From NCBI GenBank assembly GCA_020438445.1, contig JAGQUO010000008.1, forward strand, positions 1 to 46,917: a stretch of DNA of 46,917 bases, in the 5' to 3' direction. A program made the position numbers and the translations under genes. Every line of letters begins with the position of its first letter. Position 1 is the first letter of the stretch. Positions 1 to 46,917 of the stretch are shown one piece after another. The notes under the pieces were generated by a model, which saw nothing but the letters and a program-made list of their open reading frames with translations, did no database searches and was not told where the DNA came from. This DNA is from Solirubrobacterales bacterium. GTDB taxonomy: Bacteria > Actinomycetota > Thermoleophilia > Solirubrobacterales > 70-9.

Positions 1-2631
1 GCTGTGGCGCGCCTGCTCGAGGTCTCCGATCCGCCCGAAGACACGACCGAACGTCAGGTGGGCGCGGCTGGCGATGGCGGATTGCCCCAGGGCTTCCGCG
101 AGCCGCTGGGCCTTCTCCGCCGCATAGATCGCGAGCATGTTGTCGCCGGTTTCGACGTAGAGCGAGGCCGCCTCCTCGTAGAGCTCGACCAGCTCGCGGC
201 AGGGTTCGGCGTCCTTGAGCAGATCGATCCCCCGCTGCAGGTGCGCAATCGACGATTCCCGGTCCGCCTTGTGCCAGAGCCCCGCGCCGATCTTCCTGTG
301 CAGGCCCCCCGCTCGGGCTGAATCGCCGGAGCCCTCCTGGAACTCGAGCGCCAGCGTCCAGTCCTCGATGGCTGCATCGACGTGACCGGCGCGGAACGCC
401 GTATCGCCGCGGCTTTCCTCGATCCGGGCCTTTGCATCGGGATCGAGCCCGCCGGCGAACCGCAGTGCGTTTCCGTAATGCACCAGGGCCTCGGCGTTCG
501 AATACAGGGACGCTGCGGCATCAGCGGCAGTCTCAGACGCCTGTGCAGAGGCCCGACGCATGCCCCGCAGCTCGTCAGCCGGGAAGTCCGCCTGCTCGGC
601 GAGCTCAGCGGCCTTCAGGCGATGTTCTGCCAGGAGGGCGGCAACGCCGCCTCGATTCTCACCGAGGCGACCTTCGATGATGTCCGCGAGCTCGGAGTGC
701 CGGCGGGCGCGGACGGCGCGGGGCAGCGTGCTGTACGCCACGTCGCGGACGAGCGCGTGCTTGAACGCGAACTCACGCTCGCCGACGACGCGGCTCGCCG
801 GCGTGGGAACGATCATGTCCTTGTTCACCAGCGCGTCCAGCGAGCCCTCGATCGCCCCGCCGACGAGGTCCCCGACGACCCTGTCCCAGAAGGTCTGCCC
901 GACCACCGAGGCCGCCTGGAGCAACCGCCGCTCGTCGGATCCGAGTGCGTCGAGGCGTGCTGCGAGCACCGCATGAACGCTGTCGGGCAGCCCCTCGACA
1001 TCGGCGCTTCGCTCCTCTCGGAGCCGATTGACCATCTCCTCGGCGAACAGCGGGTTGCCACCGGAACGATTGGCCACCTCGGCGGCCAGCTGATCGCCGC
1101 CCGGCTGACCGGCCAGGAGCGACTGGACGAGGCTCTCAGCCTCCTCGGTGGCCAGCGGATCCAGCGAGAGCGTCGTCGCATTCCGCCTGCCGCCGCCCCA
1201 TGTCGGCCTTCGCTCGAGCAGCTCGTCGCGAGCGAGACAGATGATCAGCACCGGCCCGCTCCCCCACGCAGCCAGGTGCTCGATCAGATCGAGCAAGCCC
1301 TCGTCGGCCCAGTGCACGTCCTCGAACGCCACGACGATCGGGCTTCTCGCGCTGAGGAGCTGCAGCACGAGGCGGGTGGCGGCGAAGATCTGATCGCGGA
1401 CCTGCTGGGGATCCTCGTCCGCGGCTTCGACCGGCTCGTCGATTCCGGCGACGCGCGCGATCAGCGCCGCCGCACGGGCGACGTCGATCGGCTCGCGCGT
1501 CCCCTCCGCGAGCTCCTCGATTCCGGTGGCCAGCCTGTCCGCCCCGACTGCCGAAGGCTCGGCGCGCGAGACACCGAACCGCTCGCGCAGAATCTCGCCC
1601 AGTGCCGCATAGGTCGTGGACGTCCCGTAGGCGGGAGAGTGACCCACCAGCGTCTCCACCTGCTCAGCGCGGCCTTCGAGGGAGATCGCCAGCTCCGCCA
1701 GCAATCGCGATTTTCCGACCCCGGCCTGCCCGAACACGGTGACGAGGTAGGGGCGAGACTCCCGGACGGAGCGCTCGAACAGCGATACGAGGAGAGCGAG
1801 CTCCTCATCCCGCCCGAGGAAGGGACCGCTGCCCCGCCTGGAGGCGTCCGTCGCATCTGGATCCGCCGGCCGCACCGCCTCCCAAGCCGGGATGGGATGC
1901 GACTTGCCCTTGAGCCTCAACGGCTCGAGGGCGCGGTATTCGATCGACGCCGCCGTCGACCGCCACGTCGACCCGCCGACGGTCACCGCCCCCACCGCGC
2001 CCGCCGCCTGAAGGCGGGCCGCCACGTTCACCGTGTCACCGATGACCGTGTACCGGTCGCCCACCGCGCCGGCCAGCACCTCCCCGGAGTTGATGCCGAC
2101 GCGAAGTGCCAGTTCGACGCCTTCGGACGCCGCGCGGTCCCCGATGTCGGCATTGATCTCGCTCATCGCCGCCTGCATCGCGAGCCCGGCTCGAACTGCC
2201 CGCTCGGGATCATCCTCATGAGCGATGGGCGCGCCGAATATCGCCATCACGTTGTCACCGATCAGCTTGTCGATATGTCCACCGCGATCGGTCACCTCAC
2301 GGCTCAGGCGATTCAGGGCCCGGTCGATCAGTGACTTGGTGACTTCGGGGTCGAGCCGCTCGGCGATGGCCGTGTACCCGGACAGGTCGGCGAACAGAAC
2401 CGTCGCCCGCCGCCGTTCCTCCGGCAGATCGTGCTCGATCTCGGGCGGTGTCTCACCTTCGCCGGATCGCCGGCCGAGGGCAGCCCCACACTCGCCGCAG
2501 AAGCTGGCACCGGGCAATCCGGGAGCGCCACAGTCGGGACAGGTGGCCGTCTGATCAGCACCGCAGCTGACGCAGAACCGCATCGCGGCCGGGTTCTCGG
2601 CTCCACATTCGATGCATTTCAGCGTCCTCAT
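1..2631 (-). CDS. Class III adenylate/guanylate cyclase fused to an AAA-type ATPase and helical repeats (3' end outside window)
   Basis: Open from the ATG at 2631 to the left edge (877 codons seen, no stop). A purine-rich GGAGGGGGG abuts the ATG. The N-terminus has two CxxC-CxxC zinc ribbons (CIEC/CVSC and CPDC/CGEC, about residues 6-45). A cyclase homology domain follows near residues 75-250, with FADLSG and IGDN supplying the two metal aspartates and VNVAARL the catalytic Asn/Arg; it therefore looks catalytically competent for making a cyclic nucleotide. An ATPase module has a P-loop (GQAGVGKS, about residue 300) and a Walker B-like EDVHWAD (about residue 435). The rest is helical, TPR-like. 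This is a cytosolic signalling ATPase of the cyclase-AAA-TPR type; ligand and target cannot be read from sequence. Confidence 0.9.
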   Translation of the reverse strand, partial: MRTLKCIECGAENPAAMRFCVSCGADQTATCPDCGAPGLPGASFCGECGAALGRRSGEGETPPEIEHDLPEERRRATVLFADLSGYTAIAERLDPEVTKSLIDRALNRLSREVTDRGGHIDKLIGDNVMAIFGAPIAHEDDPERAVRAGLAMQAAMSEINADIGDRAASEGVELALRVGINSGEVLAGAVGDRYTVIGDTVNVAARLQAAGAVGAVTVGGSTWRSTAASIEYRALEPLRLKGKSHPIPAWEAVRPADPDATDASRRGSGPFLGRDEELALLVSLFERSVRESRPYLVTVFGQAGVGKSRLLAELAISLEGRAEQVETLVGHSPAYGTSTTYAALGEILRERFGVSRAEPSAVGADRLATGIEELAEGTREPIDVARAAALIARVAGIDEPVEAADEDPQQVRDQIFAATRLVLQLLSARSPIVVAFEDVHWADEGLLDLIEHLAAWGSGPVLIICLARDELLERRPTWGGGRRNATTLSLDPLATEEAESLVQSLLAGQPGGDQLAAEVANRSGGNPLFAEEMVNRLREERSADVEGLPDSVHAVLAARLDALGSDERRLLQAASVVGQTFWDRVVGDLVGGAIEGSLDALVNKDMIVPTPASRVVGEREFAFKHALVRDVAYSTLPRAVRARRHSELADIIEGRLGENRGGVAALLAEHRLKAAELAEQADFPADELRGMRRASAQASETAADAAASLYSNAEALVHYGNALRFAGGLDPDAKARIEESRGDTAFRAGHVDAAIEDWTLALEFQEGSGDSARAGGLHRKIGAGLWHKADRESSIAHLQRGIDLLKDAEPCRELVELYEEAASLYVETGDNMLAIYAAEKAQRLAEALGQSAIASRAHLTFGRVFGRIGDLEQARHS

Positions 2632-2702
2632 CCCCCCTCCTCGGCGGACGGTACGCCATCAGGGTACGCCTGAGGGGTGGCCGGCGATCGCCGTGAGCGC
2701 AC

Positions 2703-3104
2703 CTACTCCGAAATCCCGGCGGCCTCGAGGGCTTCGGCGGGCTCGTGGTAGGCGCGGATGTAAGCGAGTTGGCCGTCCATCACCTGCACGACGTAGCCCC
2801 ACAGATGGTCGAATGGGATGCCACTGCCCGTTGCGCGGCCCTGGAACCGGACGAGAGCCACCTGACGCTCTCCGGCATCGAAGACGTCCTCGACCGTCAC
2901 GGTGGTCGTCTTGTCGTCCCCCATGGCCTCCAGGTAGTCCAGCCAACATCGGACAACCGCTTCCCGTCCCGCATAGGAGGCCGCTCCGGGAAACCGCGGA
3001 TCCTCGACGTACTCGATCTCCGGATGCCAGTAGGTCTTCGCGGTCTCCTGCAGGGCGCGATTGGCGAAAGCCTGCCGCACGATCTCGACGTCCCCCTCCG
3101 ACAT
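2703..3104 (-). CDS. SnoaL/NTF2-like family protein (minus block, copy 2)
   Basis: 133 residues, a single cone-shaped NTF2-like alpha+beta domain. It opens MSEGDVEIVRQAF and ends ALEAAGISE, matching four other genes in the window. Related folds act as small-molecule isomerases or cyclases, or simply bind ligand; no specific function can be assigned. Its start lies 3 nt after the upstream paralogue's TAG, and GGAG in that paralogue's last codons is the likely ribosome binding site. After its own stop the DNA reads GGTGCGC where the other copies have a new start, so a following copy may have been lost. Confidence 0.85.
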   Translation of the reverse strand: MSEGDVEIVRQAFANRALQETAKTYWHPEIEYVEDPRFPGAASYAGREAVVRCWLDYLEAMGDDKTTTVTVEDVFDAGERQVALVRFQGRATGSGIPFDHLWGYVVQVMDGQLAYIRAYHEPAEALEAAGISE

Positions 3105-3107
3105 CGC

Positions 3108-3509
3108 CTACTCCGACAACCCGGCGGCTTCGAGGGCTTCGGCCAGATCCCAATGGACCACGAGCTCGATCAGGAGCCCGGCTTCGATCCGGTATGCGGC
3201 GGCGAAGTCGAAGTCGGCGCCCAGCCCGCTGCTCGCACCGCGAGTCGGAAGACGGAACTTCATCACCACCCAGTCACCGGATTCGCCCACGACCTCGACG
3301 TTCTCGAAACCCAGCTCTCCCCAGGCACCGAACGCGCTCCTGAACTCCTTCGTGACCGCTTCGAGGCCGATGAAGGGTCCCGGCTCGGGCCAGCCCGCCG
3401 GAACGTACAGGCGGGTGTCGGGGTGCCAGAGCTCGGCCCACTCGTCGAGACTCTCGGCGCTGAACCGACGTATCGACTCCAACACCAACTCCACGTTCTG
3501 ATCCGACAT
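3108..3509 (-). CDS. SnoaL/NTF2-like family protein (minus block, copy 1)
   Basis: 133 residues with the NTF2-like pattern: an N-terminal helix (MSDQNVELVLESI), a WHPD motif near residue 28, a beta sheet, then the ALEAAGLSE tail. The stop codon is followed by GCG and the ATG of the next paralogue, so the two should be co-transcribed. The bases before its own ATG, TCGGAGCAGGCG, match the standard junction with CAG in place of the TAG stop, which may be a fossil of a further upstream copy. Ligand unknown. Confidence 0.85.
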   Translation of the reverse strand: MSDQNVELVLESIRRFSAESLDEWAELWHPDTRLYVPAGWPEPGPFIGLEAVTKEFRSAFGAWGELGFENVEVVGESGDWVVMKFRLPTRGASSGLGADFDFAAAYRIEAGLLIELVVHWDLAEALEAAGLSE

Positions 3510-3638
3510 CGCCTGCTCCGAGGGCTGATTGGGAAGGACCGACTCCCTGGCGAGAATAGATGCCCGCTCGTGCCCACGGTTCGGTCAATGCCGCTCGCCG
3601 CCTCCCTGACTCCCGCCGGGGAAGCCGGAGCCGCGAGG

Positions 3639-3712
3639 GGTGAGCGACGGGACTCGAACCCGCGACCGCCTGGACCACAACCAGGAGCTCTACCAACTGA
3701 GCTACGCCCACC
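3639..3712 (-). tRNA. tRNA-His (anticodon GTG)
   Basis: The minus strand folds as a cloverleaf. Acceptor strands GTGGGCG and CGCTCAC pair with one G-U. The anticodon stem CCTGG/CCAGG encloses a loop with GTG. The T arm is GCGGG-TTCGAGT-CCCGT. An extra G at 3712 can pair with the C discriminator at 3639, the G-1:C73 pair diagnostic of tRNA-His. CCA is not encoded. Confidence 0.96.
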
Positions 3713-3724
3713 GCGAGGAAGCGA

Positions 3725-3730
3725 AATCTA
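3725..3730 (-). promoter_or_regulatory. Candidate -10 box (TAGATT) of tRNA-His
   Basis: TAGATT ends 12 nt before the mature 5' end of tRNA-His, allowing a short leader for RNase P removal. The same hexamer occurs before several protein genes here, supporting it as the -10 consensus. No clear -35 was seen. Confidence 0.55.
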
Positions 3731-3776
3731 GCGCGGGCGCCCGCCCGCGGCGCCTCGGCCTGCGGCCGGATGGCGG

Positions 3777-4178
3777 CTAGGAGGCGTTGAGCGCGGCCGC
3801 CCCGCGGATCAATTCGGTGAACGCCTTCTCGTCGAGCACGTCACCCTCGCGCATGTCGATCGCCCGCCTCGCGTTTCCGTCGAGGCTCGCGTTGAAGACG
3901 CCCGCCGGATCGTCGAGCGAGGCCCCCTTCGCGAACGTGAGCTTGACCTTGTCCTTGTAGGTCTCACCCGTGCAGATGATGCCGTCGCACGACCAGACGG
4001 GCACGCCCCGCATGTCGTTGGAGGGCTTTCGCCACTTGACCTCTTCGACGATCTCGGGCCCGGCTTCGAGGATGAGCCGGCGGGCCCGGGCGAGCACCTC
4101 GCCGCGCCAGCCGCCGGTCTCCTCGATCGCCGCGTCGATCTCCTTCGATGCCGTCTCGAACCCCGGTTCTCCTGCCAT
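3777..4178 (-). CDS. DUF1801 domain protein
   Basis: 133 residues from ATG 4178, beginning MAGEPGFETASKEIDAAI, with the conserved EEVKWRKPS core near residue 50 and WSCDGIICTGETYKDKVKLTF after it. This is the DUF1801 (YdhG-like) fold; its biochemical role is not established. An in-frame ATG at 4217 would add 13 residues, but TACGAT six bases before 4178 gives a leaderless start there and the family normally begins here. It lies between two tRNA genes in a region of gene turnover. Confidence 0.85.
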   Translation of the reverse strand: MAGEPGFETASKEIDAAIEETGGWRGEVLARARRLILEAGPEIVEEVKWRKPSNDMRGVPVWSCDGIICTGETYKDKVKLTFAKGASLDDPAGVFNASLDGNARRAIDMREGDVLDEKAFTELIRGAAALNAS

Positions 4179-4184
4179 GGGCCG

Positions 4185-4190
4185 ATCGTA
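4185..4190 (-). promoter_or_regulatory. Candidate leaderless -10 box (TACGAT) of the DUF1801 gene
   Basis: TACGAT is followed by CGGCCC and then ATG at 4178, so transcription would begin at or next to the start codon. Confidence 0.5.
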
Positions 4191-4226
4191 GCGCCGCCCC
4201 GAACCCGGCGGCGGCATCCGGCCTGA

Positions 4227-4436
4227 TCAGCGGTCCTGTCGTCCGTGCTCCCGCATCATCCAGACACCGACGGTGACCGCTGCCGCGGCTCCGATCAGAT
4301 CGGCTCCTCCAGCCGCGATGTACGTGGAGGCCGGGCTGTCCTGATAGTCCGCCCAGAGGTTGCTGAGAGCACCGACGGCGAAATAGACGAGCACCGCGGC
4401 GACGAAGAACATCACTCCAGCGAGGAAGCCGAGCAC
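4227..4436 (-). CDS. Small two-helix membrane protein
   Basis: 69 residues from GTG 4436. Two hydrophobic segments (about residues 2-25, GFLAGVMFFVAAVLVYF, and 42-60, GADLIGAAAAVTVGVW) are separated by a polar loop, followed by a charged tail MREHGRQDR. Reading the frame further upstream enters tRNA-Arg and gives tRNA-derived residues, so a longer protein is unlikely. TACCCT six bases before the GTG supports this start. I do not recognise a family; an inner-membrane location is inferred. Confidence 0.6.
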   Translation of the reverse strand: MLGFLAGVMFFVAAVLVYFAVGALSNLWADYQDSPASTYIAAGGADLIGAAAAVTVGVWMMREHGRQDR

Positions 4437-4442
4437 CGCGGG

Positions 4443-4448
4443 AGGGTA
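4443..4448 (-). promoter_or_regulatory. Candidate leaderless -10 box (TACCCT) of the small membrane protein
   Basis: TACCCT-CCCGCG-GTG: a six-base spacer to the GTG at 4436. It lies 12 bp from the tRNA-Arg 3' end, so read-through from the tRNA is also possible. Confidence 0.4.
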
Positions 4449-4460
4449 ACCCCTGCGGAG

Positions 4461-4534
4461 CGCCCCGGGCAGGACTCGAACCTGCGACATCCGGCTTAGA
4501 AGGCCGGCGCTCTATCCAGCTGAGCTACCGGGGC
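4461..4534 (-). tRNA. tRNA-Arg (anticodon TCT)
   Basis: Cloverleaf on the minus strand: acceptor GCCCCGG/CCGGGGC, D arm with AGCTCAGCTGGATAGAGC, anticodon stem CCGGC/GCCGG with loop CTTCTAA (anticodon TCT), T arm GCAGG-TTCGAGT-CCTGC, discriminator G at 4461. CCA is not encoded. A decayed integrase lies just beyond its 5' end. Confidence 0.96.
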
Positions 4535-4615
4535 GTGTCCCGGGCTTTCGGCTTGCCGATGTCGATTCCTCGCTTCGGGTCGCCGTCGCCCCGAGGGTCG
4601 TTAGCGGCGTCAATC

Positions 4616-5200
4616 TCACGACTTCTGCCCATTCGTGCCCTCGAGCGCCCTATCGAACGCTTCAAGGTGGGCATCGGAAAGGCGTTCACGCCGCTTCACC
4701 GCCCTAGCGTAGACCGTGTGCGGGAAGGTCGGATCGGCCCATCCTCCCTCCTCCGCTATGCAGACCGGATCGTCGTGAAGGGCCGCCCGGAATGCTGGCG
4801 AAGGTGCGCCGGAGCGAGTGCGGGCTGACCCTCGAATTGACCTTCTCGATGCCCGCCCTCTCCAGCTTCTTATTCGCCCGTTTGATCGCTGTCTTGAGAC
4901 GAGGCCGCACGTTGTCGGACCTCTGGGCGTCTCGGGAGTCCACCGTTGTAGCCGCGGGTCGCGAGTACCGGGTCCGAGGCTGCCGTAGCGTCGCTGTGGG
5001 CCTTGTGAGACTTGAGGTCGTCAAGGAGTCCCCAGGGAGATCAACGACCCTCTGAGCCCCCGCATCGGTCTTGGACGAGCTGACGAAGATCGTCCCGTTC
5101 GCGAGATTCACGTCGCCCCAATCGAGCGCGAAGGCTCCCCCACCCGCAGCCCGGCACCGGCGAGGGTCGCCAGGATCGCCCCGTGTCCCACGGACGCCCT
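4616..5200 (-). pseudogene. Tyrosine recombinase (integrase) remnant with several frameshifts
   Basis: Pieces of a phage-type integrase catalytic domain are spread over different frames. In order they read ILATLAGAGLRVGE, then after a shift near 5127 ALDWGDVNLANGTIFVSSSK, then LLDDLKSHKAHSD, then NVRPRLKTAIKRANKKLE and PHSLRRTFAS (the HxxR box), and after a shift near 4797 EEGGWADPTFPHTVYARAVK with the catalytic Tyr, ending at a TGA at 4616. At least four frame changes make it non-functional as read. The N-terminal limit is unclear; upstream to about 5450 nothing convincing was found. The region is visibly less GC-rich than its surroundings. Confidence 0.8.
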
Positions 5201-5478
5201 TCGAGCAACGCCATTGGCTGTTCCGGTTCGGTTCCTTGACCCGTCGCCGGCCCCCTTTGAAGCTGCCGGGTTGCGGAGGATCAGGTCGTTTGTCGCAGAG
5301 GACTACGCGGGGGCGGCTGAGGTTGCTCAGGAGGCACCTATGGCCCTCCGGTTTCTTAGTTCTGAGGGTCCGGCTTCTTTCGCGACGAGGCTCTAGGGCG
5401 GTCGCAAACAACTCCAGCGTTGGGCACCGGGCGGCCCCCCTGGCATGCTGAAGCGTCTCGGGCGATACTGGACGGGCG
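5200..5478. other. Non-coding stretch between integrase remnant and SnoaL block
   Basis: I see no convincing gene on either strand. The composition is more mixed than the neighbouring coding DNA. It may hold decayed N-terminal integrase sequence on minus and, at its right end, the promoter of the plus-strand SnoaL block (GATACT about 9 bases before the ATG at 5479). Confidence 0.5.
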
Positions 5479-5907
5479 ATGTCCGAGGAGAACGTGAACG
5501 CCGCCATGACGCCCCCGGAACGGGAGCTCATCGCCAACCTCCAGCGCATGTTCGATGCCTACAATCGAGGCGATTTCGACCTTGTAGGCGAGTTCGTCGA
5601 TCCCGATGTAGAGCTGGTGACCATTGATCGTCTCACCGAACTGCGCGGAGTCGACGAGTTCCGGGCATGGCTTGAGCCAACGACCGTAGATACCGTCGCG
5701 GCCGAGTTGGAGCAGTTTGAGGTCGCGGGTAACAACGTGCTTGTGCGTCACTTCAATCGAGGCCGTGGCTTGAGGAGCGGTATCAGCCATGAGATTCACT
5801 TCTGGGCCGTCTGGACGTTCAACGAGGCAGGCCTTGTGACCCGGTGCGTAGGTTTCCGCGACGACCAGGAAGCCAACGCCCGCGAAGCCGCCGGGCTGTC
5901 GGAGTAG
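5479..5907 (+). CDS. SnoaL/NTF2-like family protein (plus block, copy 1)
   Basis: 142 residues. It starts MSEENVNAAMTPPERELI, has AYNRGDFDLVGEFVDPDVE near residue 30 (the usual first helix and strand of SnoaL-like domains), RGVDEFRAWL near residue 56, and ends EAAGLSE. The ligand is unknown. It is the first of three co-directional copies separated by only 3 nt each. GATACT and GGACGGGCG lie just before the ATG. Confidence 0.88.
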   Translation: MSEENVNAAMTPPERELIANLQRMFDAYNRGDFDLVGEFVDPDVELVTIDRLTELRGVDEFRAWLEPTTVDTVAAELEQFEVAGNNVLVRHFNRGRGLRSGISHEIHFWAVWTFNEAGLVTRCVGFRDDQEANAREAAGLSE

Positions 5908-5910
5908 GCG

Positions 5911-6318
5911 ATGTCGGAAGCGAATGTCGAGATCGTGCGCTGGCTGTACGAGGAGGGACATGCCAAGCGAACCGTCGATGCGCCCGGCGCTGAGGATCGG
6001 GTCGCCCCCGACTACGTCTTTCATTCTCGGCCCGACTTTCCGAGCCGCCCCGCCTATCGCCTCGATCAGCTGCCCGAGTTCTGGGCCGACCTCGACGCGA
6101 CCTTCGACGACTACAGCCTCACACCGCTGAGCTACGAGCCGATCGGCCCGGCTCACGTCCTGGTCACCATGGAGCAGGCCGCCCGGCTCAGGGGCAGCGA
6201 TCAGCGGCTCTCCGAGCTCGTCTACATGCTCTGGCATCTGACCGACGGGAAGGCGAAGGAGACCTGGACCTCGACGGTCAGGGAGCAGGTCCTCGAAGTC
6301 GCGGGCCTGTCGGAATAG
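5911..6318 (+). CDS. SnoaL/NTF2-like family protein (plus block, copy 2)
   Basis: 135 residues, MSEANVEIVRWLYEEG to LEVAGLSE. A polar insert (residues 20-35) precedes the VAPDYVFHSRPDFPSRP strand and YRLDQLPEFWADL helix. The start is 3 nt after the previous stop, and GGAG in the preceding GLSE codons serves as the ribosome binding site. Function unknown; its sequence differs clearly from copies 1 and 3, so the copies have diverged rather than duplicated recently. Confidence 0.85.
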   Translation: MSEANVEIVRWLYEEGHAKRTVDAPGAEDRVAPDYVFHSRPDFPSRPAYRLDQLPEFWADLDATFDDYSLTPLSYEPIGPAHVLVTMEQAARLRGSDQRLSELVYMLWHLTDGKAKETWTSTVREQVLEVAGLSE

Positions 6319-6321
6319 GAG

Positions 6322-6726
6322 ATGTCGGCGGAGAACGTGGATCGGGCGGAACGTGCCTACGCGGCCTTCAACGAGGGAGACGTGCCGTCAGTCGTCGAGC
6401 ACTTCGACCCCGACATCGCATGGAGTGCCTCCGACGTCTTCTTCGACGAGCCGAGGGCCTATCGCGGCCGTTCGGAGTGGACGGAGGCGTTCCTCCGAGA
6501 GCTCATGGAGCTCTTCGAGGACTACCGGGCCGATCCCGAGGAGATCATCGATGCCGACGACCACCTGGTGGCGATCGTTCGAGTCGGGGGGCACGGGAGA
6601 AGCAGCGGCGCGATGGTGACGGCGCGGGTTGCTCATGTGATCGAGTTCAGAGACGGCCGGATCTCGAGCTTCACCGAGTTCAAGGACGTCGACGAGGCTC
6701 TCCGGGCCGCTGGGATGTCGGAGTAG
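6322..6726 (+). CDS. SnoaL/NTF2-like family protein (plus block, copy 3)
   Basis: 134 residues with a textbook SnoaL opening: AYAAFNEGDVPSVVEHFDPDIAW, then YRGRSEWTEAFLRELMELF, ending ALRAAGMSE. Start 3 nt after copy 2, where AATAGGAG supplies the ribosome binding site. After its TAG the DNA continues GCGACGCCGAGCAG, close to the GCGATGTCGGAG that begins the other copies, as if a fourth start had decayed. Ligand unknown. Confidence 0.88.
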   Translation: MSAENVDRAERAYAAFNEGDVPSVVEHFDPDIAWSASDVFFDEPRAYRGRSEWTEAFLRELMELFEDYRADPEEIIDADDHLVAIVRVGGHGRSSGAMVTARVAHVIEFRDGRISSFTEFKDVDEALRAAGMSE

Positions 6727-6822
6727 GCGACGCCGAGCAGATACCCATCGCCGGCACACGGCGCACCCTCGGGCGATCACCCGGGTGCGGCGCCCGCCTG
6801 CGGACTCGGTAATGCTGCGGGG

Positions 6823-8067
6823 GTGAGCGAGGGGACGATCAGTGAGCGGATCGAGGAGATCTGCAGCCACCACAGGCGACTGCCGGGAACCGACGCGGAG
6901 CGACGGCTGACGAACGCGTTGGCGGCTGAGCTCGAGGGGGCCGGCCGGGCCTGCGAGATCGAGCCCGCCTGGGTCCATCCGCAGTGGCCCGTCGTTCATC
7001 TGCTGCATTGCCTGCTGGCGATCGCCGGCAGCATCGTCGCGGTCGGCGAGCCCGTCGTCGGCTTCGCGCTCGTCCTCGTCGCCGCGACGTCGGCGTACCT
7101 CGACCTGTCGGCCCGCTGGTATCTGATCCGACGGCTCCTGTTCCGTCGCGCCTCCCAGAACCTCGTCGCGGCGGAGAGCGGTGACGAGGGCCTCCCGACC
7201 GTCCACCTGGTCGCCAACGTCGACGCGCCGCGGACCGGCGCCGTCTATACGGGCATCTGGATCCGGCTCTACGAGTTCGCGGCCCGCCGGCTGCCGGTCG
7301 TCTCCTCCCCAACCAGGCTCTGGTTCTGGTCGATCGCATTCCTGCTCGTACCGGTCGGCGCGCGGATGGCGGGGCTCGACGCGCCGTGGCTCGACGTCGT
7401 CCAGCTCGTCCCGACGCTGGCTCTCATCGCCGCCTGCTTCGCGCTCGGCGAGATCGCCCTCTCCCCCGCCTCGCCGGGTGCCAACGCCAACGCGTCCGGG
7501 GTCGCCGCGGTGCTCGAGACGGCGCGCCTGCTCGACGCCGACCGGCCCGAGAACCTGCGGATCGGCATCGTCCTCTGCGGAGGCGGGGAGACGACGATGC
7601 AGGGCTTCCGCTCGTTCCTGCGCTCCCACCGGGCCGAGCTCGATCGGGCCACGGCGCGATTCGTCTCGTTCGAGTCGGTTGGTCGGGGGCAACCCCGCTT
7701 CGCCCTCTCCGGCGGTGCCGCGGTGAGCCTGCCGCTCGACACCGAGCTCGCAGAGCTCTGTGCGGCGGTCGCCGCCGCCCGTGACGACGAGGACGGGTTC
7801 GACGCCGAGCCGATCCGCGATACGCGGCCGACCGCCGGTGCGGTCGCTCGCGCCTACCGCTACCGGGCGATCGCGATCACCTGCCGGGAGGCGGGCCGGG
7901 CGCTGCCGGCGGGCCACCATACGCCCGCCGACGTTCCCGACGGCGTCGATCCGGCGGCCGTCGCCCGGGCGGCGCAGCTCGCCGCCGACGCGATCCGGCT
8001 GCTGGACCGGGACGCGGGCCGGGTGGCTAGGGGCGGAGCCGAACCGGCAGCGACTTCAGCTGGTTGA
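6823..8067 (+). CDS. M28-family peptidase-like membrane protein, metal ligands degenerate
   Basis: 414 residues from GTG 6823. The N-terminal part carries two close hydrophobic helices (about residues 55-95), and another hydrophobic stretch lies near 165-210. The M28 aminopeptidase pattern is recognisable: HLVANVDAPRTG (normally HxD), SPGANANASGVAAVLE (normally the bridging Asp in GADDNASG), GGGETTMQG (normally EE) and GHHTPADVPDGVD (the final His region). The first His is Asn and the bridging Asp is Ala, so zinc-peptidase activity is doubtful. Its 3' end overlaps the P450 gene tail to tail by 41 bp. The start is less certain than the body. Confidence 0.75.
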   Translation: MSEGTISERIEEICSHHRRLPGTDAERRLTNALAAELEGAGRACEIEPAWVHPQWPVVHLLHCLLAIAGSIVAVGEPVVGFALVLVAATSAYLDLSARWYLIRRLLFRRASQNLVAAESGDEGLPTVHLVANVDAPRTGAVYTGIWIRLYEFAARRLPVVSSPTRLWFWSIAFLLVPVGARMAGLDAPWLDVVQLVPTLALIAACFALGEIALSPASPGANANASGVAAVLETARLLDADRPENLRIGIVLCGGGETTMQGFRSFLRSHRAELDRATARFVSFESVGRGQPRFALSGGAAVSLPLDTELAELCAAVAAARDDEDGFDAEPIRDTRPTAGAVARAYRYRAIAITCREAGRALPAGHHTPADVPDGVDPAAVARAAQLAADAIRLLDRDAGRVARGGAEPAATSAG

Positions 8068-9298
8068 CGAACTGCGTCGCCGCCGCCTGCGGCCGGCCGT
8101 CGAGCGCGATTCCGGGATAGCGCTTCAGCGTCTCCTCGATCAGAATCCGCAGCTCGAGGCGGGCGAGCGCGGTCCCGAGGCAGAAATGGCGGCCGCCGGC
8201 GCCGAAGGCCTGGTGCTCGGCCCTGCGGGTCAGGTCGAACGTGTCGGCGTCCTCGTAGCGGGTCTCGTCGCGATTGGAGGAGACGTACCACATGACGACC
8301 TTCTCGCCCTCGCGGATCGCCTGCCCGCCGAGCTCGGTGTCCTCGGTCGCAGTCCGCCGAAAATGAGCGAACGCCGGGTACATGCGCAGCGCCTCCTCGA
8401 CGGCGTCGGGCACGAGCGCAGGATCGTCGACCAGCATCTGCTTCTGATCGGGGTTCTCGAGCAGCGCCCTCATGCCGCTGCAGTAGGTGGCCTTGGTCGA
8501 GTCGTTGCCGGCGGCGACGAGCAGGAAGAAGCCCATCACGATCTCGTGATCCTCGAGCCGCTCGCCGTCGATCTCGGCGTGCACGAGGACGCTGGTCAGG
8601 TCGTCGGTCGGGTTCTCGCGGCGATCGGTGATCAGCTCGTTGCAGCGTTCGAAGATCTCGGGGATGTCCCGCTCCATGATCTGCTCCGGCCCGCCCGGGT
8701 TCAGGTCGGGGTCGTTCGCGGCCAGGATCGAGTTCATCAGCCGCGCCCAGTCGGCGTCGTCCTCGGCCGGGACGCCCATGAAGCTGTGGATCACGCGTGA
8801 GACGACCGGCTGAGCCACGTCGGTGACGAGGTCGCAGGTCTCACGGTCGCCGAGTCCGTCGAGCACGTCGATCGTGATCGCCCGGATCGCCTCCTCGTGG
8901 TCGGCGATCCGCTTCGGCGTGAAGCCGCGCTGGAACAGCGCCTTGAGGCGGTCGTGCTTCGGCGGGTCCATGCCGATGAACATCGCCTGCTGGAGCTCGA
9001 GTGGCAGGATCGAGTGGGTCAGGGCCGTGATCCCGTAGCCCGAGGAGTAGGTCCGCCAGTCGCGGCTGACCGTGTGGACGTCGTCGGCGGTCGTGACCGA
9101 CCAGAATCCGTCCTCGTCGGGGTACTGCTGGATCGAGTCGCTCCAGTGGACGGGACACTCCGAGCGGAGGCGCTTGAAGAGCTCGTAGGGCGCACCGTCC
9201 TGCCAGTAGTCGTCGTCGGCCACCCGGAGCTCATCGATCGGTGTGTCGAGCGCTCCCGCCTCCGCTGCGGTGGTCGCGGCCGTCTGCTCGTTCGCCAT
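8027..9298 (-). CDS. Cytochrome P450
   Basis: 423 residues, soluble bacterial P450. The I-helix oxygen-activation motif AAGNDST is at about 262-268, the K-helix ExxR at 302-305 (EALR), and the haem-binding loop FGAGGRHFCLG places the thiolate Cys at 373. All key residues are present, so an active monooxygenase is expected. The overall pattern resembles the CYP125/142-type actinobacterial enzymes, but the substrate cannot be fixed. GGAGGAGAG stands before the ATG. The flavodoxin-like reductase at 9428 is divergent and 129 bp away; an electron-transfer partnership is only a guess. Confidence 0.93.
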   Translation of the reverse strand: MANEQTAATTAAEAGALDTPIDELRVADDDYWQDGAPYELFKRLRSECPVHWSDSIQQYPDEDGFWSVTTADDVHTVSRDWRTYSSGYGITALTHSILPLELQQAMFIGMDPPKHDRLKALFQRGFTPKRIADHEEAIRAITIDVLDGLGDRETCDLVTDVAQPVVSRVIHSFMGVPAEDDADWARLMNSILAANDPDLNPGGPEQIMERDIPEIFERCNELITDRRENPTDDLTSVLVHAEIDGERLEDHEIVMGFFLLVAAGNDSTKATYCSGMRALLENPDQKQMLVDDPALVPDAVEEALRMYPAFAHFRRTATEDTELGGQAIREGEKVVMWYVSSNRDETRYEDADTFDLTRRAEHQAFGAGGRHFCLGTALARLELRILIEETLKRYPGIALDGRPQAAATQFVNQLKSLPVRLRP

Positions 9299-9427
9299 CT
9301 GTCGCTCTCCTCCGGGCGTGGTCTCGGACTGGCCGACCAGCCAGTGGCCGGATGAGGGAATCTACCTGCTGGAACCAGGCGGCCCGAGTCGCGAGGCGAG
9401 CGACGTCCGCCGAGAAAGAGGAGAGCC

Positions 9428-10138
9428 ATGCCAGACCACGATTTCTCCGACCTCAGCGCGCTGTTTCTCAACTGCACGCTGAAGCGGTCGCCGACGCCGT
9501 CCAACACCCAGGCGCTGATGGACAACTCGATCGCGATCATGGAAGCCAACGGCGTCGCCGTCGGGACCGTCCGGATCGCCGATCGCGACATCCCGCCGGG
9601 AGTCGACGAGGACATGACCGAGCACGGCTTCGACCGCGACGAATGGCCCGAGATCCAGCAGCGGGTCTTCGACGCCGACATCCTCCTCATCGGGACTCCG
9701 ATCTGGCTCGGCGAGAAGTCGAGCCTGTGCACACGGGTGATCGAGCGCCTCTACGGGTACTCGGGCAACCTCAACGAGCAGGGCCAGTGGGTCTATTACG
9801 GACGGGTCGCCGGCGTCCTCGTCACCGGCAACGAAGACGGGATCAAGCACGTGGCGATGAACACCCTCTACTCGCTGCAGCACCTCGGCTACACGATCCC
9901 GCCCCAGGCAGATGCGGGCTGGATCGGCGAGGCAGGACCCGGGCCGAGCTACTCGGATCCTGGAAGCGGCGGCCCCGAGAACGAGTTCACCCAGCGGAAC
10001 ACCACGTTCATGACCTGGAATCTCATGCACCTGGCGGCGCTGCTGAAACGCGCCGGCGGCATTCCGGCATACGGCAACCAGCGCAGTCAGTGGGACGCGG
10101 GCGCCCGCTTCGACCACCCGAATCCGGAGTACCGCTGA
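9428..10138 (+). CDS. Flavodoxin-fold NAD(P)H-dependent FMN reductase
   Basis: 236 residues. The N-terminal strand and phosphate loop read LFLNCTLKRSPTPSNTQAL (the FMN phosphate-binding pattern), the middle GTPIWLGEKSSLCTRVIERL is the typical flavin ring loop, and GVLVTGNEDGIKHV is the third strand. This matches the flavodoxin / NADPH-dependent FMN reductase family. AGAGGAGAG lies just before the ATG. It faces a P450 gene across a 129-bp divergent region and converges on the carboxyltransferase gene with 7 bp between stops. Confidence 0.88.
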   Translation: MPDHDFSDLSALFLNCTLKRSPTPSNTQALMDNSIAIMEANGVAVGTVRIADRDIPPGVDEDMTEHGFDRDEWPEIQQRVFDADILLIGTPIWLGEKSSLCTRVIERLYGYSGNLNEQGQWVYYGRVAGVLVTGNEDGIKHVAMNTLYSLQHLGYTIPPQADAGWIGEAGPGPSYSDPGSGGPENEFTQRNTTFMTWNLMHLAALLKRAGGIPAYGNQRSQWDAGARFDHPNPEYR

Positions 10139-10145
10139 GGCGGGA

Positions 10146-11684
10146 TCAGGCCGGCGTGATCGGGTTGTGGCGCTCAGTGAAGCGGCGGTCCTTGCCGGCG
10201 GCCTCCGCATAGCGGCGGATCAGCTCCTCCCGGAGATCGTCGGGCTCGATGACCGAGTCGACGATCAGCTCAGACGCCAGATGGAGGATGTCGATGTCCT
10301 CCGCGTATTCGGCGCGCTTGGCCGCGACGAACTCGGCGCGCTCCTCCTCGTCCTCGATCGCCTGGATCTGGTTGTAGTAGACCGCGTTGATGGCGGCCTC
10401 GGGCCCCATCACCGCGATCTGGGCGCCGGGAAGGGCGATGCAGGCATCGGGCTCGAACGCGGGCCCGGCCATCGCGTAGAGGCCGGCGCCGTAGGCCTTG
10501 CGGACGACGACCGAGATCTTCGGGACGGTCGCGGAGCTGACCGCGCTGACCATCTTCGCGCCGTGGCGGATGATGCCCTGCCGCTCGACCGCCTTGCCGA
10601 TCATGAACCCCGGCACGTCGGCGAGGAACAGGAGCGGGACGTTGAAGGCATTGCAGGTGCTGATGAACCGGGCGGCCTTGTCGGATGAGTCGACGAAGAG
10701 CACGCCCCCCTTCTGCTTCGGCTGGTTGGCGACGATGCCGACCGCGCGGCCGTCGAGCCGCGCATAGCCGACCACGAGCTCCTTCGCCCAGCGCGCGTGG
10801 ATCTCGAGGAACGTCCCCGCATCGCAGACCCCCTCGACCAGCCGGCGGATGTCGAACGGCGTCTTCTCGTCGCCGGGCACGACCGCCGACGGCAGCGCCT
10901 CCGGGTCGGGCTCGCCGGGCGCGGCGGCAGGCGGCTCCTCCCGGAAGCTCGTCGGCATGAAGGCCAGGTACTGCTTGGCGATGCCGATCGCCTCCTCGTC
11001 CGTCTTGGCGAGGAAGTGTCCGCATCCGGATACGCCCGTGTGCATGCGCGCGCCGCCCATCTCCTCGAGCGACACCTGCTCGCCGATGACCATCTCCGCC
11101 ATCCGCGGCGAGCCGAGGTACATCGAGGCGTTGCCGTCGCGCATGACGACGACGTCGCAGAACGCCGGGATGTAGGCGCCGCCCGCCGCGGACGGGCCAA
11201 AGAGGACGCAGACCTGCGGGACGCGGCCCGACATCTTCACCTCGTTGTGGAAGATCCGCCCGGCACCGCGCCGGCCCGGGAACATCTGGACCTGGTCGGT
11301 GATCCGAGCGCCGGCGGAGTCGACGAGGTAGATCATCGGCAGCTCGAGGCTCAAGGCCCGCTCCTGGATCCGGATGATCTTCTCGACCGTCTTCGCCCCC
11401 CAGGATCCGGCCTTCACCGTCGGATCGTTGGCCATCAGCGCGACCCGGCGCCCGCCGATCGTACCGAGCCCGGTGACGACGCCGTCGGCCCCGAGGCCGT
11501 CCTTCTCCCAGTTGGCGAGCTGGGCCTCCTCGGAGAAGCTCCCGGCATCGAGCAGCAGTGCCACCCGCTCGCGAACCGGCAGCTTGCCCTGCTCGGCCGT
11601 CTTCTCGTGATGGCGGGCGGGGCCCCCCGCCAGCGCTGCCTCGCGCGCCTCCCCGAGCCCGGTCCGGTCGGCTGTCTCGTCCAT
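10146..11684 (-). CDS. Acyl-CoA carboxylase carboxyltransferase (beta) subunit
   Basis: 512 residues, the usual length for PccB/AccD-type subunits. The N-half crotonase-fold has LVDSAGARITDQ and FGPSAAGGAYIPAF; the C-half has FLADVPGFMIGKAVERQGIIRHGAKM, RKAYGAGLYAMAG and AVMGPEAAINAVYYNQI. It transfers carboxyl from biotin to an acyl-CoA (propionyl-, acetyl- or methylcrotonyl-CoA); the motifs do not decide which. No biotin carboxylase or biotin carrier gene is in the window. Its ATG overlaps the stop of the upstream coiled-coil gene (TGATG), implying coupled translation. Confidence 0.92.
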   Translation of the reverse strand: MDETADRTGLGEAREAALAGGPARHHEKTAEQGKLPVRERVALLLDAGSFSEEAQLANWEKDGLGADGVVTGLGTIGGRRVALMANDPTVKAGSWGAKTVEKIIRIQERALSLELPMIYLVDSAGARITDQVQMFPGRRGAGRIFHNEVKMSGRVPQVCVLFGPSAAGGAYIPAFCDVVVMRDGNASMYLGSPRMAEMVIGEQVSLEEMGGARMHTGVSGCGHFLAKTDEEAIGIAKQYLAFMPTSFREEPPAAAPGEPDPEALPSAVVPGDEKTPFDIRRLVEGVCDAGTFLEIHARWAKELVVGYARLDGRAVGIVANQPKQKGGVLFVDSSDKAARFISTCNAFNVPLLFLADVPGFMIGKAVERQGIIRHGAKMVSAVSSATVPKISVVVRKAYGAGLYAMAGPAFEPDACIALPGAQIAVMGPEAAINAVYYNQIQAIEDEEERAEFVAAKRAEYAEDIDILHLASELIVDSVIEPDDLREELIRRYAEAAGKDRRFTERHNPITPA

Positions 11685-12547
11685 CAGAGGAGCTCGGTCA
11701 GCTTCGAGTCGTCGGTGGAAGGGTCCTCGACCGAATCGACGGACCGCCGGCGCCGCTCGCGCTCCTCGGTGTCGGGGCCGGGCCGCTCGTCGGTGTCCGG
11801 CTCCGCGCCGGGCTGCTCGACGACTTCGGAGACGGTCGTCGGTGCCTCGTCCGGCTCGACGTCCTCCTCCCCGGCAACCTCGGCCTCCTCCTCAGCGAGG
11901 ATCTCGGGGGATTCGACGGCGGCCTCGACCCGCGCCGGCAGATCGAGGTCGCGCTCGCCGGGCCCCTCGATGGCCAGGCGCATCTCGGCGTCGAGCTGTT
12001 CGAGGTTCGCGACCACGTCGCGGCGTTTGCGGACAAGCCCGGCGATCTCCTGTTCGATGCCGCGCGTCCGCTCGGCGGCCTCGGCCTCCGCTTGCCGGAG
12101 CTTCTCGTCGGCCTCGTCGACCTTCGCCTTCGCTTCGGCGGCAGCGGTCTCTGCGGTCACGCGAGCGTGCTCGTCGGCGGCCTTCCGGGTCTCCTCGGAG
12201 TAGGCATCGGCATCGGAGCGCGTCTTCGCGGCCGCCTCATCGGCCTCGCGGCGTTCCCTCTCGGCGTATTGGTCGGCTTCGGCGCGAATTCGCTTCGCCT
12301 CCGCCTCCGCCTCCTGCTTCAGCCCGTCGGCGCTCTCCTGGGCGCTGGCGAGGATCGCCCCGGTGCGATCCCCGACCTCGGCCATCGCCCGCTGGACCAC
12401 GGCGCGGCGCGCCTCGTCGTCCCCGCCGGTCTCGAGCCAGTCGGCGAGCTCGGCGAGATAGGCGTCGACGGCGCGGTGGTCGTAGCCGCCGCGCCGCTCG
12501 GTCGGGAACTTGACGGTCTTCAGCTCTTCGATTCGGTCGGAAGCCAT
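11684..12547 (-). CDS. DivIVA-like coiled-coil protein
   Basis: 287 residues. An N-terminal segment VKFPTERRGGYDHRAVDAYLAELAD resembles the DivIVA membrane-targeting domain. Residues about 45-200 form a long Ala/Glu/Arg coiled coil. The C-terminus is acidic and disordered (EEEAEVAGEEDVEPDE). Such proteins mark poles or septa or organise membrane complexes; that role is inferred. The gene overlaps the carboxyltransferase start by one base, which is odd for a cell-shape protein and suggests a link between the two or simply a shared promoter. TATCCT six bases before the ATG suggests leaderless transcription. Confidence 0.75.
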   Translation of the reverse strand: MASDRIEELKTVKFPTERRGGYDHRAVDAYLAELADWLETGGDDEARRAVVQRAMAEVGDRTGAILASAQESADGLKQEAEAEAKRIRAEADQYAERERREADEAAAKTRSDADAYSEETRKAADEHARVTAETAAAEAKAKVDEADEKLRQAEAEAAERTRGIEQEIAGLVRKRRDVVANLEQLDAEMRLAIEGPGERDLDLPARVEAAVESPEILAEEEAEVAGEEDVEPDEAPTTVSEVVEQPGAEPDTDERPGPDTEERERRRRSVDSVEDPSTDDSKLTELL

Positions 12548-12553
12548 CGGTTC

Positions 12554-12559
12554 AGGATA
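12554..12559 (-). promoter_or_regulatory. Candidate leaderless -10 box (TATCCT) of the DivIVA-like gene
   Basis: TATCCT-GAACCG-ATG. It lies downstream of the dehydrogenase terminator hairpin, so this two-gene unit probably has its own promoter. Confidence 0.5.
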
Positions 12560-12604
12560 GATAAGTGCGCGCGGCAGATCAGCGCGCGACTCGCGAGGCT
12601 CCGC

Positions 12605-12629
12605 CCCGCCGCATCACGGCCGCGGCGGG
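12605..12629 (-). terminator. Hairpin terminator after the hydroxyacyl-CoA dehydrogenase gene
   Basis: CCCGCCGC and GCGGCGGG form an 8-bp stem with a 9-nt loop immediately after the TAG at 12630. There is no U-tract, which is common in GC-rich actinobacteria. Confidence 0.5.
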
Positions 12630-13514
12630 CTACAGCCCGAGCTCGGTCGGGACCGGCTGGTCGCCGGAATAGTCGTAGAACCCCTTCCCGGACTTCCGGC
12701 CGTACCAGCCGGCGGCGACCATCTTCCGCAGCGTCGGCGGGGCCGCGAAACGCCGTTCGCGGTACTCGTCGAACATCACGGTGCCGATCGAGGCGAGCGT
12801 GTCGAGGCCGACGAAGTCCGCGAGGGTCAGCGGGCCCATCGGGTGGTTCGCGCCTGCCTTCATCGCCACGTCGATCTCCTCGATCGAGCCGACGCCCTCC
12901 TCGTAGGCGCGGATCGCGTCGAGCATGTACGGAACCAGCAGGCGGTTGACGATGAAGCCGGTCTTGTCCTTGGCGTGGACCATCGTCTTGCCGAGCTTCT
13001 CGCCGACCTCGAATCCGAGCTTGAGCGCGTCCTCGGAGGTCGTGACCGTCTGGACGACCTCGAGCAGCGGCATGACCTGGGCGGGGTTGAAGAAATGGAG
13101 CCCGAGAAAGCGTTCGGGGCGTGACGTGCTCGCCGCCTGGTCGATCACCGCCAGCGAGGAGGTGTTGGTCGCGAAGTGGGCCTCCTCCTTGACGATCCCG
13201 TCGACCACCTCCCACATCTCCAGCTTCAAGCCGAGGTCCTCGGTGATCGCCTCGATCACCAGGTCGCAGCCCCCGAGAGCGGCGTAGTCGGTGGTGGCCT
13301 CGATCCGGCCGCGGACGGCGTCCGCCTCCTCGCCCTCCATCCGGCCCTTGTCGACCGCGCGCGACAGCTGCTTCTCGATCTTGCCCATGCAGCCGGCGAC
13401 CTTCTCGTCGTCGACCTCCCGCATGACGACGTCCCACCCGGCCTGGGCGCAGATCTGGGTGATCCCGTGACCCATCAGGCCACCGCCGACGACTCCAACC
13501 TTGCTGATTGCCAT
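12630..13514 (-). CDS. 3-hydroxyacyl-CoA (3-hydroxybutyryl-CoA) dehydrogenase
   Basis: 294 residues, the length of single-function FadB2/Hbd enzymes. The Rossmann NAD-binding motif GVVGGGLMGHGI is at residues 7-18, and LHFFNPAQVMPLLEVV carries the catalytic His. NPMGPLTLADFVGLD-like sequence appears as NHPMGPLTLADFVGLD, and WYGRKSGKGFYDY closes the family signature. It oxidises (S)-3-hydroxyacyl-CoA to the 3-keto compound with NAD(P). It belongs with the acyl-CoA genes around it and could feed the crotonyl-CoA enzyme at 33519. GAGGAGAAC precedes the ATG. Confidence 0.94.
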   Translation of the reverse strand: MAISKVGVVGGGLMGHGITQICAQAGWDVVMREVDDEKVAGCMGKIEKQLSRAVDKGRMEGEEADAVRGRIEATTDYAALGGCDLVIEAITEDLGLKLEMWEVVDGIVKEEAHFATNTSSLAVIDQAASTSRPERFLGLHFFNPAQVMPLLEVVQTVTTSEDALKLGFEVGEKLGKTMVHAKDKTGFIVNRLLVPYMLDAIRAYEEGVGSIEEIDVAMKAGANHPMGPLTLADFVGLDTLASIGTVMFDEYRERRFAAPPTLRKMVAAGWYGRKSGKGFYDYSGDQPVPTELGL

Positions 13515-13574
13515 GTTCTCCTCGGATTCTCGGATTCTCGGGTCGCTGACCCTACCTGCGCCCGGGCGAAGCGG

Positions 13575-13976
13575 TCAGGCGCTCGGCTGGGTGAGGCCCA
13601 GCTCTTCGAAGCGCTTGCCCATCGCGGCGGCCATCGCGTCGACGGCGCTCTTGGGGCGCAACATCACCTTGAGCTCGGTGATCAGGCCGTCGTCGCCGAA
13701 CGTGAGCAGGTCGAGCCCGTCCATCCACCGGTCACCGACCCGCGTCCTGAAGATGAGCGCCGCGGTCGGCTCGTCGGGCCCCTCGATGACGTGCACGTAC
13801 TCGAAGTCCTCGAACAGCTTCATGGGACCCTCGGTGAGGATCAGGACGACGAGGTCGCGGCCGTCGTAGGAGCGGAACGAGACCGGGCTGAAGAACTTCA
13901 CGTCGGGGTCGAGGGCCGCCTCGAGCTTCTCCTTCGAGAGCGAGTGGACGGCATCGATGAACGCGTCTGATCTCAT
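13575..13976 (-). CDS. SnoaL/NTF2-like protein, divergent from the tandem copies
   Basis: 133 residues with an NTF2-like layout: a first helix (DAFIDAVHSLSKEKLEAAL), DPDVKFFSPVSFRSYDGRDLV, then ALIFRTRVGDRWMDGLDLLTFGDDGLITEL. It lacks the AAGLSE tail of the five tandem genes, so it belongs to another branch. Probably a ligand-binding or isomerase-type domain; function unassigned. TAGGCT seven bases before the ATG indicates a leaderless transcript separate from the upstream genes, which end 14 bp away. Confidence 0.8.
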   Translation of the reverse strand: MRSDAFIDAVHSLSKEKLEAALDPDVKFFSPVSFRSYDGRDLVVLILTEGPMKLFEDFEYVHVIEGPDEPTAALIFRTRVGDRWMDGLDLLTFGDDGLITELKVMLRPKSAVDAMAAAMGKRFEELGLTQPSA

Positions 13977-13983
13977 GCCCGAC

Positions 13984-13989
13984 AGCCTA
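13984..13989 (-). promoter_or_regulatory. Candidate leaderless -10 box (TAGGCT) at 13976 start
   Basis: TAGGCT-GTCGGGC-ATG. The box lies between the stop of the DUF1697 gene (13991) and this start. Confidence 0.5.
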
Positions 13990-13990
13990 T

Positions 13991-14527
13991 TCAGTCGAGG
14001 AACTTGGCCGCGAGGCGCTCGATCGTGCCGCGGGTCCGCGTCGTGGCGGTCGGCAAGGCCTTCTCGATCGCCCGCAGGTCGAGGTCCGAGTCGCTCATCC
14101 CGCCGCTCGGCAGCCAGAAGAGCTCGCGAGCGCCGAAGGCGAGGCGATCCTGGTCGGTCGCGTGCCCGAGCACCCGCTTGCGAGCGGCCGCGGTCGGCTT
14201 CGCCGCGAGCAGCATCACCTGGAGCTTGCCCTTGGACCCCTTCACGTCCTCGGCGGGAAACGGCTCGGCGACGACGAGCTCCTCGAGCTCGGGCCGGCTC
14301 CGGAGCACGGTGGGAACGGGATATCCGAGACCCGCTTCGAGCTCGGACTCGATCAGCTTCGTCAGCGCGGACTCGGACTCGTTCGACGACTCGAAGACGA
14401 CGTTCCCCGCTGCCTGGAAGGTCTGCGGGGAGTCGAGCCCGATCCGCTCGAACTCAGCCCGGAGATCGTCGTTGGTGATCCGGCGATTGCCGAGGTTCAT
14501 CCCCCTGAGGAACGCGGCGTAGATCAA
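13991..14527 (-). CDS. DUF1697 family protein
   Basis: 178 residues, the standard size for DUF1697. The conserved opening reads (TTG)IYAAFLRGMNLGNRRITNDDL, followed by TFQAAGNVVFES and LVVAEPF. The TTG start overlaps the TGA of the upstream lyase gene as TTGA, supporting it over later starts. The family has a known fold but no settled activity. Position and overlap place it in the thioesterase-lyase operon. Confidence 0.88.
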   Translation of the reverse strand: MIYAAFLRGMNLGNRRITNDDLRAEFERIGLDSPQTFQAAGNVVFESSNESESALTKLIESELEAGLGYPVPTVLRSRPELEELVVAEPFPAEDVKGSKGKLQVMLLAAKPTAAARKRVLGHATDQDRLAFGARELFWLPSGGMSDSDLDLRAIEKALPTATTRTRGTIERLAAKFLD

Positions 14528-15459
14528 CCGCCGGCACCGCCCCAGTCGACCGGTCCGGCCGTCAGCAGATGAGCGCCGAGCGGGCGCCCGAGGACGGACT
14601 GGACCTCCCGGGAGGCTGCGAGCAATCCCTCGAGGTCGATTCCGGTCTCGATCCCCATCTCGTGCAGGAGCGAGACGAGGTCCTCGGAGGCGATGTTCCC
14701 GGTCGATCCGGCAGGGACCGGACAGCCCCCGAGCTCGCCGAAGCTCGACTCGAACGAGTCGATCCCCTGGCCGAGCGCGGCCACGGCGTTGGCGATGCCC
14801 TGCCCCCGCGTGTTGTGGAAGTGGGCGGTCAACTCGGGTCCCTCATCGCCGCCGAGCAAGGCGGTCATCCGCTCGTAGAAGCCGTCGACCTGGAGCGGGT
14901 TGGCCATCCCGGTGGTGTCGCCGAAGCCGATTTCGGTGCAGCCGGCGGCGATCAGGCGCTCGGCGATCGCCTGCACCCGCTCAGGCGGGACCTCGCCCTC
15001 GTAGGGGCAACCGAAGCTCGTCGCGATCACGCCCTCGCAGCGAAGGCCCTCGGCCCGCGCCGTCTCCAGCACCCGCTCGAGCCCCACCAGGGACTCTTCG
15101 ATCGAGCGGTTGACGTTCCTGCGGTTGTGGGTCTCGGAGGCCGAGAGGAAGACGCTGATCTCGTCGAAGCGGTCGCGGTGACGAAGCGCGTTCTCGAGCC
15201 CGCGCTCGTTCGGGATCAGGACCGAGAAGGAGACGCCCTCGGGACGCTCGAGCGCCCCGAGCACCTCGGGACCGTCGGCGAGTTGGGGGATCACATCGGC
15301 GCGGACGAACGAGGTGACCTCGATCCGCTCGAGGCCGGCGGCGATCAGCATCTCGATCAGCCGCACCTTGTCGGCGGTGGCGATCACCTCGGGCTCGTTC
15401 TGAAAGCCGTCGCGCGGGCCGACCTCGCGGATCCGAGCGCTGTCGGGGTAGGCGGGCAT
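14524..15459 (-). CDS. mvaB: Hydroxymethylglutaryl-CoA lyase-like enzyme (HMGL/DRE-TIM family)
   Basis: 311 residues, a TIM barrel. REVGPRDGFQNEP (residues 11-23) carries the catalytic Arg/Asp, AHFHNTRGQG the metal-binding HxH, and ELGGCPVPAGSTGNIASEDLV the active-site Cys loop (GGCPxxPGxxGNxxTE). HMG-CoA lyase cleaves HMG-CoA to acetyl-CoA and acetoacetate at the end of leucine breakdown. The set of motifs is complete. It is one base overlapped with the thioesterase stop (TGATG) and with the DUF1697 start (TTGA). Confidence 0.92.
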   Translation of the reverse strand: MPAYPDSARIREVGPRDGFQNEPEVIATADKVRLIEMLIAAGLERIEVTSFVRADVIPQLADGPEVLGALERPEGVSFSVLIPNERGLENALRHRDRFDEISVFLSASETHNRRNVNRSIEESLVGLERVLETARAEGLRCEGVIATSFGCPYEGEVPPERVQAIAERLIAAGCTEIGFGDTTGMANPLQVDGFYERMTALLGGDEGPELTAHFHNTRGQGIANAVAALGQGIDSFESSFGELGGCPVPAGSTGNIASEDLVSLLHEMGIETGIDLEGLLAASREVQSVLGRPLGAHLLTAGPVDWGGAGG

Positions 15460-15884
15460 CAGGACTCGGGGACGTTGACCACGCGGCGCTGATGGGTACC
15501 GACCCCGATCGTCCGATCGCCCTCGGCGACCTCGACGTCGAAGAAGAGCTTGCGGCCGTCGGCGATGTCGGTCAGCTTCGCTCGCACGATGCAGCGCGCC
15601 CCCTCGGCGGCGCCGGCGACGTGCTTGACGCAGACCTCGAACCCGACGGTGGCGTTCCCCTCGGGCAGCGCCTCGTAGGCGAGCACCGCACAGGTCCGCT
15701 CCATCATCGCGATCATTCCAGGGGTCGACAGAACCGCCGCTCCGAGCGTCCCGCCGACGTCGGTGAGAAGCGGACCGGTCACCTCGAACTCGTCACTGCG
15801 CTCGGCGCCCGGCTCGAGCGGGGGCGCCCCGGGCCCGCCGCGCTCAGGTTCGGGCATGTCCTGGGAGTCGGCGGGTCCGCTCAT
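15459..15884 (-). CDS. Hotdog-fold acyl-CoA thioesterase (FlK-like)
   Basis: 141 residues. The hotdog core carries STPGMIAMMERTCAVLA, then TVGFEVCVKHVAGA. The Thr, Glu and His positions match the Thr/Glu/His set of the fluoroacetyl-CoA thioesterase family (FlK), in which they are catalytic. Here it more likely hydrolyses or polices an acyl-CoA in the adjoining lyase pathway; the substrate is not evident. TATGCT eight bases before the ATG at 15884 supports that start; an in-frame ATG at 15857 preceded by AGGA is an alternative. Confidence 0.85.
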   Translation of the reverse strand: MSGPADSQDMPEPERGGPGAPPLEPGAERSDEFEVTGPLLTDVGGTLGAAVLSTPGMIAMMERTCAVLAYEALPEGNATVGFEVCVKHVAGAAEGARCIVRAKLTDIADGRKLFFDVEVAEGDRTIGVGTHQRRVVNVPES

Positions 15885-15892
15885 CGGGAGGC

Positions 15893-15902
15893 AGCATAGA
15901 CT
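15893..15902. promoter_or_regulatory. Back-to-back overlapping -10 boxes of two divergent operons
   Basis: Only 26 bp separate the two start codons. TAGACT (15897-15902) lies 8 nt before the plus-strand ATG at 15911, and on minus TATGCT (15898 to 15893) lies 8 nt before the ATG at 15884. The boxes overlap at 15897-15898. If both are used, RNA polymerase cannot occupy both at once. Confidence 0.6.
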
Positions 15903-15910
15903 CGCGCCCG

Positions 15911-16633
15911 ATGAGCACCGACAACGCAGCCGCGGGCGACGGCGAGAAGCTCCCTCCGGTCCCGATCATCGGCGGCACCGGGGCGCTCGGATACGGGCTC
16001 GCGGTCCGCTGGGCCAAGGCCGGCATCGAAGTCGTGATCGGCTCGCGCGACCCCGGCCGCGCCGAAGAGGCCGCGGAGAAGGTCCGCGGCACCGTGCCCG
16101 GGGCATCGGTCTCGGGACTCGGTAACGGCGAAGCCGCCGGCCGGGGTCCGGTCGTCTTCCTGACGGTGCCGTTCCGGGCGCAGTCGGAGACCCTGAACAA
16201 CCTTCGCGAGGCGCTCGCGCCGGAGCAGATCCTGGTCGACTGCACCGTGCCGCTGGCCGCGGCCGTCAGCGGCAAGGCCACGCGCTCGCTCGGCGTCTGG
16301 CAGGGATCCGCGGCCGAGCAGGCGCAGGAGATGGTGCCCGAGGGGGTCGCGGTCGTCTCGGCACTTCACACCGTCGGCGCCCCGACGCTCGCCGACCCCG
16401 GCGCTTCGCTGGGTGAGGACGTACTGGTCTGCGGGGACAAGAAGCGTCACAAGGCCCCGGTGGCACGGCTGATCGAGCGGATCGAGGGCCTGCGCGCGGT
16501 CAACGCCGGGCCGCTGGAGATGGCTCGGATCGCCGAGCAGCTGACGCCGCTGCTGATCTCCGTCAACGTTCGCTACAAGGCGCACGCCGGGCTCAGGCTG
16601 GTCAACCTGCCCGAGACGGATCCCTGGGCGTGA
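15911..16633 (+). CDS. npdG: F420H2:NADPH oxidoreductase (NADPH-dependent F420 reductase)
   Basis: 240 residues. The Rossmann NADP motif PIIGGTGALGYGLAVRWAKAG (split here as GGTGALGYGLA and what follows) and IGSRDPGRAEEAA, whose Ser-Arg fits the NADP 2'-phosphate, are typical of Fno/NpdG. The mid-region VVFLTVPFRAQSETL and SALHTVGAPTL follow the family. The enzyme exchanges hydride between NADPH and F420, supplying reduced cofactor. It leads the F420 operon; its TGA overlaps the GTG of cofD. Confidence 0.9.
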   Translation: MSTDNAAAGDGEKLPPVPIIGGTGALGYGLAVRWAKAGIEVVIGSRDPGRAEEAAEKVRGTVPGASVSGLGNGEAAGRGPVVFLTVPFRAQSETLNNLREALAPEQILVDCTVPLAAAVSGKATRSLGVWQGSAAEQAQEMVPEGVAVVSALHTVGAPTLADPGASLGEDVLVCGDKKRHKAPVARLIERIEGLRAVNAGPLEMARIAEQLTPLLISVNVRYKAHAGLRLVNLPETDPWA

Positions 16634-17559
16634 GCGTAGTCGCACTCGCCGGCGGGACCGGCGGAGCGAAGCTCGCCGCCGGCCTGCAGGAGGTCGTGGG
16701 CGATGGGCTCACGGTCATCGCGAACACCGGCGACGACGTCGAGGCCCTCGGGGTCCACGTCTCCCCCGATCCCGACCTCTGCACCTACTGGCTCACGGGC
16801 CTGATCGACGAGGAGCGGGGGTGGGGGATCCGCGGCGACGCCTTCACCGTCTTCGAGCGACTGGTCGAGCTCGGTGCACCGGATTGGTTCGGGCTGTCGG
16901 ACCGGGACCTGGCGACGTGCCTCGAGCGCCGGCGCCGCCTCGACGCAGGCGAGCGCCTGACGCCGATCGCATCCGGCCTCGCCTTCGCACTCGGTGCGGA
17001 GGCGACCGTCCTGCCGATGTGCGACGAGCCGGTCCGGACGAGGGTGCGGACCGACGCCGGGTGGCGCGAGTTCCAGCAGTACCTGATCCAGGATGGTGCC
17101 GGGCCGGCGATCGAGGAGGTCGACTTCGCGGGGATCTCGGATGCACGGCCGTCGCCGGAGGCGGAGGCCGCGATCGAGGGTGCGGAGGCGATCGTCATCG
17201 GCCCCTCCAACCCGGTGATCTCGATCGGGCCGATCCTTGCGGTTCCGGGGATGAGCGCGCTGCTCGCCGCCGCCGAAGCGCCCGTCGTCGCCGTCAGCCC
17301 CTTCGTCGCCGGCGAGGTGATCAAGGGTCCCACGGACAAGTTCATGCGAGCGATCGGCCGCGAGCCGTCGGCGGCCGGCGTCGCCTCCGCGTACCGCGGG
17401 GTGATCGACGGGCTCGTCGTCGACGCCGCCGACCCCGATCCGGATCCGGACGAGGACGGCGTCGCGACGACGCGTCTCGACACGCTGATGAGCGATGCGC
17501 CCGCGCGGCGGCGCGTGGCCGAGGCGACGCTCGGCTTCGCGACGTCGCTGCGAGACTGA
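16630..17559 (+). CDS. cofD: 2-phospho-L-lactate transferase (CofD/FbiA)
   Basis: 309 residues from GTG 16630. ALAGGTGGAKLAAGLQ at the N-terminus is the CofD nucleotide loop, followed by VIANTGDDVEALGVHVSPDPD (in two parts: NTGDD and HVSPD), WGIRGDAFTVFERL, and IVIGPSNPVISIGPIL. CofD couples the activated 3-carbon acid (lactyl- or enolpyruvyl-diphospho-guanosine) to Fo, giving (dehydro-)F420-0. GTGA overlap with the upstream gene and 10-bp spacing to cofC indicate one transcript. Confidence 0.96.
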   Translation: MSVVALAGGTGGAKLAAGLQEVVGDGLTVIANTGDDVEALGVHVSPDPDLCTYWLTGLIDEERGWGIRGDAFTVFERLVELGAPDWFGLSDRDLATCLERRRRLDAGERLTPIASGLAFALGAEATVLPMCDEPVRTRVRTDAGWREFQQYLIQDGAGPAIEEVDFAGISDARPSPEAEAAIEGAEAIVIGPSNPVISIGPILAVPGMSALLAAAEAPVVAVSPFVAGEVIKGPTDKFMRAIGREPSAAGVASAYRGVIDGLVVDAADPDPDPDEDGVATTRLDTLMSDAPARRRVAEATLGFATSLRD

Positions 17560-17569
17560 GGCAGAACAG

Positions 17570-18226
17570 ATGCGCGCCACCGCAATCGTCCCCGTCAAGC
17601 ACTTCGACCGCGCCAAGAGCCGGCTGTCGGAGAGTGCGGCCGCGGCTCACCGGCCGGAGCTGGCGAAGGCCATGCTCTCCGACGTCCTGCTCGGGTTGCG
17701 GGAATCACGCCTGGTCAACCGGATCGTCGTCGTCACCGGCGAGCCCGAGGCTCGCGAGGTCGCCGAGCGGGGTGGCGCCGAGCTCATCGACGATCCCGAC
17801 GACGTCGGCCATTCCGAGGCGGCGATGATCGGCATCGCCGACGCAATGGCGCGCGGCACCGAGTGCGTCGCCCTCGTGCCCGGAGACACGCCGCTGCTCG
17901 ACGGGGTCGAGCTCGACCGCGAGCTCGATGCCCAGGCTCCGGGAGTGGCCGTCATCCCCGATCATCACGGCACCGGCACGAACGGCCTGATCCTCTCCCC
18001 TCCCGACGTGATCGAGCCGTCCTTCGGCCCGGACAGCCGCGCCCGCCACCTGGAGCTCGCCCGCGCCGCGGGTGCGCGATGCCGGATTGCGACGGTCCGC
18101 TCGATGGCGCTCGACCTCGACACCGGCGACGACCTCCGAGAGCTCCTCGCATCGCTCGATTTCGACCCCGCGCGCGCCCCCGCCACCGCGGCGGCGCTCG
18201 AGGAGCTCGGCATCGACGCGACGTGA
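17570..18226 (+). CDS. cofC: Phospholactate/phosphoenolpyruvate guanylyltransferase (CofC/FbiD)
   Basis: 218 residues from ATG 17570, with AGAACAG before it. AIVPVKHFDRAKSRLSE is the CofC nucleotide-binding start, VVVTGEPEAREVAERGGAE the second strand, and VALVPGDTPLLDG the metal-binding loop; HHGTGTNGLILSPP binds the acid moiety. In actinobacteria the homologue FbiD uses phosphoenolpyruvate rather than 2-phospholactate; that is likely but not readable here. It overlaps cofE by GTGA. Confidence 0.94.
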   Translation: MRATAIVPVKHFDRAKSRLSESAAAAHRPELAKAMLSDVLLGLRESRLVNRIVVVTGEPEAREVAERGGAELIDDPDDVGHSEAAMIGIADAMARGTECVALVPGDTPLLDGVELDRELDAQAPGVAVIPDHHGTGTNGLILSPPDVIEPSFGPDSRARHLELARAAGARCRIATVRSMALDLDTGDDLRELLASLDFDPARAPATAAALEELGIDAT

Positions 18227-18969
18227 GCGGGCCGATCACGGTCCTGCCGATCTCCGGAATCCCGGAGATCGAGGCGGGGGCGGACCTCGGGAGGGCGATC
18301 GCCTCCGCTGCGGAGCCGACGGACGGGGACATCTTCGTCGTCGCCCAGAAGGTCGTGTCGAAAGCCGAGGGACGCGGTCGCCGTCTCGCGGACGTCGAGC
18401 CCTCCCCGCGCGCGATCGAGCTCGGCCACGACCTCGACAAGGACCCGCGCCTGGTCGAGCTGATCCTCGCCGAATCGGTACGGATCGTGCGCGATGAACG
18501 GGTCCTCATCGTCGAGACCGCCGGCGGTCTGATCTGCGCCAACGCCGGCATTGACTCCTCGAACGTGGGGGCCGCCGGAGAGGTCCTGCTGCTCCCCGAG
18601 GACCCCGACGCCTCCGCGCAGCGTCTGCGGGCCGAGATCGGGGCGGCGGCGGGTGGCCGGGTCGGCGTCGTCATCAGCGACAGCTTCGGCCGCCCCTGGC
18701 GAGTCGGTCAGACCGACGTCGCGATCGGCTGCGCGGGCGTCCGTCCGGTGGACGACTGGCGCGGCCGTCCCGATCGCGACGGACGGGAGCTCGCCGCCAC
18801 CGAGATCGCCGTAGCGGATCAGCTCGCCGGGGCCGCGGACCTCAGCCGCGACAAGGCGGCCGGGGTGCCGGCCGTCCTGATCCGCGGCCGGCCCGACCTG
18901 GTGACGGCCGAGGACGGACCGGGCGCCCGCTCCCTGCAGCGCCCGCGCGATCAGGACCTGTTCCGCTGA
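18223..18969 (+). CDS. cofE: F420-0:gamma-glutamyl ligase (CofE), without the FbiB reductase domain
   Basis: 248 residues from GTG 18223. VAQKVVSKAEGR, LILAESVRIVR, ICANAGIDSSNV and VVISDSFGRPWRVGQTDVAIG (SDSFGRPWR core) are the CofE hallmarks. The enzyme adds the gamma-linked glutamates of the F420 tail using GTP. Mycobacterial FbiB is about twice as long because a C-terminal FMN domain reduces dehydro-F420-0; that domain is absent here and no nitroreductase gene follows. It converges with fbiC. Confidence 0.95.
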   Translation: MSGPITVLPISGIPEIEAGADLGRAIASAAEPTDGDIFVVAQKVVSKAEGRGRRLADVEPSPRAIELGHDLDKDPRLVELILAESVRIVRDERVLIVETAGGLICANAGIDSSNVGAAGEVLLLPEDPDASAQRLRAEIGAAAGGRVGVVISDSFGRPWRVGQTDVAIGCAGVRPVDDWRGRPDRDGRELAATEIAVADQLAGAADLSRDKAAGVPAVLIRGRPDLVTAEDGPGARSLQRPRDQDLFR

Positions 18970-19000
18970 GGAACCGATCCCGGCGCCGGCGGCCGGTCGT

Positions 19001-21226
19001 TCAGTAGGTCTCGAGCACCTCGTAGAGAGTCGATCGCTGCGCCGGCGTCCGCCCCGCGGCCCGGGCGGCGCCGATCAGATCCTCCGGCTCGAGCCGGGAA
19101 CCGTGCTGAGAGCCGGCCATGCGGGAGATGCTCTCCTCCATCAGCGTGCCGCCGAGGTCGTTCACCCCCCAGCGGAGTGCCTCGGTCGCGGCGCCGAGGC
19201 CCATCTTCACCCAGCTCGCCTGCAGGTTCGTGATCGTGCGCCCGAGCGCGAGCCGGAAGACGGCCGTGTGCTTGAGGTTCTCGGCGTCGGAGATCTCCTC
19301 GATGCCGTGGGTCCGCCCGAGCATCGTGTGGTAGGGGATGAAGCTGAGCGGCACGAACTCGGTGATCCCCCCGGTCCGCTCCTGGACGGCGCGGACCACC
19401 CGCATGTGCTCGGCCAACTCTTCCGGCGTCTCGATGTGACCGAACATGACGGTCGACGTGGAGCGGAGCCCGGCGCGGTGCGACGCCTCGATGATCTCCA
19501 CCCAGCGGGCGGCGGGGAGCTTGTTCGGCGAGATCCGGTTCCGGACACCGTCTTCGAGCACCTCCGCGGCCGTGCCCGGAGTCGAGCCGAGTCCGCAGTC
19601 GCGCAGGTAGGCGAAGACGTAGTCGGGGTCCCTGCCCGAGCGCTCGCACATGAAGTGGACCTCCATCGGCGAGTAGGCATGGAGGTGGATCTCCGGTGCG
19701 ACCTCCTTGGCCCGGCGCAGCCACGCGCCGTAGTGCTCGAGCGTGTAGTCCGGATGGATGCCGCCCTGCATGCAGATCTCGGTGGCCCCGAACTCGACCG
19801 CCTCGCGGATCCGCTCGGCGAACTCACCGGGCTCGATCTCGTAGGCGTCGGGGCTGCGGCTCGTCTGCCCGAACCCGCAGAACGCGCATCCGACGGTGCA
19901 CACGTTCGTGAAGTTGATGTTGCGGTTGACCACGAACGTCGCAACGTCACCGGAGAGCTCGGCGCGGAGCTCGTCCGCCGCCGCACGGATCTCCGCGACC
20001 GCCTCGGGCCGCGTCTCGCGGAACAGCGCGACCAGCTCCTCGCTCGTCAGCTCGTGACCGTCGCGGCCGCGCTCGACGGCTCGGCGGACCGGATCGCCGG
20101 AGCCGAGCGCCGGACCGCCGCCGTTCCCGTTCGCGGACGCGGCGGCGAAGCCCGGCCGCCGAGGCAGGAACGTCGGGTACCGGGCCGCGAGGACGTCGAG
20201 GACCCCGGGGTCGACCCACTCGTCGTTCATGTACTGCGGGTAGACGCAGAGGCGCTCGGTCAGCGCGTAACCGAGCGGGCGCAGGCGCTTACGGACCTGG
20301 AGCGGGCTCGGGAACGGGTGCTCCGGCGAGATGTGATCGCCGTTGGCCGAGAGCCCGCCGAGGTCGGTGGCGCCGGCGTCGACGAGGTCGATCCACCAGT
20401 CGGAGAGGTTCGGCGGGACCTGGATCCCGACCTCCGGCATCAAGCGCCTGCACTCGGCGACCAGGCGCTTCATGTCCTCCAGGGAGACCGGCTCCGCCCA
20501 CGCCGGCCAATCGATCGTGGATTCGCCGGCGTCGTGCCCGGGGTCGGTCGCCCACCGCTTCTCGCTCGCGTCCGCCGCGATGTCGGCCACCTCGGCGCCG
20601 TAGTAGCGAGGATGGGCGACGAAGTTCTGGAGGATCACCTCCTGGATGTGGCCGTGGCGCCGCTGGATCTCCGCGATCGCCTCGAGCGACGCGACGCGCT
20701 CCTCCTCGGTCTCGCCGATGCCGACGAGGATGCCGCTGGTGAACGGGATCTTCAGCTCGCCGGCCGCCTCGATGGCCTCGATCCTCACCCGCGGATTCTT
20801 GGTCGGCGAGCCGGCGTGGACGGTCTCCATCAGCCGCTCAGCCGCCGACTCCAGCATCAGTCCCTGCGAAGCGGTGACGGTGCGGAGGCGGGCATAGTCC
20901 TCCCGGCTCGCGACGCCGACGTTCGTGTGGGGGAGCAGCCCCCGTTCGAGCGCCTGCTCGCAGGCCCAGCGCACGTAGGAGGTGAAGTCCTCGTGCCCCC
21001 ACCCGCGGAGCCGTTCCGCCACCAGCGGATTCACCTCGGGCCGCTCCCCGGTGAGCACGAGCAGCTCCTTGACGTTCCGGCGCGAGGCCGCATCGAGCCG
21101 TTCGAGGACCTCCTCGGGCGGATGCACGTGTGCCTGGTGGGTCGCGAACGCGCAGTACTTGCAGTAGCAGCGGCACGTCCGCGAGAGCGACAGCGTCAGG
21201 TTCCGGGAGAAGGTGACGCGACGCAT
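19001..21226 (-). CDS. fbiC: FO synthase FbiC (CofG-CofH fusion, dual radical SAM)
   Basis: 741 residues from ATG 21226. The CofG half has the radical SAM Cys18-x3-Cys22-x2-Cys25 motif, then VLTGERPEV and GILVGIGETEEER. The CofH half has NINFTNVCTVGCAFCGF with cysteines at about 443, 447 and 450, then CMQGGIHPDYTLEHY and TSTVMFGHIET. Together they build the deazaflavin FO from tyrosine and the ribityl-pyrimidine. A GTG at 21235 would add three residues, but TAGCGT seven bases before 21226 favours the ATG. It converges with cofE, completing the F420 set within 5.4 kb. Confidence 0.97.
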   Translation of the reverse strand: MRRVTFSRNLTLSLSRTCRCYCKYCAFATHQAHVHPPEEVLERLDAASRRNVKELLVLTGERPEVNPLVAERLRGWGHEDFTSYVRWACEQALERGLLPHTNVGVASREDYARLRTVTASQGLMLESAAERLMETVHAGSPTKNPRVRIEAIEAAGELKIPFTSGILVGIGETEEERVASLEAIAEIQRRHGHIQEVILQNFVAHPRYYGAEVADIAADASEKRWATDPGHDAGESTIDWPAWAEPVSLEDMKRLVAECRRLMPEVGIQVPPNLSDWWIDLVDAGATDLGGLSANGDHISPEHPFPSPLQVRKRLRPLGYALTERLCVYPQYMNDEWVDPGVLDVLAARYPTFLPRRPGFAAASANGNGGGPALGSGDPVRRAVERGRDGHELTSEELVALFRETRPEAVAEIRAAADELRAELSGDVATFVVNRNINFTNVCTVGCAFCGFGQTSRSPDAYEIEPGEFAERIREAVEFGATEICMQGGIHPDYTLEHYGAWLRRAKEVAPEIHLHAYSPMEVHFMCERSGRDPDYVFAYLRDCGLGSTPGTAAEVLEDGVRNRISPNKLPAARWVEIIEASHRAGLRSTSTVMFGHIETPEELAEHMRVVRAVQERTGGITEFVPLSFIPYHTMLGRTHGIEEISDAENLKHTAVFRLALGRTITNLQASWVKMGLGAATEALRWGVNDLGGTLMEESISRMAGSQHGSRLEPEDLIGAARAAGRTPAQRSTLYEVLETY

Positions 21227-21233
21227 GCTCGGC

Positions 21234-21239
21234 ACGCTA
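21234..21239 (-). promoter_or_regulatory. Candidate leaderless -10 box (TAGCGT) of fbiC
   Basis: TAGCGT-GCCGAGC-ATG. A start at the upstream GTG (21235) would place the start codon inside the box, arguing for ATG 21226. Confidence 0.5.
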
Positions 21240-21245
21240 ACGAAC

Positions 21246-21271
21246 CGGGGCGCTCCGCCCGGAGCGCCCCG
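21246..21271 (-). terminator. Perfect 11-bp hairpin between aquaporin and fbiC
   Basis: CGGGGCGCTCC and GGAGCGCCCCG form an 11-bp stem with a GCCC loop, 21 bp after the aquaporin stop. It should stop aquaporin transcripts before the fbiC promoter. Confidence 0.75.
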
Positions 21272-21292
21272 TCCTGACGATTTGCCGGTGGC

Positions 21293-22048
21293 CTACTTCT
21301 GCGGACGGCCGCCCGGGCCCGTCGTCGGGCCGGTGGCCTTCTCGAGCTCCTCGTCCGGCTCGCCCGCGGTGATCACGAACTTGTAGATCAGCGCGGCGAT
21401 CAGCGCGCCGAGCAGCGGGCCGACGATGTACGGCCAGACTCCGCCCCAATCGTTGCTGACGAGCGCCGGGCCGAACCAGCGGGCCGGGTTGAAGCAGCCG
21501 CCGGTGAGCGGGCCGAAGATGAAAACGCAGAACGCGAAGGTGAGGCCGATCGTCAGCGGGCCCCATTCGTTGCGGGCGCGCTTGTTCATCGCGACGGCGA
21601 CGACGCCGAGGACGATGAGCAGCGCGCCGATGCCCTCGCAGATCATGCCGGCGAAGTCGCTGCCGAGCATCGGGCTGATGTCGCCCGCGCCCCAGTTGAC
21701 GGCGCGGCCCTCGTCGAGCAGGAGGCCCTTGACGGCGAGCGCGCCGAGCACGGCACCCGAGAGCTGCGCGAGCACGTAGACGACCGCGTCGATCGGGTCG
21801 ATCCGTCGCAGGAAGGCGGCGGCGGTGGTGACCGCGGGGTTGAAATGCCCGCCGCTGACGGCCCCGAAGGCCATGATCAGGGCGAAGAGCACGAGGCCCT
21901 GGGTGAAGCCGACGACCGCGAAGTCCGAGCCGAACTGAGCCGAGCCCCCGGCCGCGACGTAAAGGCTGATCACGGTCCCGATTACGAACACGAGGAAGAA
22001 CGTCCCGATCAGTTCCGCGATGTATGCGGCCAATCCTCGATCCTGCAC
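21293..22048 (-). CDS. MIP-family aquaporin / glycerol facilitator
   Basis: 251 residues, six membrane helices. Both pore half-helix motifs are present: SGGHFNPAVT and GGCFNPARWFGPAL. The C-terminus is a short hydrophilic tail. The pore-lining residues cannot be placed well enough to separate water from glycerol or other small solutes. The start GTG 22048 is chosen because AGGAGG (22061-22056) lies 7 bases upstream; a TTG two codons earlier is too close to it. A hairpin lies in the presumed 5' leader. Confidence 0.92.
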   Translation of the reverse strand: MQDRGLAAYIAELIGTFFLVFVIGTVISLYVAAGGSAQFGSDFAVVGFTQGLVLFALIMAFGAVSGGHFNPAVTTAAAFLRRIDPIDAVVYVLAQLSGAVLGALAVKGLLLDEGRAVNWGAGDISPMLGSDFAGMICEGIGALLIVLGVVAVAMNKRARNEWGPLTIGLTFAFCVFIFGPLTGGCFNPARWFGPALVSNDWGGVWPYIVGPLLGALIAALIYKFVITAGEPDEELEKATGPTTGPGGRPQK

Positions 22049-22071
22049 TCTCAAACCTCCTGATGGCGATC

Positions 22072-22088
22072 TCGCGCCGCCGGCGCGA
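22072..22088 (-). terminator. Hairpin upstream of aquaporin: terminator or leader structure
   Basis: TCGCGCC-GCC-GGCGCGA, a perfect 7-bp stem with a 3-nt loop. It could end transcripts of the 22142-22834 genes. If the aquaporin promoter is the TAGACT seen on minus near 22103, it instead lies in the aquaporin leader just above AGGAGG. Confidence 0.5.
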
Positions 22089-22141
22089 ATGGGCGGCGCC
22101 AGTCTAGTACCAGGGCCGCACGCACCCGCGGGTTGGCGCCC

Positions 22142-22468
22142 TCAGCCGCTCTCGCCGAGCAGGCGGGCGACGAGCTCCGGCAGCTCGCGCGCCATCCGCG
22201 AGCGGGGCACCACCAGGTCCACCCCGGCCTCCTCTGCACGCCGCCTGGTGTCGACGTCGACGTGCGAGTAGAACCCGAGGGAGGGCGGGCCCGCCGCCGC
22301 CACCGCCGCCGGGTCGGCGAGCTCGAGGTCGGCGACGATCGCGTCGAACCGGCCCGGGTCGTCGCCGAGCTGGCCGCGAACCACGACCTCGTGGCCGGCG
22401 GCCCTCAGCGGTGCCTCGACCCTGCTCGCGAGCATCAGGTCGGTGACGAGCGCCAGGATCGTGGCCAC
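22142..22468 (-). CDS. Receiver-like small protein lacking the conserved Lys
   Basis: 108 residues from GTG 22468. The alternating pattern TILALVTDLMLASRVEAPLRAAG, EVVVRGQL, DAIVADLE, SLGFYSHVDV, VDLVVPRSRM follows a CheY-type alpha/beta fold, with an Asp in VADLE at the usual phospho-acceptor place. The conserved Lys of the fifth strand appears to be replaced (VVPRSRM) and there is no acidic pair after strand 1. It may be a pseudo-receiver. It starts 3 nt after the preceding gene's stop, so the two are coupled. Confidence 0.65.
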   Translation of the reverse strand: MATILALVTDLMLASRVEAPLRAAGHEVVVRGQLGDDPGRFDAIVADLELADPAAVAAAGPPSLGFYSHVDVDTRRRAEEAGVDLVVPRSRMARELPELVARLLGESG

Positions 22469-22471
22469 GGC

Positions 22472-22834
22472 TCAGATCGAGCGGCGGCGGCGGTACTCGG
22501 CGCGGACGCTCTCGGGTCGCCCCCACATCTGGTGGATCTCGGCCCGGCCCTCGTTGAGGCCACGGACGACGAGCTCGCCCTCGATGCCCTGGCGGTCGAG
22601 CATCTCCAGCACCCAGGCGACGGTCTCCGGCGCCGCCGCATGACCGAATCCGTGGGCGACGTTGATCCGCCAGTGCCAATCGGCCTCCGAGTAGGGCTGG
22701 GCGTTGATCTGCGTCATCGGGACCGACGCGTCGACGTAGCGGGTCTCGTCGGCGAGCCGGAGATCGAGTTGCATGTCGGTCCAGTCGCGTGGAAGCGACC
22801 CGACGATCTCCTGGAAAGAGTCCGAAAGCGCCAC
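22472..22834 (-). CDS. Conserved-looking protein of unknown function
   Basis: 120 residues from GTG 22834. I do not recognise a family. It is a mixed-charge soluble protein with QEIVGSLPRDWTDMQLDLRL at the N-terminus, a WHWRINVAHGFGHAAAPETVA centre, and ends MWGRPESVRAEYRRRRSI. TAGGCT seven bases before the GTG gives a leaderless start. It is followed at 3 nt by the receiver-like gene, making a two-gene unit between the aquaporin and the Nramp operon. Confidence 0.7.
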   Translation of the reverse strand: MALSDSFQEIVGSLPRDWTDMQLDLRLADETRYVDASVPMTQINAQPYSEADWHWRINVAHGFGHAAAPETVAWVLEMLDRQGIEGELVVRGLNEGRAEIHQMWGRPESVRAEYRRRRSI

Positions 22835-22841
22835 GGCCGCA

Positions 22842-22847
22842 AGCCTA
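22842..22847 (-). promoter_or_regulatory. Candidate leaderless -10 box (TAGGCT) at 22834 start
   Basis: TAGGCT-TGCGGCC-GTG, in the 22-bp gap after the Nramp stop. Confidence 0.5.
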
Positions 22848-22856
22848 CCGGCGCCG

Positions 22857-24194
22857 CTAGCCGGAGAAGAGCTGCACCAGCAGGAAGACGTTGAGGGCGA
22901 TGATCATCGCGGCGAGCACCGAGGCGACGGCGGTCAGCCAGCCGGGGTTGACGAGCGCGCCCATGACGTCCCTGCGGCGGGCGATGATCAGCAGCGGGAT
23001 CAGCGCGAAGGGGATCCCGAACGAGAGCACGACCTGGCTGATCACCAGCGCCCTGGTCGGATCGAGGCCGATCGCGAGCACGATCAGCGCCGGCGCGAGA
23101 GTGATCGCCCGCCTCAGGGTGAGCGGGATCCGCCGCCGGATGAACCCCTGCATGACGATCTGACCGGCCATGGTCCCGACCGAGGTCGACGCGAGCCCGG
23201 AAGCGAGCAGCGCCACACCGAAGATCGTCGCCGCGTTGTCCGAGACCGTCTGCTGCAGGCCCTCGTAGGCGCCCTCGATCGAATCGATCCCGGTCAGCCC
23301 GCCGGCGTTGAAGAGGCCCGCCGCGACCACGACCATCGACATGTTCACGATCCCCGCCAGCGTCATCGCGATCACCACGTCGACCTTCTCGAAGTTGAGG
23401 ATCCGCCGGCGCTCCTCGGGGCTGCGGCCGACGACCCGGCTCTGCGTCAGCGCCGAATGCAGGTAGACGACGTGAGGCATGACCGTGGCCCCGAGGATCC
23501 CGGTCGCGAGCAGGACGCTCTCGGTCCCGTCGAAGCCGGGGATGAACAGCCCCTCGGCGATCCCCTTCGGGTCGGGGTTCGACTGGGTGACCTCGAAGAC
23601 GAACGCCGCGATGACGATCCCGAGGAACCCGACGATCACCGCCTCGAGCTTGCGGACGCCCCGCTGCTGCATCGCGAGGATCGCGAACGAGCCGGCGCCG
23701 GCGATCAGTCCGGCCCAGAACAGCGGGATCCCGAACAGCAGGTACAGGCCGAGCGCGGCACCGATCACCTCGGCGATGTCGGTGGCCATCGCGACGACCT
23801 CGGCCTGCAGCCAGAGCCCGAAGGACGTCTTGCGGGAGAACTGGTCGCGGCAGAGCTCGGGCAGGTTGCGGCCGGTCGCGATGCCGAGCTTCGCCGACTG
23901 GGTCTGAACCAGCATTCCGATCAGGTTGGCCGCGAGGACCACCCACAGGAGCATGTAGCCGAACTGGGCGCCCGAGGCGATGTTCGTCGCGAAGTTGCCG
24001 GGGTCGATGTAGGCGATCGACGCGATGAAGGCCGGGCCGAGGAACGGCCAGAGCCTGCGCAGGCCACGCCGCTCCCCCTCGAGCGACCGGCGGGCTGCAT
24101 CGGCGACCAGAGCCTCGCCGGGCAGGACGATGTCCGCGTCGGAAACCGCCTCGTCGCGGCGCTCCTCGGGGGGCGCCTGCGCCTGTGCGCTCAC
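22857..24194 (-). CDS. mntH: Nramp-family divalent metal transporter
   Basis: 445 residues from GTG 24194, about eleven membrane helices. The metal-binding helix 1 motif DPGNFATNI (residues 64-72) and helix 6 MPHVVYLHSA are both intact, as required for Mn(II)/Fe(II) import with protons. The N-terminus is a hydrophilic 40-residue tail. The GTG overlaps the regulator's TGA (GTGA) with GGAGG four bases upstream. It is last in the MCO-ZIP-DtxR-Nramp operon. Confidence 0.95.
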   Translation of the reverse strand: MSAQAQAPPEERRDEAVSDADIVLPGEALVADAARRSLEGERRGLRRLWPFLGPAFIASIAYIDPGNFATNIASGAQFGYMLLWVVLAANLIGMLVQTQSAKLGIATGRNLPELCRDQFSRKTSFGLWLQAEVVAMATDIAEVIGAALGLYLLFGIPLFWAGLIAGAGSFAILAMQQRGVRKLEAVIVGFLGIVIAAFVFEVTQSNPDPKGIAEGLFIPGFDGTESVLLATGILGATVMPHVVYLHSALTQSRVVGRSPEERRRILNFEKVDVVIAMTLAGIVNMSMVVVAAGLFNAGGLTGIDSIEGAYEGLQQTVSDNAATIFGVALLASGLASTSVGTMAGQIVMQGFIRRRIPLTLRRAITLAPALIVLAIGLDPTRALVISQVVLSFGIPFALIPLLIIARRRDVMGALVNPGWLTAVASVLAAMIIALNVFLLVQLFSG

Positions 24195-24910
24195 GCGCCC
24201 TCCCCGACCACGACCAGCATCCGTGCCGCCAGATCGGGCCCGATCGGCGTCTCGCCGCCCTCCGTCGCAACGAGGACGGCGCCCCCGAACGGCTCCCGGC
24301 GGACGACGCGCAGCGCCGCGCCGGGCCTGATCCCCTCGGTGTCGAGGAAGCGGAGCATCTCCGGGCGTCCGTCGGAGACGCGGGAGAACCTGCCCTCCAT
24401 TCCCGCTTCGAGCTCGAGCAGCGGCACCCCGGGCACGGGGTCGGAGATCGTCAGGTCGCGGCTCGGGATCGGGTCGCCGTGGGGATCCCGCTCGGGGTTT
24501 CCGAGCGCAGCCGCGATCCGTTCCTCCAGCTCCTCGCTGATGTAGTGCTCGAGCACCTCCGCCTCGTCGTGGACCTGGTCCCACGGCATCCCGAGCGCCT
24601 CGGCGAGAAACGACTCCAGGAGGCGATGGTGGCGGATCACCTCGAGCGCCATGCGCTCGCCCGGATCGGTCAGCTCGACCCCGCGGTAGGGCTCGTAGCG
24701 GACGAGGCCGAGCTCGGCCATCCGCTTGCACATGGCGGTGACGGTCCCGGGCGAGACTCCGAGCCGTTCGGCGAGAGCGGTCGTGCCGACCGGACCGGGC
24801 TCCCGCCCGGCGAGAGCGTGGATCGCCTTCGCGTAGTCCTCGATCGCCTCGGTCGCGCTGGCGCGACGGTCGCGGCCGTGGCTCCCCGGTGTCGCGAGCG
24901 GCTCAGGCAC
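24191..24910 (-). CDS. DtxR/MntR-family metal-dependent repressor
   Basis: 239 residues from GTG 24910. The winged helix (AIEDYAKAIHALAG, TTALAERLGVSPGTVTAMCKRM, GLVRYEPYRGVELT) is followed by the metal-binding/dimerisation domain (HHRLLESFLAEALGMPWDQVHDEAEVLEH, given here in pieces HHRLLESFL and HDEAEVLEH) and a C-terminal FeoA/SH3-like domain (LRVVRREPFGGAVLV). It should bind DNA when loaded with Fe(II) or Mn(II). The likely target is the palindrome at 27190-27211 upstream of its own operon. It overlaps the ZIP gene by 8 bp. Confidence 0.93.
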   Translation of the reverse strand: MPEPLATPGSHGRDRRASATEAIEDYAKAIHALAGREPGPVGTTALAERLGVSPGTVTAMCKRMAELGLVRYEPYRGVELTDPGERMALEVIRHHRLLESFLAEALGMPWDQVHDEAEVLEHYISEELEERIAAALGNPERDPHGDPIPSRDLTISDPVPGVPLLELEAGMEGRFSRVSDGRPEMLRFLDTEGIRPGAALRVVRREPFGGAVLVATEGGETPIGPDLAARMLVVVGEGA

Positions 24911-26096
24911 TGATCAGAAGCCCGGTGGCGTACATGACCAGAGCACCCAGGATCAGACCGCCGTAGACCGTCCCGTCAGGCTGTCCGGAGGACGAGCGGA
25001 CCCCGGGCCAGATCTGGACGATGACCTGGGCGATCGCACCGATGCCGAGCCCGAAGAGGACGCTGACCAGGCTCGGATTGAAGATCGAAGCGCCGATCCA
25101 GGCACCGAGCACCGCCGGGGCGCCGGCAACGAGCCCGAGTGCCGACAGCCGCCGCACGGAAACCCGCGATTCGGCCAGGGGCGCCACGATGGCAAGGCCC
25201 TCGGTGGTGTTGTGGATCGCGAACCCGACGACCAGGAACGACCCGAGCGCCAGCGCGCCCGCGGTGTAGGCCGATCCGATCAGGATCCCCTCTCCGAGGT
25301 TGTGCAGCCCGATCCCGATCGCGACGAGCATCGCCAGCTGGAAGCCCGGGGCTCCGCGCGCGCCCGCCCGCCGGCGCCGGGAACGCATGCCGGCGTCCGC
25401 CCACGCCAGCAGGAGATAGGAGACCACCGCACCGAGCAGCACCAGAGCGGTCCCACCGAGCGCCTGTGGTCCCGCGCCCGCAACCTCCAGGCCCTCGAGC
25501 AGGGCGTCGACCCCGAGGAAGGCGAGAAGGCCGACCGTGAACGCGAGCAGGCCCCTGACCAGATGCGGGCCGGACCGGCGCAGCAGCGGAAGCCAGAGCA
25601 TCCCGATCGCGACCGGGATGACGCCGACGTAGATGCCGAGCAGGGCCATCAACCCGAGGAAGCCGGGATCGACCGCCGGTGACTCCGCGGCGGCGTCGAT
25701 GGCCGCCTCGACCGTCGCCCCGGAGGAGGTCAACAGGAACACCTCGTACGCCTCGCCCTCGATCCACGGGTAGGGAATCGTCAGGGTCGCCGACCCGAGA
25801 CGGCCGATCTCACCGCCGCCACTGAACGGGTAGTAGGCGTCGTTGACCGAAACCTGCTCGACCGAGACCGGGTCGGGACCCTCGTTGCGGACCGTCAGGG
25901 CGATCTCGCCCGGTTCCATCTGGGTCCGCTCGACCGCCAGCTCTTCGACCGGCGCTCCGTTGCGGTCGCCGAGCCCGGGCGCACCGACGGTGACCAGCAA
26001 TGCAACCGCCAGAGCGAGCAACGCCAACGGCGCGGCCCCCAGCAGCCACGCCGGCGCTCGCGGCGGTGCAACGTCCCGGCCCGTTCCCGCCTCCAC
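24903..26096 (-). CDS. ZIP-family metal transporter with an N-terminal exported domain
   Basis: 397 residues from GTG 26096; GAGGTGAG lies upstream. Two ZIP signatures in helices 4 and 5 are intact: HNLGEG at 265-270 and HNTTEG at 295-300. The first 150 residues are unusual: one membrane anchor (about 15-40) then a beta-rich exported segment (EIALTVRNEGPDPVSVEQVSV is split as EIALTVRNEG and SVEQVSV), before the eight ZIP helices. The exported part could pass metal from the neighbouring multicopper oxidase. Metal selectivity is inferred as Fe/Mn from the operon. Confidence 0.92.
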   Translation of the reverse strand: MEAGTGRDVAPPRAPAWLLGAAPLALLALAVALLVTVGAPGLGDRNGAPVEELAVERTQMEPGEIALTVRNEGPDPVSVEQVSVNDAYYPFSGGGEIGRLGSATLTIPYPWIEGEAYEVFLLTSSGATVEAAIDAAAESPAVDPGFLGLMALLGIYVGVIPVAIGMLWLPLLRRSGPHLVRGLLAFTVGLLAFLGVDALLEGLEVAGAGPQALGGTALVLLGAVVSYLLLAWADAGMRSRRRRAGARGAPGFQLAMLVAIGIGLHNLGEGILIGSAYTAGALALGSFLVVGFAIHNTTEGLAIVAPLAESRVSVRRLSALGLVAGAPAVLGAWIGASIFNPSLVSVLFGLGIGAIAQVIVQIWPGVRSSSGQPDGTVYGGLILGALVMYATGLLISA

Positions 26097-26097
26097 G

Positions 26098-27153
26098 TCA
26101 GCTCACCTCGAAGAATCCGGTCCAGCCGAGCTCCGCGAACTCGGTCTTGTGGCCGTGGAACATGTATCGCCCCGGCTTCGGGAACCGCATCTCGAGGATG
26201 CATCGCTGCGCCTGCCCCTGGACGACGATGTCGGTGAACTCGGTCGGCTCGAGCGAGGTCCCGGTCGGGTAGTGGTGGAAGAAGTTGCCGTGGAGGTGGA
26301 AGGAGTTGACCGGGTCGTACTCGACCAGGTTGGCGAGGTAGATCCGCACCAGTTCGTTCCGGCGGATCCGGATCGGCTGGTCCTGGTAGGCGAATCCGAC
26401 GGTGTTGACCGCGTATACCTCGTTGCCGAAGTCGAAGTTCGTGTCGAAGGCGTTCATGACCATCACCATCTCGTCGGCATCGGCCCGTCCGTCCTTCGGG
26501 TCGATGATGAAGGCCCCGTAGAGGCCCTTCGCGATGTGAGCCGCGAGGGGCGCGACGTGGCAGTGGTACAGGTGCATCCCGAACGGCTCGGCATCGAACT
26601 CGTAGTCGAAGCTCTCGCCGGGCTCGATCTGACCGCCGCCGCGTGACTCTCCGATCCCCGGCATCCCGTCCATGAACGCGGAGTGGACGCCGTGGAAATG
26701 CATCGTGTGTGGATGGGAGGAGGCGTTGACGAACCTGATCCGCAACCTCTCCCCCTCCCTGCACCTCAGGGTGGGTCCCGGGACGCGGCCGTTGTAGGTC
26801 CAGGCGGCATAGTGAACGCCGGGTGCGACCTCGATCTCCTTGTCCTGGGCGACCACGTCCCACTCGCGGAGCACCCGGCCGCCCGGAAGGCGCCGCGTCC
26901 GCCCCCAGTCGAAGCTCCTGAGGAGCTCGGCTGGATCGAAGCCGTTGAACGAGTGGTCGACCGTGCCGGAGCCGGCGAATGCCGCGTGGTCGGCGTGGGA
27001 CGCATGCCCTTCGCCCGCCGACGCGGGATGTTGCTCGGACGCTTCGGCGCTGCCCCCGCCCCCGTGAAGACCCTCGTGCGGGACCAGCTCGTGAAGGACC
27101 GGCAGCGCCATTCCCGCCAGCGCTCCGCCGGCGAGCAGGCGGCGCCGGTTCAT
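26098..27153 (-). CDS. Tat-exported two-domain multicopper oxidase
   Basis: 351 residues from ATG 27153, preceded by GGAGGG. NRRRLLAGGALAG is a twin-arginine signal, so copper is probably loaded before export. A His-rich linker (residues 42-56) follows. Cupredoxin 1 has H149/H152/H154, HCH at 197-199 and H206; Cys198 is the type 1 ligand, and the usual axial Met is Leu (KGLYG). Cupredoxin 2 has HLH 286-288 and HGH 333-335, keeping trinuclear-cluster ligands but no type 1 Cys. This fits a two-domain laccase-like oxidase with type 1 copper in domain 1 only. Its operon suggests Fe(II) or Mn(II) oxidation, but this is inference. Confidence 0.9.
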   Translation of the reverse strand: MNRRRLLAGGALAGMALPVLHELVPHEGLHGGGGSAEASEQHPASAGEGHASHADHAAFAGSGTVDHSFNGFDPAELLRSFDWGRTRRLPGGRVLREWDVVAQDKEIEVAPGVHYAAWTYNGRVPGPTLRCREGERLRIRFVNASSHPHTMHFHGVHSAFMDGMPGIGESRGGGQIEPGESFDYEFDAEPFGMHLYHCHVAPLAAHIAKGLYGAFIIDPKDGRADADEMVMVMNAFDTNFDFGNEVYAVNTVGFAYQDQPIRIRRNELVRIYLANLVEYDPVNSFHLHGNFFHHYPTGTSLEPTEFTDIVVQGQAQRCILEMRFPKPGRYMFHGHKTEFAELGWTGFFEVS

Positions 27154-27189
27154 CCGCCCTCCGAACGTCTTTGGGTCCGCCATCGCGAA

Positions 27190-27211
27190 AAAGTTTGACA
27201 TATCCAACTTT
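27190..27211 (-). promoter_or_regulatory. 22-bp palindromic operator candidate for the DtxR-family regulator
   Basis: Half-sites AAAGTTTGACA and TATCCAACTTT are inverted repeats matching at 9 of 11 positions. It is the most AT-rich patch in this part of the window and sits 37 bp upstream of the oxidase start. Spacing and the self-encoded DtxR regulator make it the likely metal-responsive operator of the four-gene operon. Confidence 0.7.
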
Positions 27212-27301
27212 GGGACGCCACCCGCATCGGCCGAGGCGGGGAGCCGACGGCGCCCGAGGGCAATCGCCGGCAACCCGCCCGGGCCGGCCGGCGGCGGCTC
27301 C

Positions 27302-27307
27302 TACAAT
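27302..27307 (+). promoter_or_regulatory. Candidate leaderless -10 box (TACAAT) of ygfZ
   Basis: TACAAT-CGGCCCC-GTG, pointing away from the metal operon. Confidence 0.55.
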
Positions 27308-27314
27308 CGGCCCC

Positions 27315-28259
27315 GTGGACGCCACCCTCGAGATCGACGCGCAGTACCGGGCCATCCGCGAGGAGGCCGGCCTCCTCGACCGCTCACGACGGCCCCGGAT
27401 CCTCGTCACGGGCAGCGAGGCGGCGGAGTTCCTGCAGGGCCAGGTGACCAACGACGTCGAGGCGCTGGAGCCGGGTGCGGGCTGTTACGCGGCGCTGCTC
27501 GACCGCAAGGGCAAGATCCGGGCGGACATGCGGATCCTCCGCCTGAGCGCGGACGAGTTCCTGATCGACACCGAGCCGGAGACCGGCGATCCGTTGCGCG
27601 GGCACCTGTCGATGTACAAGGTCGGCCGCGACGCCGAAGTCGCCACCGACGACTCCGGCGATGCCCTGATCTCGCTGCTCGGCCCCCGCGCGGTCGCCCT
27701 CACCGGCGAGCGGGCGCCCGGCGCCGAGCATTGCCACGACGAGCGGCTCGTGGCCGGTGCGAGGTGTCGCGCGATCGCCACCGACGCCGGGATCGACCTG
27801 CTCGTCCCCGCTGACGCGGCCGAAGCGGTCGTCTCTCACCTGCTCGGGGAAGGCGCGCAGCCGATCGGCGAAGAAGCCGCCGAGATCGCCCGGGTCGAGT
27901 CCGGCCGGCCTCGGGTCGGTCGTGAGATCGGTCCGCAGACGATGCCCGCCGAGGCCGCCATCGCGGACCGCGCCGTCAGCTTCACCAAGGGCTGCTACAT
28001 CGGCCAGGAGACGGTCGCCAGGCTCCACTACAAGGGCAAGCCGAACCGCCACCTGCGCCGCCTCCGTCCCGCCTCGCCGGTCTCCGCCGGCGATCCGGTC
28101 CGCGCGGGCGACCGTGACCTCGGCGTCGTCGGGACCGCCGTGATCTCACCCGCGGAGGGCCCGCTGGCGCTGGCGATCCTTCGGCGCGAAGCCGAGCCGG
28201 GCGCCGAGGTCGAGGTCGGCGACGGGATCGCCGCCGTGGTCGAGACGATCGGCGACTGA
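27315..28259 (+). CDS. ygfZ: YgfZ/GcvT-like folate-binding protein
   Basis: 314 residues from GTG 27315. AEFLQGQVTNDVEAL and LLDRKGKIRADMRIL match the aminomethyltransferase-fold N-half. FTKGCYIGQETVARLHYKGK contains the KGCYxGQE signature of YgfZ, with the conserved Cys. YgfZ proteins bind tetrahydrofolate and help maintain iron-sulfur enzymes such as radical SAM proteins; one of those, FbiC, is encoded nearby. It is distinguished from true GcvT by this signature and its shorter length. Confidence 0.92.
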   Translation: MDATLEIDAQYRAIREEAGLLDRSRRPRILVTGSEAAEFLQGQVTNDVEALEPGAGCYAALLDRKGKIRADMRILRLSADEFLIDTEPETGDPLRGHLSMYKVGRDAEVATDDSGDALISLLGPRAVALTGERAPGAEHCHDERLVAGARCRAIATDAGIDLLVPADAAEAVVSHLLGEGAQPIGEEAAEIARVESGRPRVGREIGPQTMPAEAAIADRAVSFTKGCYIGQETVARLHYKGKPNRHLRRLRPASPVSAGDPVRAGDRDLGVVGTAVISPAEGPLALAILRREAEPGAEVEVGDGIAAVVETIGD

Positions 28260-28264
28260 GGCGC

Positions 28265-28283
28265 CCCGGCGACCGTCGCCGGG
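28265..28283 (+). terminator. Hairpin after ygfZ
   Basis: CCCGGCGAC and GTCGCCGGG are perfect inverted repeats around one C, 5 bp after the TGA, followed by TCTTC. Likely terminator. Confidence 0.6.
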
Positions 28284-28291
28284 TCTTCGGG

Positions 28292-28297
28292 TAGATT
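28292..28297 (+). promoter_or_regulatory. Candidate -10 box (TAGATT) of the lipoprotein gene
   Basis: TAGATT with a 9-nt spacer to ATG 28307; transcription would start at or 1-2 nt before the start codon. Confidence 0.5.
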
Positions 28298-28306
28298 CAA
28301 GCGCGG

Positions 28307-28705
28307 ATGAGAGGGAGATCTGCCGCAGCAGGGCTCGTGGTCGCCGCTGTCCTCGCCGCCGGATGCGGGGCCGAGGACCACCCGAACGAGCCGAGGCCGC
28401 CGGTGCCGGCCGAGCTGAGCGCCAAGGTCGACGACCGCAAGGTCGTGGTGGTTCCCGACCGGATCGGTGCCGGGCTCGCCGTCGTGACGGTCTCCAACCA
28501 GTCGGCCGACGACGTCCAGGTCGCGTTCGACGGGCCCACCGATGCGAAATCCGACGAAATCCCCGCCGGGAGCGTCGGACAGGTCCAGTTCGAGCTCGAG
28601 ACCGGGGAGTACCGAATCGACGCCGGAGTCCCCACGATCTCGTCGGGAACGATGTCGGTCGGTCCGGAACGCCCCAGCGCCCAGAACGAGCTGCTGCTCC
28701 CCTGA
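28307..28705 (+). CDS. Secreted lipoprotein, small beta-rich domain
   Basis: 132 residues. The signal peptide ends in the lipobox LAAGC with Cys20, so it should be lipidated and held on the outer face of the membrane. The mature part reads as a small beta sandwich (VVVVPDRIGAGLAVVTVSNQS, here VVVVPDRIGAG; then VQFELETGEYRIDAG), like a cupredoxin-type scaffold but without a copper Cys/His/Met set. Function unknown. It is followed after 7 bp by the FMN enzyme. Confidence 0.8.
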   Translation: MRGRSAAAGLVVAAVLAAGCGAEDHPNEPRPPVPAELSAKVDDRKVVVVPDRIGAGLAVVTVSNQSADDVQVAFDGPTDAKSDEIPAGSVGQVQFELETGEYRIDAGVPTISSGTMSVGPERPSAQNELLLP

Positions 28706-28712
28706 GCGGGCG

Positions 28713-29888
28713 ATGGCGCCCGACCAGCCCCGCGAGCAGTTCGGCGACCACTACCGCTCGATCTACCTCGCCGGGGCCGGCGGCGAGCGGCCCACCCTCC
28801 CGGTCGATTGGCGCGAGCTCGAGGCGCGGGCGGTCGAGGCGCTGGACGAACGGGCCGCGGGATACGTCGCAGGCTCGGCGGGAACCGGGGGTACCGACCG
28901 GGCCAACCGGCGTGCGCTCGATGCCCGCCGGATCGTCCCGGTGATGCTGCGCGACGTCGCGGTTCGCGACCTCCGGATCTCGCCATTCGGCAAGGAGTGG
29001 CCGGCCCCGGTCGGGCTGGCGCCGATCGGCGTCCAGACCATCGTCCACCCCGACGGCGAGCTCGCGAGCGCGAGAGCTGCCGCGCGGGTCGGCGTGCCGC
29101 TGATCGCCGGGACCGCCGCCGGTCACACGCTCGAGGCGATCGCAGCGGAGCTCGGGACTTCCCCGCGCCTCTTCCAGCTCTACTGGCCGAACGATCCGGA
29201 GCTGTGCGAGAGCTTCGTCGGACGCGCCGAGGCCGCCGGCTACGAGGCGATCGTCGTCACCGTCGACAACGCTTTTCCGGGCTGGAAGCCCCGCGATCTC
29301 CAGAACGCGTATCTGCCCGCCATCGAGGGGATCGGCCTCGCCAACTTCTTCGCGGATCCCGTCTTCCGCACGGGGCTGGAGCGCGCGCCGGAGGAGGATC
29401 CCGGCCCGGCGATCGGCAAGTTCATCGGGGTCTTCGGCAATCCGAGCCTGACCTGGGACGACCTCGATTGGCTCCGGTCCCGAACCTCGCTCCCGATCCT
29501 GCTCAAGGGCATCCTGCATCCGGACGACGCCCGCGAGGCGCGGGAGCGCGGCGTCGAGGGCGTGATCGTCTCCAACCACGGCGGCCGCCAGGTCGACGGT
29601 GCCGTCGCCGCCTTCGATGCGCTTCCCGACGTCGTCGCCGCGGTCGGCGACGAACTGACCGTCCAGTTCGACAGCGGCATCCGCTCCGGTGCCGATGCGT
29701 TCAAGGCCCTGGCGGCCGGCGCTGACGCGGTCTTCGTCGGGCGTCCCTACCTGTGGGGGATGGCGCTCGAGGGCGCGGAGGGAGCCGAGAAGGTCCTTCG
29801 CTGGATCCTCGCCGAGCTCGACCTGACGATGGGCCTCGCCGGCAGGCCCTCGCTCGCGGACCTCGACGAGAGCGCGCTCCGTCCCTAG
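28713..29888 (+). CDS. FMN-dependent alpha-hydroxyacid oxidase/monooxygenase (lactate 2-monooxygenase-like)
   Basis: 391 residues, a TIM barrel. PVGLAPIGVQTIVHPDGE is the FMN-binding start, FQLYWPNDPELCESFV and VTVDNAFPGWKPRDLQNAY follow, and VSNHGGRQVDGA holds the catalytic His. DSGIRSGADAFKALAAGAD with VFVGRPYLWG is the phosphate-binding end. The length and the loop before the catalytic motif resemble lactate 2-monooxygenase more than lactate dehydrogenase; the substrate is not proven. Its stop overlaps that of the convergent gene at a shared CTAG. Confidence 0.9.
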   Translation: MAPDQPREQFGDHYRSIYLAGAGGERPTLPVDWRELEARAVEALDERAAGYVAGSAGTGGTDRANRRALDARRIVPVMLRDVAVRDLRISPFGKEWPAPVGLAPIGVQTIVHPDGELASARAAARVGVPLIAGTAAGHTLEAIAAELGTSPRLFQLYWPNDPELCESFVGRAEAAGYEAIVVTVDNAFPGWKPRDLQNAYLPAIEGIGLANFFADPVFRTGLERAPEEDPGPAIGKFIGVFGNPSLTWDDLDWLRSRTSLPILLKGILHPDDAREARERGVEGVIVSNHGGRQVDGAVAAFDALPDVVAAVGDELTVQFDSGIRSGADAFKALAAGADAVFVGRPYLWGMALEGAEGAEKVLRWILAELDLTMGLAGRPSLADLDESALRP

Positions 29889-31243
29889 CCCGGGGAGCCC
29901 TGGCCCGCGGAACGTCGGTCCTCGACCCGGCTGCCGGCGTCCGCCTCGGCGACGAGAGCGTCGATCCGCTCGAGCTTCGCGCCGACGGCATCGACCATCT
30001 CGTTGAGGCCGGACTTCGCTTTGTCCGAGCTGGTCTTGATGCTGGTCAGCGTCGATCTGATCGCCTGCGCCTGCCGCAGGCAGGACGTCGCCTCCTCGGC
30101 GACCGCCCGGACCTCGGCGCCGTCCACGGTCAACTCCCGGTCCCGCGCCATCGAGACGCGGGCGGCCGCGAGCCGGTACGCGACCGCGAGCGGGAGCGCG
30201 CCCGGCTCGTCGCGGTCGACCGCGACGATCAGCTTGTTGCCCTCGTACTCGCGGAGCTGCTCGCGACCGGCGGGGACCCGCTCCTCGCCGGCGACGACGA
30301 GCACTCCGTAGGAGGCGGCCCGAGCCGCCATCGCTTCGTTCAGCTCCTGCCAGGCGACGTTCTTGGAGAGCTTCTTGTCCTTGACCTCGAACACCACCCG
30401 GCCGAGCGCCGGCCCGTCGGCGGCGCCGAGCTCGACCAGGACGTCACCCTTCTTGCCGCCGCCCTCGGCACTCTCGGCGCCGGTGTGCGTCGCGCAGTCG
30501 CCGCGCGCCGCGGCGATCTCGGAGACGGCCTCGAAGACCCCCTCCTCGAACGTGAAGCCCTTCCGCGTCCCGGCCTCCTCGGCCTCGGCCACCCGCTGGT
30601 CTCCCTCGCTGCGCTCGAGCTGGACGCTGACCCGCTCGGTCAGCTCCCGCACCTGCGCGTGCAGGGCGCGGTTCTCCTTGCTGGTGCTCTCCCGCAGGGT
30701 CGCCAGCTCCTTGCGATGGCGCTCCTCGGCCTCCAGCATCAGCTTCGCGGAGCGGAGCTGGACGGCGACCAGGGGGTTGCTCGCGTCCTCGGTCGTCAGC
30801 ATCTTCTGCAGCTCCTGCTGCTGATGCTGGATCGCCGTGACCAGCATCTGCTTGATCTCGCCCTGGACCGAGTCGGCGCGATCGGTGTCGAAGTTCTCGG
30901 CGATGTGCTGGGCGATCTCGGCGCTGCCGGACTCGAGCGTCTCGCTGAGGTCCTCGTGGAGTTTCCCGACCCGTTCCTCGAAGACGCGCTGCACGTAATC
31001 GACGTTCGTCGCCGTTCCCTCGGTGTCGATCACCCGGGTGCCGATCTCGATCGCCTTCGTGACGGTCTCGGCCGGCGGGCTTCCGGCCTCGGCGCGCTCG
31101 CGGACCACCTTCGCAGCGCGCTCGTCCGCGACGGTCAGGCCGTCGATGACGATCCGGTCGCCGATCGCGCGAACCGAGCCGGAATCGTCCTCCAGCGGGA
31201 GCTGGCCGGGGCCTTCGAAATGCTGTCTCGGGGAGGCTTCCAT
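29885..31243 (-). CDS. Coiled-coil protein with a PD-(D/E)XK nuclease-like domain
   Basis: 452 residues from ATG 31243; GGGGAG lies 4 bases upstream. Residues 80-225 are a long helical, Glu/Arg/Gln-rich coiled coil. Residues 228-320 contain FTFEEGVFEAV, then GD at 266-267 (KKGDVLVEL) and E-V-K at 286-288 (VVFEVKDKKLS): the E...D...ExK layout of PD-(D/E)XK folds. A second helical region with a hydrophilic tail follows. It could act on DNA in the way RmuC-type coiled-coil proteins do, but no family is firmly recognised. It is divergent from the MarR gene. Confidence 0.75.
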   Translation of the reverse strand: MEASPRQHFEGPGQLPLEDDSGSVRAIGDRIVIDGLTVADERAAKVVRERAEAGSPPAETVTKAIEIGTRVIDTEGTATNVDYVQRVFEERVGKLHEDLSETLESGSAEIAQHIAENFDTDRADSVQGEIKQMLVTAIQHQQQELQKMLTTEDASNPLVAVQLRSAKLMLEAEERHRKELATLRESTSKENRALHAQVRELTERVSVQLERSEGDQRVAEAEEAGTRKGFTFEEGVFEAVSEIAAARGDCATHTGAESAEGGGKKGDVLVELGAADGPALGRVVFEVKDKKLSKNVAWQELNEAMAARAASYGVLVVAGEERVPAGREQLREYEGNKLIVAVDRDEPGALPLAVAYRLAAARVSMARDRELTVDGAEVRAVAEEATSCLRQAQAIRSTLTSIKTSSDKAKSGLNEMVDAVGAKLERIDALVAEADAGSRVEDRRSAGQGSPG

Positions 31244-31311
31244 CGGACTCCCCAAGGTAGTCGCGCCCCCGGATGCCTTCCTGACAGTGAGCGACCTCAC
31301 ACTCGAGTAGC

Positions 31312-31341
31312 TGCACACGTGCAATCGTTGCACTCGTGCAA
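31312..31341. promoter_or_regulatory. Two tandem MarR-type operators
   Basis: TGCAC-AC-GTGCA (31312-31323) and TTGCAC-TC-GTGCAA (31328-31341) are perfect inverted repeats with 2-bp spacers, centres 17 bp apart. They lie at the marR start, so autorepression of the MarR-MFS operon is likely. The divergent coiled-coil gene could be affected too. Confidence 0.7.
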
Positions 31342-31830
31342 GTATCCCCGCGAACCACCGACTCCGCCGCCGCAACCGGCGATCTCGTCCACGCGCTGAT
31401 GCGGACCATCATGCTCACGCCCGAGGACGACCACTTCAGGGTCATCGAGGAGAACGATCTGACCGTCTCCCAGGTCCGGGCGCTCGTGATGCTCGCCTGC
31501 AAGGACCCCGAGCCGATCGCCGGCGGTCGCATCGCCGAGCGGATCGGGGCCTCCGCGGCCGCCGTCAGCCGGGCGCTCGACGGCCTCGTCCAGAAGGGCT
31601 TCGTCGCCCGCCGCGAGTCGGCGGAGGACCGCCGCGTCCGCCTGTTCTCGATCACGGCACCCGGACGCGAGCTCGCCGAGGACCTGGTGGCCCTCCGCCG
31701 CGCGCAGATCGACCGCTTCCTGAACACGTTGACCGCAGAGCAGCGCCACCGCGTCCGCGAGGCACTCGCGCCGCTCGCCGCCGCCGGGCTGATCCCGGCG
31801 GATCCGACCGAGAACGAGGAGACCCCTTGA
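31336..31830 (+). CDS. MarR-family transcriptional regulator
   Basis: 164 residues. LTVSQVRALVMLACKD and GGRIAERIGASAAAVSRALDGLVQKGFVARRES (in parts: IAERIGASAAAVSRALDGL) form the winged helix, with the wing DRRVRLFSITAPG. The first candidate start is GTG 31336, inside the second operator; no ribosome binding site precedes it, so a slightly later start is possible. It should repress itself and the downstream exporter and release on binding a phenolic or drug-like ligand. Its TGA overlaps the exporter's TTG. Confidence 0.9.
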   Translation: MQVSPRTTDSAAATGDLVHALMRTIMLTPEDDHFRVIEENDLTVSQVRALVMLACKDPEPIAGGRIAERIGASAAAVSRALDGLVQKGFVARRESAEDRRVRLFSITAPGRELAEDLVALRRAQIDRFLNTLTAEQRHRVREALAPLAAAGLIPADPTENEETP

Positions 31831-33440
31831 CCCAGCGCTTCGGACACCTGATCACCGACGAGAACGCCAAGTGGTGGACGCTGGCGGCGATGTGCTTCGC
31901 CCTGTTCATGATCATGCTCGACAACACGGTCATGAACGTGGCACTTCCGTCCATCCAGAAGGACCTCGGTGCCTCGATCTCCTCGCTCGAGTGGGTGGTG
32001 AACGGCTACAGCCTCTCGTTCGCGGTTCTGCTCGCCACCGGCGGTCGCCTCGGCGACATCCTCGGCCGGCGGCGGATGTTCATGACCGGTGTCGTGCTGT
32101 TCGCGCTCTCCTCGGCCACCGCCGGGCTCGCGCCGTCGACCGGCGCGCTCGTCGCGAGCCGCGTCACCCAGGGGGTCGGCGCCGCGCTGATGATGCCGGC
32201 GACGCTCTCGATCATCACCAACGCCTTCCCCCCGTCCGAGCGCGGCCGCGCGATCGGCACCTGGGCCGGGGTCTCGGCGCTCGCGCTCGCGCTCGGGCCG
32301 CTGCTCGGCGGCTTCCTGACCGAGCACGTCTCCTGGCGCGCGATCTTCTACCTCAACATCCCCGTGGCCGCGGGGGCGATCGTCACGGCGCTCTTCGCAG
32401 TCCGCGAGTCGCGCGACGAGACCGTCGGCCGGGAGATCGACTGGGCCGGCACCGCGGTCCTCACGGCCGGTCTCACCGCGGGGGTGCTCGCCCTGATCGA
32501 GGGCAACAGCTGGGGCTGGGGATCGGAGCGGATCATCGGCCTGATCGCCGCGTCGATCGTCCTCCTGCTCGCCTTCGGCTGGGTCGAGGGCCGGGTTCGC
32601 GCCCCGATCGTCCAGTTCGAGTTCCTGCGGAACCGGAACTTCTTCGGTGCCCTGACCGTCGCTTTCATCATCTCGTTCGCGATGCTCGGGATGTTCTTCT
32701 TCATGGCCCTCTACATCCAGAACATCCTCGGCTACTCGCCGCTGGAGGCGGGCGTCAGGTTCCTCCCGACCACGCTCGTGATCATGGTCGTGGCGCCGAT
32801 CGCGGGCCGGATGACCGACCGGATCGGCCCGCGCCTGCCGATCGTCGCCGGGCTCACGCTCGTCGCCGCCTCGCTGTTCCTGCAGGCACAGATCTCCGAC
32901 ACCTCGGGATACGGCTCGCTGCTCGTGCCGTTCATCCTCATGGGCTTCGGGATCGGACTGACCATGTCGCCGATGTCGACGGCCGCGATGAACGCCGTCG
33001 ACGTCGCCAAATCGGGTCTGGCCTCCGGCCTGCTCTCGATGTTCCGCATGGTCGGCGGGACCTTCGGCGTCGCCGTCCTCGGAGCGATCTTCCAGGGAAG
33101 CAGCCGCGACACCCTGGAGTCGGCGCTCAGCGGGTCGGGTATTCCCGCCTCCCAGGTCCAGACGATCTCCGAGCAGCTCGGGAGCGGCGGTCTCGATCAG
33201 ACCCTCTCCGGCCTCCCGCCCGACGTCGCCCGGCAGGCCGGTGCGGCCGCCCACGATGCCTTCATCAGCGGCCTCACCACCTCGATCGGGATCTCGGCTG
33301 CGGTTGCGGCGGGCGGAGCCGTGCTGGCGTGGTTCCTGATCGCCGGCAGGACCCCCGATCGGGCCGGGGAGACGGAGCAGCCCGGCGCGGCCGAAGCCCC
33401 GGCAGCGGTGCCGGAGCTGGCTCGCGGCGTCGCCGAGTAG
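31827..33440 (+). CDS. MFS exporter, DHA2 (14-helix, EmrB/QacA) family
   Basis: 537 residues from TTG 31827, overlapping the MarR stop (TTGA); GAGGAG is just upstream. MIMLDNTVMNVALPSI is the DHA2 helix 1 motif (LDxTxVNVALP), GGRLGDILGRRR is MFS motif A, and LGPLLGGFLTEHVSWRAIFYLNIP (in parts LGPLLGG and WRAIFYLNIP) is motif C. It is a proton-driven drug or metabolite exporter of the inner membrane, controlled by the adjoining MarR repressor. Confidence 0.94.
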   Translation: MTQRFGHLITDENAKWWTLAAMCFALFMIMLDNTVMNVALPSIQKDLGASISSLEWVVNGYSLSFAVLLATGGRLGDILGRRRMFMTGVVLFALSSATAGLAPSTGALVASRVTQGVGAALMMPATLSIITNAFPPSERGRAIGTWAGVSALALALGPLLGGFLTEHVSWRAIFYLNIPVAAGAIVTALFAVRESRDETVGREIDWAGTAVLTAGLTAGVLALIEGNSWGWGSERIIGLIAASIVLLLAFGWVEGRVRAPIVQFEFLRNRNFFGALTVAFIISFAMLGMFFFMALYIQNILGYSPLEAGVRFLPTTLVIMVVAPIAGRMTDRIGPRLPIVAGLTLVAASLFLQAQISDTSGYGSLLVPFILMGFGIGLTMSPMSTAAMNAVDVAKSGLASGLLSMFRMVGGTFGVAVLGAIFQGSSRDTLESALSGSGIPASQVQTISEQLGSGGLDQTLSGLPPDVARQAGAAAHDAFISGLTTSIGISAAVAAGGAVLAWFLIAGRTPDRAGETEQPGAAEAPAAVPELARGVAE

Positions 33441-33446
33441 CGCGGC

Positions 33447-33461
33447 GCCGGGCTCCCCGGC
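33447..33461 (+). terminator. Short hairpin after the exporter gene
   Basis: GCCGGG-CTC-CCCGGC, a 6-bp all-GC stem 7 bp after the TAG. Weak but well placed. Confidence 0.4.
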
Positions 33462-33518
33462 CTGCGATCCGTCGATACCATCCGGCCCGCTTCGAGACCC
33501 ATTCGACCGAGGAGAGAC

Positions 33519-34775
33519 GTGGCCGTAGACATCGCTGAAGTCGCCAAGCTGGACGTGGAGCCCGGCACCCTGCCGGAGAAGATGGCCGCCTGGGTGATCC
33601 GACAGGAGCGCGAGAGCGAGCCGAAGGACGCCTTCCAGGTCGAGGAGGTCGAGGTCCCCGAGCCCGGCGCCTTCGAGGTCATCGTCCGGGTGATGGCCGC
33701 CGGCGTCAACTTCAACAACGTCTGGGCGGCGCTCGGCAAGCCGGTGTCGGTGTTCGGCTACGGGGACCACCCCGAGTACGGGCATCACATCGGCGGCTCC
33801 GACGCGAGCGGGGTCGTCTGGAAGGTCGGCCCGGGCGTGACCAACTGGAAGCCGGGCGACGAGGTCGTGATCCACTGCAACCAGGCCTCCTACGAGGACG
33901 TCGAGGTCCACGGGCTCGACCCGATGGCGGCCCCCTCTCAGCGGATCTGGGGCTACGAGACGACCTGGGGGAGCTTCGCGCAGTTCACCAAGGTCCAGGC
34001 CCAGCAGCTGCTCCCGAAGCCGGAGAACCTCTCCTGGGTCGACTGCTCCGCCTACGGCCTCACCTACTTCACCGCCTACCGCATGCTGATGAACCGGGCG
34101 AAGCTGCAGGCGGGGCACAACGTCCTGATCTGGGGCGCTGCCGGCGGGCTCGGCGTCTTCGCCACCCAGCTCTGCAAGGCGGCCGGGGCGAACGCCGTCG
34201 GCGTCGTCTCCTCACCGGAGAAGGGTGAGCTCGTCAAGCAGCTCGGAGCCGTCGGGTACATCGACCGCAACGAGTTCAAGGGCATGATGCGGACCGGCGA
34301 CGAGACGCCGGAGGAGGAGAAGGAGCGCTTCAAGGAGTCGCGGGCCTTCGCGAAGAAGGTCAAGGGCATCCTCGGGGACGCCCCCGACATCGTCTTCGAG
34401 CACGTCGGCAAGGCGACGTTCCCGACCTCCGTGTTCACGGTCAAGCCGTTCGGAAAGGTCGTCATCTGCGGCGCGACTTCGGGATACACGCTCGACTTCG
34501 ACGTCCGCTACCTGTGGATGAAGCAGAAGGAGATCCTCGGCTCGCACTTCGCGAACGCCTACGAGTGCATGATGGCGAACCAGCTCATGGCCGAGGGCAA
34601 GGTGCGCCCGGTGTTGTCGAAGTCGATGGACTTCGACGGCGTCCCCGAGGCGCATCAGATGATGCACGAGAACCGGCACTCCGGAAAGATCACGATCCGC
34701 GTCGGCGCCACCGACGACCACAGCGGCAAGACCGCGGCAGGCGACGGCGCGATCTGGGCCGAGGTCGGCGCCTAG
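33519..34775 (+). CDS. ccr: Crotonyl-CoA carboxylase/reductase
   Basis: 418 residues from GTG 33519 (GGAGAG upstream). It is a medium-chain dehydrogenase fold with the Ccr-specific stretches NFNNVWAALGKPVSVFGYGD, GHHIGGSDASGVVWKVG and QRIWGYETTWGSFAQFTKVQ. The NADPH loop is IWGAAGGLGVFATQL. Ccr reductively carboxylates crotonyl-CoA to ethylmalonyl-CoA, the defining step of the ethylmalonyl-CoA pathway and a source of polyketide extender units. The active-site Asn in NFNNVW and the Glu in YETT are present. The mutase expected to use its product is at 41948. Confidence 0.94.
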   Translation: MAVDIAEVAKLDVEPGTLPEKMAAWVIRQERESEPKDAFQVEEVEVPEPGAFEVIVRVMAAGVNFNNVWAALGKPVSVFGYGDHPEYGHHIGGSDASGVVWKVGPGVTNWKPGDEVVIHCNQASYEDVEVHGLDPMAAPSQRIWGYETTWGSFAQFTKVQAQQLLPKPENLSWVDCSAYGLTYFTAYRMLMNRAKLQAGHNVLIWGAAGGLGVFATQLCKAAGANAVGVVSSPEKGELVKQLGAVGYIDRNEFKGMMRTGDETPEEEKERFKESRAFAKKVKGILGDAPDIVFEHVGKATFPTSVFTVKPFGKVVICGATSGYTLDFDVRYLWMKQKEILGSHFANAYECMMANQLMAEGKVRPVLSKSMDFDGVPEAHQMMHENRHSGKITIRVGATDDHSGKTAAGDGAIWAEVGA

Positions 34776-34793
34776 CAGGCGGCCGCAGGGCGA

Positions 34794-34824
34794 GACGGGC
34801 ACCCGCCGGCGGCGGGCGCCCGTC
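34794..34824. terminator. Strong bidirectional hairpin between convergent genes
   Basis: Arms GACGGGCACCCGCC and GGCGGGCGCCCGTC pair at 13 of 14 positions around a GGC loop. It lies between the ccr stop and the stop of the 34849-35220 gene. Confidence 0.8.
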
Positions 34825-34848
34825 CCTGATCGTCTCGGCTCCGCCTCG

Positions 34849-35220
34849 CTAGGCCAGCGCCGGGCGGGAGGCGCGGAGAACGGAGGCGGCGATGCCGACG
34901 AAGCCGACCTCGAGCAGCACCGAGAGGATCCCGGACAGCTCCCACTCCGACTCGTGGAAGCCGGGAAGGCCGGTCGTCCGCGAGAGGACGAAGCCGACGG
35001 CCATGCCGGCGGAGAGGAGCGCCCCGGCCGTCCAGGCGCCGGGATCGCTCCGGCGCCAGAGGCGGGAGGCGACGAGGAGCGCCGCGATGCCGCCGAGGAT
35101 GAACCCGAGCCCGACCCAGGCCCGCTCGCCGAAGTACTCGGGGGCGAGGACCAGATGGATCGCGCCGGTGGCCGCGACCATCGCCGCGCCGATCCGGCGA
35201 AGCTGTGATTCGTTCTGCAT
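34849..35220 (-). CDS. Small four-helix membrane protein
   Basis: 123 residues from ATG 35220; AAGGAAGGGAA directly before it is a strong ribosome binding site. Four hydrophobic segments are seen: IGAAMVAATGAIHLVLA, VGLGFILGGIAALLVA, AGALLSAGMAVGFVL and SVLLEVGFVGIAASVL. A short motif GLPGFHESEWE lies in a loop. I do not recognise a named family. It is divergent from the two-component system that begins at 35363 and may belong to its regulon, but nothing shows this directly. Confidence 0.78.
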   Translation of the reverse strand: MQNESQLRRIGAAMVAATGAIHLVLAPEYFGERAWVGLGFILGGIAALLVASRLWRRSDPGAWTAGALLSAGMAVGFVLSRTTGLPGFHESEWELSGILSVLLEVGFVGIAASVLRASRPALA

Positions 35221-35349
35221 TTCCCTTCCTTTCGTGGGGAGCGAGGAGAGTCGGGCGATCGTCGGGCGCCGCGCTAAGGCGACTCCCAGAACTCGATGAG
35301 ATTCCTCTCAGATACGCGGGACGGCGCCCGTGGCGGGCGATCACGCGTC

Positions 35350-35355
35350 TAGAGT
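35350..35355 (+). promoter_or_regulatory. Candidate leaderless -10 box (TAGAGT) of the two-component operon
   Basis: TAGAGT-CGGGCCG-ATG: seven-base spacer to the response-regulator start at 35363. Confidence 0.55.
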
Positions 35356-35362
35356 CGGGCCG

Positions 35363-36031
35363 ATGCGAATCGTGGTCGTCGAGGACGAGCCGGCCATCGC
35401 CGACTTCCTGGTCCGCGGCCTCGAGGCAGCGGGATATTCGGTTGCCCTCGCGACCGACGGGCCCGGCGGCGAGAGGCTGATCCTCGACGGCGAAGCAGAT
35501 CTCGTCGTCCTCGACCTGATGCTGCCGGGGAAGAGCGGGCTCGACGTGCTCGCGGCGATCAGGCCGGTGCGCCCGAACCTGCCGGTGATCATCCTCTCGG
35601 CCAAGGGCGAGATCGAGGACAGGATCGCCGGGTTGGACAGCGGCGCCACCGATTACGTCACGAAGCCGTTCTCGGTGCCGGAGCTGCTCGCGCGGGTGCG
35701 CGCCCACCTCCGCACCGGAAGCGCGGAGGGCGGAAGGATGCGCGCCGGAGCGCTGGAGATCGACCTCCTCAGCCGCCGCGTCTGGTCGCACGGCGAGGAG
35801 ATCGCGCTCTCGCCCCGGGAGTTCTCGCTGCTCGCGTGCTTCGCTCGCCATCCCGGCGAGGCGCTGAGCCGCGAGCGGCTCCTGGCCGAGGCCTGGGGAT
35901 ACGAGCACGACCCCGGCACCAACGTCGTCGACGTCTACGTCGGCTACCTGCGCCGTAAGCTCGGCGACCCGGCGGCGATCGAGACCGTGCGCTCCGCCGG
36001 CTATCGCCTGCCGGCGGGAGCGGAGCGATGA
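35363..36031 (+). CDS. OmpR/PhoB-family response regulator
   Basis: 222 residues. The receiver domain has VVVEDE (acidic pair), VVLDLMLPG (phospho-acceptor Asp), ILSAKG and VTKPF (Lys). The C-terminal winged helix runs from about residue 125: EIALSPREFSLLACFARHPG and VVDVYVGYLRRKL with TVRSAGYRL. All phospho-relay residues are present. The in-frame start upstream at 35330 is rejected because TAGAGT lies seven bases before ATG 35363. ATGA overlap couples it to the kinase. Confidence 0.95.
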   Translation: MRIVVVEDEPAIADFLVRGLEAAGYSVALATDGPGGERLILDGEADLVVLDLMLPGKSGLDVLAAIRPVRPNLPVIILSAKGEIEDRIAGLDSGATDYVTKPFSVPELLARVRAHLRTGSAEGGRMRAGALEIDLLSRRVWSHGEEIALSPREFSLLACFARHPGEALSRERLLAEAWGYEHDPGTNVVDVYVGYLRRKLGDPAAIETVRSAGYRLPAGAER

Positions 36032-37461
36032 GCCTCCGCACCCGGCTGTCGCTGTCGATCGCCGCGCTCGTCCTGGTCTCGGTCACGGCATTGGGGATCG
36101 CGGTCTACAACCTGGTCGGCAGCCGGCTCGATGACAGGACCGACTCCGAGCTCGCCGTCCAGGCGGACGCCCTCGCCCGGGCGATCGCAAGCGCGCCCCC
36201 GGGCCGGGAGGCCGACGCCGCACGGGCATACATCGGCGGCCAGGCCCTGGCCGGATCGCGGCTGCTGATCGCCCAGGTCCCCGGGGCCGCGACCCCGATC
36301 AGCAACCAGTCGCCGCTCCTCGTCGACCACAGCGAGGACGGCCCCGGCGACGGGCACGATGGCGAGGAGGCCGAGGAGGAGGAGGAGCACGCGCAGATCC
36401 GGGACCTGCTCGGCGCCGATCCCGGCTACAGCACGATCGAGCTCGCCGAGAGCGGCGACCTCAGGCTCCTGACCAGGGAGGTGCCGACCGCCGCGGGAAC
36501 CGCGGTCGTCCAGGCCGGCGAGCCGGCTGCCGCCACCGAACAGGCGCAGCACCAGGTCGCCGGGACCTTCCTGCTGATCGGCTCGCTGACCGTGGTGGCG
36601 GCCGGACTGCTCGGCCTGCTGATCGCCGCGCGGACCGCGCGTCCGCTGGAGCGGATGGCAGGGCGCGCGACCGAGGTCGACGCCGGGCGGCTCGATCTCC
36701 GCATGGACGAGCACACCCGCGTCGGGGAGATCGCGGCGCTGGCCGAGAGCTTCGATCGGATGCTCGACCGCCTCGAGGCGTCCTTCCGCTCCCAGCGGGC
36801 GTTCGTCGCCGACGCCTCCCACGAGCTGAGGACCCCGCTCACGGCCATCCTCGGACAGGCCCAGGTGCTGGCGGCGAACCCGGAGCCCGATCCGGACGAG
36901 GTCGCCCGGGTCACCGCGCTGATCGAGCGCGAGGCGGAGCGGATGGGTGCCCTGATCGATGGCCTGCTCCAGCTCGAGCGGATCGAAGCCGAGGAGGCGG
37001 CCGAGCGGCCCGGGCCCTTCGACCTAGCCGCCGTCGCCGCCGAGGTGGTGGCCGCGCTTCCCGTGCCGCAGGCGGACCGGATCGAGGTCGATTCGAGCGC
37101 ATCGGTGACGGCCGTCGGCAGGCGCGAGGACACGATCAGGATCACCCGCAACCTGGTAGCCAACGCGCTCTCCCACGGCCGTGAGCGCGTGTTGGTCACG
37201 GTCGGCACCGGCACCGGCGAGGTCACCCTGACCGTCGATGACGACGGCCCCGGCATCCCGCCGGAGGACCGCGAGCGGGTCTTCGAGCGGTTCGCCCGGC
37301 TCGAGGCGTCGCGCAGCCGCGAATACGGCGGCTCCGGCCTCGGGCTGGCGATCTCGCGGGAGCTCGCACGTGCGCAGGGCGCGCGGATCGAGGTCGGCGA
37401 CTCGCCACTGGGCGGAGCGCGGCTGACCCTGTGCATGCCGAGCGGAGCCGCCGGTCAATAA
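36028..37461 (+). CDS. Sensor histidine kinase with an acidic/His extracytoplasmic segment
   Basis: 477 residues. Two membrane helices (about 13-33 and 178-200) bound an exported sensor of about 145 residues. HAMP follows (ARTARPLERMAGRATEVDAG), then the H-box DASHELRTPL with the phospho-acceptor His, the N-box NLVANALSHG, the G1 DDDGPGIP, and GGSGLGLAIS. The exported segment contains a run of aspartate, glutamate and three histidines near residues 101-122 (HSEDGPGDGHDGEE followed by AEEEEEH). Such a patch could bind divalent metals or cationic peptides. It is transcribed with the response regulator at 35363. Confidence 0.95.
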   Translation: MSLRTRLSLSIAALVLVSVTALGIAVYNLVGSRLDDRTDSELAVQADALARAIASAPPGREADAARAYIGGQALAGSRLLIAQVPGAATPISNQSPLLVDHSEDGPGDGHDGEEAEEEEEHAQIRDLLGADPGYSTIELAESGDLRLLTREVPTAAGTAVVQAGEPAAATEQAQHQVAGTFLLIGSLTVVAAGLLGLLIAARTARPLERMAGRATEVDAGRLDLRMDEHTRVGEIAALAESFDRMLDRLEASFRSQRAFVADASHELRTPLTAILGQAQVLAANPEPDPDEVARVTALIEREAERMGALIDGLLQLERIEAEEAAERPGPFDLAAVAAEVVAALPVPQADRIEVDSSASVTAVGRREDTIRITRNLVANALSHGRERVLVTVGTGTGEVTLTVDDDGPGIPPEDRERVFERFARLEASRSREYGGSGLGLAISRELARAQGARIEVGDSPLGGARLTLCMPSGAAGQ

Positions 37462-37464
37462 GAT
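37459..37464 (+). promoter_or_regulatory. Candidate -10 box (TAAGAT) overlapping the kinase stop codon
   Basis: TAAGAT with a 9-nt spacer to ATG 37474. The TAA stop of the kinase gene forms its first three bases. Confidence 0.4.
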
Positions 37465-37473
37465 GCGCGCGTC

Positions 37474-37773
37474 ATGGCCGAGGTCAACGTAATCAACTGG
37501 CACATCAACCCGTTCCGGGCCGACCGCTGGTACGAGACCTGGATGCCCGCCCTCGAGCGCGCGCCGTCCTTCGGCGCGACCTCATTCACGCTGACCAGGT
37601 CGGAGGACGACCACCTGCTGTTCGTGCAGACGACCGTCTGGGAGTCGCGAGCCGACTGGGACCGATTCTGGAGCTCGGACGAGGTGGCGGCGGCCCGCGA
37701 GGCGACGCTCAGCTACTACAACAAGCCCGTGCTGCCGGTCTGGCACGTCCTGATCGCCGCCGAACGCGACTGA
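37474..37773 (+). CDS. Small protein of dimeric alpha/beta-barrel type
   Basis: 99 residues. VNVINWHINPFRADRWYETWMPALERA, TSFTLTRSEDDHLLFVQTTVWES (in parts TLTRSEDDHLLFVQ) and ADWDRFWSSDEVAAAREATLSYY follow the beta-alpha-beta plan of ferredoxin-like dimeric barrels such as antibiotic-monooxygenase or EthD-type proteins. Tryptophans and histidines are frequent. No cofactor motif is evident and the function is open. A separate promoter is likely despite only 12 bp after the kinase. Confidence 0.75.
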   Translation: MAEVNVINWHINPFRADRWYETWMPALERAPSFGATSFTLTRSEDDHLLFVQTTVWESRADWDRFWSSDEVAAAREATLSYYNKPVLPVWHVLIAAERD

Positions 37774-37813
37774 ACCGGTCCAACCAGTACGCGCCGGCGG
37801 GCCCCGAGGTGCT

Positions 37814-37819
37814 TAGATT
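37814..37819 (+). promoter_or_regulatory. Candidate leaderless -10 box (TAGATT) of the hydroxylase gene
   Basis: TAGATT-CGGGCC-GTG, six-base spacer to 37826. Confidence 0.55.
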
Positions 37820-37825
37820 CGGGCC

Positions 37826-38692
37826 GTGGCTGAGGTCCTCTACTACGCGATCCCGTTCTTCGTCCTGCTCCTCGTGGTCGAGGCGCTCTCGTTCCGCTAC
37901 GCGCGGGACGAGGACGACCTGATCGGCTACGACTTCCGCGACACCCGCACGAGCCTGACCCTGGGCATCGGGAACGTGATCATCAACGTCGCCTGGAAGC
38001 TCGTCGTCGTCGCCCTCTATGCGGTGATCTACGAGCTCACCCCGCTCCGTCTCGACCCGTCCGACCCGCTCACCTGGGTCCTGCTGTTCTTCGCCGACGA
38101 CTTCTCCTACTACTGGTTCCACCGCTGCAGCCACGAGAGCCGGTTCTTCTGGGCCAGCCACGTCGTGCACCACTCCAGCACCCACTACAACCTCTCCACG
38201 GCGCTCCGCCAGACGTGGGTTCCGATGACGTACCTGCCCTTCTGGCTGTGGATGCCGGCGGTCGGCTTCGAGCCCTGGATGGTGCTGCTCGCGCAGGCCT
38301 GGTCGCTGATCTACCAGTTCTGGATCCACACCGAACGGATCCGGCGGCTTCCGCGCCCGCTCGAAGCCGTGCTCAACACCCCCTCCCATCACCGCGTCCA
38401 CCACGGCTCCAACGAGGTCTACCTCGACAAGAACTACGGCGGGATCCTGATCGTCTGGGACAAGCTCTTCGGCACCTACGCCCCCGAGGGCGAACGGGTC
38501 CACTACGGGCTGACGAAGAACATCGACACCTTCAACCCGGTCCGCGCCGCCTTTCACGAGTACGTGGCGATGTGGCACGACATCAAGCACGCCCGCGGCA
38601 CGAGGGCGAAGCTCGGCGTCCTCTATCACGGCCCGGGCTGGACGCCGCCCGGGCTCGAGCCGGCCGAGATGGAGTCGAACACCCGGGGATAG
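37826..38692 (+). CDS. Sterol desaturase / fatty acid hydroxylase family membrane di-iron enzyme
   Basis: 288 residues from GTG 37826. Three histidine boxes that bind two irons are present: HRCSH (near 97-101), HVVHHSSTHYN (near 112) and HHRVHHG (near 190), embedded among four hydrophobic stretches. This matches the fatty-acid-hydroxylase superfamily that oxidises lipids in the membrane. Substrates differ widely (carotenoids, sterols, fatty acids, alkylglycerols), and none is indicated here. Its stop is 3 bp from that of the convergent LysR gene. Confidence 0.92.
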   Translation: MAEVLYYAIPFFVLLLVVEALSFRYARDEDDLIGYDFRDTRTSLTLGIGNVIINVAWKLVVVALYAVIYELTPLRLDPSDPLTWVLLFFADDFSYYWFHRCSHESRFFWASHVVHHSSTHYNLSTALRQTWVPMTYLPFWLWMPAVGFEPWMVLLAQAWSLIYQFWIHTERIRRLPRPLEAVLNTPSHHRVHHGSNEVYLDKNYGGILIVWDKLFGTYAPEGERVHYGLTKNIDTFNPVRAAFHEYVAMWHDIKHARGTRAKLGVLYHGPGWTPPGLEPAEMESNTRG

Positions 38693-38695
38693 GGC

Positions 38696-39619
38696 TCAGG
38701 CGGTCACCGGCTCCGCGGCGAGCTCGGCGCCGACCGCGGCGAGGATGTCGACCATCGCCGCGGCCGCAGGGCTCCGCGCACCCGCTTCGAGCGTCGCCGC
38801 CCAGACGCGGCGCACCGGCGGATCGGGAACGACCTCGACGAGCGCGATCTCCGGGCTCGGCAGCATCAGCGCCAGATCCGGGATCAGCGTCACCCCGATG
38901 CCCGCCGCCACGAGCGCCTGCATGACCGTGTAGTCGTTGCTCTCGTAGGCGATGTCGGGCACGAACCCGGCGCGCTCGCAGCTGCGCAGCGTCAGCTGGC
39001 GACAGGAGCTCTCCGAGCTGCCGCAGAGCCACGACTCGTCGGCGAGCTCGGCGATGTCGACGGCCCCGCATTCGGCGAGGCGGTGGTCGCGGGGCAGCGC
39101 GAGATGCATGCGCTCGTCGATCACCGGTCGCATCGCGATGTCGGGATCGGGCGGAAAGGGGTGCAGTTCGAAGTCGTAGAGGACGGCGACATCGAAACGG
39201 CCCCTCCGCAGCGCGGGCAGCGCCTCCTCGGGCTCGGCCTCGGTGAGGCTCAGCCGCACGCCCGGATGGGCCTCGCGGAAGCGGGCGATCGCCTGCGTCA
39301 CGACCGTGGCGCTCGCGCTTGCGAAGCTGACCAGCCTGAGGTCTCCCGCCTCGAGCCCGGAGAGCGACGCCAGCTCACGCTCCGCGGCCTCGAGCCGCGC
39401 CATGGCCGACTCGGCGTGCGAGACCAGCACGCGGCCGGCGTCGGTGAGGACCGGTCCGCTCCTCAGCCGGAGAATGAGCGGCTCACCGACTTCTGCCTCC
39501 AGGGTCGCGATCTGCTGGCTCACGGCCGACTGTGAGACGTAGAGCTCGTCGGCGGCAGCGGAGAACGAGCCGTGCTCGGCCACCGTCCGGAGGACCCGCA
39601 GCCGCTTCAGATCCAGCAT
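38696..39619 (-). CDS. LysR-family transcriptional regulator
   Basis: 307 residues, standard length. The N-terminal helix-turn-helix reads LRVLRTVAEHGSFSAAADEL and YVSQSAVSQQIATLEAEVG. The effector domain starts about residue 92 (GDLRLVSFASASATVVTQAI, then GRFDVAVLYDFEL). The co-inducer is unknown. TAAGCT six bases before the ATG suggests a leaderless transcript. It is divergent from the 60-residue basic protein gene across 102 bp, the usual place for a LysR target. Confidence 0.94.
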   Translation of the reverse strand: MLDLKRLRVLRTVAEHGSFSAAADELYVSQSAVSQQIATLEAEVGEPLILRLRSGPVLTDAGRVLVSHAESAMARLEAAERELASLSGLEAGDLRLVSFASASATVVTQAIARFREAHPGVRLSLTEAEPEEALPALRRGRFDVAVLYDFELHPFPPDPDIAMRPVIDERMHLALPRDHRLAECGAVDIAELADESWLCGSSESSCRQLTLRSCERAGFVPDIAYESNDYTVMQALVAAGIGVTLIPDLALMLPSPEIALVEVVPDPPVRRVWAATLEAGARSPAAAAMVDILAAVGAELAAEPVTA

Positions 39620-39721
39620 GAGTTCAGCTTATCAACACCACCAGAGAATTCTATTGCGCTTATGACGATGCGGCGGCAGGCTGAGTTCGGAACCCGATCC
39701 CGAGACCCGAAGGAGGCAGGC
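39620..39721. promoter_or_regulatory. Divergent intergenic region with LysR promoter and a possible LysR site
   Basis: It holds the minus-strand box TAAGCT (39631-39626) for lysR. GCTTAT occurs at 39627-39632 and again at 39658-39663, 31 bp apart (about three helical turns), around an AT-rich centre with GAATTC. GAAGGAGGC before ATG 39722 is a strong ribosome binding site. Confidence 0.5.
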
Positions 39722-39904
39722 ATGACCAGCGCGACACTCATCTCACCGCCCCCGGCGACCCGCGCCGAGCGCCGCCGCGGCGCCGAACTGGACCGAACCG
39801 TCCGCGAGGCCCGTCGCCGCAGCAGGCGCGGCCCGCGGAAGCGCCCACGCGGCACCCTCGGCGGATCGCCTCCGGGAGCCGGCGGCCGGCTGCTTCAGCT
39901 CTGA
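39722..39904 (+). CDS. 60-residue highly basic protein
   Basis: MTSATLISPPPATRAERRRG begins a 60-residue product; residues 15-43 hold about half arginine and lysine (ERRRGAEL, REARRRSRRGPRKRPRG). It ends in GGSPPGAGGRLLQL. No family is recognised; it could bind nucleic acid or be largely disordered. Reality is supported by GAAGGAGG 6 bases before the ATG and by a strong terminator hairpin 3 bp after the TGA. It is divergent from lysR and may be its target. Confidence 0.6.
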   Translation: MTSATLISPPPATRAERRRGAELDRTVREARRRSRRGPRKRPRGTLGGSPPGAGGRLLQL

Positions 39905-39907
39905 GCC

Positions 39908-39942
39908 GCAGCCGCGGGGCGCCACCGGTGCTCCGCGGCTGC
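39908..39942. terminator. Long bidirectional terminator hairpin
   Basis: GCAGCCGCGG (39908-39917) pairs with CCGCGGCTGC (39933-39942), and the stem continues inward with two G-U pairs to an ACC loop, about 16 bp in all. It sits between the stop codons of the basic protein and clpS. Confidence 0.85.
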
Positions 39943-39944
39943 GC

Positions 39945-40235
39945 TCAGTGCCGCTCGAGCGGGGCCATCGTCAGCCCGGCGGAGGAGAGCTGCTCCCAGT
40001 AGAGCTCGGCCGGCTCTCGCATCCCGCTCCAGACGATCGCCTGCCCGGTGTTGTGGATCGTGTTCGCGAAGGCCATGCCGTTGTCGTAGGTCAGGCCCGG
40101 GATCACGCGGGCGAGCGTCGCCGCGACGTGCTCGAACGTGTTGTGGTCGTCGTTGCGGACGATCACGCGCCAGCCGCCGCCCTCACCCGAACCCGGGCCG
40201 GCGGTCTTCGGTCGCTCGATGGTCTCCGTCGTCAT
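39945..40235 (-). CDS. clpS: ClpS adaptor protein
   Basis: 96 residues. WRVIVRNDDHNTFEHVAATL corresponds to the ClpS core, in which an Asn-Asp pair recognises N-terminal degron residues, followed by GLTYDNGMAFANTIHNTGQAIV. ClpS hands N-end-rule substrates to ClpA or ClpC with ClpP. The first 20 residues are the usual flexible arm (TTETIERPKT). It is separated by a terminator from the small basic gene. Confidence 0.92.
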   Translation of the reverse strand: MTTETIERPKTAGPGSGEGGGWRVIVRNDDHNTFEHVAATLARVIPGLTYDNGMAFANTIHNTGQAIVWSGMREPAELYWEQLSSAGLTMAPLERH

Positions 40236-40278
40236 CGCAGATCGGCCCCGCGGTCAATCTAGCGTGGGGCGGGTCGGG

Positions 40279-40944
40279 TCAGGGGTTGGGTACCTGGACC
40301 TTGAGGTTGTCGAAGAAGGCGACCGCCTGCTTCTTCTTGACCTTCTGCTTGATCCCGTACGAGAGGCCGGTGCCCGTGCCCTTGACGTCCTCGGGCGCCG
40401 GATCCTTGTATGAGACCACCGCCTTGCCGTTGACCTTGCCGAGGATCGTGTCCTTCTTGGCGCGGATCTCGAGAACGTTCTTCTTCTTGATGCCCTTGAC
40501 GGCCTTGTCCTTGCCCTTCTCGAGCACGACCTTGTCCTCGACGAGCTCCCACTTCCGCGTCTTCGGCAGGACCCGGAACGTGTAGCCGTCCTTGCGGCTC
40601 GACCGGACCATCACCCCGACGAATGTGCCCTTCCGGGCCGCCTTCTCGGTCTTCTCGGTGACCTTGGCGACGACCTGAACGATCAGGTCGGGCTGCGCAG
40701 CGTCGCCTTCCACCGGCGTCTTCAGCTCGCAGGTCTGCTTGCCGCCGTTCACGCTCACGCCCAGCGCGGCCTTCTTGCGCCAGTTGCGCTGGCACTTCTT
40801 CTTCTTGCCCGCCTGCTTGGTGATCGCGTGGTAGTCGGATTTCGACTTGAAGGCGTTCGTGTAGACGGTGATCCCCGCAAACGCGGGAACGGCTGCCGCC
40901 AGCGCGGCCAGGATCGTGACTGTCAGTGCAATTCGCTTGGTCAT
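40279..40944 (-). CDS. Secreted protein with a LamG/DUF1080-like beta-sandwich domain
   Basis: 221 residues from ATG 40944. A Sec signal peptide (KRIALTVTILAALAAAVPAFA) is cut into two pieces here: KRIALTVTILAALA and AVPAFA with likely cleavage after FAFA-type AxA. The mature protein is Lys-rich (KKKKCQRNWRKK). The pattern GVMVRSSRKDGYTFRVLP, LEIRAKKDTILGKVNGK and AVAFFDNLKVQVP resembles the lectin-like LamG/3-keto-disaccharide hydrolase sandwich, but no catalytic residues can be assigned. TACGCT seven bases before the ATG fixes the start and excludes a longer form starting at 41019. Confidence 0.82.
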   Translation of the reverse strand: MTKRIALTVTILAALAAAVPAFAGITVYTNAFKSKSDYHAITKQAGKKKKCQRNWRKKAALGVSVNGGKQTCELKTPVEGDAAQPDLIVQVVAKVTEKTEKAARKGTFVGVMVRSSRKDGYTFRVLPKTRKWELVEDKVVLEKGKDKAVKGIKKKNVLEIRAKKDTILGKVNGKAVVSYKDPAPEDVKGTGTGLSYGIKQKVKKKQAVAFFDNLKVQVPNP

Positions 40945-40951
40945 CGTGATG

Positions 40952-40957
40952 AGCGTA
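40952..40957 (-). promoter_or_regulatory. Candidate leaderless -10 box (TACGCT) of the secreted protein
   Basis: TACGCT-CATCACG-ATG, seven-base spacer; no ribosome binding site otherwise. Confidence 0.5.
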
Positions 40958-41046
40958 GCCGGGTCGGCGGACCTCGGTGCAGAGCCGCGTCGTCGGTGCC
41001 TCTTGGATTGCGAACACACCGAGGCGCCAGGAGTCGCGGTCGCGGC

Positions 41047-41880
41047 TCAGGTTTCCCGGAGCCCCCAGTAGCGCTCGAGGCCGAGCCAGTTCAGCTCGGG
41101 CGGCATCGCCGAGCGGACCCGCTCCGCGATCTCCGGCGCCTCGCCGGCGATCCGCTCCCCGAGTCGACCCAGGAACCGGTCGCGGTCGCGGTCGCGCGAG
41201 TCGGCCACGAGTCGATCGAGCTCCTCCACCAGCGCCGCGAGATGGGGCGCAGGGTCCTCGACGGAGCCGTAGTGGGTCAGCATCAGCCGCTCCGGACCTC
41301 GCTCGGCGACCAGCTCGATCGATGCCCGCCAGCGCTCGAGGTCGATGTCCGGCGGCGGCGTCGGCAGCCAGACCTCCCCGCCCGGCGGAATCCTGACGCC
41401 GGCGACGTCGCCCGTGTACGCCTCGCCGCGGTCCCGGTCGAGGTAGACGACGTGGTGCGATGCGTGGCCCGGCGCGGCGATGACATCGAGCCCCTCGGCG
41501 ATCTCCCCGCCGGAGAGGGCGACCAGATTCCGCTCGGGAACGGGCAGGATCTCACCCCAGAGGTCGCCCATCCGGTCGCCGTAGAGCCGCTCGGCGCTCC
41601 GCAGCAGGCGCGAGGGTTCGGTCAGGTGCGGCGCCCCGGCCTCGTGGACGTAGACGGGAAGGTCGGGAAACCGGCTCGCGAGCGTTCCGGCCGCACCGGC
41701 GTGGTCGAGGTGGATGTGGGTCAGCAGGACCGCGCGCGGCCGACCGCCGGGCAGATCCGCGAGCACCCGCTCGATCGTGCTCGCCGGGCCCGGGTCGACC
41801 AGCATCCCGTCCAGCTCCCAGGCGCCGATCACCCGGTCGAGGCCCAGGTGCCAGGTGTCGATCAGTCGCGGCTCCGGCAC
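41047..41880 (-). CDS. Metallo-beta-lactamase-fold hydrolase
   Basis: 277 residues from GTG 41880. LTHIHLDHAG is the HxHxDH zinc motif (near residue 78). PGHASHHVVYLD and YTGDVAGVRIP supply the next His and Asp ligands, and LTHYGSVEDP the last His. It is a glyoxalase II-like/beta-lactamase-like hydrolase of unknown substrate. An ATG at 41949 would overlap the divergent mutase start; TACGGT eight bases before GTG 41880 supports the shorter form. It is divergent from the ethylmalonyl-CoA-mutase-like gene. Confidence 0.88.
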   Translation of the reverse strand: MPEPRLIDTWHLGLDRVIGAWELDGMLVDPGPASTIERVLADLPGGRPRAVLLTHIHLDHAGAAGTLASRFPDLPVYVHEAGAPHLTEPSRLLRSAERLYGDRMGDLWGEILPVPERNLVALSGGEIAEGLDVIAAPGHASHHVVYLDRDRGEAYTGDVAGVRIPPGGEVWLPTPPPDIDLERWRASIELVAERGPERLMLTHYGSVEDPAPHLAALVEELDRLVADSRDRDRDRFLGRLGERIAGEAPEIAERVRSAMPPELNWLGLERYWGLRET

Positions 41881-41888
41881 GGCCGCGC

Positions 41889-41894
41889 ACCGTA
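41889..41894 (-). promoter_or_regulatory. Candidate leaderless -10 box (TACGGT) of the MBL hydrolase
   Basis: TACGGT-GCGCGGCC-GTG, eight-base spacer to 41880. Confidence 0.5.
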
Positions 41895-41934
41895 CAGGGG
41901 GGCGAGCGCGGCCCGACCGTCGGCCGCCGGGAAC

Positions 41935-41940
41935 TAGAAT
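41935..41940 (+). promoter_or_regulatory. Candidate leaderless -10 box (TAGAAT) of the mutase gene
   Basis: TAGAAT-GGCGGCC-ATG, seven-base spacer to 41948. Confidence 0.6.
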
Positions 41941-41947
41941 GGCGGCC

Positions 41948-43948
41948 ATGAGCGAGCACCGGCTGGACGAGCGCGACAGGCCCTGGGTGATGCGGACCTA
42001 CGCGGGGCATTCCGACGCCCGGCGGTCGAACGAGCTCTATCGCCGCAACCTGGCCAAGGGTCAGACGGGGTTGTCGATCGCCTTCGACCTGCCGACCCAG
42101 ACGGGATACGACCCGGACGCGGTGCTGGCCCGCGGGGAGGTCGGGAAGGTCGGCGTCTCGGTCGCCCACCGCGGCGACATGGAGACGCTGCTCGACCAGA
42201 TCCCGCTCGCGGAGATGAACACGTCGATGACGATCAACGCCACCGCCGCGTGGCTCCTCGGCCTCTACGTCGCCGTGGCCGACGAGCAGGGTGTCCCGCG
42301 CGGGGAGCTGAAGGGGACGACCCAGAACGACATCATCAAGGAGTACCTCTCGCGCGGGACCTATGCGTTCCCGCCGGAGCCGTCGATGCGGCTGATCGCC
42401 GACATGGTCGCGTTCACGGTCAACGAGATCCCGAGCTGGAACCCGATCAACATCTGCAGCTACCACCTGCAGGAGGCCGGCGCGACCCCCGTACAGGAGA
42501 TCGCCTTCGCGCTCAGTAACGCCATCGCCGTCCTCGACTCGGTCCGCGGGCGCGGGCAGGTCTCCGCGGAGGACTTCCCGCGCGTCTTCGGCCGGATCAG
42601 CTTCTTCGTCAACGCCGGCGTCCGTTTCATCGAGGAGCACGCGAAGCTGCGGGCGATGGGCATTCTCTGGGAGGAGCTCGGCCGCGAGCGCTACGGGGTC
42701 ACCGACCCGAGGTTCCTGCGGATGCGTTACGGAGTGCAGGTCAACTCACTCGGGCTCACGGAGGCGCAGCCCGAGAACAACGTCCCGCGGATCGTCCTCG
42801 AAGCCCTGGCCGTCACCCTCGGCCGCGACGCCCGCGCCCGGGCGATCCAGCTCCCCGCCTGGAACGAGGCCCTCGGCCTCCCCCGCCCCTGGGATCAGCA
42901 GTGGAGCCTGCGCATCCAGCAGATCCTCGCCGAGGAGACCGACCTCCTCGACTACCCCGACATCTTCGAGGGATCGAAGGTCATGGACGGGCTCGTCTCC
43001 GAGCTGATCGACGGCGCCCGGAGCGAGATGGCGGTCGTCGCCGAGCACGGCGGCGCGACGACCAGTGAGGCCGTCTCCTACATGAAGGCCCGTCTCGTCG
43101 AATCGCATCGTGACCGCCTCGCGCGGATCGAGTCCGGCGAGCTCAAGGTGATCGGGCAGAACTGCTTCACCGAGACCGAGGACTCGCCGCTGACGGTCGG
43201 CGACGACGGCGGCATCCTGACGCCGGACCCCGCCGTCGAGCGTGAGCGGATCGAGGCGCTCGAGGAATGGAAGGCAGCCCGCGACGATGAAGCGGTCGAG
43301 CGGGCGCTCGAGGCGCTCGCGGCGGCGGCCCGCGACGAGTCCGCCAACCTGATGCCGGCGACGATCGAGGCGGCCCGGGCGGGCGTCACCACCGGCGAGT
43401 GGGCCGAGGCGCTGCGCGAGGTCTTCGGGCCCTATCGCGGCCCGACCGGGCTCGACGGCTCGGCATCCGGCGGGAACGCCGAGCTGCTGGCCGAGGTCCG
43501 CGACCGGGTCGCAGCCGTCGGAGAGGCGATCGGCCACCGGATCCGGATCCTCGTCGCCAAGCCCGGCCTCGACGGCCACTCCAACGGCGCCGAGCAGATC
43601 GCCGTTCGCGCCCGCGACGTCGGCATGGAGGTCATCTACCAGGGCATCCGCCTGACGCCGGAGGAGATCGCCGCCTCCGCCGTGCAGGAGGACGTCGACG
43701 TGATCGGGCTTTCTATCCTCTCCGGCTCGCACCGCGAGCTCGTGCCCCGCGTCGTCGAGCTGCTCCGCGAAGCGGGAGTCGACGCGCCCGTCGTCGTCGG
43801 CGGCATCATCCCGCCGGCGGACGAGGCCAAGCTGATCGAGGCGGGAATCGCCAGGGTCTACACGCCGAAGGACTTCGACCTGAACCGGATCATGGTCGAC
43901 ATCGCCGAGCTGATCGAGTTGCGCTCGGAAGCATCCCAGCCGGCCTAG
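41948..43948 (+). CDS. ecm: Ethylmalonyl-CoA-mutase-like B12-dependent acyl-CoA mutase
   Basis: 666 residues joining the catalytic barrel and the B12 domain, as in Ecm/MeaA. RPWVMRTYAGHSDARRSNELY, given in parts as RPWVMRTYAGHS and SNELY, then LAKGQTGLSIAFDLPTQTGYD, and NICSYHLQEAGATPVQE are typical of the Ecm/MeaA branch. The B12 motif DGHSNGAE (DxHxxG) is near residue 541, followed by GLSILSGSH. It should rearrange ethylmalonyl-CoA to methylsuccinyl-CoA, downstream of Ccr. Methylmalonyl-CoA mutase is the alternative, but the single-chain length and wording of the substrate barrel favour Ecm. Confidence 0.88.
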   Translation: MSEHRLDERDRPWVMRTYAGHSDARRSNELYRRNLAKGQTGLSIAFDLPTQTGYDPDAVLARGEVGKVGVSVAHRGDMETLLDQIPLAEMNTSMTINATAAWLLGLYVAVADEQGVPRGELKGTTQNDIIKEYLSRGTYAFPPEPSMRLIADMVAFTVNEIPSWNPINICSYHLQEAGATPVQEIAFALSNAIAVLDSVRGRGQVSAEDFPRVFGRISFFVNAGVRFIEEHAKLRAMGILWEELGRERYGVTDPRFLRMRYGVQVNSLGLTEAQPENNVPRIVLEALAVTLGRDARARAIQLPAWNEALGLPRPWDQQWSLRIQQILAEETDLLDYPDIFEGSKVMDGLVSELIDGARSEMAVVAEHGGATTSEAVSYMKARLVESHRDRLARIESGELKVIGQNCFTETEDSPLTVGDDGGILTPDPAVERERIEALEEWKAARDDEAVERALEALAAAARDESANLMPATIEAARAGVTTGEWAEALREVFGPYRGPTGLDGSASGGNAELLAEVRDRVAAVGEAIGHRIRILVAKPGLDGHSNGAEQIAVRARDVGMEVIYQGIRLTPEEIAASAVQEDVDVIGLSILSGSHRELVPRVVELLREAGVDAPVVVGGIIPPADEAKLIEAGIARVYTPKDFDLNRIMVDIAELIELRSEASQPA

Positions 43949-43954
43949 GACGGC

Positions 43955-44533
43955 GTGACGGCGATCGAGTTCCCGATCGGCGGGATCGACGACGGGGTCG
44001 TCCGCCTGCGGCTGCATGCGGATCGGGACCTCGAACGCGTTGCCGCCGCCTCGCTGGATCCCGAGGTGCTGCGATGGACGAGAGTCCCGGAGGGCAATGA
44101 CGCCTCGGCGATGGCCGAGTGGATCGGCGAGTGGCGGTCGGGCCCGGGCTCGGAGCTCCACCTCGTAGTCGTCGGGGCGGATGACGACGAGCTGCTGGGC
44201 GCCGCCGGAATCGTCCGGTTCGAGCAGGACGAGCGCCGCTGCGAGATCGGCTACTGGCTCGCGCGCGAGGCGCGCGGACGGGGCGTCGCGACCCGTGCGG
44301 TGCGACTGCTGGCGGGCTGGATCTTCGCGTCGCTGGAAGTCGACCGGATCGGGATCGCCGCCGAGCGTGAGAACGCGGCGTCGTGTGCGGTGGCCGAGCG
44401 CGCGGGGTTTCGTTTCGAGGGCGTCCTGCGCTCCTGGCTCGTCATCAAAGGCATCCCCCGTGACGCCGCCATGTACTCGCTGCTCCGCGACGAGCCGCCG
44501 GAGCCCCGCGGTGGTTCCCCGATGCCTTCGTGA
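43955..44533 (+). CDS. GNAT-family (RimJ/RimL-type) N-acetyltransferase
   Basis: 192 residues from GTG 43955. VRLRLHADRDLERVAAAS opens the domain. CEIGYWLAREARGRGVATRA contains the acetyl-CoA pyrophosphate loop (ARGRGVAT), then RIGIAAERENAASCAVAERAGFRFEG, given as ENAASCAVAERAGF, is the second half of the motif. It acetylates a small molecule or protein N-terminus of unknown identity. Spacing 6 bp after the mutase suggests one transcript; its TGA overlaps the next GTG. Confidence 0.9.
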   Translation: MTAIEFPIGGIDDGVVRLRLHADRDLERVAAASLDPEVLRWTRVPEGNDASAMAEWIGEWRSGPGSELHLVVVGADDDELLGAAGIVRFEQDERRCEIGYWLAREARGRGVATRAVRLLAGWIFASLEVDRIGIAAERENAASCAVAERAGFRFEGVLRSWLVIKGIPRDAAMYSLLRDEPPEPRGGSPMPS

Positions 44534-45012
44534 GCGGTATACATGACGTGATGGAGGGAGCAGCCGTCCAGGATCAGCCCGCCGGGACGCCCGACTCGAT
44601 GCAGCGTGCCTGGTCGGTGGTCAGCTTCAGCTCGGTCCCCTTCTGGCTCGCGATGATCCTGGCCCCGCGCAGCAGGGCCACCGCCTGGCTGATCGAGCGG
44701 GCCGCCCCGCTTCACGCCGGGCTCAGCGTCATCTACTCGATCGCGCTGGTGACGGCGGCTGCGAAGGCGGACGAGCGGGTCGACTTCGGGAGCCTCGCGA
44801 GCGTCTCGCGCGCTTTCCAGCAGCCGGAGGCGATGCTCGCCGGCTGGACGCACTACATCACCTTCGACCTCCTGGTCGGAAGCTGGATCTGGCGACAGGC
44901 CCTGGCCGAGGGCCGCAGTGCGAGGCTGTCGCTGCTGCTCACCTGGTGGGCGGGCCCGATGGGCACGGGCCTCTTCGCCGCGCGGAGGCGGCTGCCCGGC
45001 TGGCTCAACTGA
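44530..45012 (+). CDS. ABA4-like (DUF4281) membrane protein
   Basis: 160 residues, four membrane helices: VSFSSVPFWLAMILAP, LHAGLSVIYSIALVTAAA, WTHYITFDLLVGSWIW and LLLTWWAGPMGTGLF. GWTHYITFDLLVG is the ABA4-like signature. In plants ABA4 takes part in neoxanthin formation; the bacterial role is unknown. GTG 44530 overlaps the acetyltransferase stop (GTGA); ATG 44551 is a possible later start. Confidence 0.8.
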   Translation: MSGIHDVMEGAAVQDQPAGTPDSMQRAWSVVSFSSVPFWLAMILAPRSRATAWLIERAAPLHAGLSVIYSIALVTAAAKADERVDFGSLASVSRAFQQPEAMLAGWTHYITFDLLVGSWIWRQALAEGRSARLSLLLTWWAGPMGTGLFAARRRLPGWLN

Positions 45013-45098
45013 TCACGCCGGGAACCGCAACGGACCTCACATCCCCCGCCGTGCGGCGCCGCCGGGTTGCCCGAAGCGCCACAATTGGGAGTGCAGGA

Positions 45099-45668
45099 AT
45101 GGCCGACGAGCTGAACACAGACAGAAGCGCGTGGCTGCGCTGCTACCGATGCTGGTCCCAGCGCCTCGAGGCGCAGGTCCACTACGACGCGATCCTCAGG
45201 ATCGATCCCGAGACCGGTGAGCCCGCCGAGCGGATCGACGAGGTGCAGGAGTCGGTCGTCCAGTGTCTCGACTGCATGCACGACCAGCCCCACCTCGCCG
45301 TCGACGAAGGACGCGTCGTCCCGATCGAGGACCGCTGGGAGCGGCTCGTCGCGGGCACCCCCTGGGTCGCCTCCTGCACCGTCACCGTCGATCAGGACCT
45401 CGTCGAGGTGTGCTCGGGGCCGGAGGCGGCCGACAGCCTCACCTACGGCGCCTTCGGTGACGCCGGCACGCGCGAGTTCTTCACCCACGTCCGCTTCCAC
45501 AAGCACGACGAGGAGCGCATCGTCATCCATCTCCTCGTCGAGCTCTACGCCCGTTCCTCGAACGAGGCGACGGACGTACTCGAGGCCGCTGCCCGCGGCC
45601 CGCTCGAGATCACCTCGCTGGCCGAGGAGTCCCGCCCCCCGGCCCACGCGGCCGACGAGGCGCACTGA
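45099..45668 (+). CDS. Protein of unknown function with two CxxC pairs
   Basis: 189 residues from ATG 45099. LRCYRCWSQRL and VQCLDCMHDQP, about 35 residues apart near the N-terminus, would make a four-Cys zinc site. The remaining part is acidic, with LTYGAFGDAGTREFFTHVRFHKHDEER (in parts GDAGTREFFTHVRF and HKHDEER) and a helical C-terminus. No named family is recognised. GGGAG lies 7-10 bases before the ATG. It is convergent with the M42 peptidase. Confidence 0.7.
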   Translation: MADELNTDRSAWLRCYRCWSQRLEAQVHYDAILRIDPETGEPAERIDEVQESVVQCLDCMHDQPHLAVDEGRVVPIEDRWERLVAGTPWVASCTVTVDQDLVEVCSGPEAADSLTYGAFGDAGTREFFTHVRFHKHDEERIVIHLLVELYARSSNEATDVLEAAARGPLEITSLAEESRPPAHAADEAH

Positions 45669-45724
45669 GGCGGCCGGCCGGACCCCCACGCCTGCCCGAC
45701 CCCGGCGGAATCCGACCTCCGGCC

Positions 45725-46780
45725 CTAGCGGATGAAGCTCTCCGAGCCGTCGAGCCGCCGGATGAAGGCCACGAGGAGCTCGACCGCCCCCTCGACATCG
45801 GCGAGGTCGACCATCTCCACGGACGAGTGCATGTAGCGGAGCGGGATCGAGACGAGCCCGGCGGCGATGCCGCCCTTCGAGATCTGGATCGAGTCGGCAT
45901 CGGTACCCGTGTAACGGCCGGAGGCCTCGAGCGTGTAGTCGATGCCCTCGGCCTCGGCGGCGTCGCGGAGGAGGTCGGCGACGATGTGGTTCAGGGTCGA
46001 GCCGCGGCCGATGACCGGGCCCGAGCCGAGCGCGTGATCGCCGTTCTCCTGCTTGGAGATTCCGGGGGCGTCGGTGGCGTGGGTGACGTCGACGGCGATC
46101 CCGATGTCCGGCGAGAGCGAGAACGAGGTCGTCGCCGACCCGAACAGGCCGATCTCCTCCTGCGAGACGGCGCAGCCGACGACTCCGACGGCCGCCTCGT
46201 CGCCCTCGCTGATCCGGCGGGCGACCTCCAGCGCGACGTAGGAGCCGAGCCGGTTGTCCATCGAGCGCGACGCGAGGCGTCCGTTCGGCAGGCTCAGCGG
46301 CTCGGCGGCGAGCACCGCCGGATCACCGACGCTGACGTACTTCAACGCGTCGTCCTTGTCCTTCGCGCCGATGTCGATGTGCATCGACTTGATCTCGGCG
46401 GGCTTCTTGCGGTCGTCGGGCTCGAGCAGATGGATCGGCTTCTTTCCGATCACGCCGGGCACCTCGCCGTCGCGGCCCCTGACGATCACCCGCTGGCCGA
46501 CGAGGTTCTGCGGATCCCATCCCCCGATCGGCCCGAACCAGAGGAAGCCGTCGTCGTCGACGTGGCTGACGAACAGCCCGATCTCGTCGATGTGCCCGAC
46601 GATCGCGACGGTCGGCCTGTCGTCGGCAACGCCGACCGAGACCGTCGAGGACCCGAGTACGTCGGCGGCCACCTCGCCGAACGAGGCAGCCTCGCGCCAG
46701 ACCTCGGCGGCGGGGGTCTCGTATCCGGACGGCGCCGGCACCCGGATCAGCGCATCGAGGGTCTCGGGGGTCTCGCTCAT
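45725..46780 (-). CDS. M42-family aminopeptidase (FrvX/glutamyl-aminopeptidase type)
   Basis: 351 residues from ATG 46780; GAGGAGAAAGCAGG precedes it. The metal ligands of co-catalytic aminopeptidases are recognisable: IVGHIDEIG (first His), RSMDNRLGSYVALE (bridging Asp), VSQEEIGLFGS (catalytic Glu and ligand Glu), AVDVTHA (Asp) and LRYMHSSVE (last His). M42 enzymes are large self-compartmentalised tetrahedral assemblies that trim peptides in the cytosol. The next gene upstream ends 13 bp before this start, so they may be co-transcribed. Confidence 0.93.
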   Translation of the reverse strand: MSETPETLDALIRVPAPSGYETPAAEVWREAASFGEVAADVLGSSTVSVGVADDRPTVAIVGHIDEIGLFVSHVDDDGFLWFGPIGGWDPQNLVGQRVIVRGRDGEVPGVIGKKPIHLLEPDDRKKPAEIKSMHIDIGAKDKDDALKYVSVGDPAVLAAEPLSLPNGRLASRSMDNRLGSYVALEVARRISEGDEAAVGVVGCAVSQEEIGLFGSATTSFSLSPDIGIAVDVTHATDAPGISKQENGDHALGSGPVIGRGSTLNHIVADLLRDAAEAEGIDYTLEASGRYTGTDADSIQISKGGIAAGLVSIPLRYMHSSVEMVDLADVEGAVELLVAFIRRLDGSESFIR

Positions 46781-46793
46781 TCCTGCTTTCTCC

Positions 46794-46917
46794 TCATCGA
46801 TCGGTGGGGACTCCGTACAGCTTCGCAAGCCGCCGGTGACGGTGCCTGAAGATGGCTCGGACGACGGTGGCGGCGAGGCGGTCGCTTCCGGGGATCGCCC
46901 GCAGCGGCCGCCGGAGC
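46794..46917 (-). CDS. 3' end of an unidentified gene cut by the window edge
   Basis: Forty residues of an open frame end at TGA 46794: LRRPLRAIPGSDRLAATVV, then RAIFRHRHRRLAKLYG. It is basic and helical; I cannot name it. Support is the 13-bp spacing to the M42 start, which carries that gene's ribosome binding site, and the lack of stops in the frame to the edge. Confidence 0.5.
   Translation of the reverse strand, partial: LRRPLRAIPGSDRLAATVVRAIFRHRHRRLAKLYGVPTDR

What the first reader, a model, noticed from the sequence alone, without database searches (positions are those of the whole stretch)
1..46917. Leaderless-promoter signature at 17 gene starts
A TANNNT hexamer lies 6-9 nt before the start codon, with no ribosome binding site, at 4178, 4436, 12547, 13976, 15884, 15911, 21226, 22834, 27315, 28307, 35363, 37474, 37826, 39619, 40944, 41880 and 41948. 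If A and T are each about one base in six, a chance hit at four allowed offsets is around 2 percent per gene, so 17 cases are far above chance. Leaderless mRNAs are known in actinobacteria; here they seem to be the default for first genes of operons, while inner genes use overlaps. The pattern also fixes disputed starts (4436, 21226, 40944, 41880).
Basis: partly seen in the sequence, partly recalled or inferred. Interest (0 to 1): 0.72.

Follow-up and report, generated by a model that had tools for sequence, protein, structure and literature searches.

The report
Leaderless genes in an uncultured actinobacterium
Many genes in this uncultured actinobacterium carry their promoter just before the start codon, so their messages should begin at the first codon with no ribosome-binding leader; this is real and conserved across its order, but it is a mode already known in actinobacteria.

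Summary
All 17 TANNNT hexamers lie 6-9 nt before the stated starts. A gene caller that never sees upstream sequence picks 15 of the 17 starts. In 1.66 Mb of the same genome, TANNNT peaks at exactly 6-9 nt (84/95/83/47 cases, against 0-5 at spacings 0-5). It occurs at 25-30% of first genes (shuffle 1-2%) but at chance level in overlapping inner genes, which use Shine-Dalgarno sites more. Orthologs of the 17 genes in the order (Thermoleophilia, Solirubrobacterales) keep the hexamer in 205 of 264 cases, against 19 of 227 for inner genes. The reading as -10 boxes giving leaderless mRNAs is well supported, but no transcript start was mapped. "Default for first genes" is too strong: 14 of 30 in the window, 24.5-29% genome-wide. 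Leaderless TANNNT genes in Actinobacteria have been known since 2011-2013, so this is a new member of a known kind. One side result is less ordinary: pair 15884/15911 shares a single symmetric -10 (ANNNTANNNT), an arrangement enriched across the order. Elsewhere the base that would make a -10 symmetric is avoided (3/170 against 67/588), which may reflect selection on promoter direction.

The parts
4185..4190 (-). -10 hexamer TACGAT, 6 nt before ATG at 4178 (DUF1801 protein)
4443..4448 (-). -10 hexamer TACCCT, 6 nt before GTG at 4436 (69-aa ORF just behind tRNA-Arg; weak case)
12554..12559 (-). -10 hexamer TATCCT, 6 nt before ATG at 12547 (DivIVA-like)
   Evidence: 2/2 orthologs
13984..13989 (-). 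-10 hexamer TAGGCT, 7 nt before ATG at 13976 (SnoaL-like, below Pfam cut-off)
   Evidence: 2/3 orthologs
15893..15902 (.). shared symmetric element AGCATAGACT: TATGCT on - strand (8 nt before ATG 15884) and TAGACT on + strand (8 nt before ATG 15911), overlapping at TA
   Evidence: kept in both same-genus relatives
21234..21239 (-). -10 hexamer TAGCGT, 7 nt before ATG at 21226 (FO synthase, radical SAM CofG/CofH type)
   Evidence: 62/79 orthologs
22842..22847 (-). -10 hexamer TAGGCT, 7 nt before GTG at 22834 (120-aa protein, no Pfam match)
   Evidence: 55/62 orthologs
27302..27307 (+). -10 hexamer TACAAT, 7 nt before GTG at 27315 (GCV_T folate-binding family)
   Evidence: 20/23 orthologs
28292..28297 (+). 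-10 hexamer TAGATT, 9 nt before ATG at 28307 (coding-only caller prefers 28337)
35350..35355 (+). -10 hexamer TAGAGT, 7 nt before ATG at 35363 (OmpR-type response regulator)
   Evidence: no orthologs in the set
37459..37464 (+). hexamer TAAGAT, 9 nt before ATG at 37474 (ABM family); its TA is the stop codon of the upstream gene: weakest case
   Evidence: 1/2 orthologs
37814..37819 (+). -10 hexamer TAGATT, 6 nt before GTG at 37826 (fatty acid hydroxylase family)
   Evidence: 0/1 orthologs
39626..39631 (-). -10 hexamer TAAGCT, 6 nt before ATG at 39619 (LysR regulator)
   Evidence: 2/2
40952..40957 (-). -10 hexamer TACGCT, 7 nt before ATG at 40944
   Evidence: 1/1
41889..41894 (-). -10 hexamer TACGGT, 8 nt before GTG at 41880 (metallo-beta-lactamase fold)
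   Evidence: 2/3
41935..41940 (+). -10 hexamer TAGAAT, 7 nt before ATG at 41948 (methylmalonyl-CoA mutase)
   Evidence: 10/10 orthologs

Best explanation
The hexamers are -10 boxes of the housekeeping sigma factor. RNA polymerase starts about 7 nt downstream of the last T, on the A or G of the start codon. The mRNA therefore has no leader, and the ribosome starts on the 5'-terminal ATG or GTG without a Shine-Dalgarno site. Inner operon genes, and roughly 70-75% of first genes, use other signals, in many cases Shine-Dalgarno sites. Shown here: motif, spacing, class contrast and conservation. Inferred: transcript starts and ribosome entry.
For: The spacing histogram rises from 0-5 cases to 84-95 at exactly 6 nt, and falls after 9. 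Starts were called without upstream data. First genes have the motif in 24.5%, inner genes in 3%; core SD words occur in 6% of motif-bearing first genes, 34% of other first genes and 52% of inner genes without the motif. The per-start rate at internal in-frame ATG/GTG codons is 0.08%. Orthologs keep the motif in 205/264 against 19/227 for inner genes, although the surrounding upstream DNA diverges. The 16S 3' end TGGATCACCTCCTTTC is found by exact match in four of ten relatives examined, so SD initiation is also available. The same signal with mapped starts defines leaderless genes in Mycobacterium tuberculosis (PMC3898074).
Against: No RNA data exist for this uncultured organism. No -35 motif is visible in the aligned promoters, so a -10-only or degenerate -35 promoter must be assumed. 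Two of the 17 starts differ from the coding-only call, 37474 borrows its TA from a stop codon, and the single ortholog of 37826 lacks the motif.
Confidence: 0.93

Rival explanations
1. The hexamers are promoters, but the true start codon is a later one, giving a short leader.
For: Start codons are often uncertain in GC-rich genomes; two of the 17 starts differ from the coding-only call.
Against: The spacing peak is exact to the nucleotide at 6-9 from starts chosen by coding potential alone, and orthologs keep the spacing with the same N-terminus.
Confidence: 0.04
2. The motif is a non-Shine-Dalgarno translation signal in a leader, as in Bacteroidetes, and not a promoter.
For: It replaces the SD word in motif-bearing genes.
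Against: It is at chance level in overlapping inner genes, which need a translation signal but no promoter, and its pattern is that of a -10 box.
Confidence: 0.02
3. Chance matches selected by a reader free to choose starts.
Confidence: 0.01

Closest known systems
TA-like (TANNNT) leaderless genes of Actinobacteria and Deinococcus-Thermus, Zheng et al. 2011 (PMC3160421)
   Same: Same hexamer at the same place, same high-GC degenerate form, and a similar share: mean 19.2% of genes (range 2.3-29.8) in Actinobacteria; here 293 of 1502 called genes at the called start.
   Different: The paper's main text does not name Conexibacter or Rubrobacter; here it is an uncultured Solirubrobacterales genome, with conservation shown gene by gene across the order.
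Leaderless transcriptome of Mycobacterium tuberculosis, Cortes et al. 2013 (PMC3898074)
   Same: TANNNT -10 boxes, leaderless and Shine-Dalgarno genes side by side, ATG and GTG both used, close divergent promoters common, with a leaderless divergent pair shown.
   Different: There the transcript starts are mapped; here they are inferred.
Bidirectional promoters from -10 symmetry, Warman et al. 2021 (cited in PMC12825309; original not held)
   Same: One -10 element read on both strands, as at 15893-15902.
   Different: Here both transcripts would be leaderless, the overlap is one TA step in ANNNTANNNT, and two-way transcription is untested.

Membership tests
Actinobacterial leaderless genes (TANNNT type) | TANNNT about 10-12 bp before the start codon (6-9 nt spacer) | tested here: met
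Actinobacterial leaderless genes (TANNNT type) | No Shine-Dalgarno site at these starts | tested here: met
   6% of motif-bearing first genes have a core SD word against 34% of other first genes; the short spacer contributes to this
Actinobacterial leaderless genes (TANNNT type) | Signal at transcription-unit heads, absent in overlapping inner genes | tested here: met
   30% of divergent genes, 0.7% of overlapping genes
Actinobacterial leaderless genes (TANNNT type) | Start codon ATG or GTG at the 5' end | tested here: met
   211 of 217 motif-bearing first genes start with ATG or GTG; the caller itself penalises TTG
Actinobacterial leaderless genes (TANNNT type) | Mapped transcript start within 5 nt of the start codon | not testable with these tools
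   needs dRNA-seq or Cappable-seq
Bidirectional promoters (-10 symmetry) | Overlapping -10 elements on both strands | tested here: met
   15893-15902 AGCATAGACT, kept in same-genus relatives
Bidirectional promoters (-10 symmetry) | Divergent transcription from the shared element | not testable with these tools
   needs TSS mapping or a two-way reporter

The most novel reading that the evidence does not exclude
In this order, selection acts on the symmetry of leaderless -10 boxes. Back-to-back genes 22-29 bp apart share one symmetric ANNNTANNNT box that serves two leaderless genes and can load only one polymerase at a time. One-way promoters avoid the single A that would make them symmetric and start antisense transcription.
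Probability: 0.35. Interest if true: 0.5.

Novelty: new member of a known kind. Interest (0 to 1): 0.3.

Why it matters
It places a deep, largely uncultured actinobacterial lineage firmly among those with mixed leaderless and leadered translation, and gives a practical rule for gene starts there: 38 further first genes gain a better start in this genome sample alone. The symmetry result, if confirmed, would show that promoter direction is under selection at a single base, and would give a compact natural model for two-way promoters, since both transcript starts are fixed by the two start codons.

Tried and rejected
16S was not found in the own assembly, so relatives were used. No -35 box was found. 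One-mismatch forms of TANNNT add little: only GANNNT is in clear excess, probably from Shine-Dalgarno sites. A plain peak of divergent gene distances at 22-28 bp was not found in the own genome; raw counts of CAT/CAC-element-ATG/GTG in the own sample do not exceed controls (3 against 0-12 for A/T-only controls), and the excess appears only over many genomes. The lack of A right after the last T is mostly the general rarity of TpA. The phylum-wide pattern count is hard to read because genomes with many chance hits raise both the pattern and its control.

Full report
Check of the observation. All 17 hexamers are present at the stated starts with 6-9 nt spacers. It finds 50 genes in the window and chooses 15 of the 17 starts exactly. 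In the window, 15 of 50 called starts carry the motif against a shuffled mean of 0.66, maximum 4 in 2000.

Genome-wide test. Over 1578 genes the count of TANNNT by spacer length is 2, 2, 5, 1, 2, 0 at 0-5 nt, then 84, 95, 83, 47 at 6-9, then 21, 10, 8 and background. The motif is at 30% of divergent genes, 29% of same-strand genes with 31-100 nt gaps, 9% with gaps over 100 nt, 16% at 0-30 nt and 0.7% of overlapping genes. Core Shine-Dalgarno words go the other way: 6% of first genes with the motif, 34% of first genes without, 52% of inner genes without. With alternative starts within 75 nt, 38 more first genes gain the motif where 0.7 is expected from internal start codons. The total is then 255 of 885 first genes, 29%. 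In the window 14 of 30 first genes have it (my count). The mode is common but not the default.

Lineage and conservation. The closest fbiC relatives in named genomes are Solirubrobacterales and other Thermoleophilia. Orthologs of the F420 oxidoreductase (15911) and fbiC (21226) across that order, including Conexibacter, Solirubrobacter, Patulibacter and Svornostia, mostly keep a TANNNT 6-11 nt before the start, while the rest of the upstream DNA is not alike. For all 17 genes, 205 of 264 orthologs keep it at 6-9 nt; for inner genes 19 of 227. These orthologs are related to each other and a few genes dominate the count, so the number is not a set of independent events. The composition-matched control TNNNAT is raised for the 17 genes because TANNAT fits both patterns. 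Four of ten 16S sequences of relatives show the exact end TGGATCACCTCCTTTCTAGGG; in the other six the 12-base probe TGGATCACCTCC was not found by exact match, and this was not pursued.

Mechanism. The hexamer, its degenerate middle, the sharp lower limit of 6 nt and the restriction to unit heads fit a sigma-A -10 box with the transcript starting on the first base of the start codon. Translation would then begin on the 5'-terminal ATG or GTG. Transcription start and ribosome entry are inferred from the same signal in Mycobacterium tuberculosis, where starts were mapped (PMC3898074), and from the genome survey of Zheng et al. (PMC3160421), which reports a mean of 19.2% leaderless genes in Actinobacteria. 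Here 293 of 1502 genes (19.5%) have the motif at the called start. This is an ordinary actinobacterial value.

Weak cases. At 37474 the TA is the stop codon of the upstream gene (37459-37461). 4436 is a 69-aa ORF starting 24 nt behind a tRNA-Arg gene, with one ortholog. 28307 and 41948 differ from the coding-only starts; 41948 is backed by 10 of 10 orthologs, 28307 by one of one. 37826 has one ortholog, without the motif. 35363 has none in the set.

A shared, symmetric -10. Genes 15884 and 15911 are divergent with 26 bp between them. Their hexamers overlap by one TA, in AGCATAGACT (15893-15902). The same element is in both same-genus relatives, and in a similar form in other family members. 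In divergent pairs with the motif on both sides, an overlap of exactly 2 bp is the commonest distance in relatives: 14 of 78, with no other distance above 3. In the own genome it is 2 of 32. Part of this is expected, because given one TANNNT only one extra base (A) is needed. Across 101 genomes of the order, CAT-N6-9-ANNNTANNNT-N6-9-ATG occurs about 317 times, against about 47 for the same pattern read backwards (leaving out one genome with 90 control hits) and about 97 for an inverted-end control; I added these totals by hand from the tables. That is an excess of two to three such elements per genome. In the own genome sample alone there is no excess over controls.

Avoidance of symmetry elsewhere. 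In the own genome the base four positions before the TA is A in 3 of 170 leaderless promoters behind a same-strand gene, 8 of 155 in divergent ones more than 30 bp apart, 4 of 15 in tight divergent ones, and 67 of 588 for other intergenic TANNNT (same-strand against intergenic, Fisher p = 3e-5). Relatives show the same order: 10 of 176, 27 of 227 and, for gaps of 20-29 bp, 24 of 29 (not independent, and pooled over all relatives the base is not depleted). This position was noticed in the first motif table and then tested, so the p-value is not from a preset hypothesis. One reading is that a symmetric -10 is avoided because it would start antisense transcription. The rival is a base preference of the sigma factor at about -16. 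The data do not separate them fully, though the frequent A in conserved tight pairs shows that A is tolerated. Two-way -10 elements are known from Escherichia coli (cited in PMC12825309); I found no paper in the held library on shared leaderless pairs or on this avoidance, but the original 2021 paper is not held.

Verdict. It is a new member of a known kind, of modest interest. The symmetry result is a lead worth a direct test.

Noticed in passing
15893-15902: One symmetric element AGCATAGACT serves as putative -10 box for two divergent genes (thioesterase FlK-like 15884 and F420-dependent oxidoreductase 15911), kept in the genus.
   Followed up: yes
4460-4534 and 4704-5549: tRNA-Arg(TCT) on the - strand with an ORF weakly matching phage integrase (Pfam E 4e-5, below cut-off) on the same strand nearby, in a stretch of lower GC (62-66%) with few gene calls: possible remnant of an element integrated at the tRNA.
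   Followed up: partly
3637-3711: tRNA-His(GTG) on the - strand.
   Followed up: no
15911-21226: Coenzyme F420 cluster: F420-dependent oxidoreductase, CofD, F420 ligase and FO synthase (CofG/CofH type), with leaderless-type starts at both outer ends.
   Followed up: partly
22472-22834: 120-aa protein without Pfam match whose leaderless-type start is kept in 55 of 62 orthologs across the order.
   Followed up: partly
G139 (genome search handle): One same-family genome has 90 hits of the reversed control pattern against 4 of the pattern itself, which points to a repeat family there.
   Followed up: no

What the first reader, a model, noticed from the sequence alone, without database searches (positions are those of the whole stretch)
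15884..15911. Two divergent operons share 26 bp with overlapping -10 boxes
TAGACT on plus and TATGCT on minus overlap by two bases, and each is 8 nt from its ATG. The thioesterase/HMG-CoA-lyase operon and the F420 operon would thus be mutually exclusive for polymerase binding, a built-in switch between acyl-CoA degradation and F420 supply without needing a regulator.
Basis: partly seen in the sequence, partly recalled or inferred. Interest (0 to 1): 0.62.

Follow-up and report, generated by a model that had tools for sequence, protein, structure and literature searches.

The report
Shared promoter between two leaderless operons
Two back-to-back bacterial operons, one making the cofactor F420 and one for acyl-CoA breakdown, probably start from a single tiny two-way promoter. 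The layout is known and recurs between many unrelated gene pairs in this group, so it looks like compact genome design rather than a dedicated metabolic switch.

Summary
The gap is 26 nt, with TAGACT (+) and TATGCT (-) each 8 nt from an ATG and sharing the dinucleotide TA at 15897-15898. Comparison says both boxes are real -10 elements of leaderless genes: TANNNT boxes peak 6-10 nt before start codons in the genus; 84 of 94 npdG relatives and 63 of 69 divergent partner genes carry one; three species of the genus keep 24 of 26 gap bases. The arrangement matches a known kind, the bidirectional promoter with a shared -10 element, '23 bp' class (TSSs inferred, not mapped).

The switch interpretation is not supported. 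In the order, 45 of 60 genomes with both boxes have them separated by 2-99 bp. The shared form turns over on the tree, the partner's first gene changes, and the same architecture sits between many unrelated gene pairs. Published E. coli tests found negligible polymerase competition at basal activity. The excess of shared-TA promoters (15 of 60) is no larger than base symmetry predicts: one A four bases upstream of TA makes a reverse box. A perfect 10-bp inverted repeat over both start codons is unique in the genome and broken in a sister species, so probably incidental.

The parts
15897..15902 (+). -10 box TAGACT of npdG operon, 8 nt before ATG
   Evidence: genome-wide N=6-11 clustering, mode 8; TAGACT or variant in nearly all npdG relatives
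15893..15898 (-). -10 box TATGCT of the thioesterase/HMG-CoA lyase operon, 8 nt before ATG
15897..15898 (.). shared TA dinucleotide: dyad centre of the bidirectional promoter
   Evidence: 15 of 60 relatives with both boxes share it
15885..15910 (.). 26-nt intergenic gap, 24 of 26 columns invariant in the genus
15909..15911 (+). predicted transcription start region of npdG operon (canonical +1, or the A of ATG)
   Evidence: inference from box position; not mapped
15884..15886 (-). predicted transcription start region of thioesterase operon
   Evidence: inference from box position; not mapped
15459..15884 (-). FlK-like thioesterase, 141 aa (PF22636)
14524..15459 (-). hydroxymethylglutaryl-CoA lyase (NF004283, PF00682)
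13991..14527 (-). DUF1697 protein, next in the minus operon
15911..16633 (+). npdG, NADPH-dependent F420 reductase (TIGR01915)
16630..17559 (+). cofD, 2-phospho-L-lactate transferase (TIGR01819)
17570..18226 (+). cofC, 2-phospho-L-lactate guanylyltransferase (TIGR03552)
18223..18969 (+). cofE, F420-0:gamma-glutamyl ligase (TIGR01916)
15879..15888 (+). left arm of perfect 10-bp inverted repeat (GCTCATCGGG) over the minus start codon; probably incidental
15907..15916 (+). right arm (CCCGATGAGC) over the plus start codon

Best explanation
The 26-bp gap is a minimal bidirectional promoter. One TA dinucleotide serves as the first two bases of the -10 element on both strands (shared-TA layout; TSSs about 23 bp apart at canonical spacing, 27 if each starts at its ATG). 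Both first genes are leaderless: RNA polymerase binds in one of two orientations, opens the DNA on one side of the TA, and starts at or within 2 nt of the start codon. Shown by comparison: both boxes, their spacing to the starts, their conservation in the genus and their presence in relatives. Inferred: TSS positions, -35 independence and mutual exclusion of bound polymerases. The arrangement is most simply a product of promoter symmetry and genome compaction. At ordinary promoter strength the two operons are expected to fire largely independently, at a ratio set by the sequence.
For: Genome-wide leaderless signature: and for three genomes. Box 5-11 nt before the start in 84 of 94 npdG relatives and in 63 of 69 divergent partners, against about 2.5% expected per start codon. 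24 of 26 gap bases invariant in three species of the genus, while the adjacent 5' coding sequence has many substitutions and indels. Shared TA in 15 of 60 relatives with both boxes, against a mean of 0.68 genomes at each other offset from 1 to 60; base composition predicts about a 45-fold preference for offset 0, and about 22-fold is seen. Aligning 84 npdG and 63 partner promoters on their boxes shows no -35 conservation. The same 8/8-spaced shared-TA pattern occurs at 38 places in 36 of 201 order genomes, against 3 for the reversed control and roughly 5 expected. 16 of 20 inspected lie exactly between two coding starts of varied genes. Published bidirectional-promoter class with 23-bp TSS spacing and low basal competition.
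Against: No TSS data exist for this organism, a MAG. TANNNT is a short motif. An 8-nt spacing to ATG puts the start codon 2 nt beyond the canonical +1, so a 1-2 nt leader or a TSS slightly upstream is possible. The 23-bp class was described in other bacteria, and its behaviour in this order is unknown.
Confidence: 0.83

Rival explanations
1. Regulator-free metabolic switch: polymerase bound for one operon shuts off the other, so the cell toggles between acyl-CoA degradation and F420 supply.
For: Shared -10 bases make simultaneous open complexes impossible (inference); overlap kept in all three genus members.
Against: Boxes are separated by 2-99 bp in 45 of 60 relatives with both boxes, including other genera of the family. 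The first partner gene changes between SDR, FlK and HMG-CoA lyase. The architecture is generic to unrelated gene pairs. E. coli bidirectional promoters show little competition at basal level. Exclusion alone sets a ratio and gives no bistability.
Confidence: 0.07
2. Only one of the two boxes is a working promoter and the other is a chance by-product of -10 symmetry.
For: A reverse box needs only one A four bases upstream of TA (probability about 0.16).
Against: Both start codons sit at the leaderless distance from their box. In relatives with separated boxes each gene keeps its own box. No alternative box or ribosome-binding site is seen for either gene in the window.
Confidence: 0.08
3. The perfect 10-bp inverted repeat GCTCATCGGG-N18-CCCGATGAGC centred on the shared TA is an operator for a dimeric regulator of both operons.
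For: Perfect repeat in the window and in L033, centred exactly on the TA.
Against: Unique in the genome. Broken in L034 by a 1-nt deletion and ATGGGC. The arms equal the start context CCCG-ATG-AGC used twice. Not kept in the other genera read.
Confidence: 0.04

Closest known systems
Bidirectional promoters with a shared -10 element (Warman, Grainger, Wade and co-workers; PMC12825309, PMC10268837; 23-bp class)
   Same: Pseudo-symmetrical -10 elements on opposite strands with shared key bases; offset corresponds to 23 bp between canonical TSSs; drives two mRNAs
   Different: Both transcripts are predicted to be leaderless, so the whole intergenic region is the promoter; no TSS mapping; an actinobacterial order rather than Enterobacteriaceae
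Leaderless genes with TANNNT about 12 bp upstream of the start codon (Actinobacteria; PMC3160421, PMC3898074)
   Same: TANNNT, A of the box 13 nt before ATG (within the 8-14 nt range given in PMC3160421), no Shine-Dalgarno
   Different: Two such genes back to back sharing one TA
Regulated overlapping divergent promoters (for example PsoxS/soxR in PMC12825309)
   Same: Overlapping divergent promoters between two genes
   Different: No regulator gene adjacent to the gap and no conserved operator found here

Membership tests
Bidirectional promoter (shared -10) | -10 elements on opposite strands overlap in key positions | tested here: met
   TA 15897-15898 common to TAGACT (+) and TATGCT (-)
Bidirectional promoter (shared -10) | divergent TSSs 7-25 bp apart | not testable with these tools
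   Predicted 23 bp with canonical spacing (15909/15886) or 27 bp if both start at ATG; no RNA data
Bidirectional promoter (shared -10) | changing the shared -10 abolishes both transcripts | not testable with these tools
   Experiment needed
Leaderless genes (TANNNT class) | TANNNT at leaderless distance from the start codon, enriched genome-wide | tested here: met
   8 nt for both genes
Leaderless genes (TANNNT class) | no Shine-Dalgarno upstream of the start | tested here: met
   15885-15910 read on both strands: no purine-rich SD at 5-10 nt from either ATG
Leaderless genes (TANNNT class) | mRNA 5' end at the start codon | not testable with these tools
   No transcript data
Conserved mutual-exclusion switch | overlap maintained with this gene pair in relatives | tested here: not met
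   Maintained in the genus (3 species) but 45 of 60 relatives with both boxes are separated
Regulator operator (palindromic) | palindrome conserved between species or repeated in a regulon | tested here: not met
   Single site in genome, broken in L034

The most novel reading that the evidence does not exclude
Solirubrobacterales use a recurrent 'double-leaderless' bidirectional promoter, in which a 24-31 bp intergenic region with one shared TA is the complete control region of two operons, and polymerase competition at it sets a fixed expression ratio, here between F420 biosynthesis and acyl-CoA catabolism.
Probability: 0.15. Interest if true: 0.5.

Novelty: new member of a known kind. Interest (0 to 1): 0.3.

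Why it matters
It shows how far a bacterial promoter can be compressed: 26 bp for two operons with no leaders. It also gives a quantitative reason, promoter symmetry, why such overlaps recur without a regulatory purpose. Many comparable sites across one order offer a natural test set for whether polymerase competition at shared -10 elements matters when both genes are leaderless.

Tried and rejected
The generic sigma-70 and terminator scan found nothing. The inverted repeat as operator was rejected. I looked for a -35 element by aligning 84 plus and 63 minus promoters on their boxes; none was conserved. I asked whether the 18-bp class (TANNNTA) is avoided: 14 places against 17 for its reversed control and about 1.6 expected from very few counts, inconclusive. 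The background estimate rests on 6 chance hits, so the roughly 8-fold enrichment is rough. The original 2021 bidirectional-promoter paper is not held, so its content was taken from follow-up papers.

Full report
What is there. The minus-strand FlK-like thioesterase starts at 15884 and the plus-strand npdG at 15911, leaving 26 nt: CGGGAGGCAGCATAGACTCGCGCCCG. TAGACT (15897-15902, +) and TATGCT (15898-15893, -) share TA, and each lies 8 nt before its ATG. The minus side continues with HMG-CoA lyase and a DUF1697 protein, and the plus side with cofD, cofC and cofE. The genome is a metagenome-assembled actinobacterium whose nearest named records are Solirubrobacterales-type MAGs.

Are the boxes real? 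In the window's own genome, TAGACT followed by ATG within 24 nt occurs 28 times. In 26 of these the spacing is 6-11 nt, with mode 8. In a 400-kb sample of a sister species TANNNT peaks at 6-10 nt before start codons, and about 18% of genes have such a box. Two further genomes of the order give the same peak. This is the leaderless-gene signature described for Actinobacteria (PMC3160421). Among 94 distinct npdG relatives 84 have a box 5-11 nt before the start (mode 8). Of 69 with a recognised divergent partner, 63 have a box before the partner. Chance would give about 2.5% per start codon. The three species of the genus keep 24 of 26 gap bases while the neighbouring 5' coding sequence has many substitutions and indels. 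I therefore take both boxes as working -10 elements. TSSs are inferred.

Geometry. With the canonical 7 bp from the last base of the box to +1, the two TSSs would be 23 bp apart (15909 and 15886). That is one of the common distances for bidirectional promoters with a shared -10 element (PMC12825309). With starts at the A of each ATG it would be 27 bp. No conserved -35 appears in 84 plus or 63 minus promoters aligned on their boxes.

Conservation of the overlap. Of 60 distinct relatives with a box on both sides, 15 share the TA and 45 have boxes 2 to 99 bp apart; gaps range from 24 to 122 nt. On an npdG tree the shared state needs at least 9 changes when only shared and separate rows are counted (quick tree). 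It therefore turns over, by repeated gain, loss or both; the tree cannot say which. The divergent first gene is SDR, FlK or HMG-CoA lyase. Several SDR-partnered genomes (L007, L009) carry exactly the same AGCATAGACT core as the window, so the promoter core probably outlived a change of first gene (inference).

Why offset 0 is common. Given a TANNNT box, a reverse box sharing its TA needs only an A four bases upstream (about 0.16), whereas an independent box at any other given place has probability about 0.0035. The ratio is about 45. Observed: 15 genomes at offset 0 against 0.68 per other offset from 1 to 60, about 22-fold. Symmetry alone can explain the excess, and no selection for switching is needed.

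How general. The exact 8/8-spaced pattern CAT-N8-ANNNTANNNT-N8-ATG occurs at 38 places in 36 of 201 genomes of the order, with 3 for the reversed control. A rough background from implausible spacings predicts about 5. Of 20 of these fetched and checked, 16 lie exactly between two coding sequences that begin at those ATGs, with diverse proteins on either side. Only three of the 38 are at npdG. The architecture is generic, though not frequent in any one genome.

Mechanism. RNA polymerase can bind the site in only one orientation at a time (inference from its size). Whether that matters was tested for five E. coli bidirectional promoters: at basal activity there was little competition, and one direction repressed the other only when activated (PMC12825309). 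Without a regulator the site should set a ratio, not a switch. No regulator gene adjoins the gap. The inverted repeat over both start codons is unique in the genome and broken in a sister species; its arms equal the start context CCCG-ATG-AGC used twice.

Verdict. Real and neatly built, but a new member of a known kind. The switch reading is unlikely. The most interesting residue is the recurrent double-leaderless, shared-TA promoter across the order.

Noticed in passing
window 19001-21226 (-): A fused CofG/CofH-type radical SAM protein (FbiC-like; Radical_SAM plus CofH_C) lies convergently after cofE, with its own TANNNT box (TAGCGT, 7 nt), so the F420 genes form one cluster of two transcription units.
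   Followed up: partly
L006, L007, L009, L012, L016-L018 and others: In many relatives the first gene of the divergent operon is an SDR-family dehydrogenase (MRLEGRKALVTGG...), with FlK and in some HMG-CoA lyase further along; the window's genus lacks it at this place, so FlK now sits directly at the promoter.
   Followed up: partly
L180-L199 (e.g. L191, L194, L199): 26-nt gaps with shared-TA boxes between other divergent genes (by eye: RecO-like/glutaredoxin-like, CaiB-like/phosphoesterase, FabD-like/unknown); two such sites recur in several related genomes (genera coded g11 and g17).
   Followed up: partly
window 2703-6726: Several SnoaL-like small proteins clustered on both strands (four genes above the Pfam cut-off) beside a DUF1801 protein.
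   Followed up: no
window 10146-13514 and 41948-43948: Acyl-CoA carboxylase carboxyltransferase, 3-hydroxyacyl-CoA dehydrogenase and methylmalonyl-CoA mutase genes: the wider neighbourhood is rich in acyl-CoA catabolism.
   Followed up: no
L055 (CAMCUD010000002.1), L057 (CAJCHW010000041.1): Records titled Bifidobacterium breve and Chlamydiae carry npdG genes 62-63% identical to the window's; L055 groups inside the order on the npdG tree and has a FlK partner and shared-TA promoter. The titles look wrong.
   Followed up: partly
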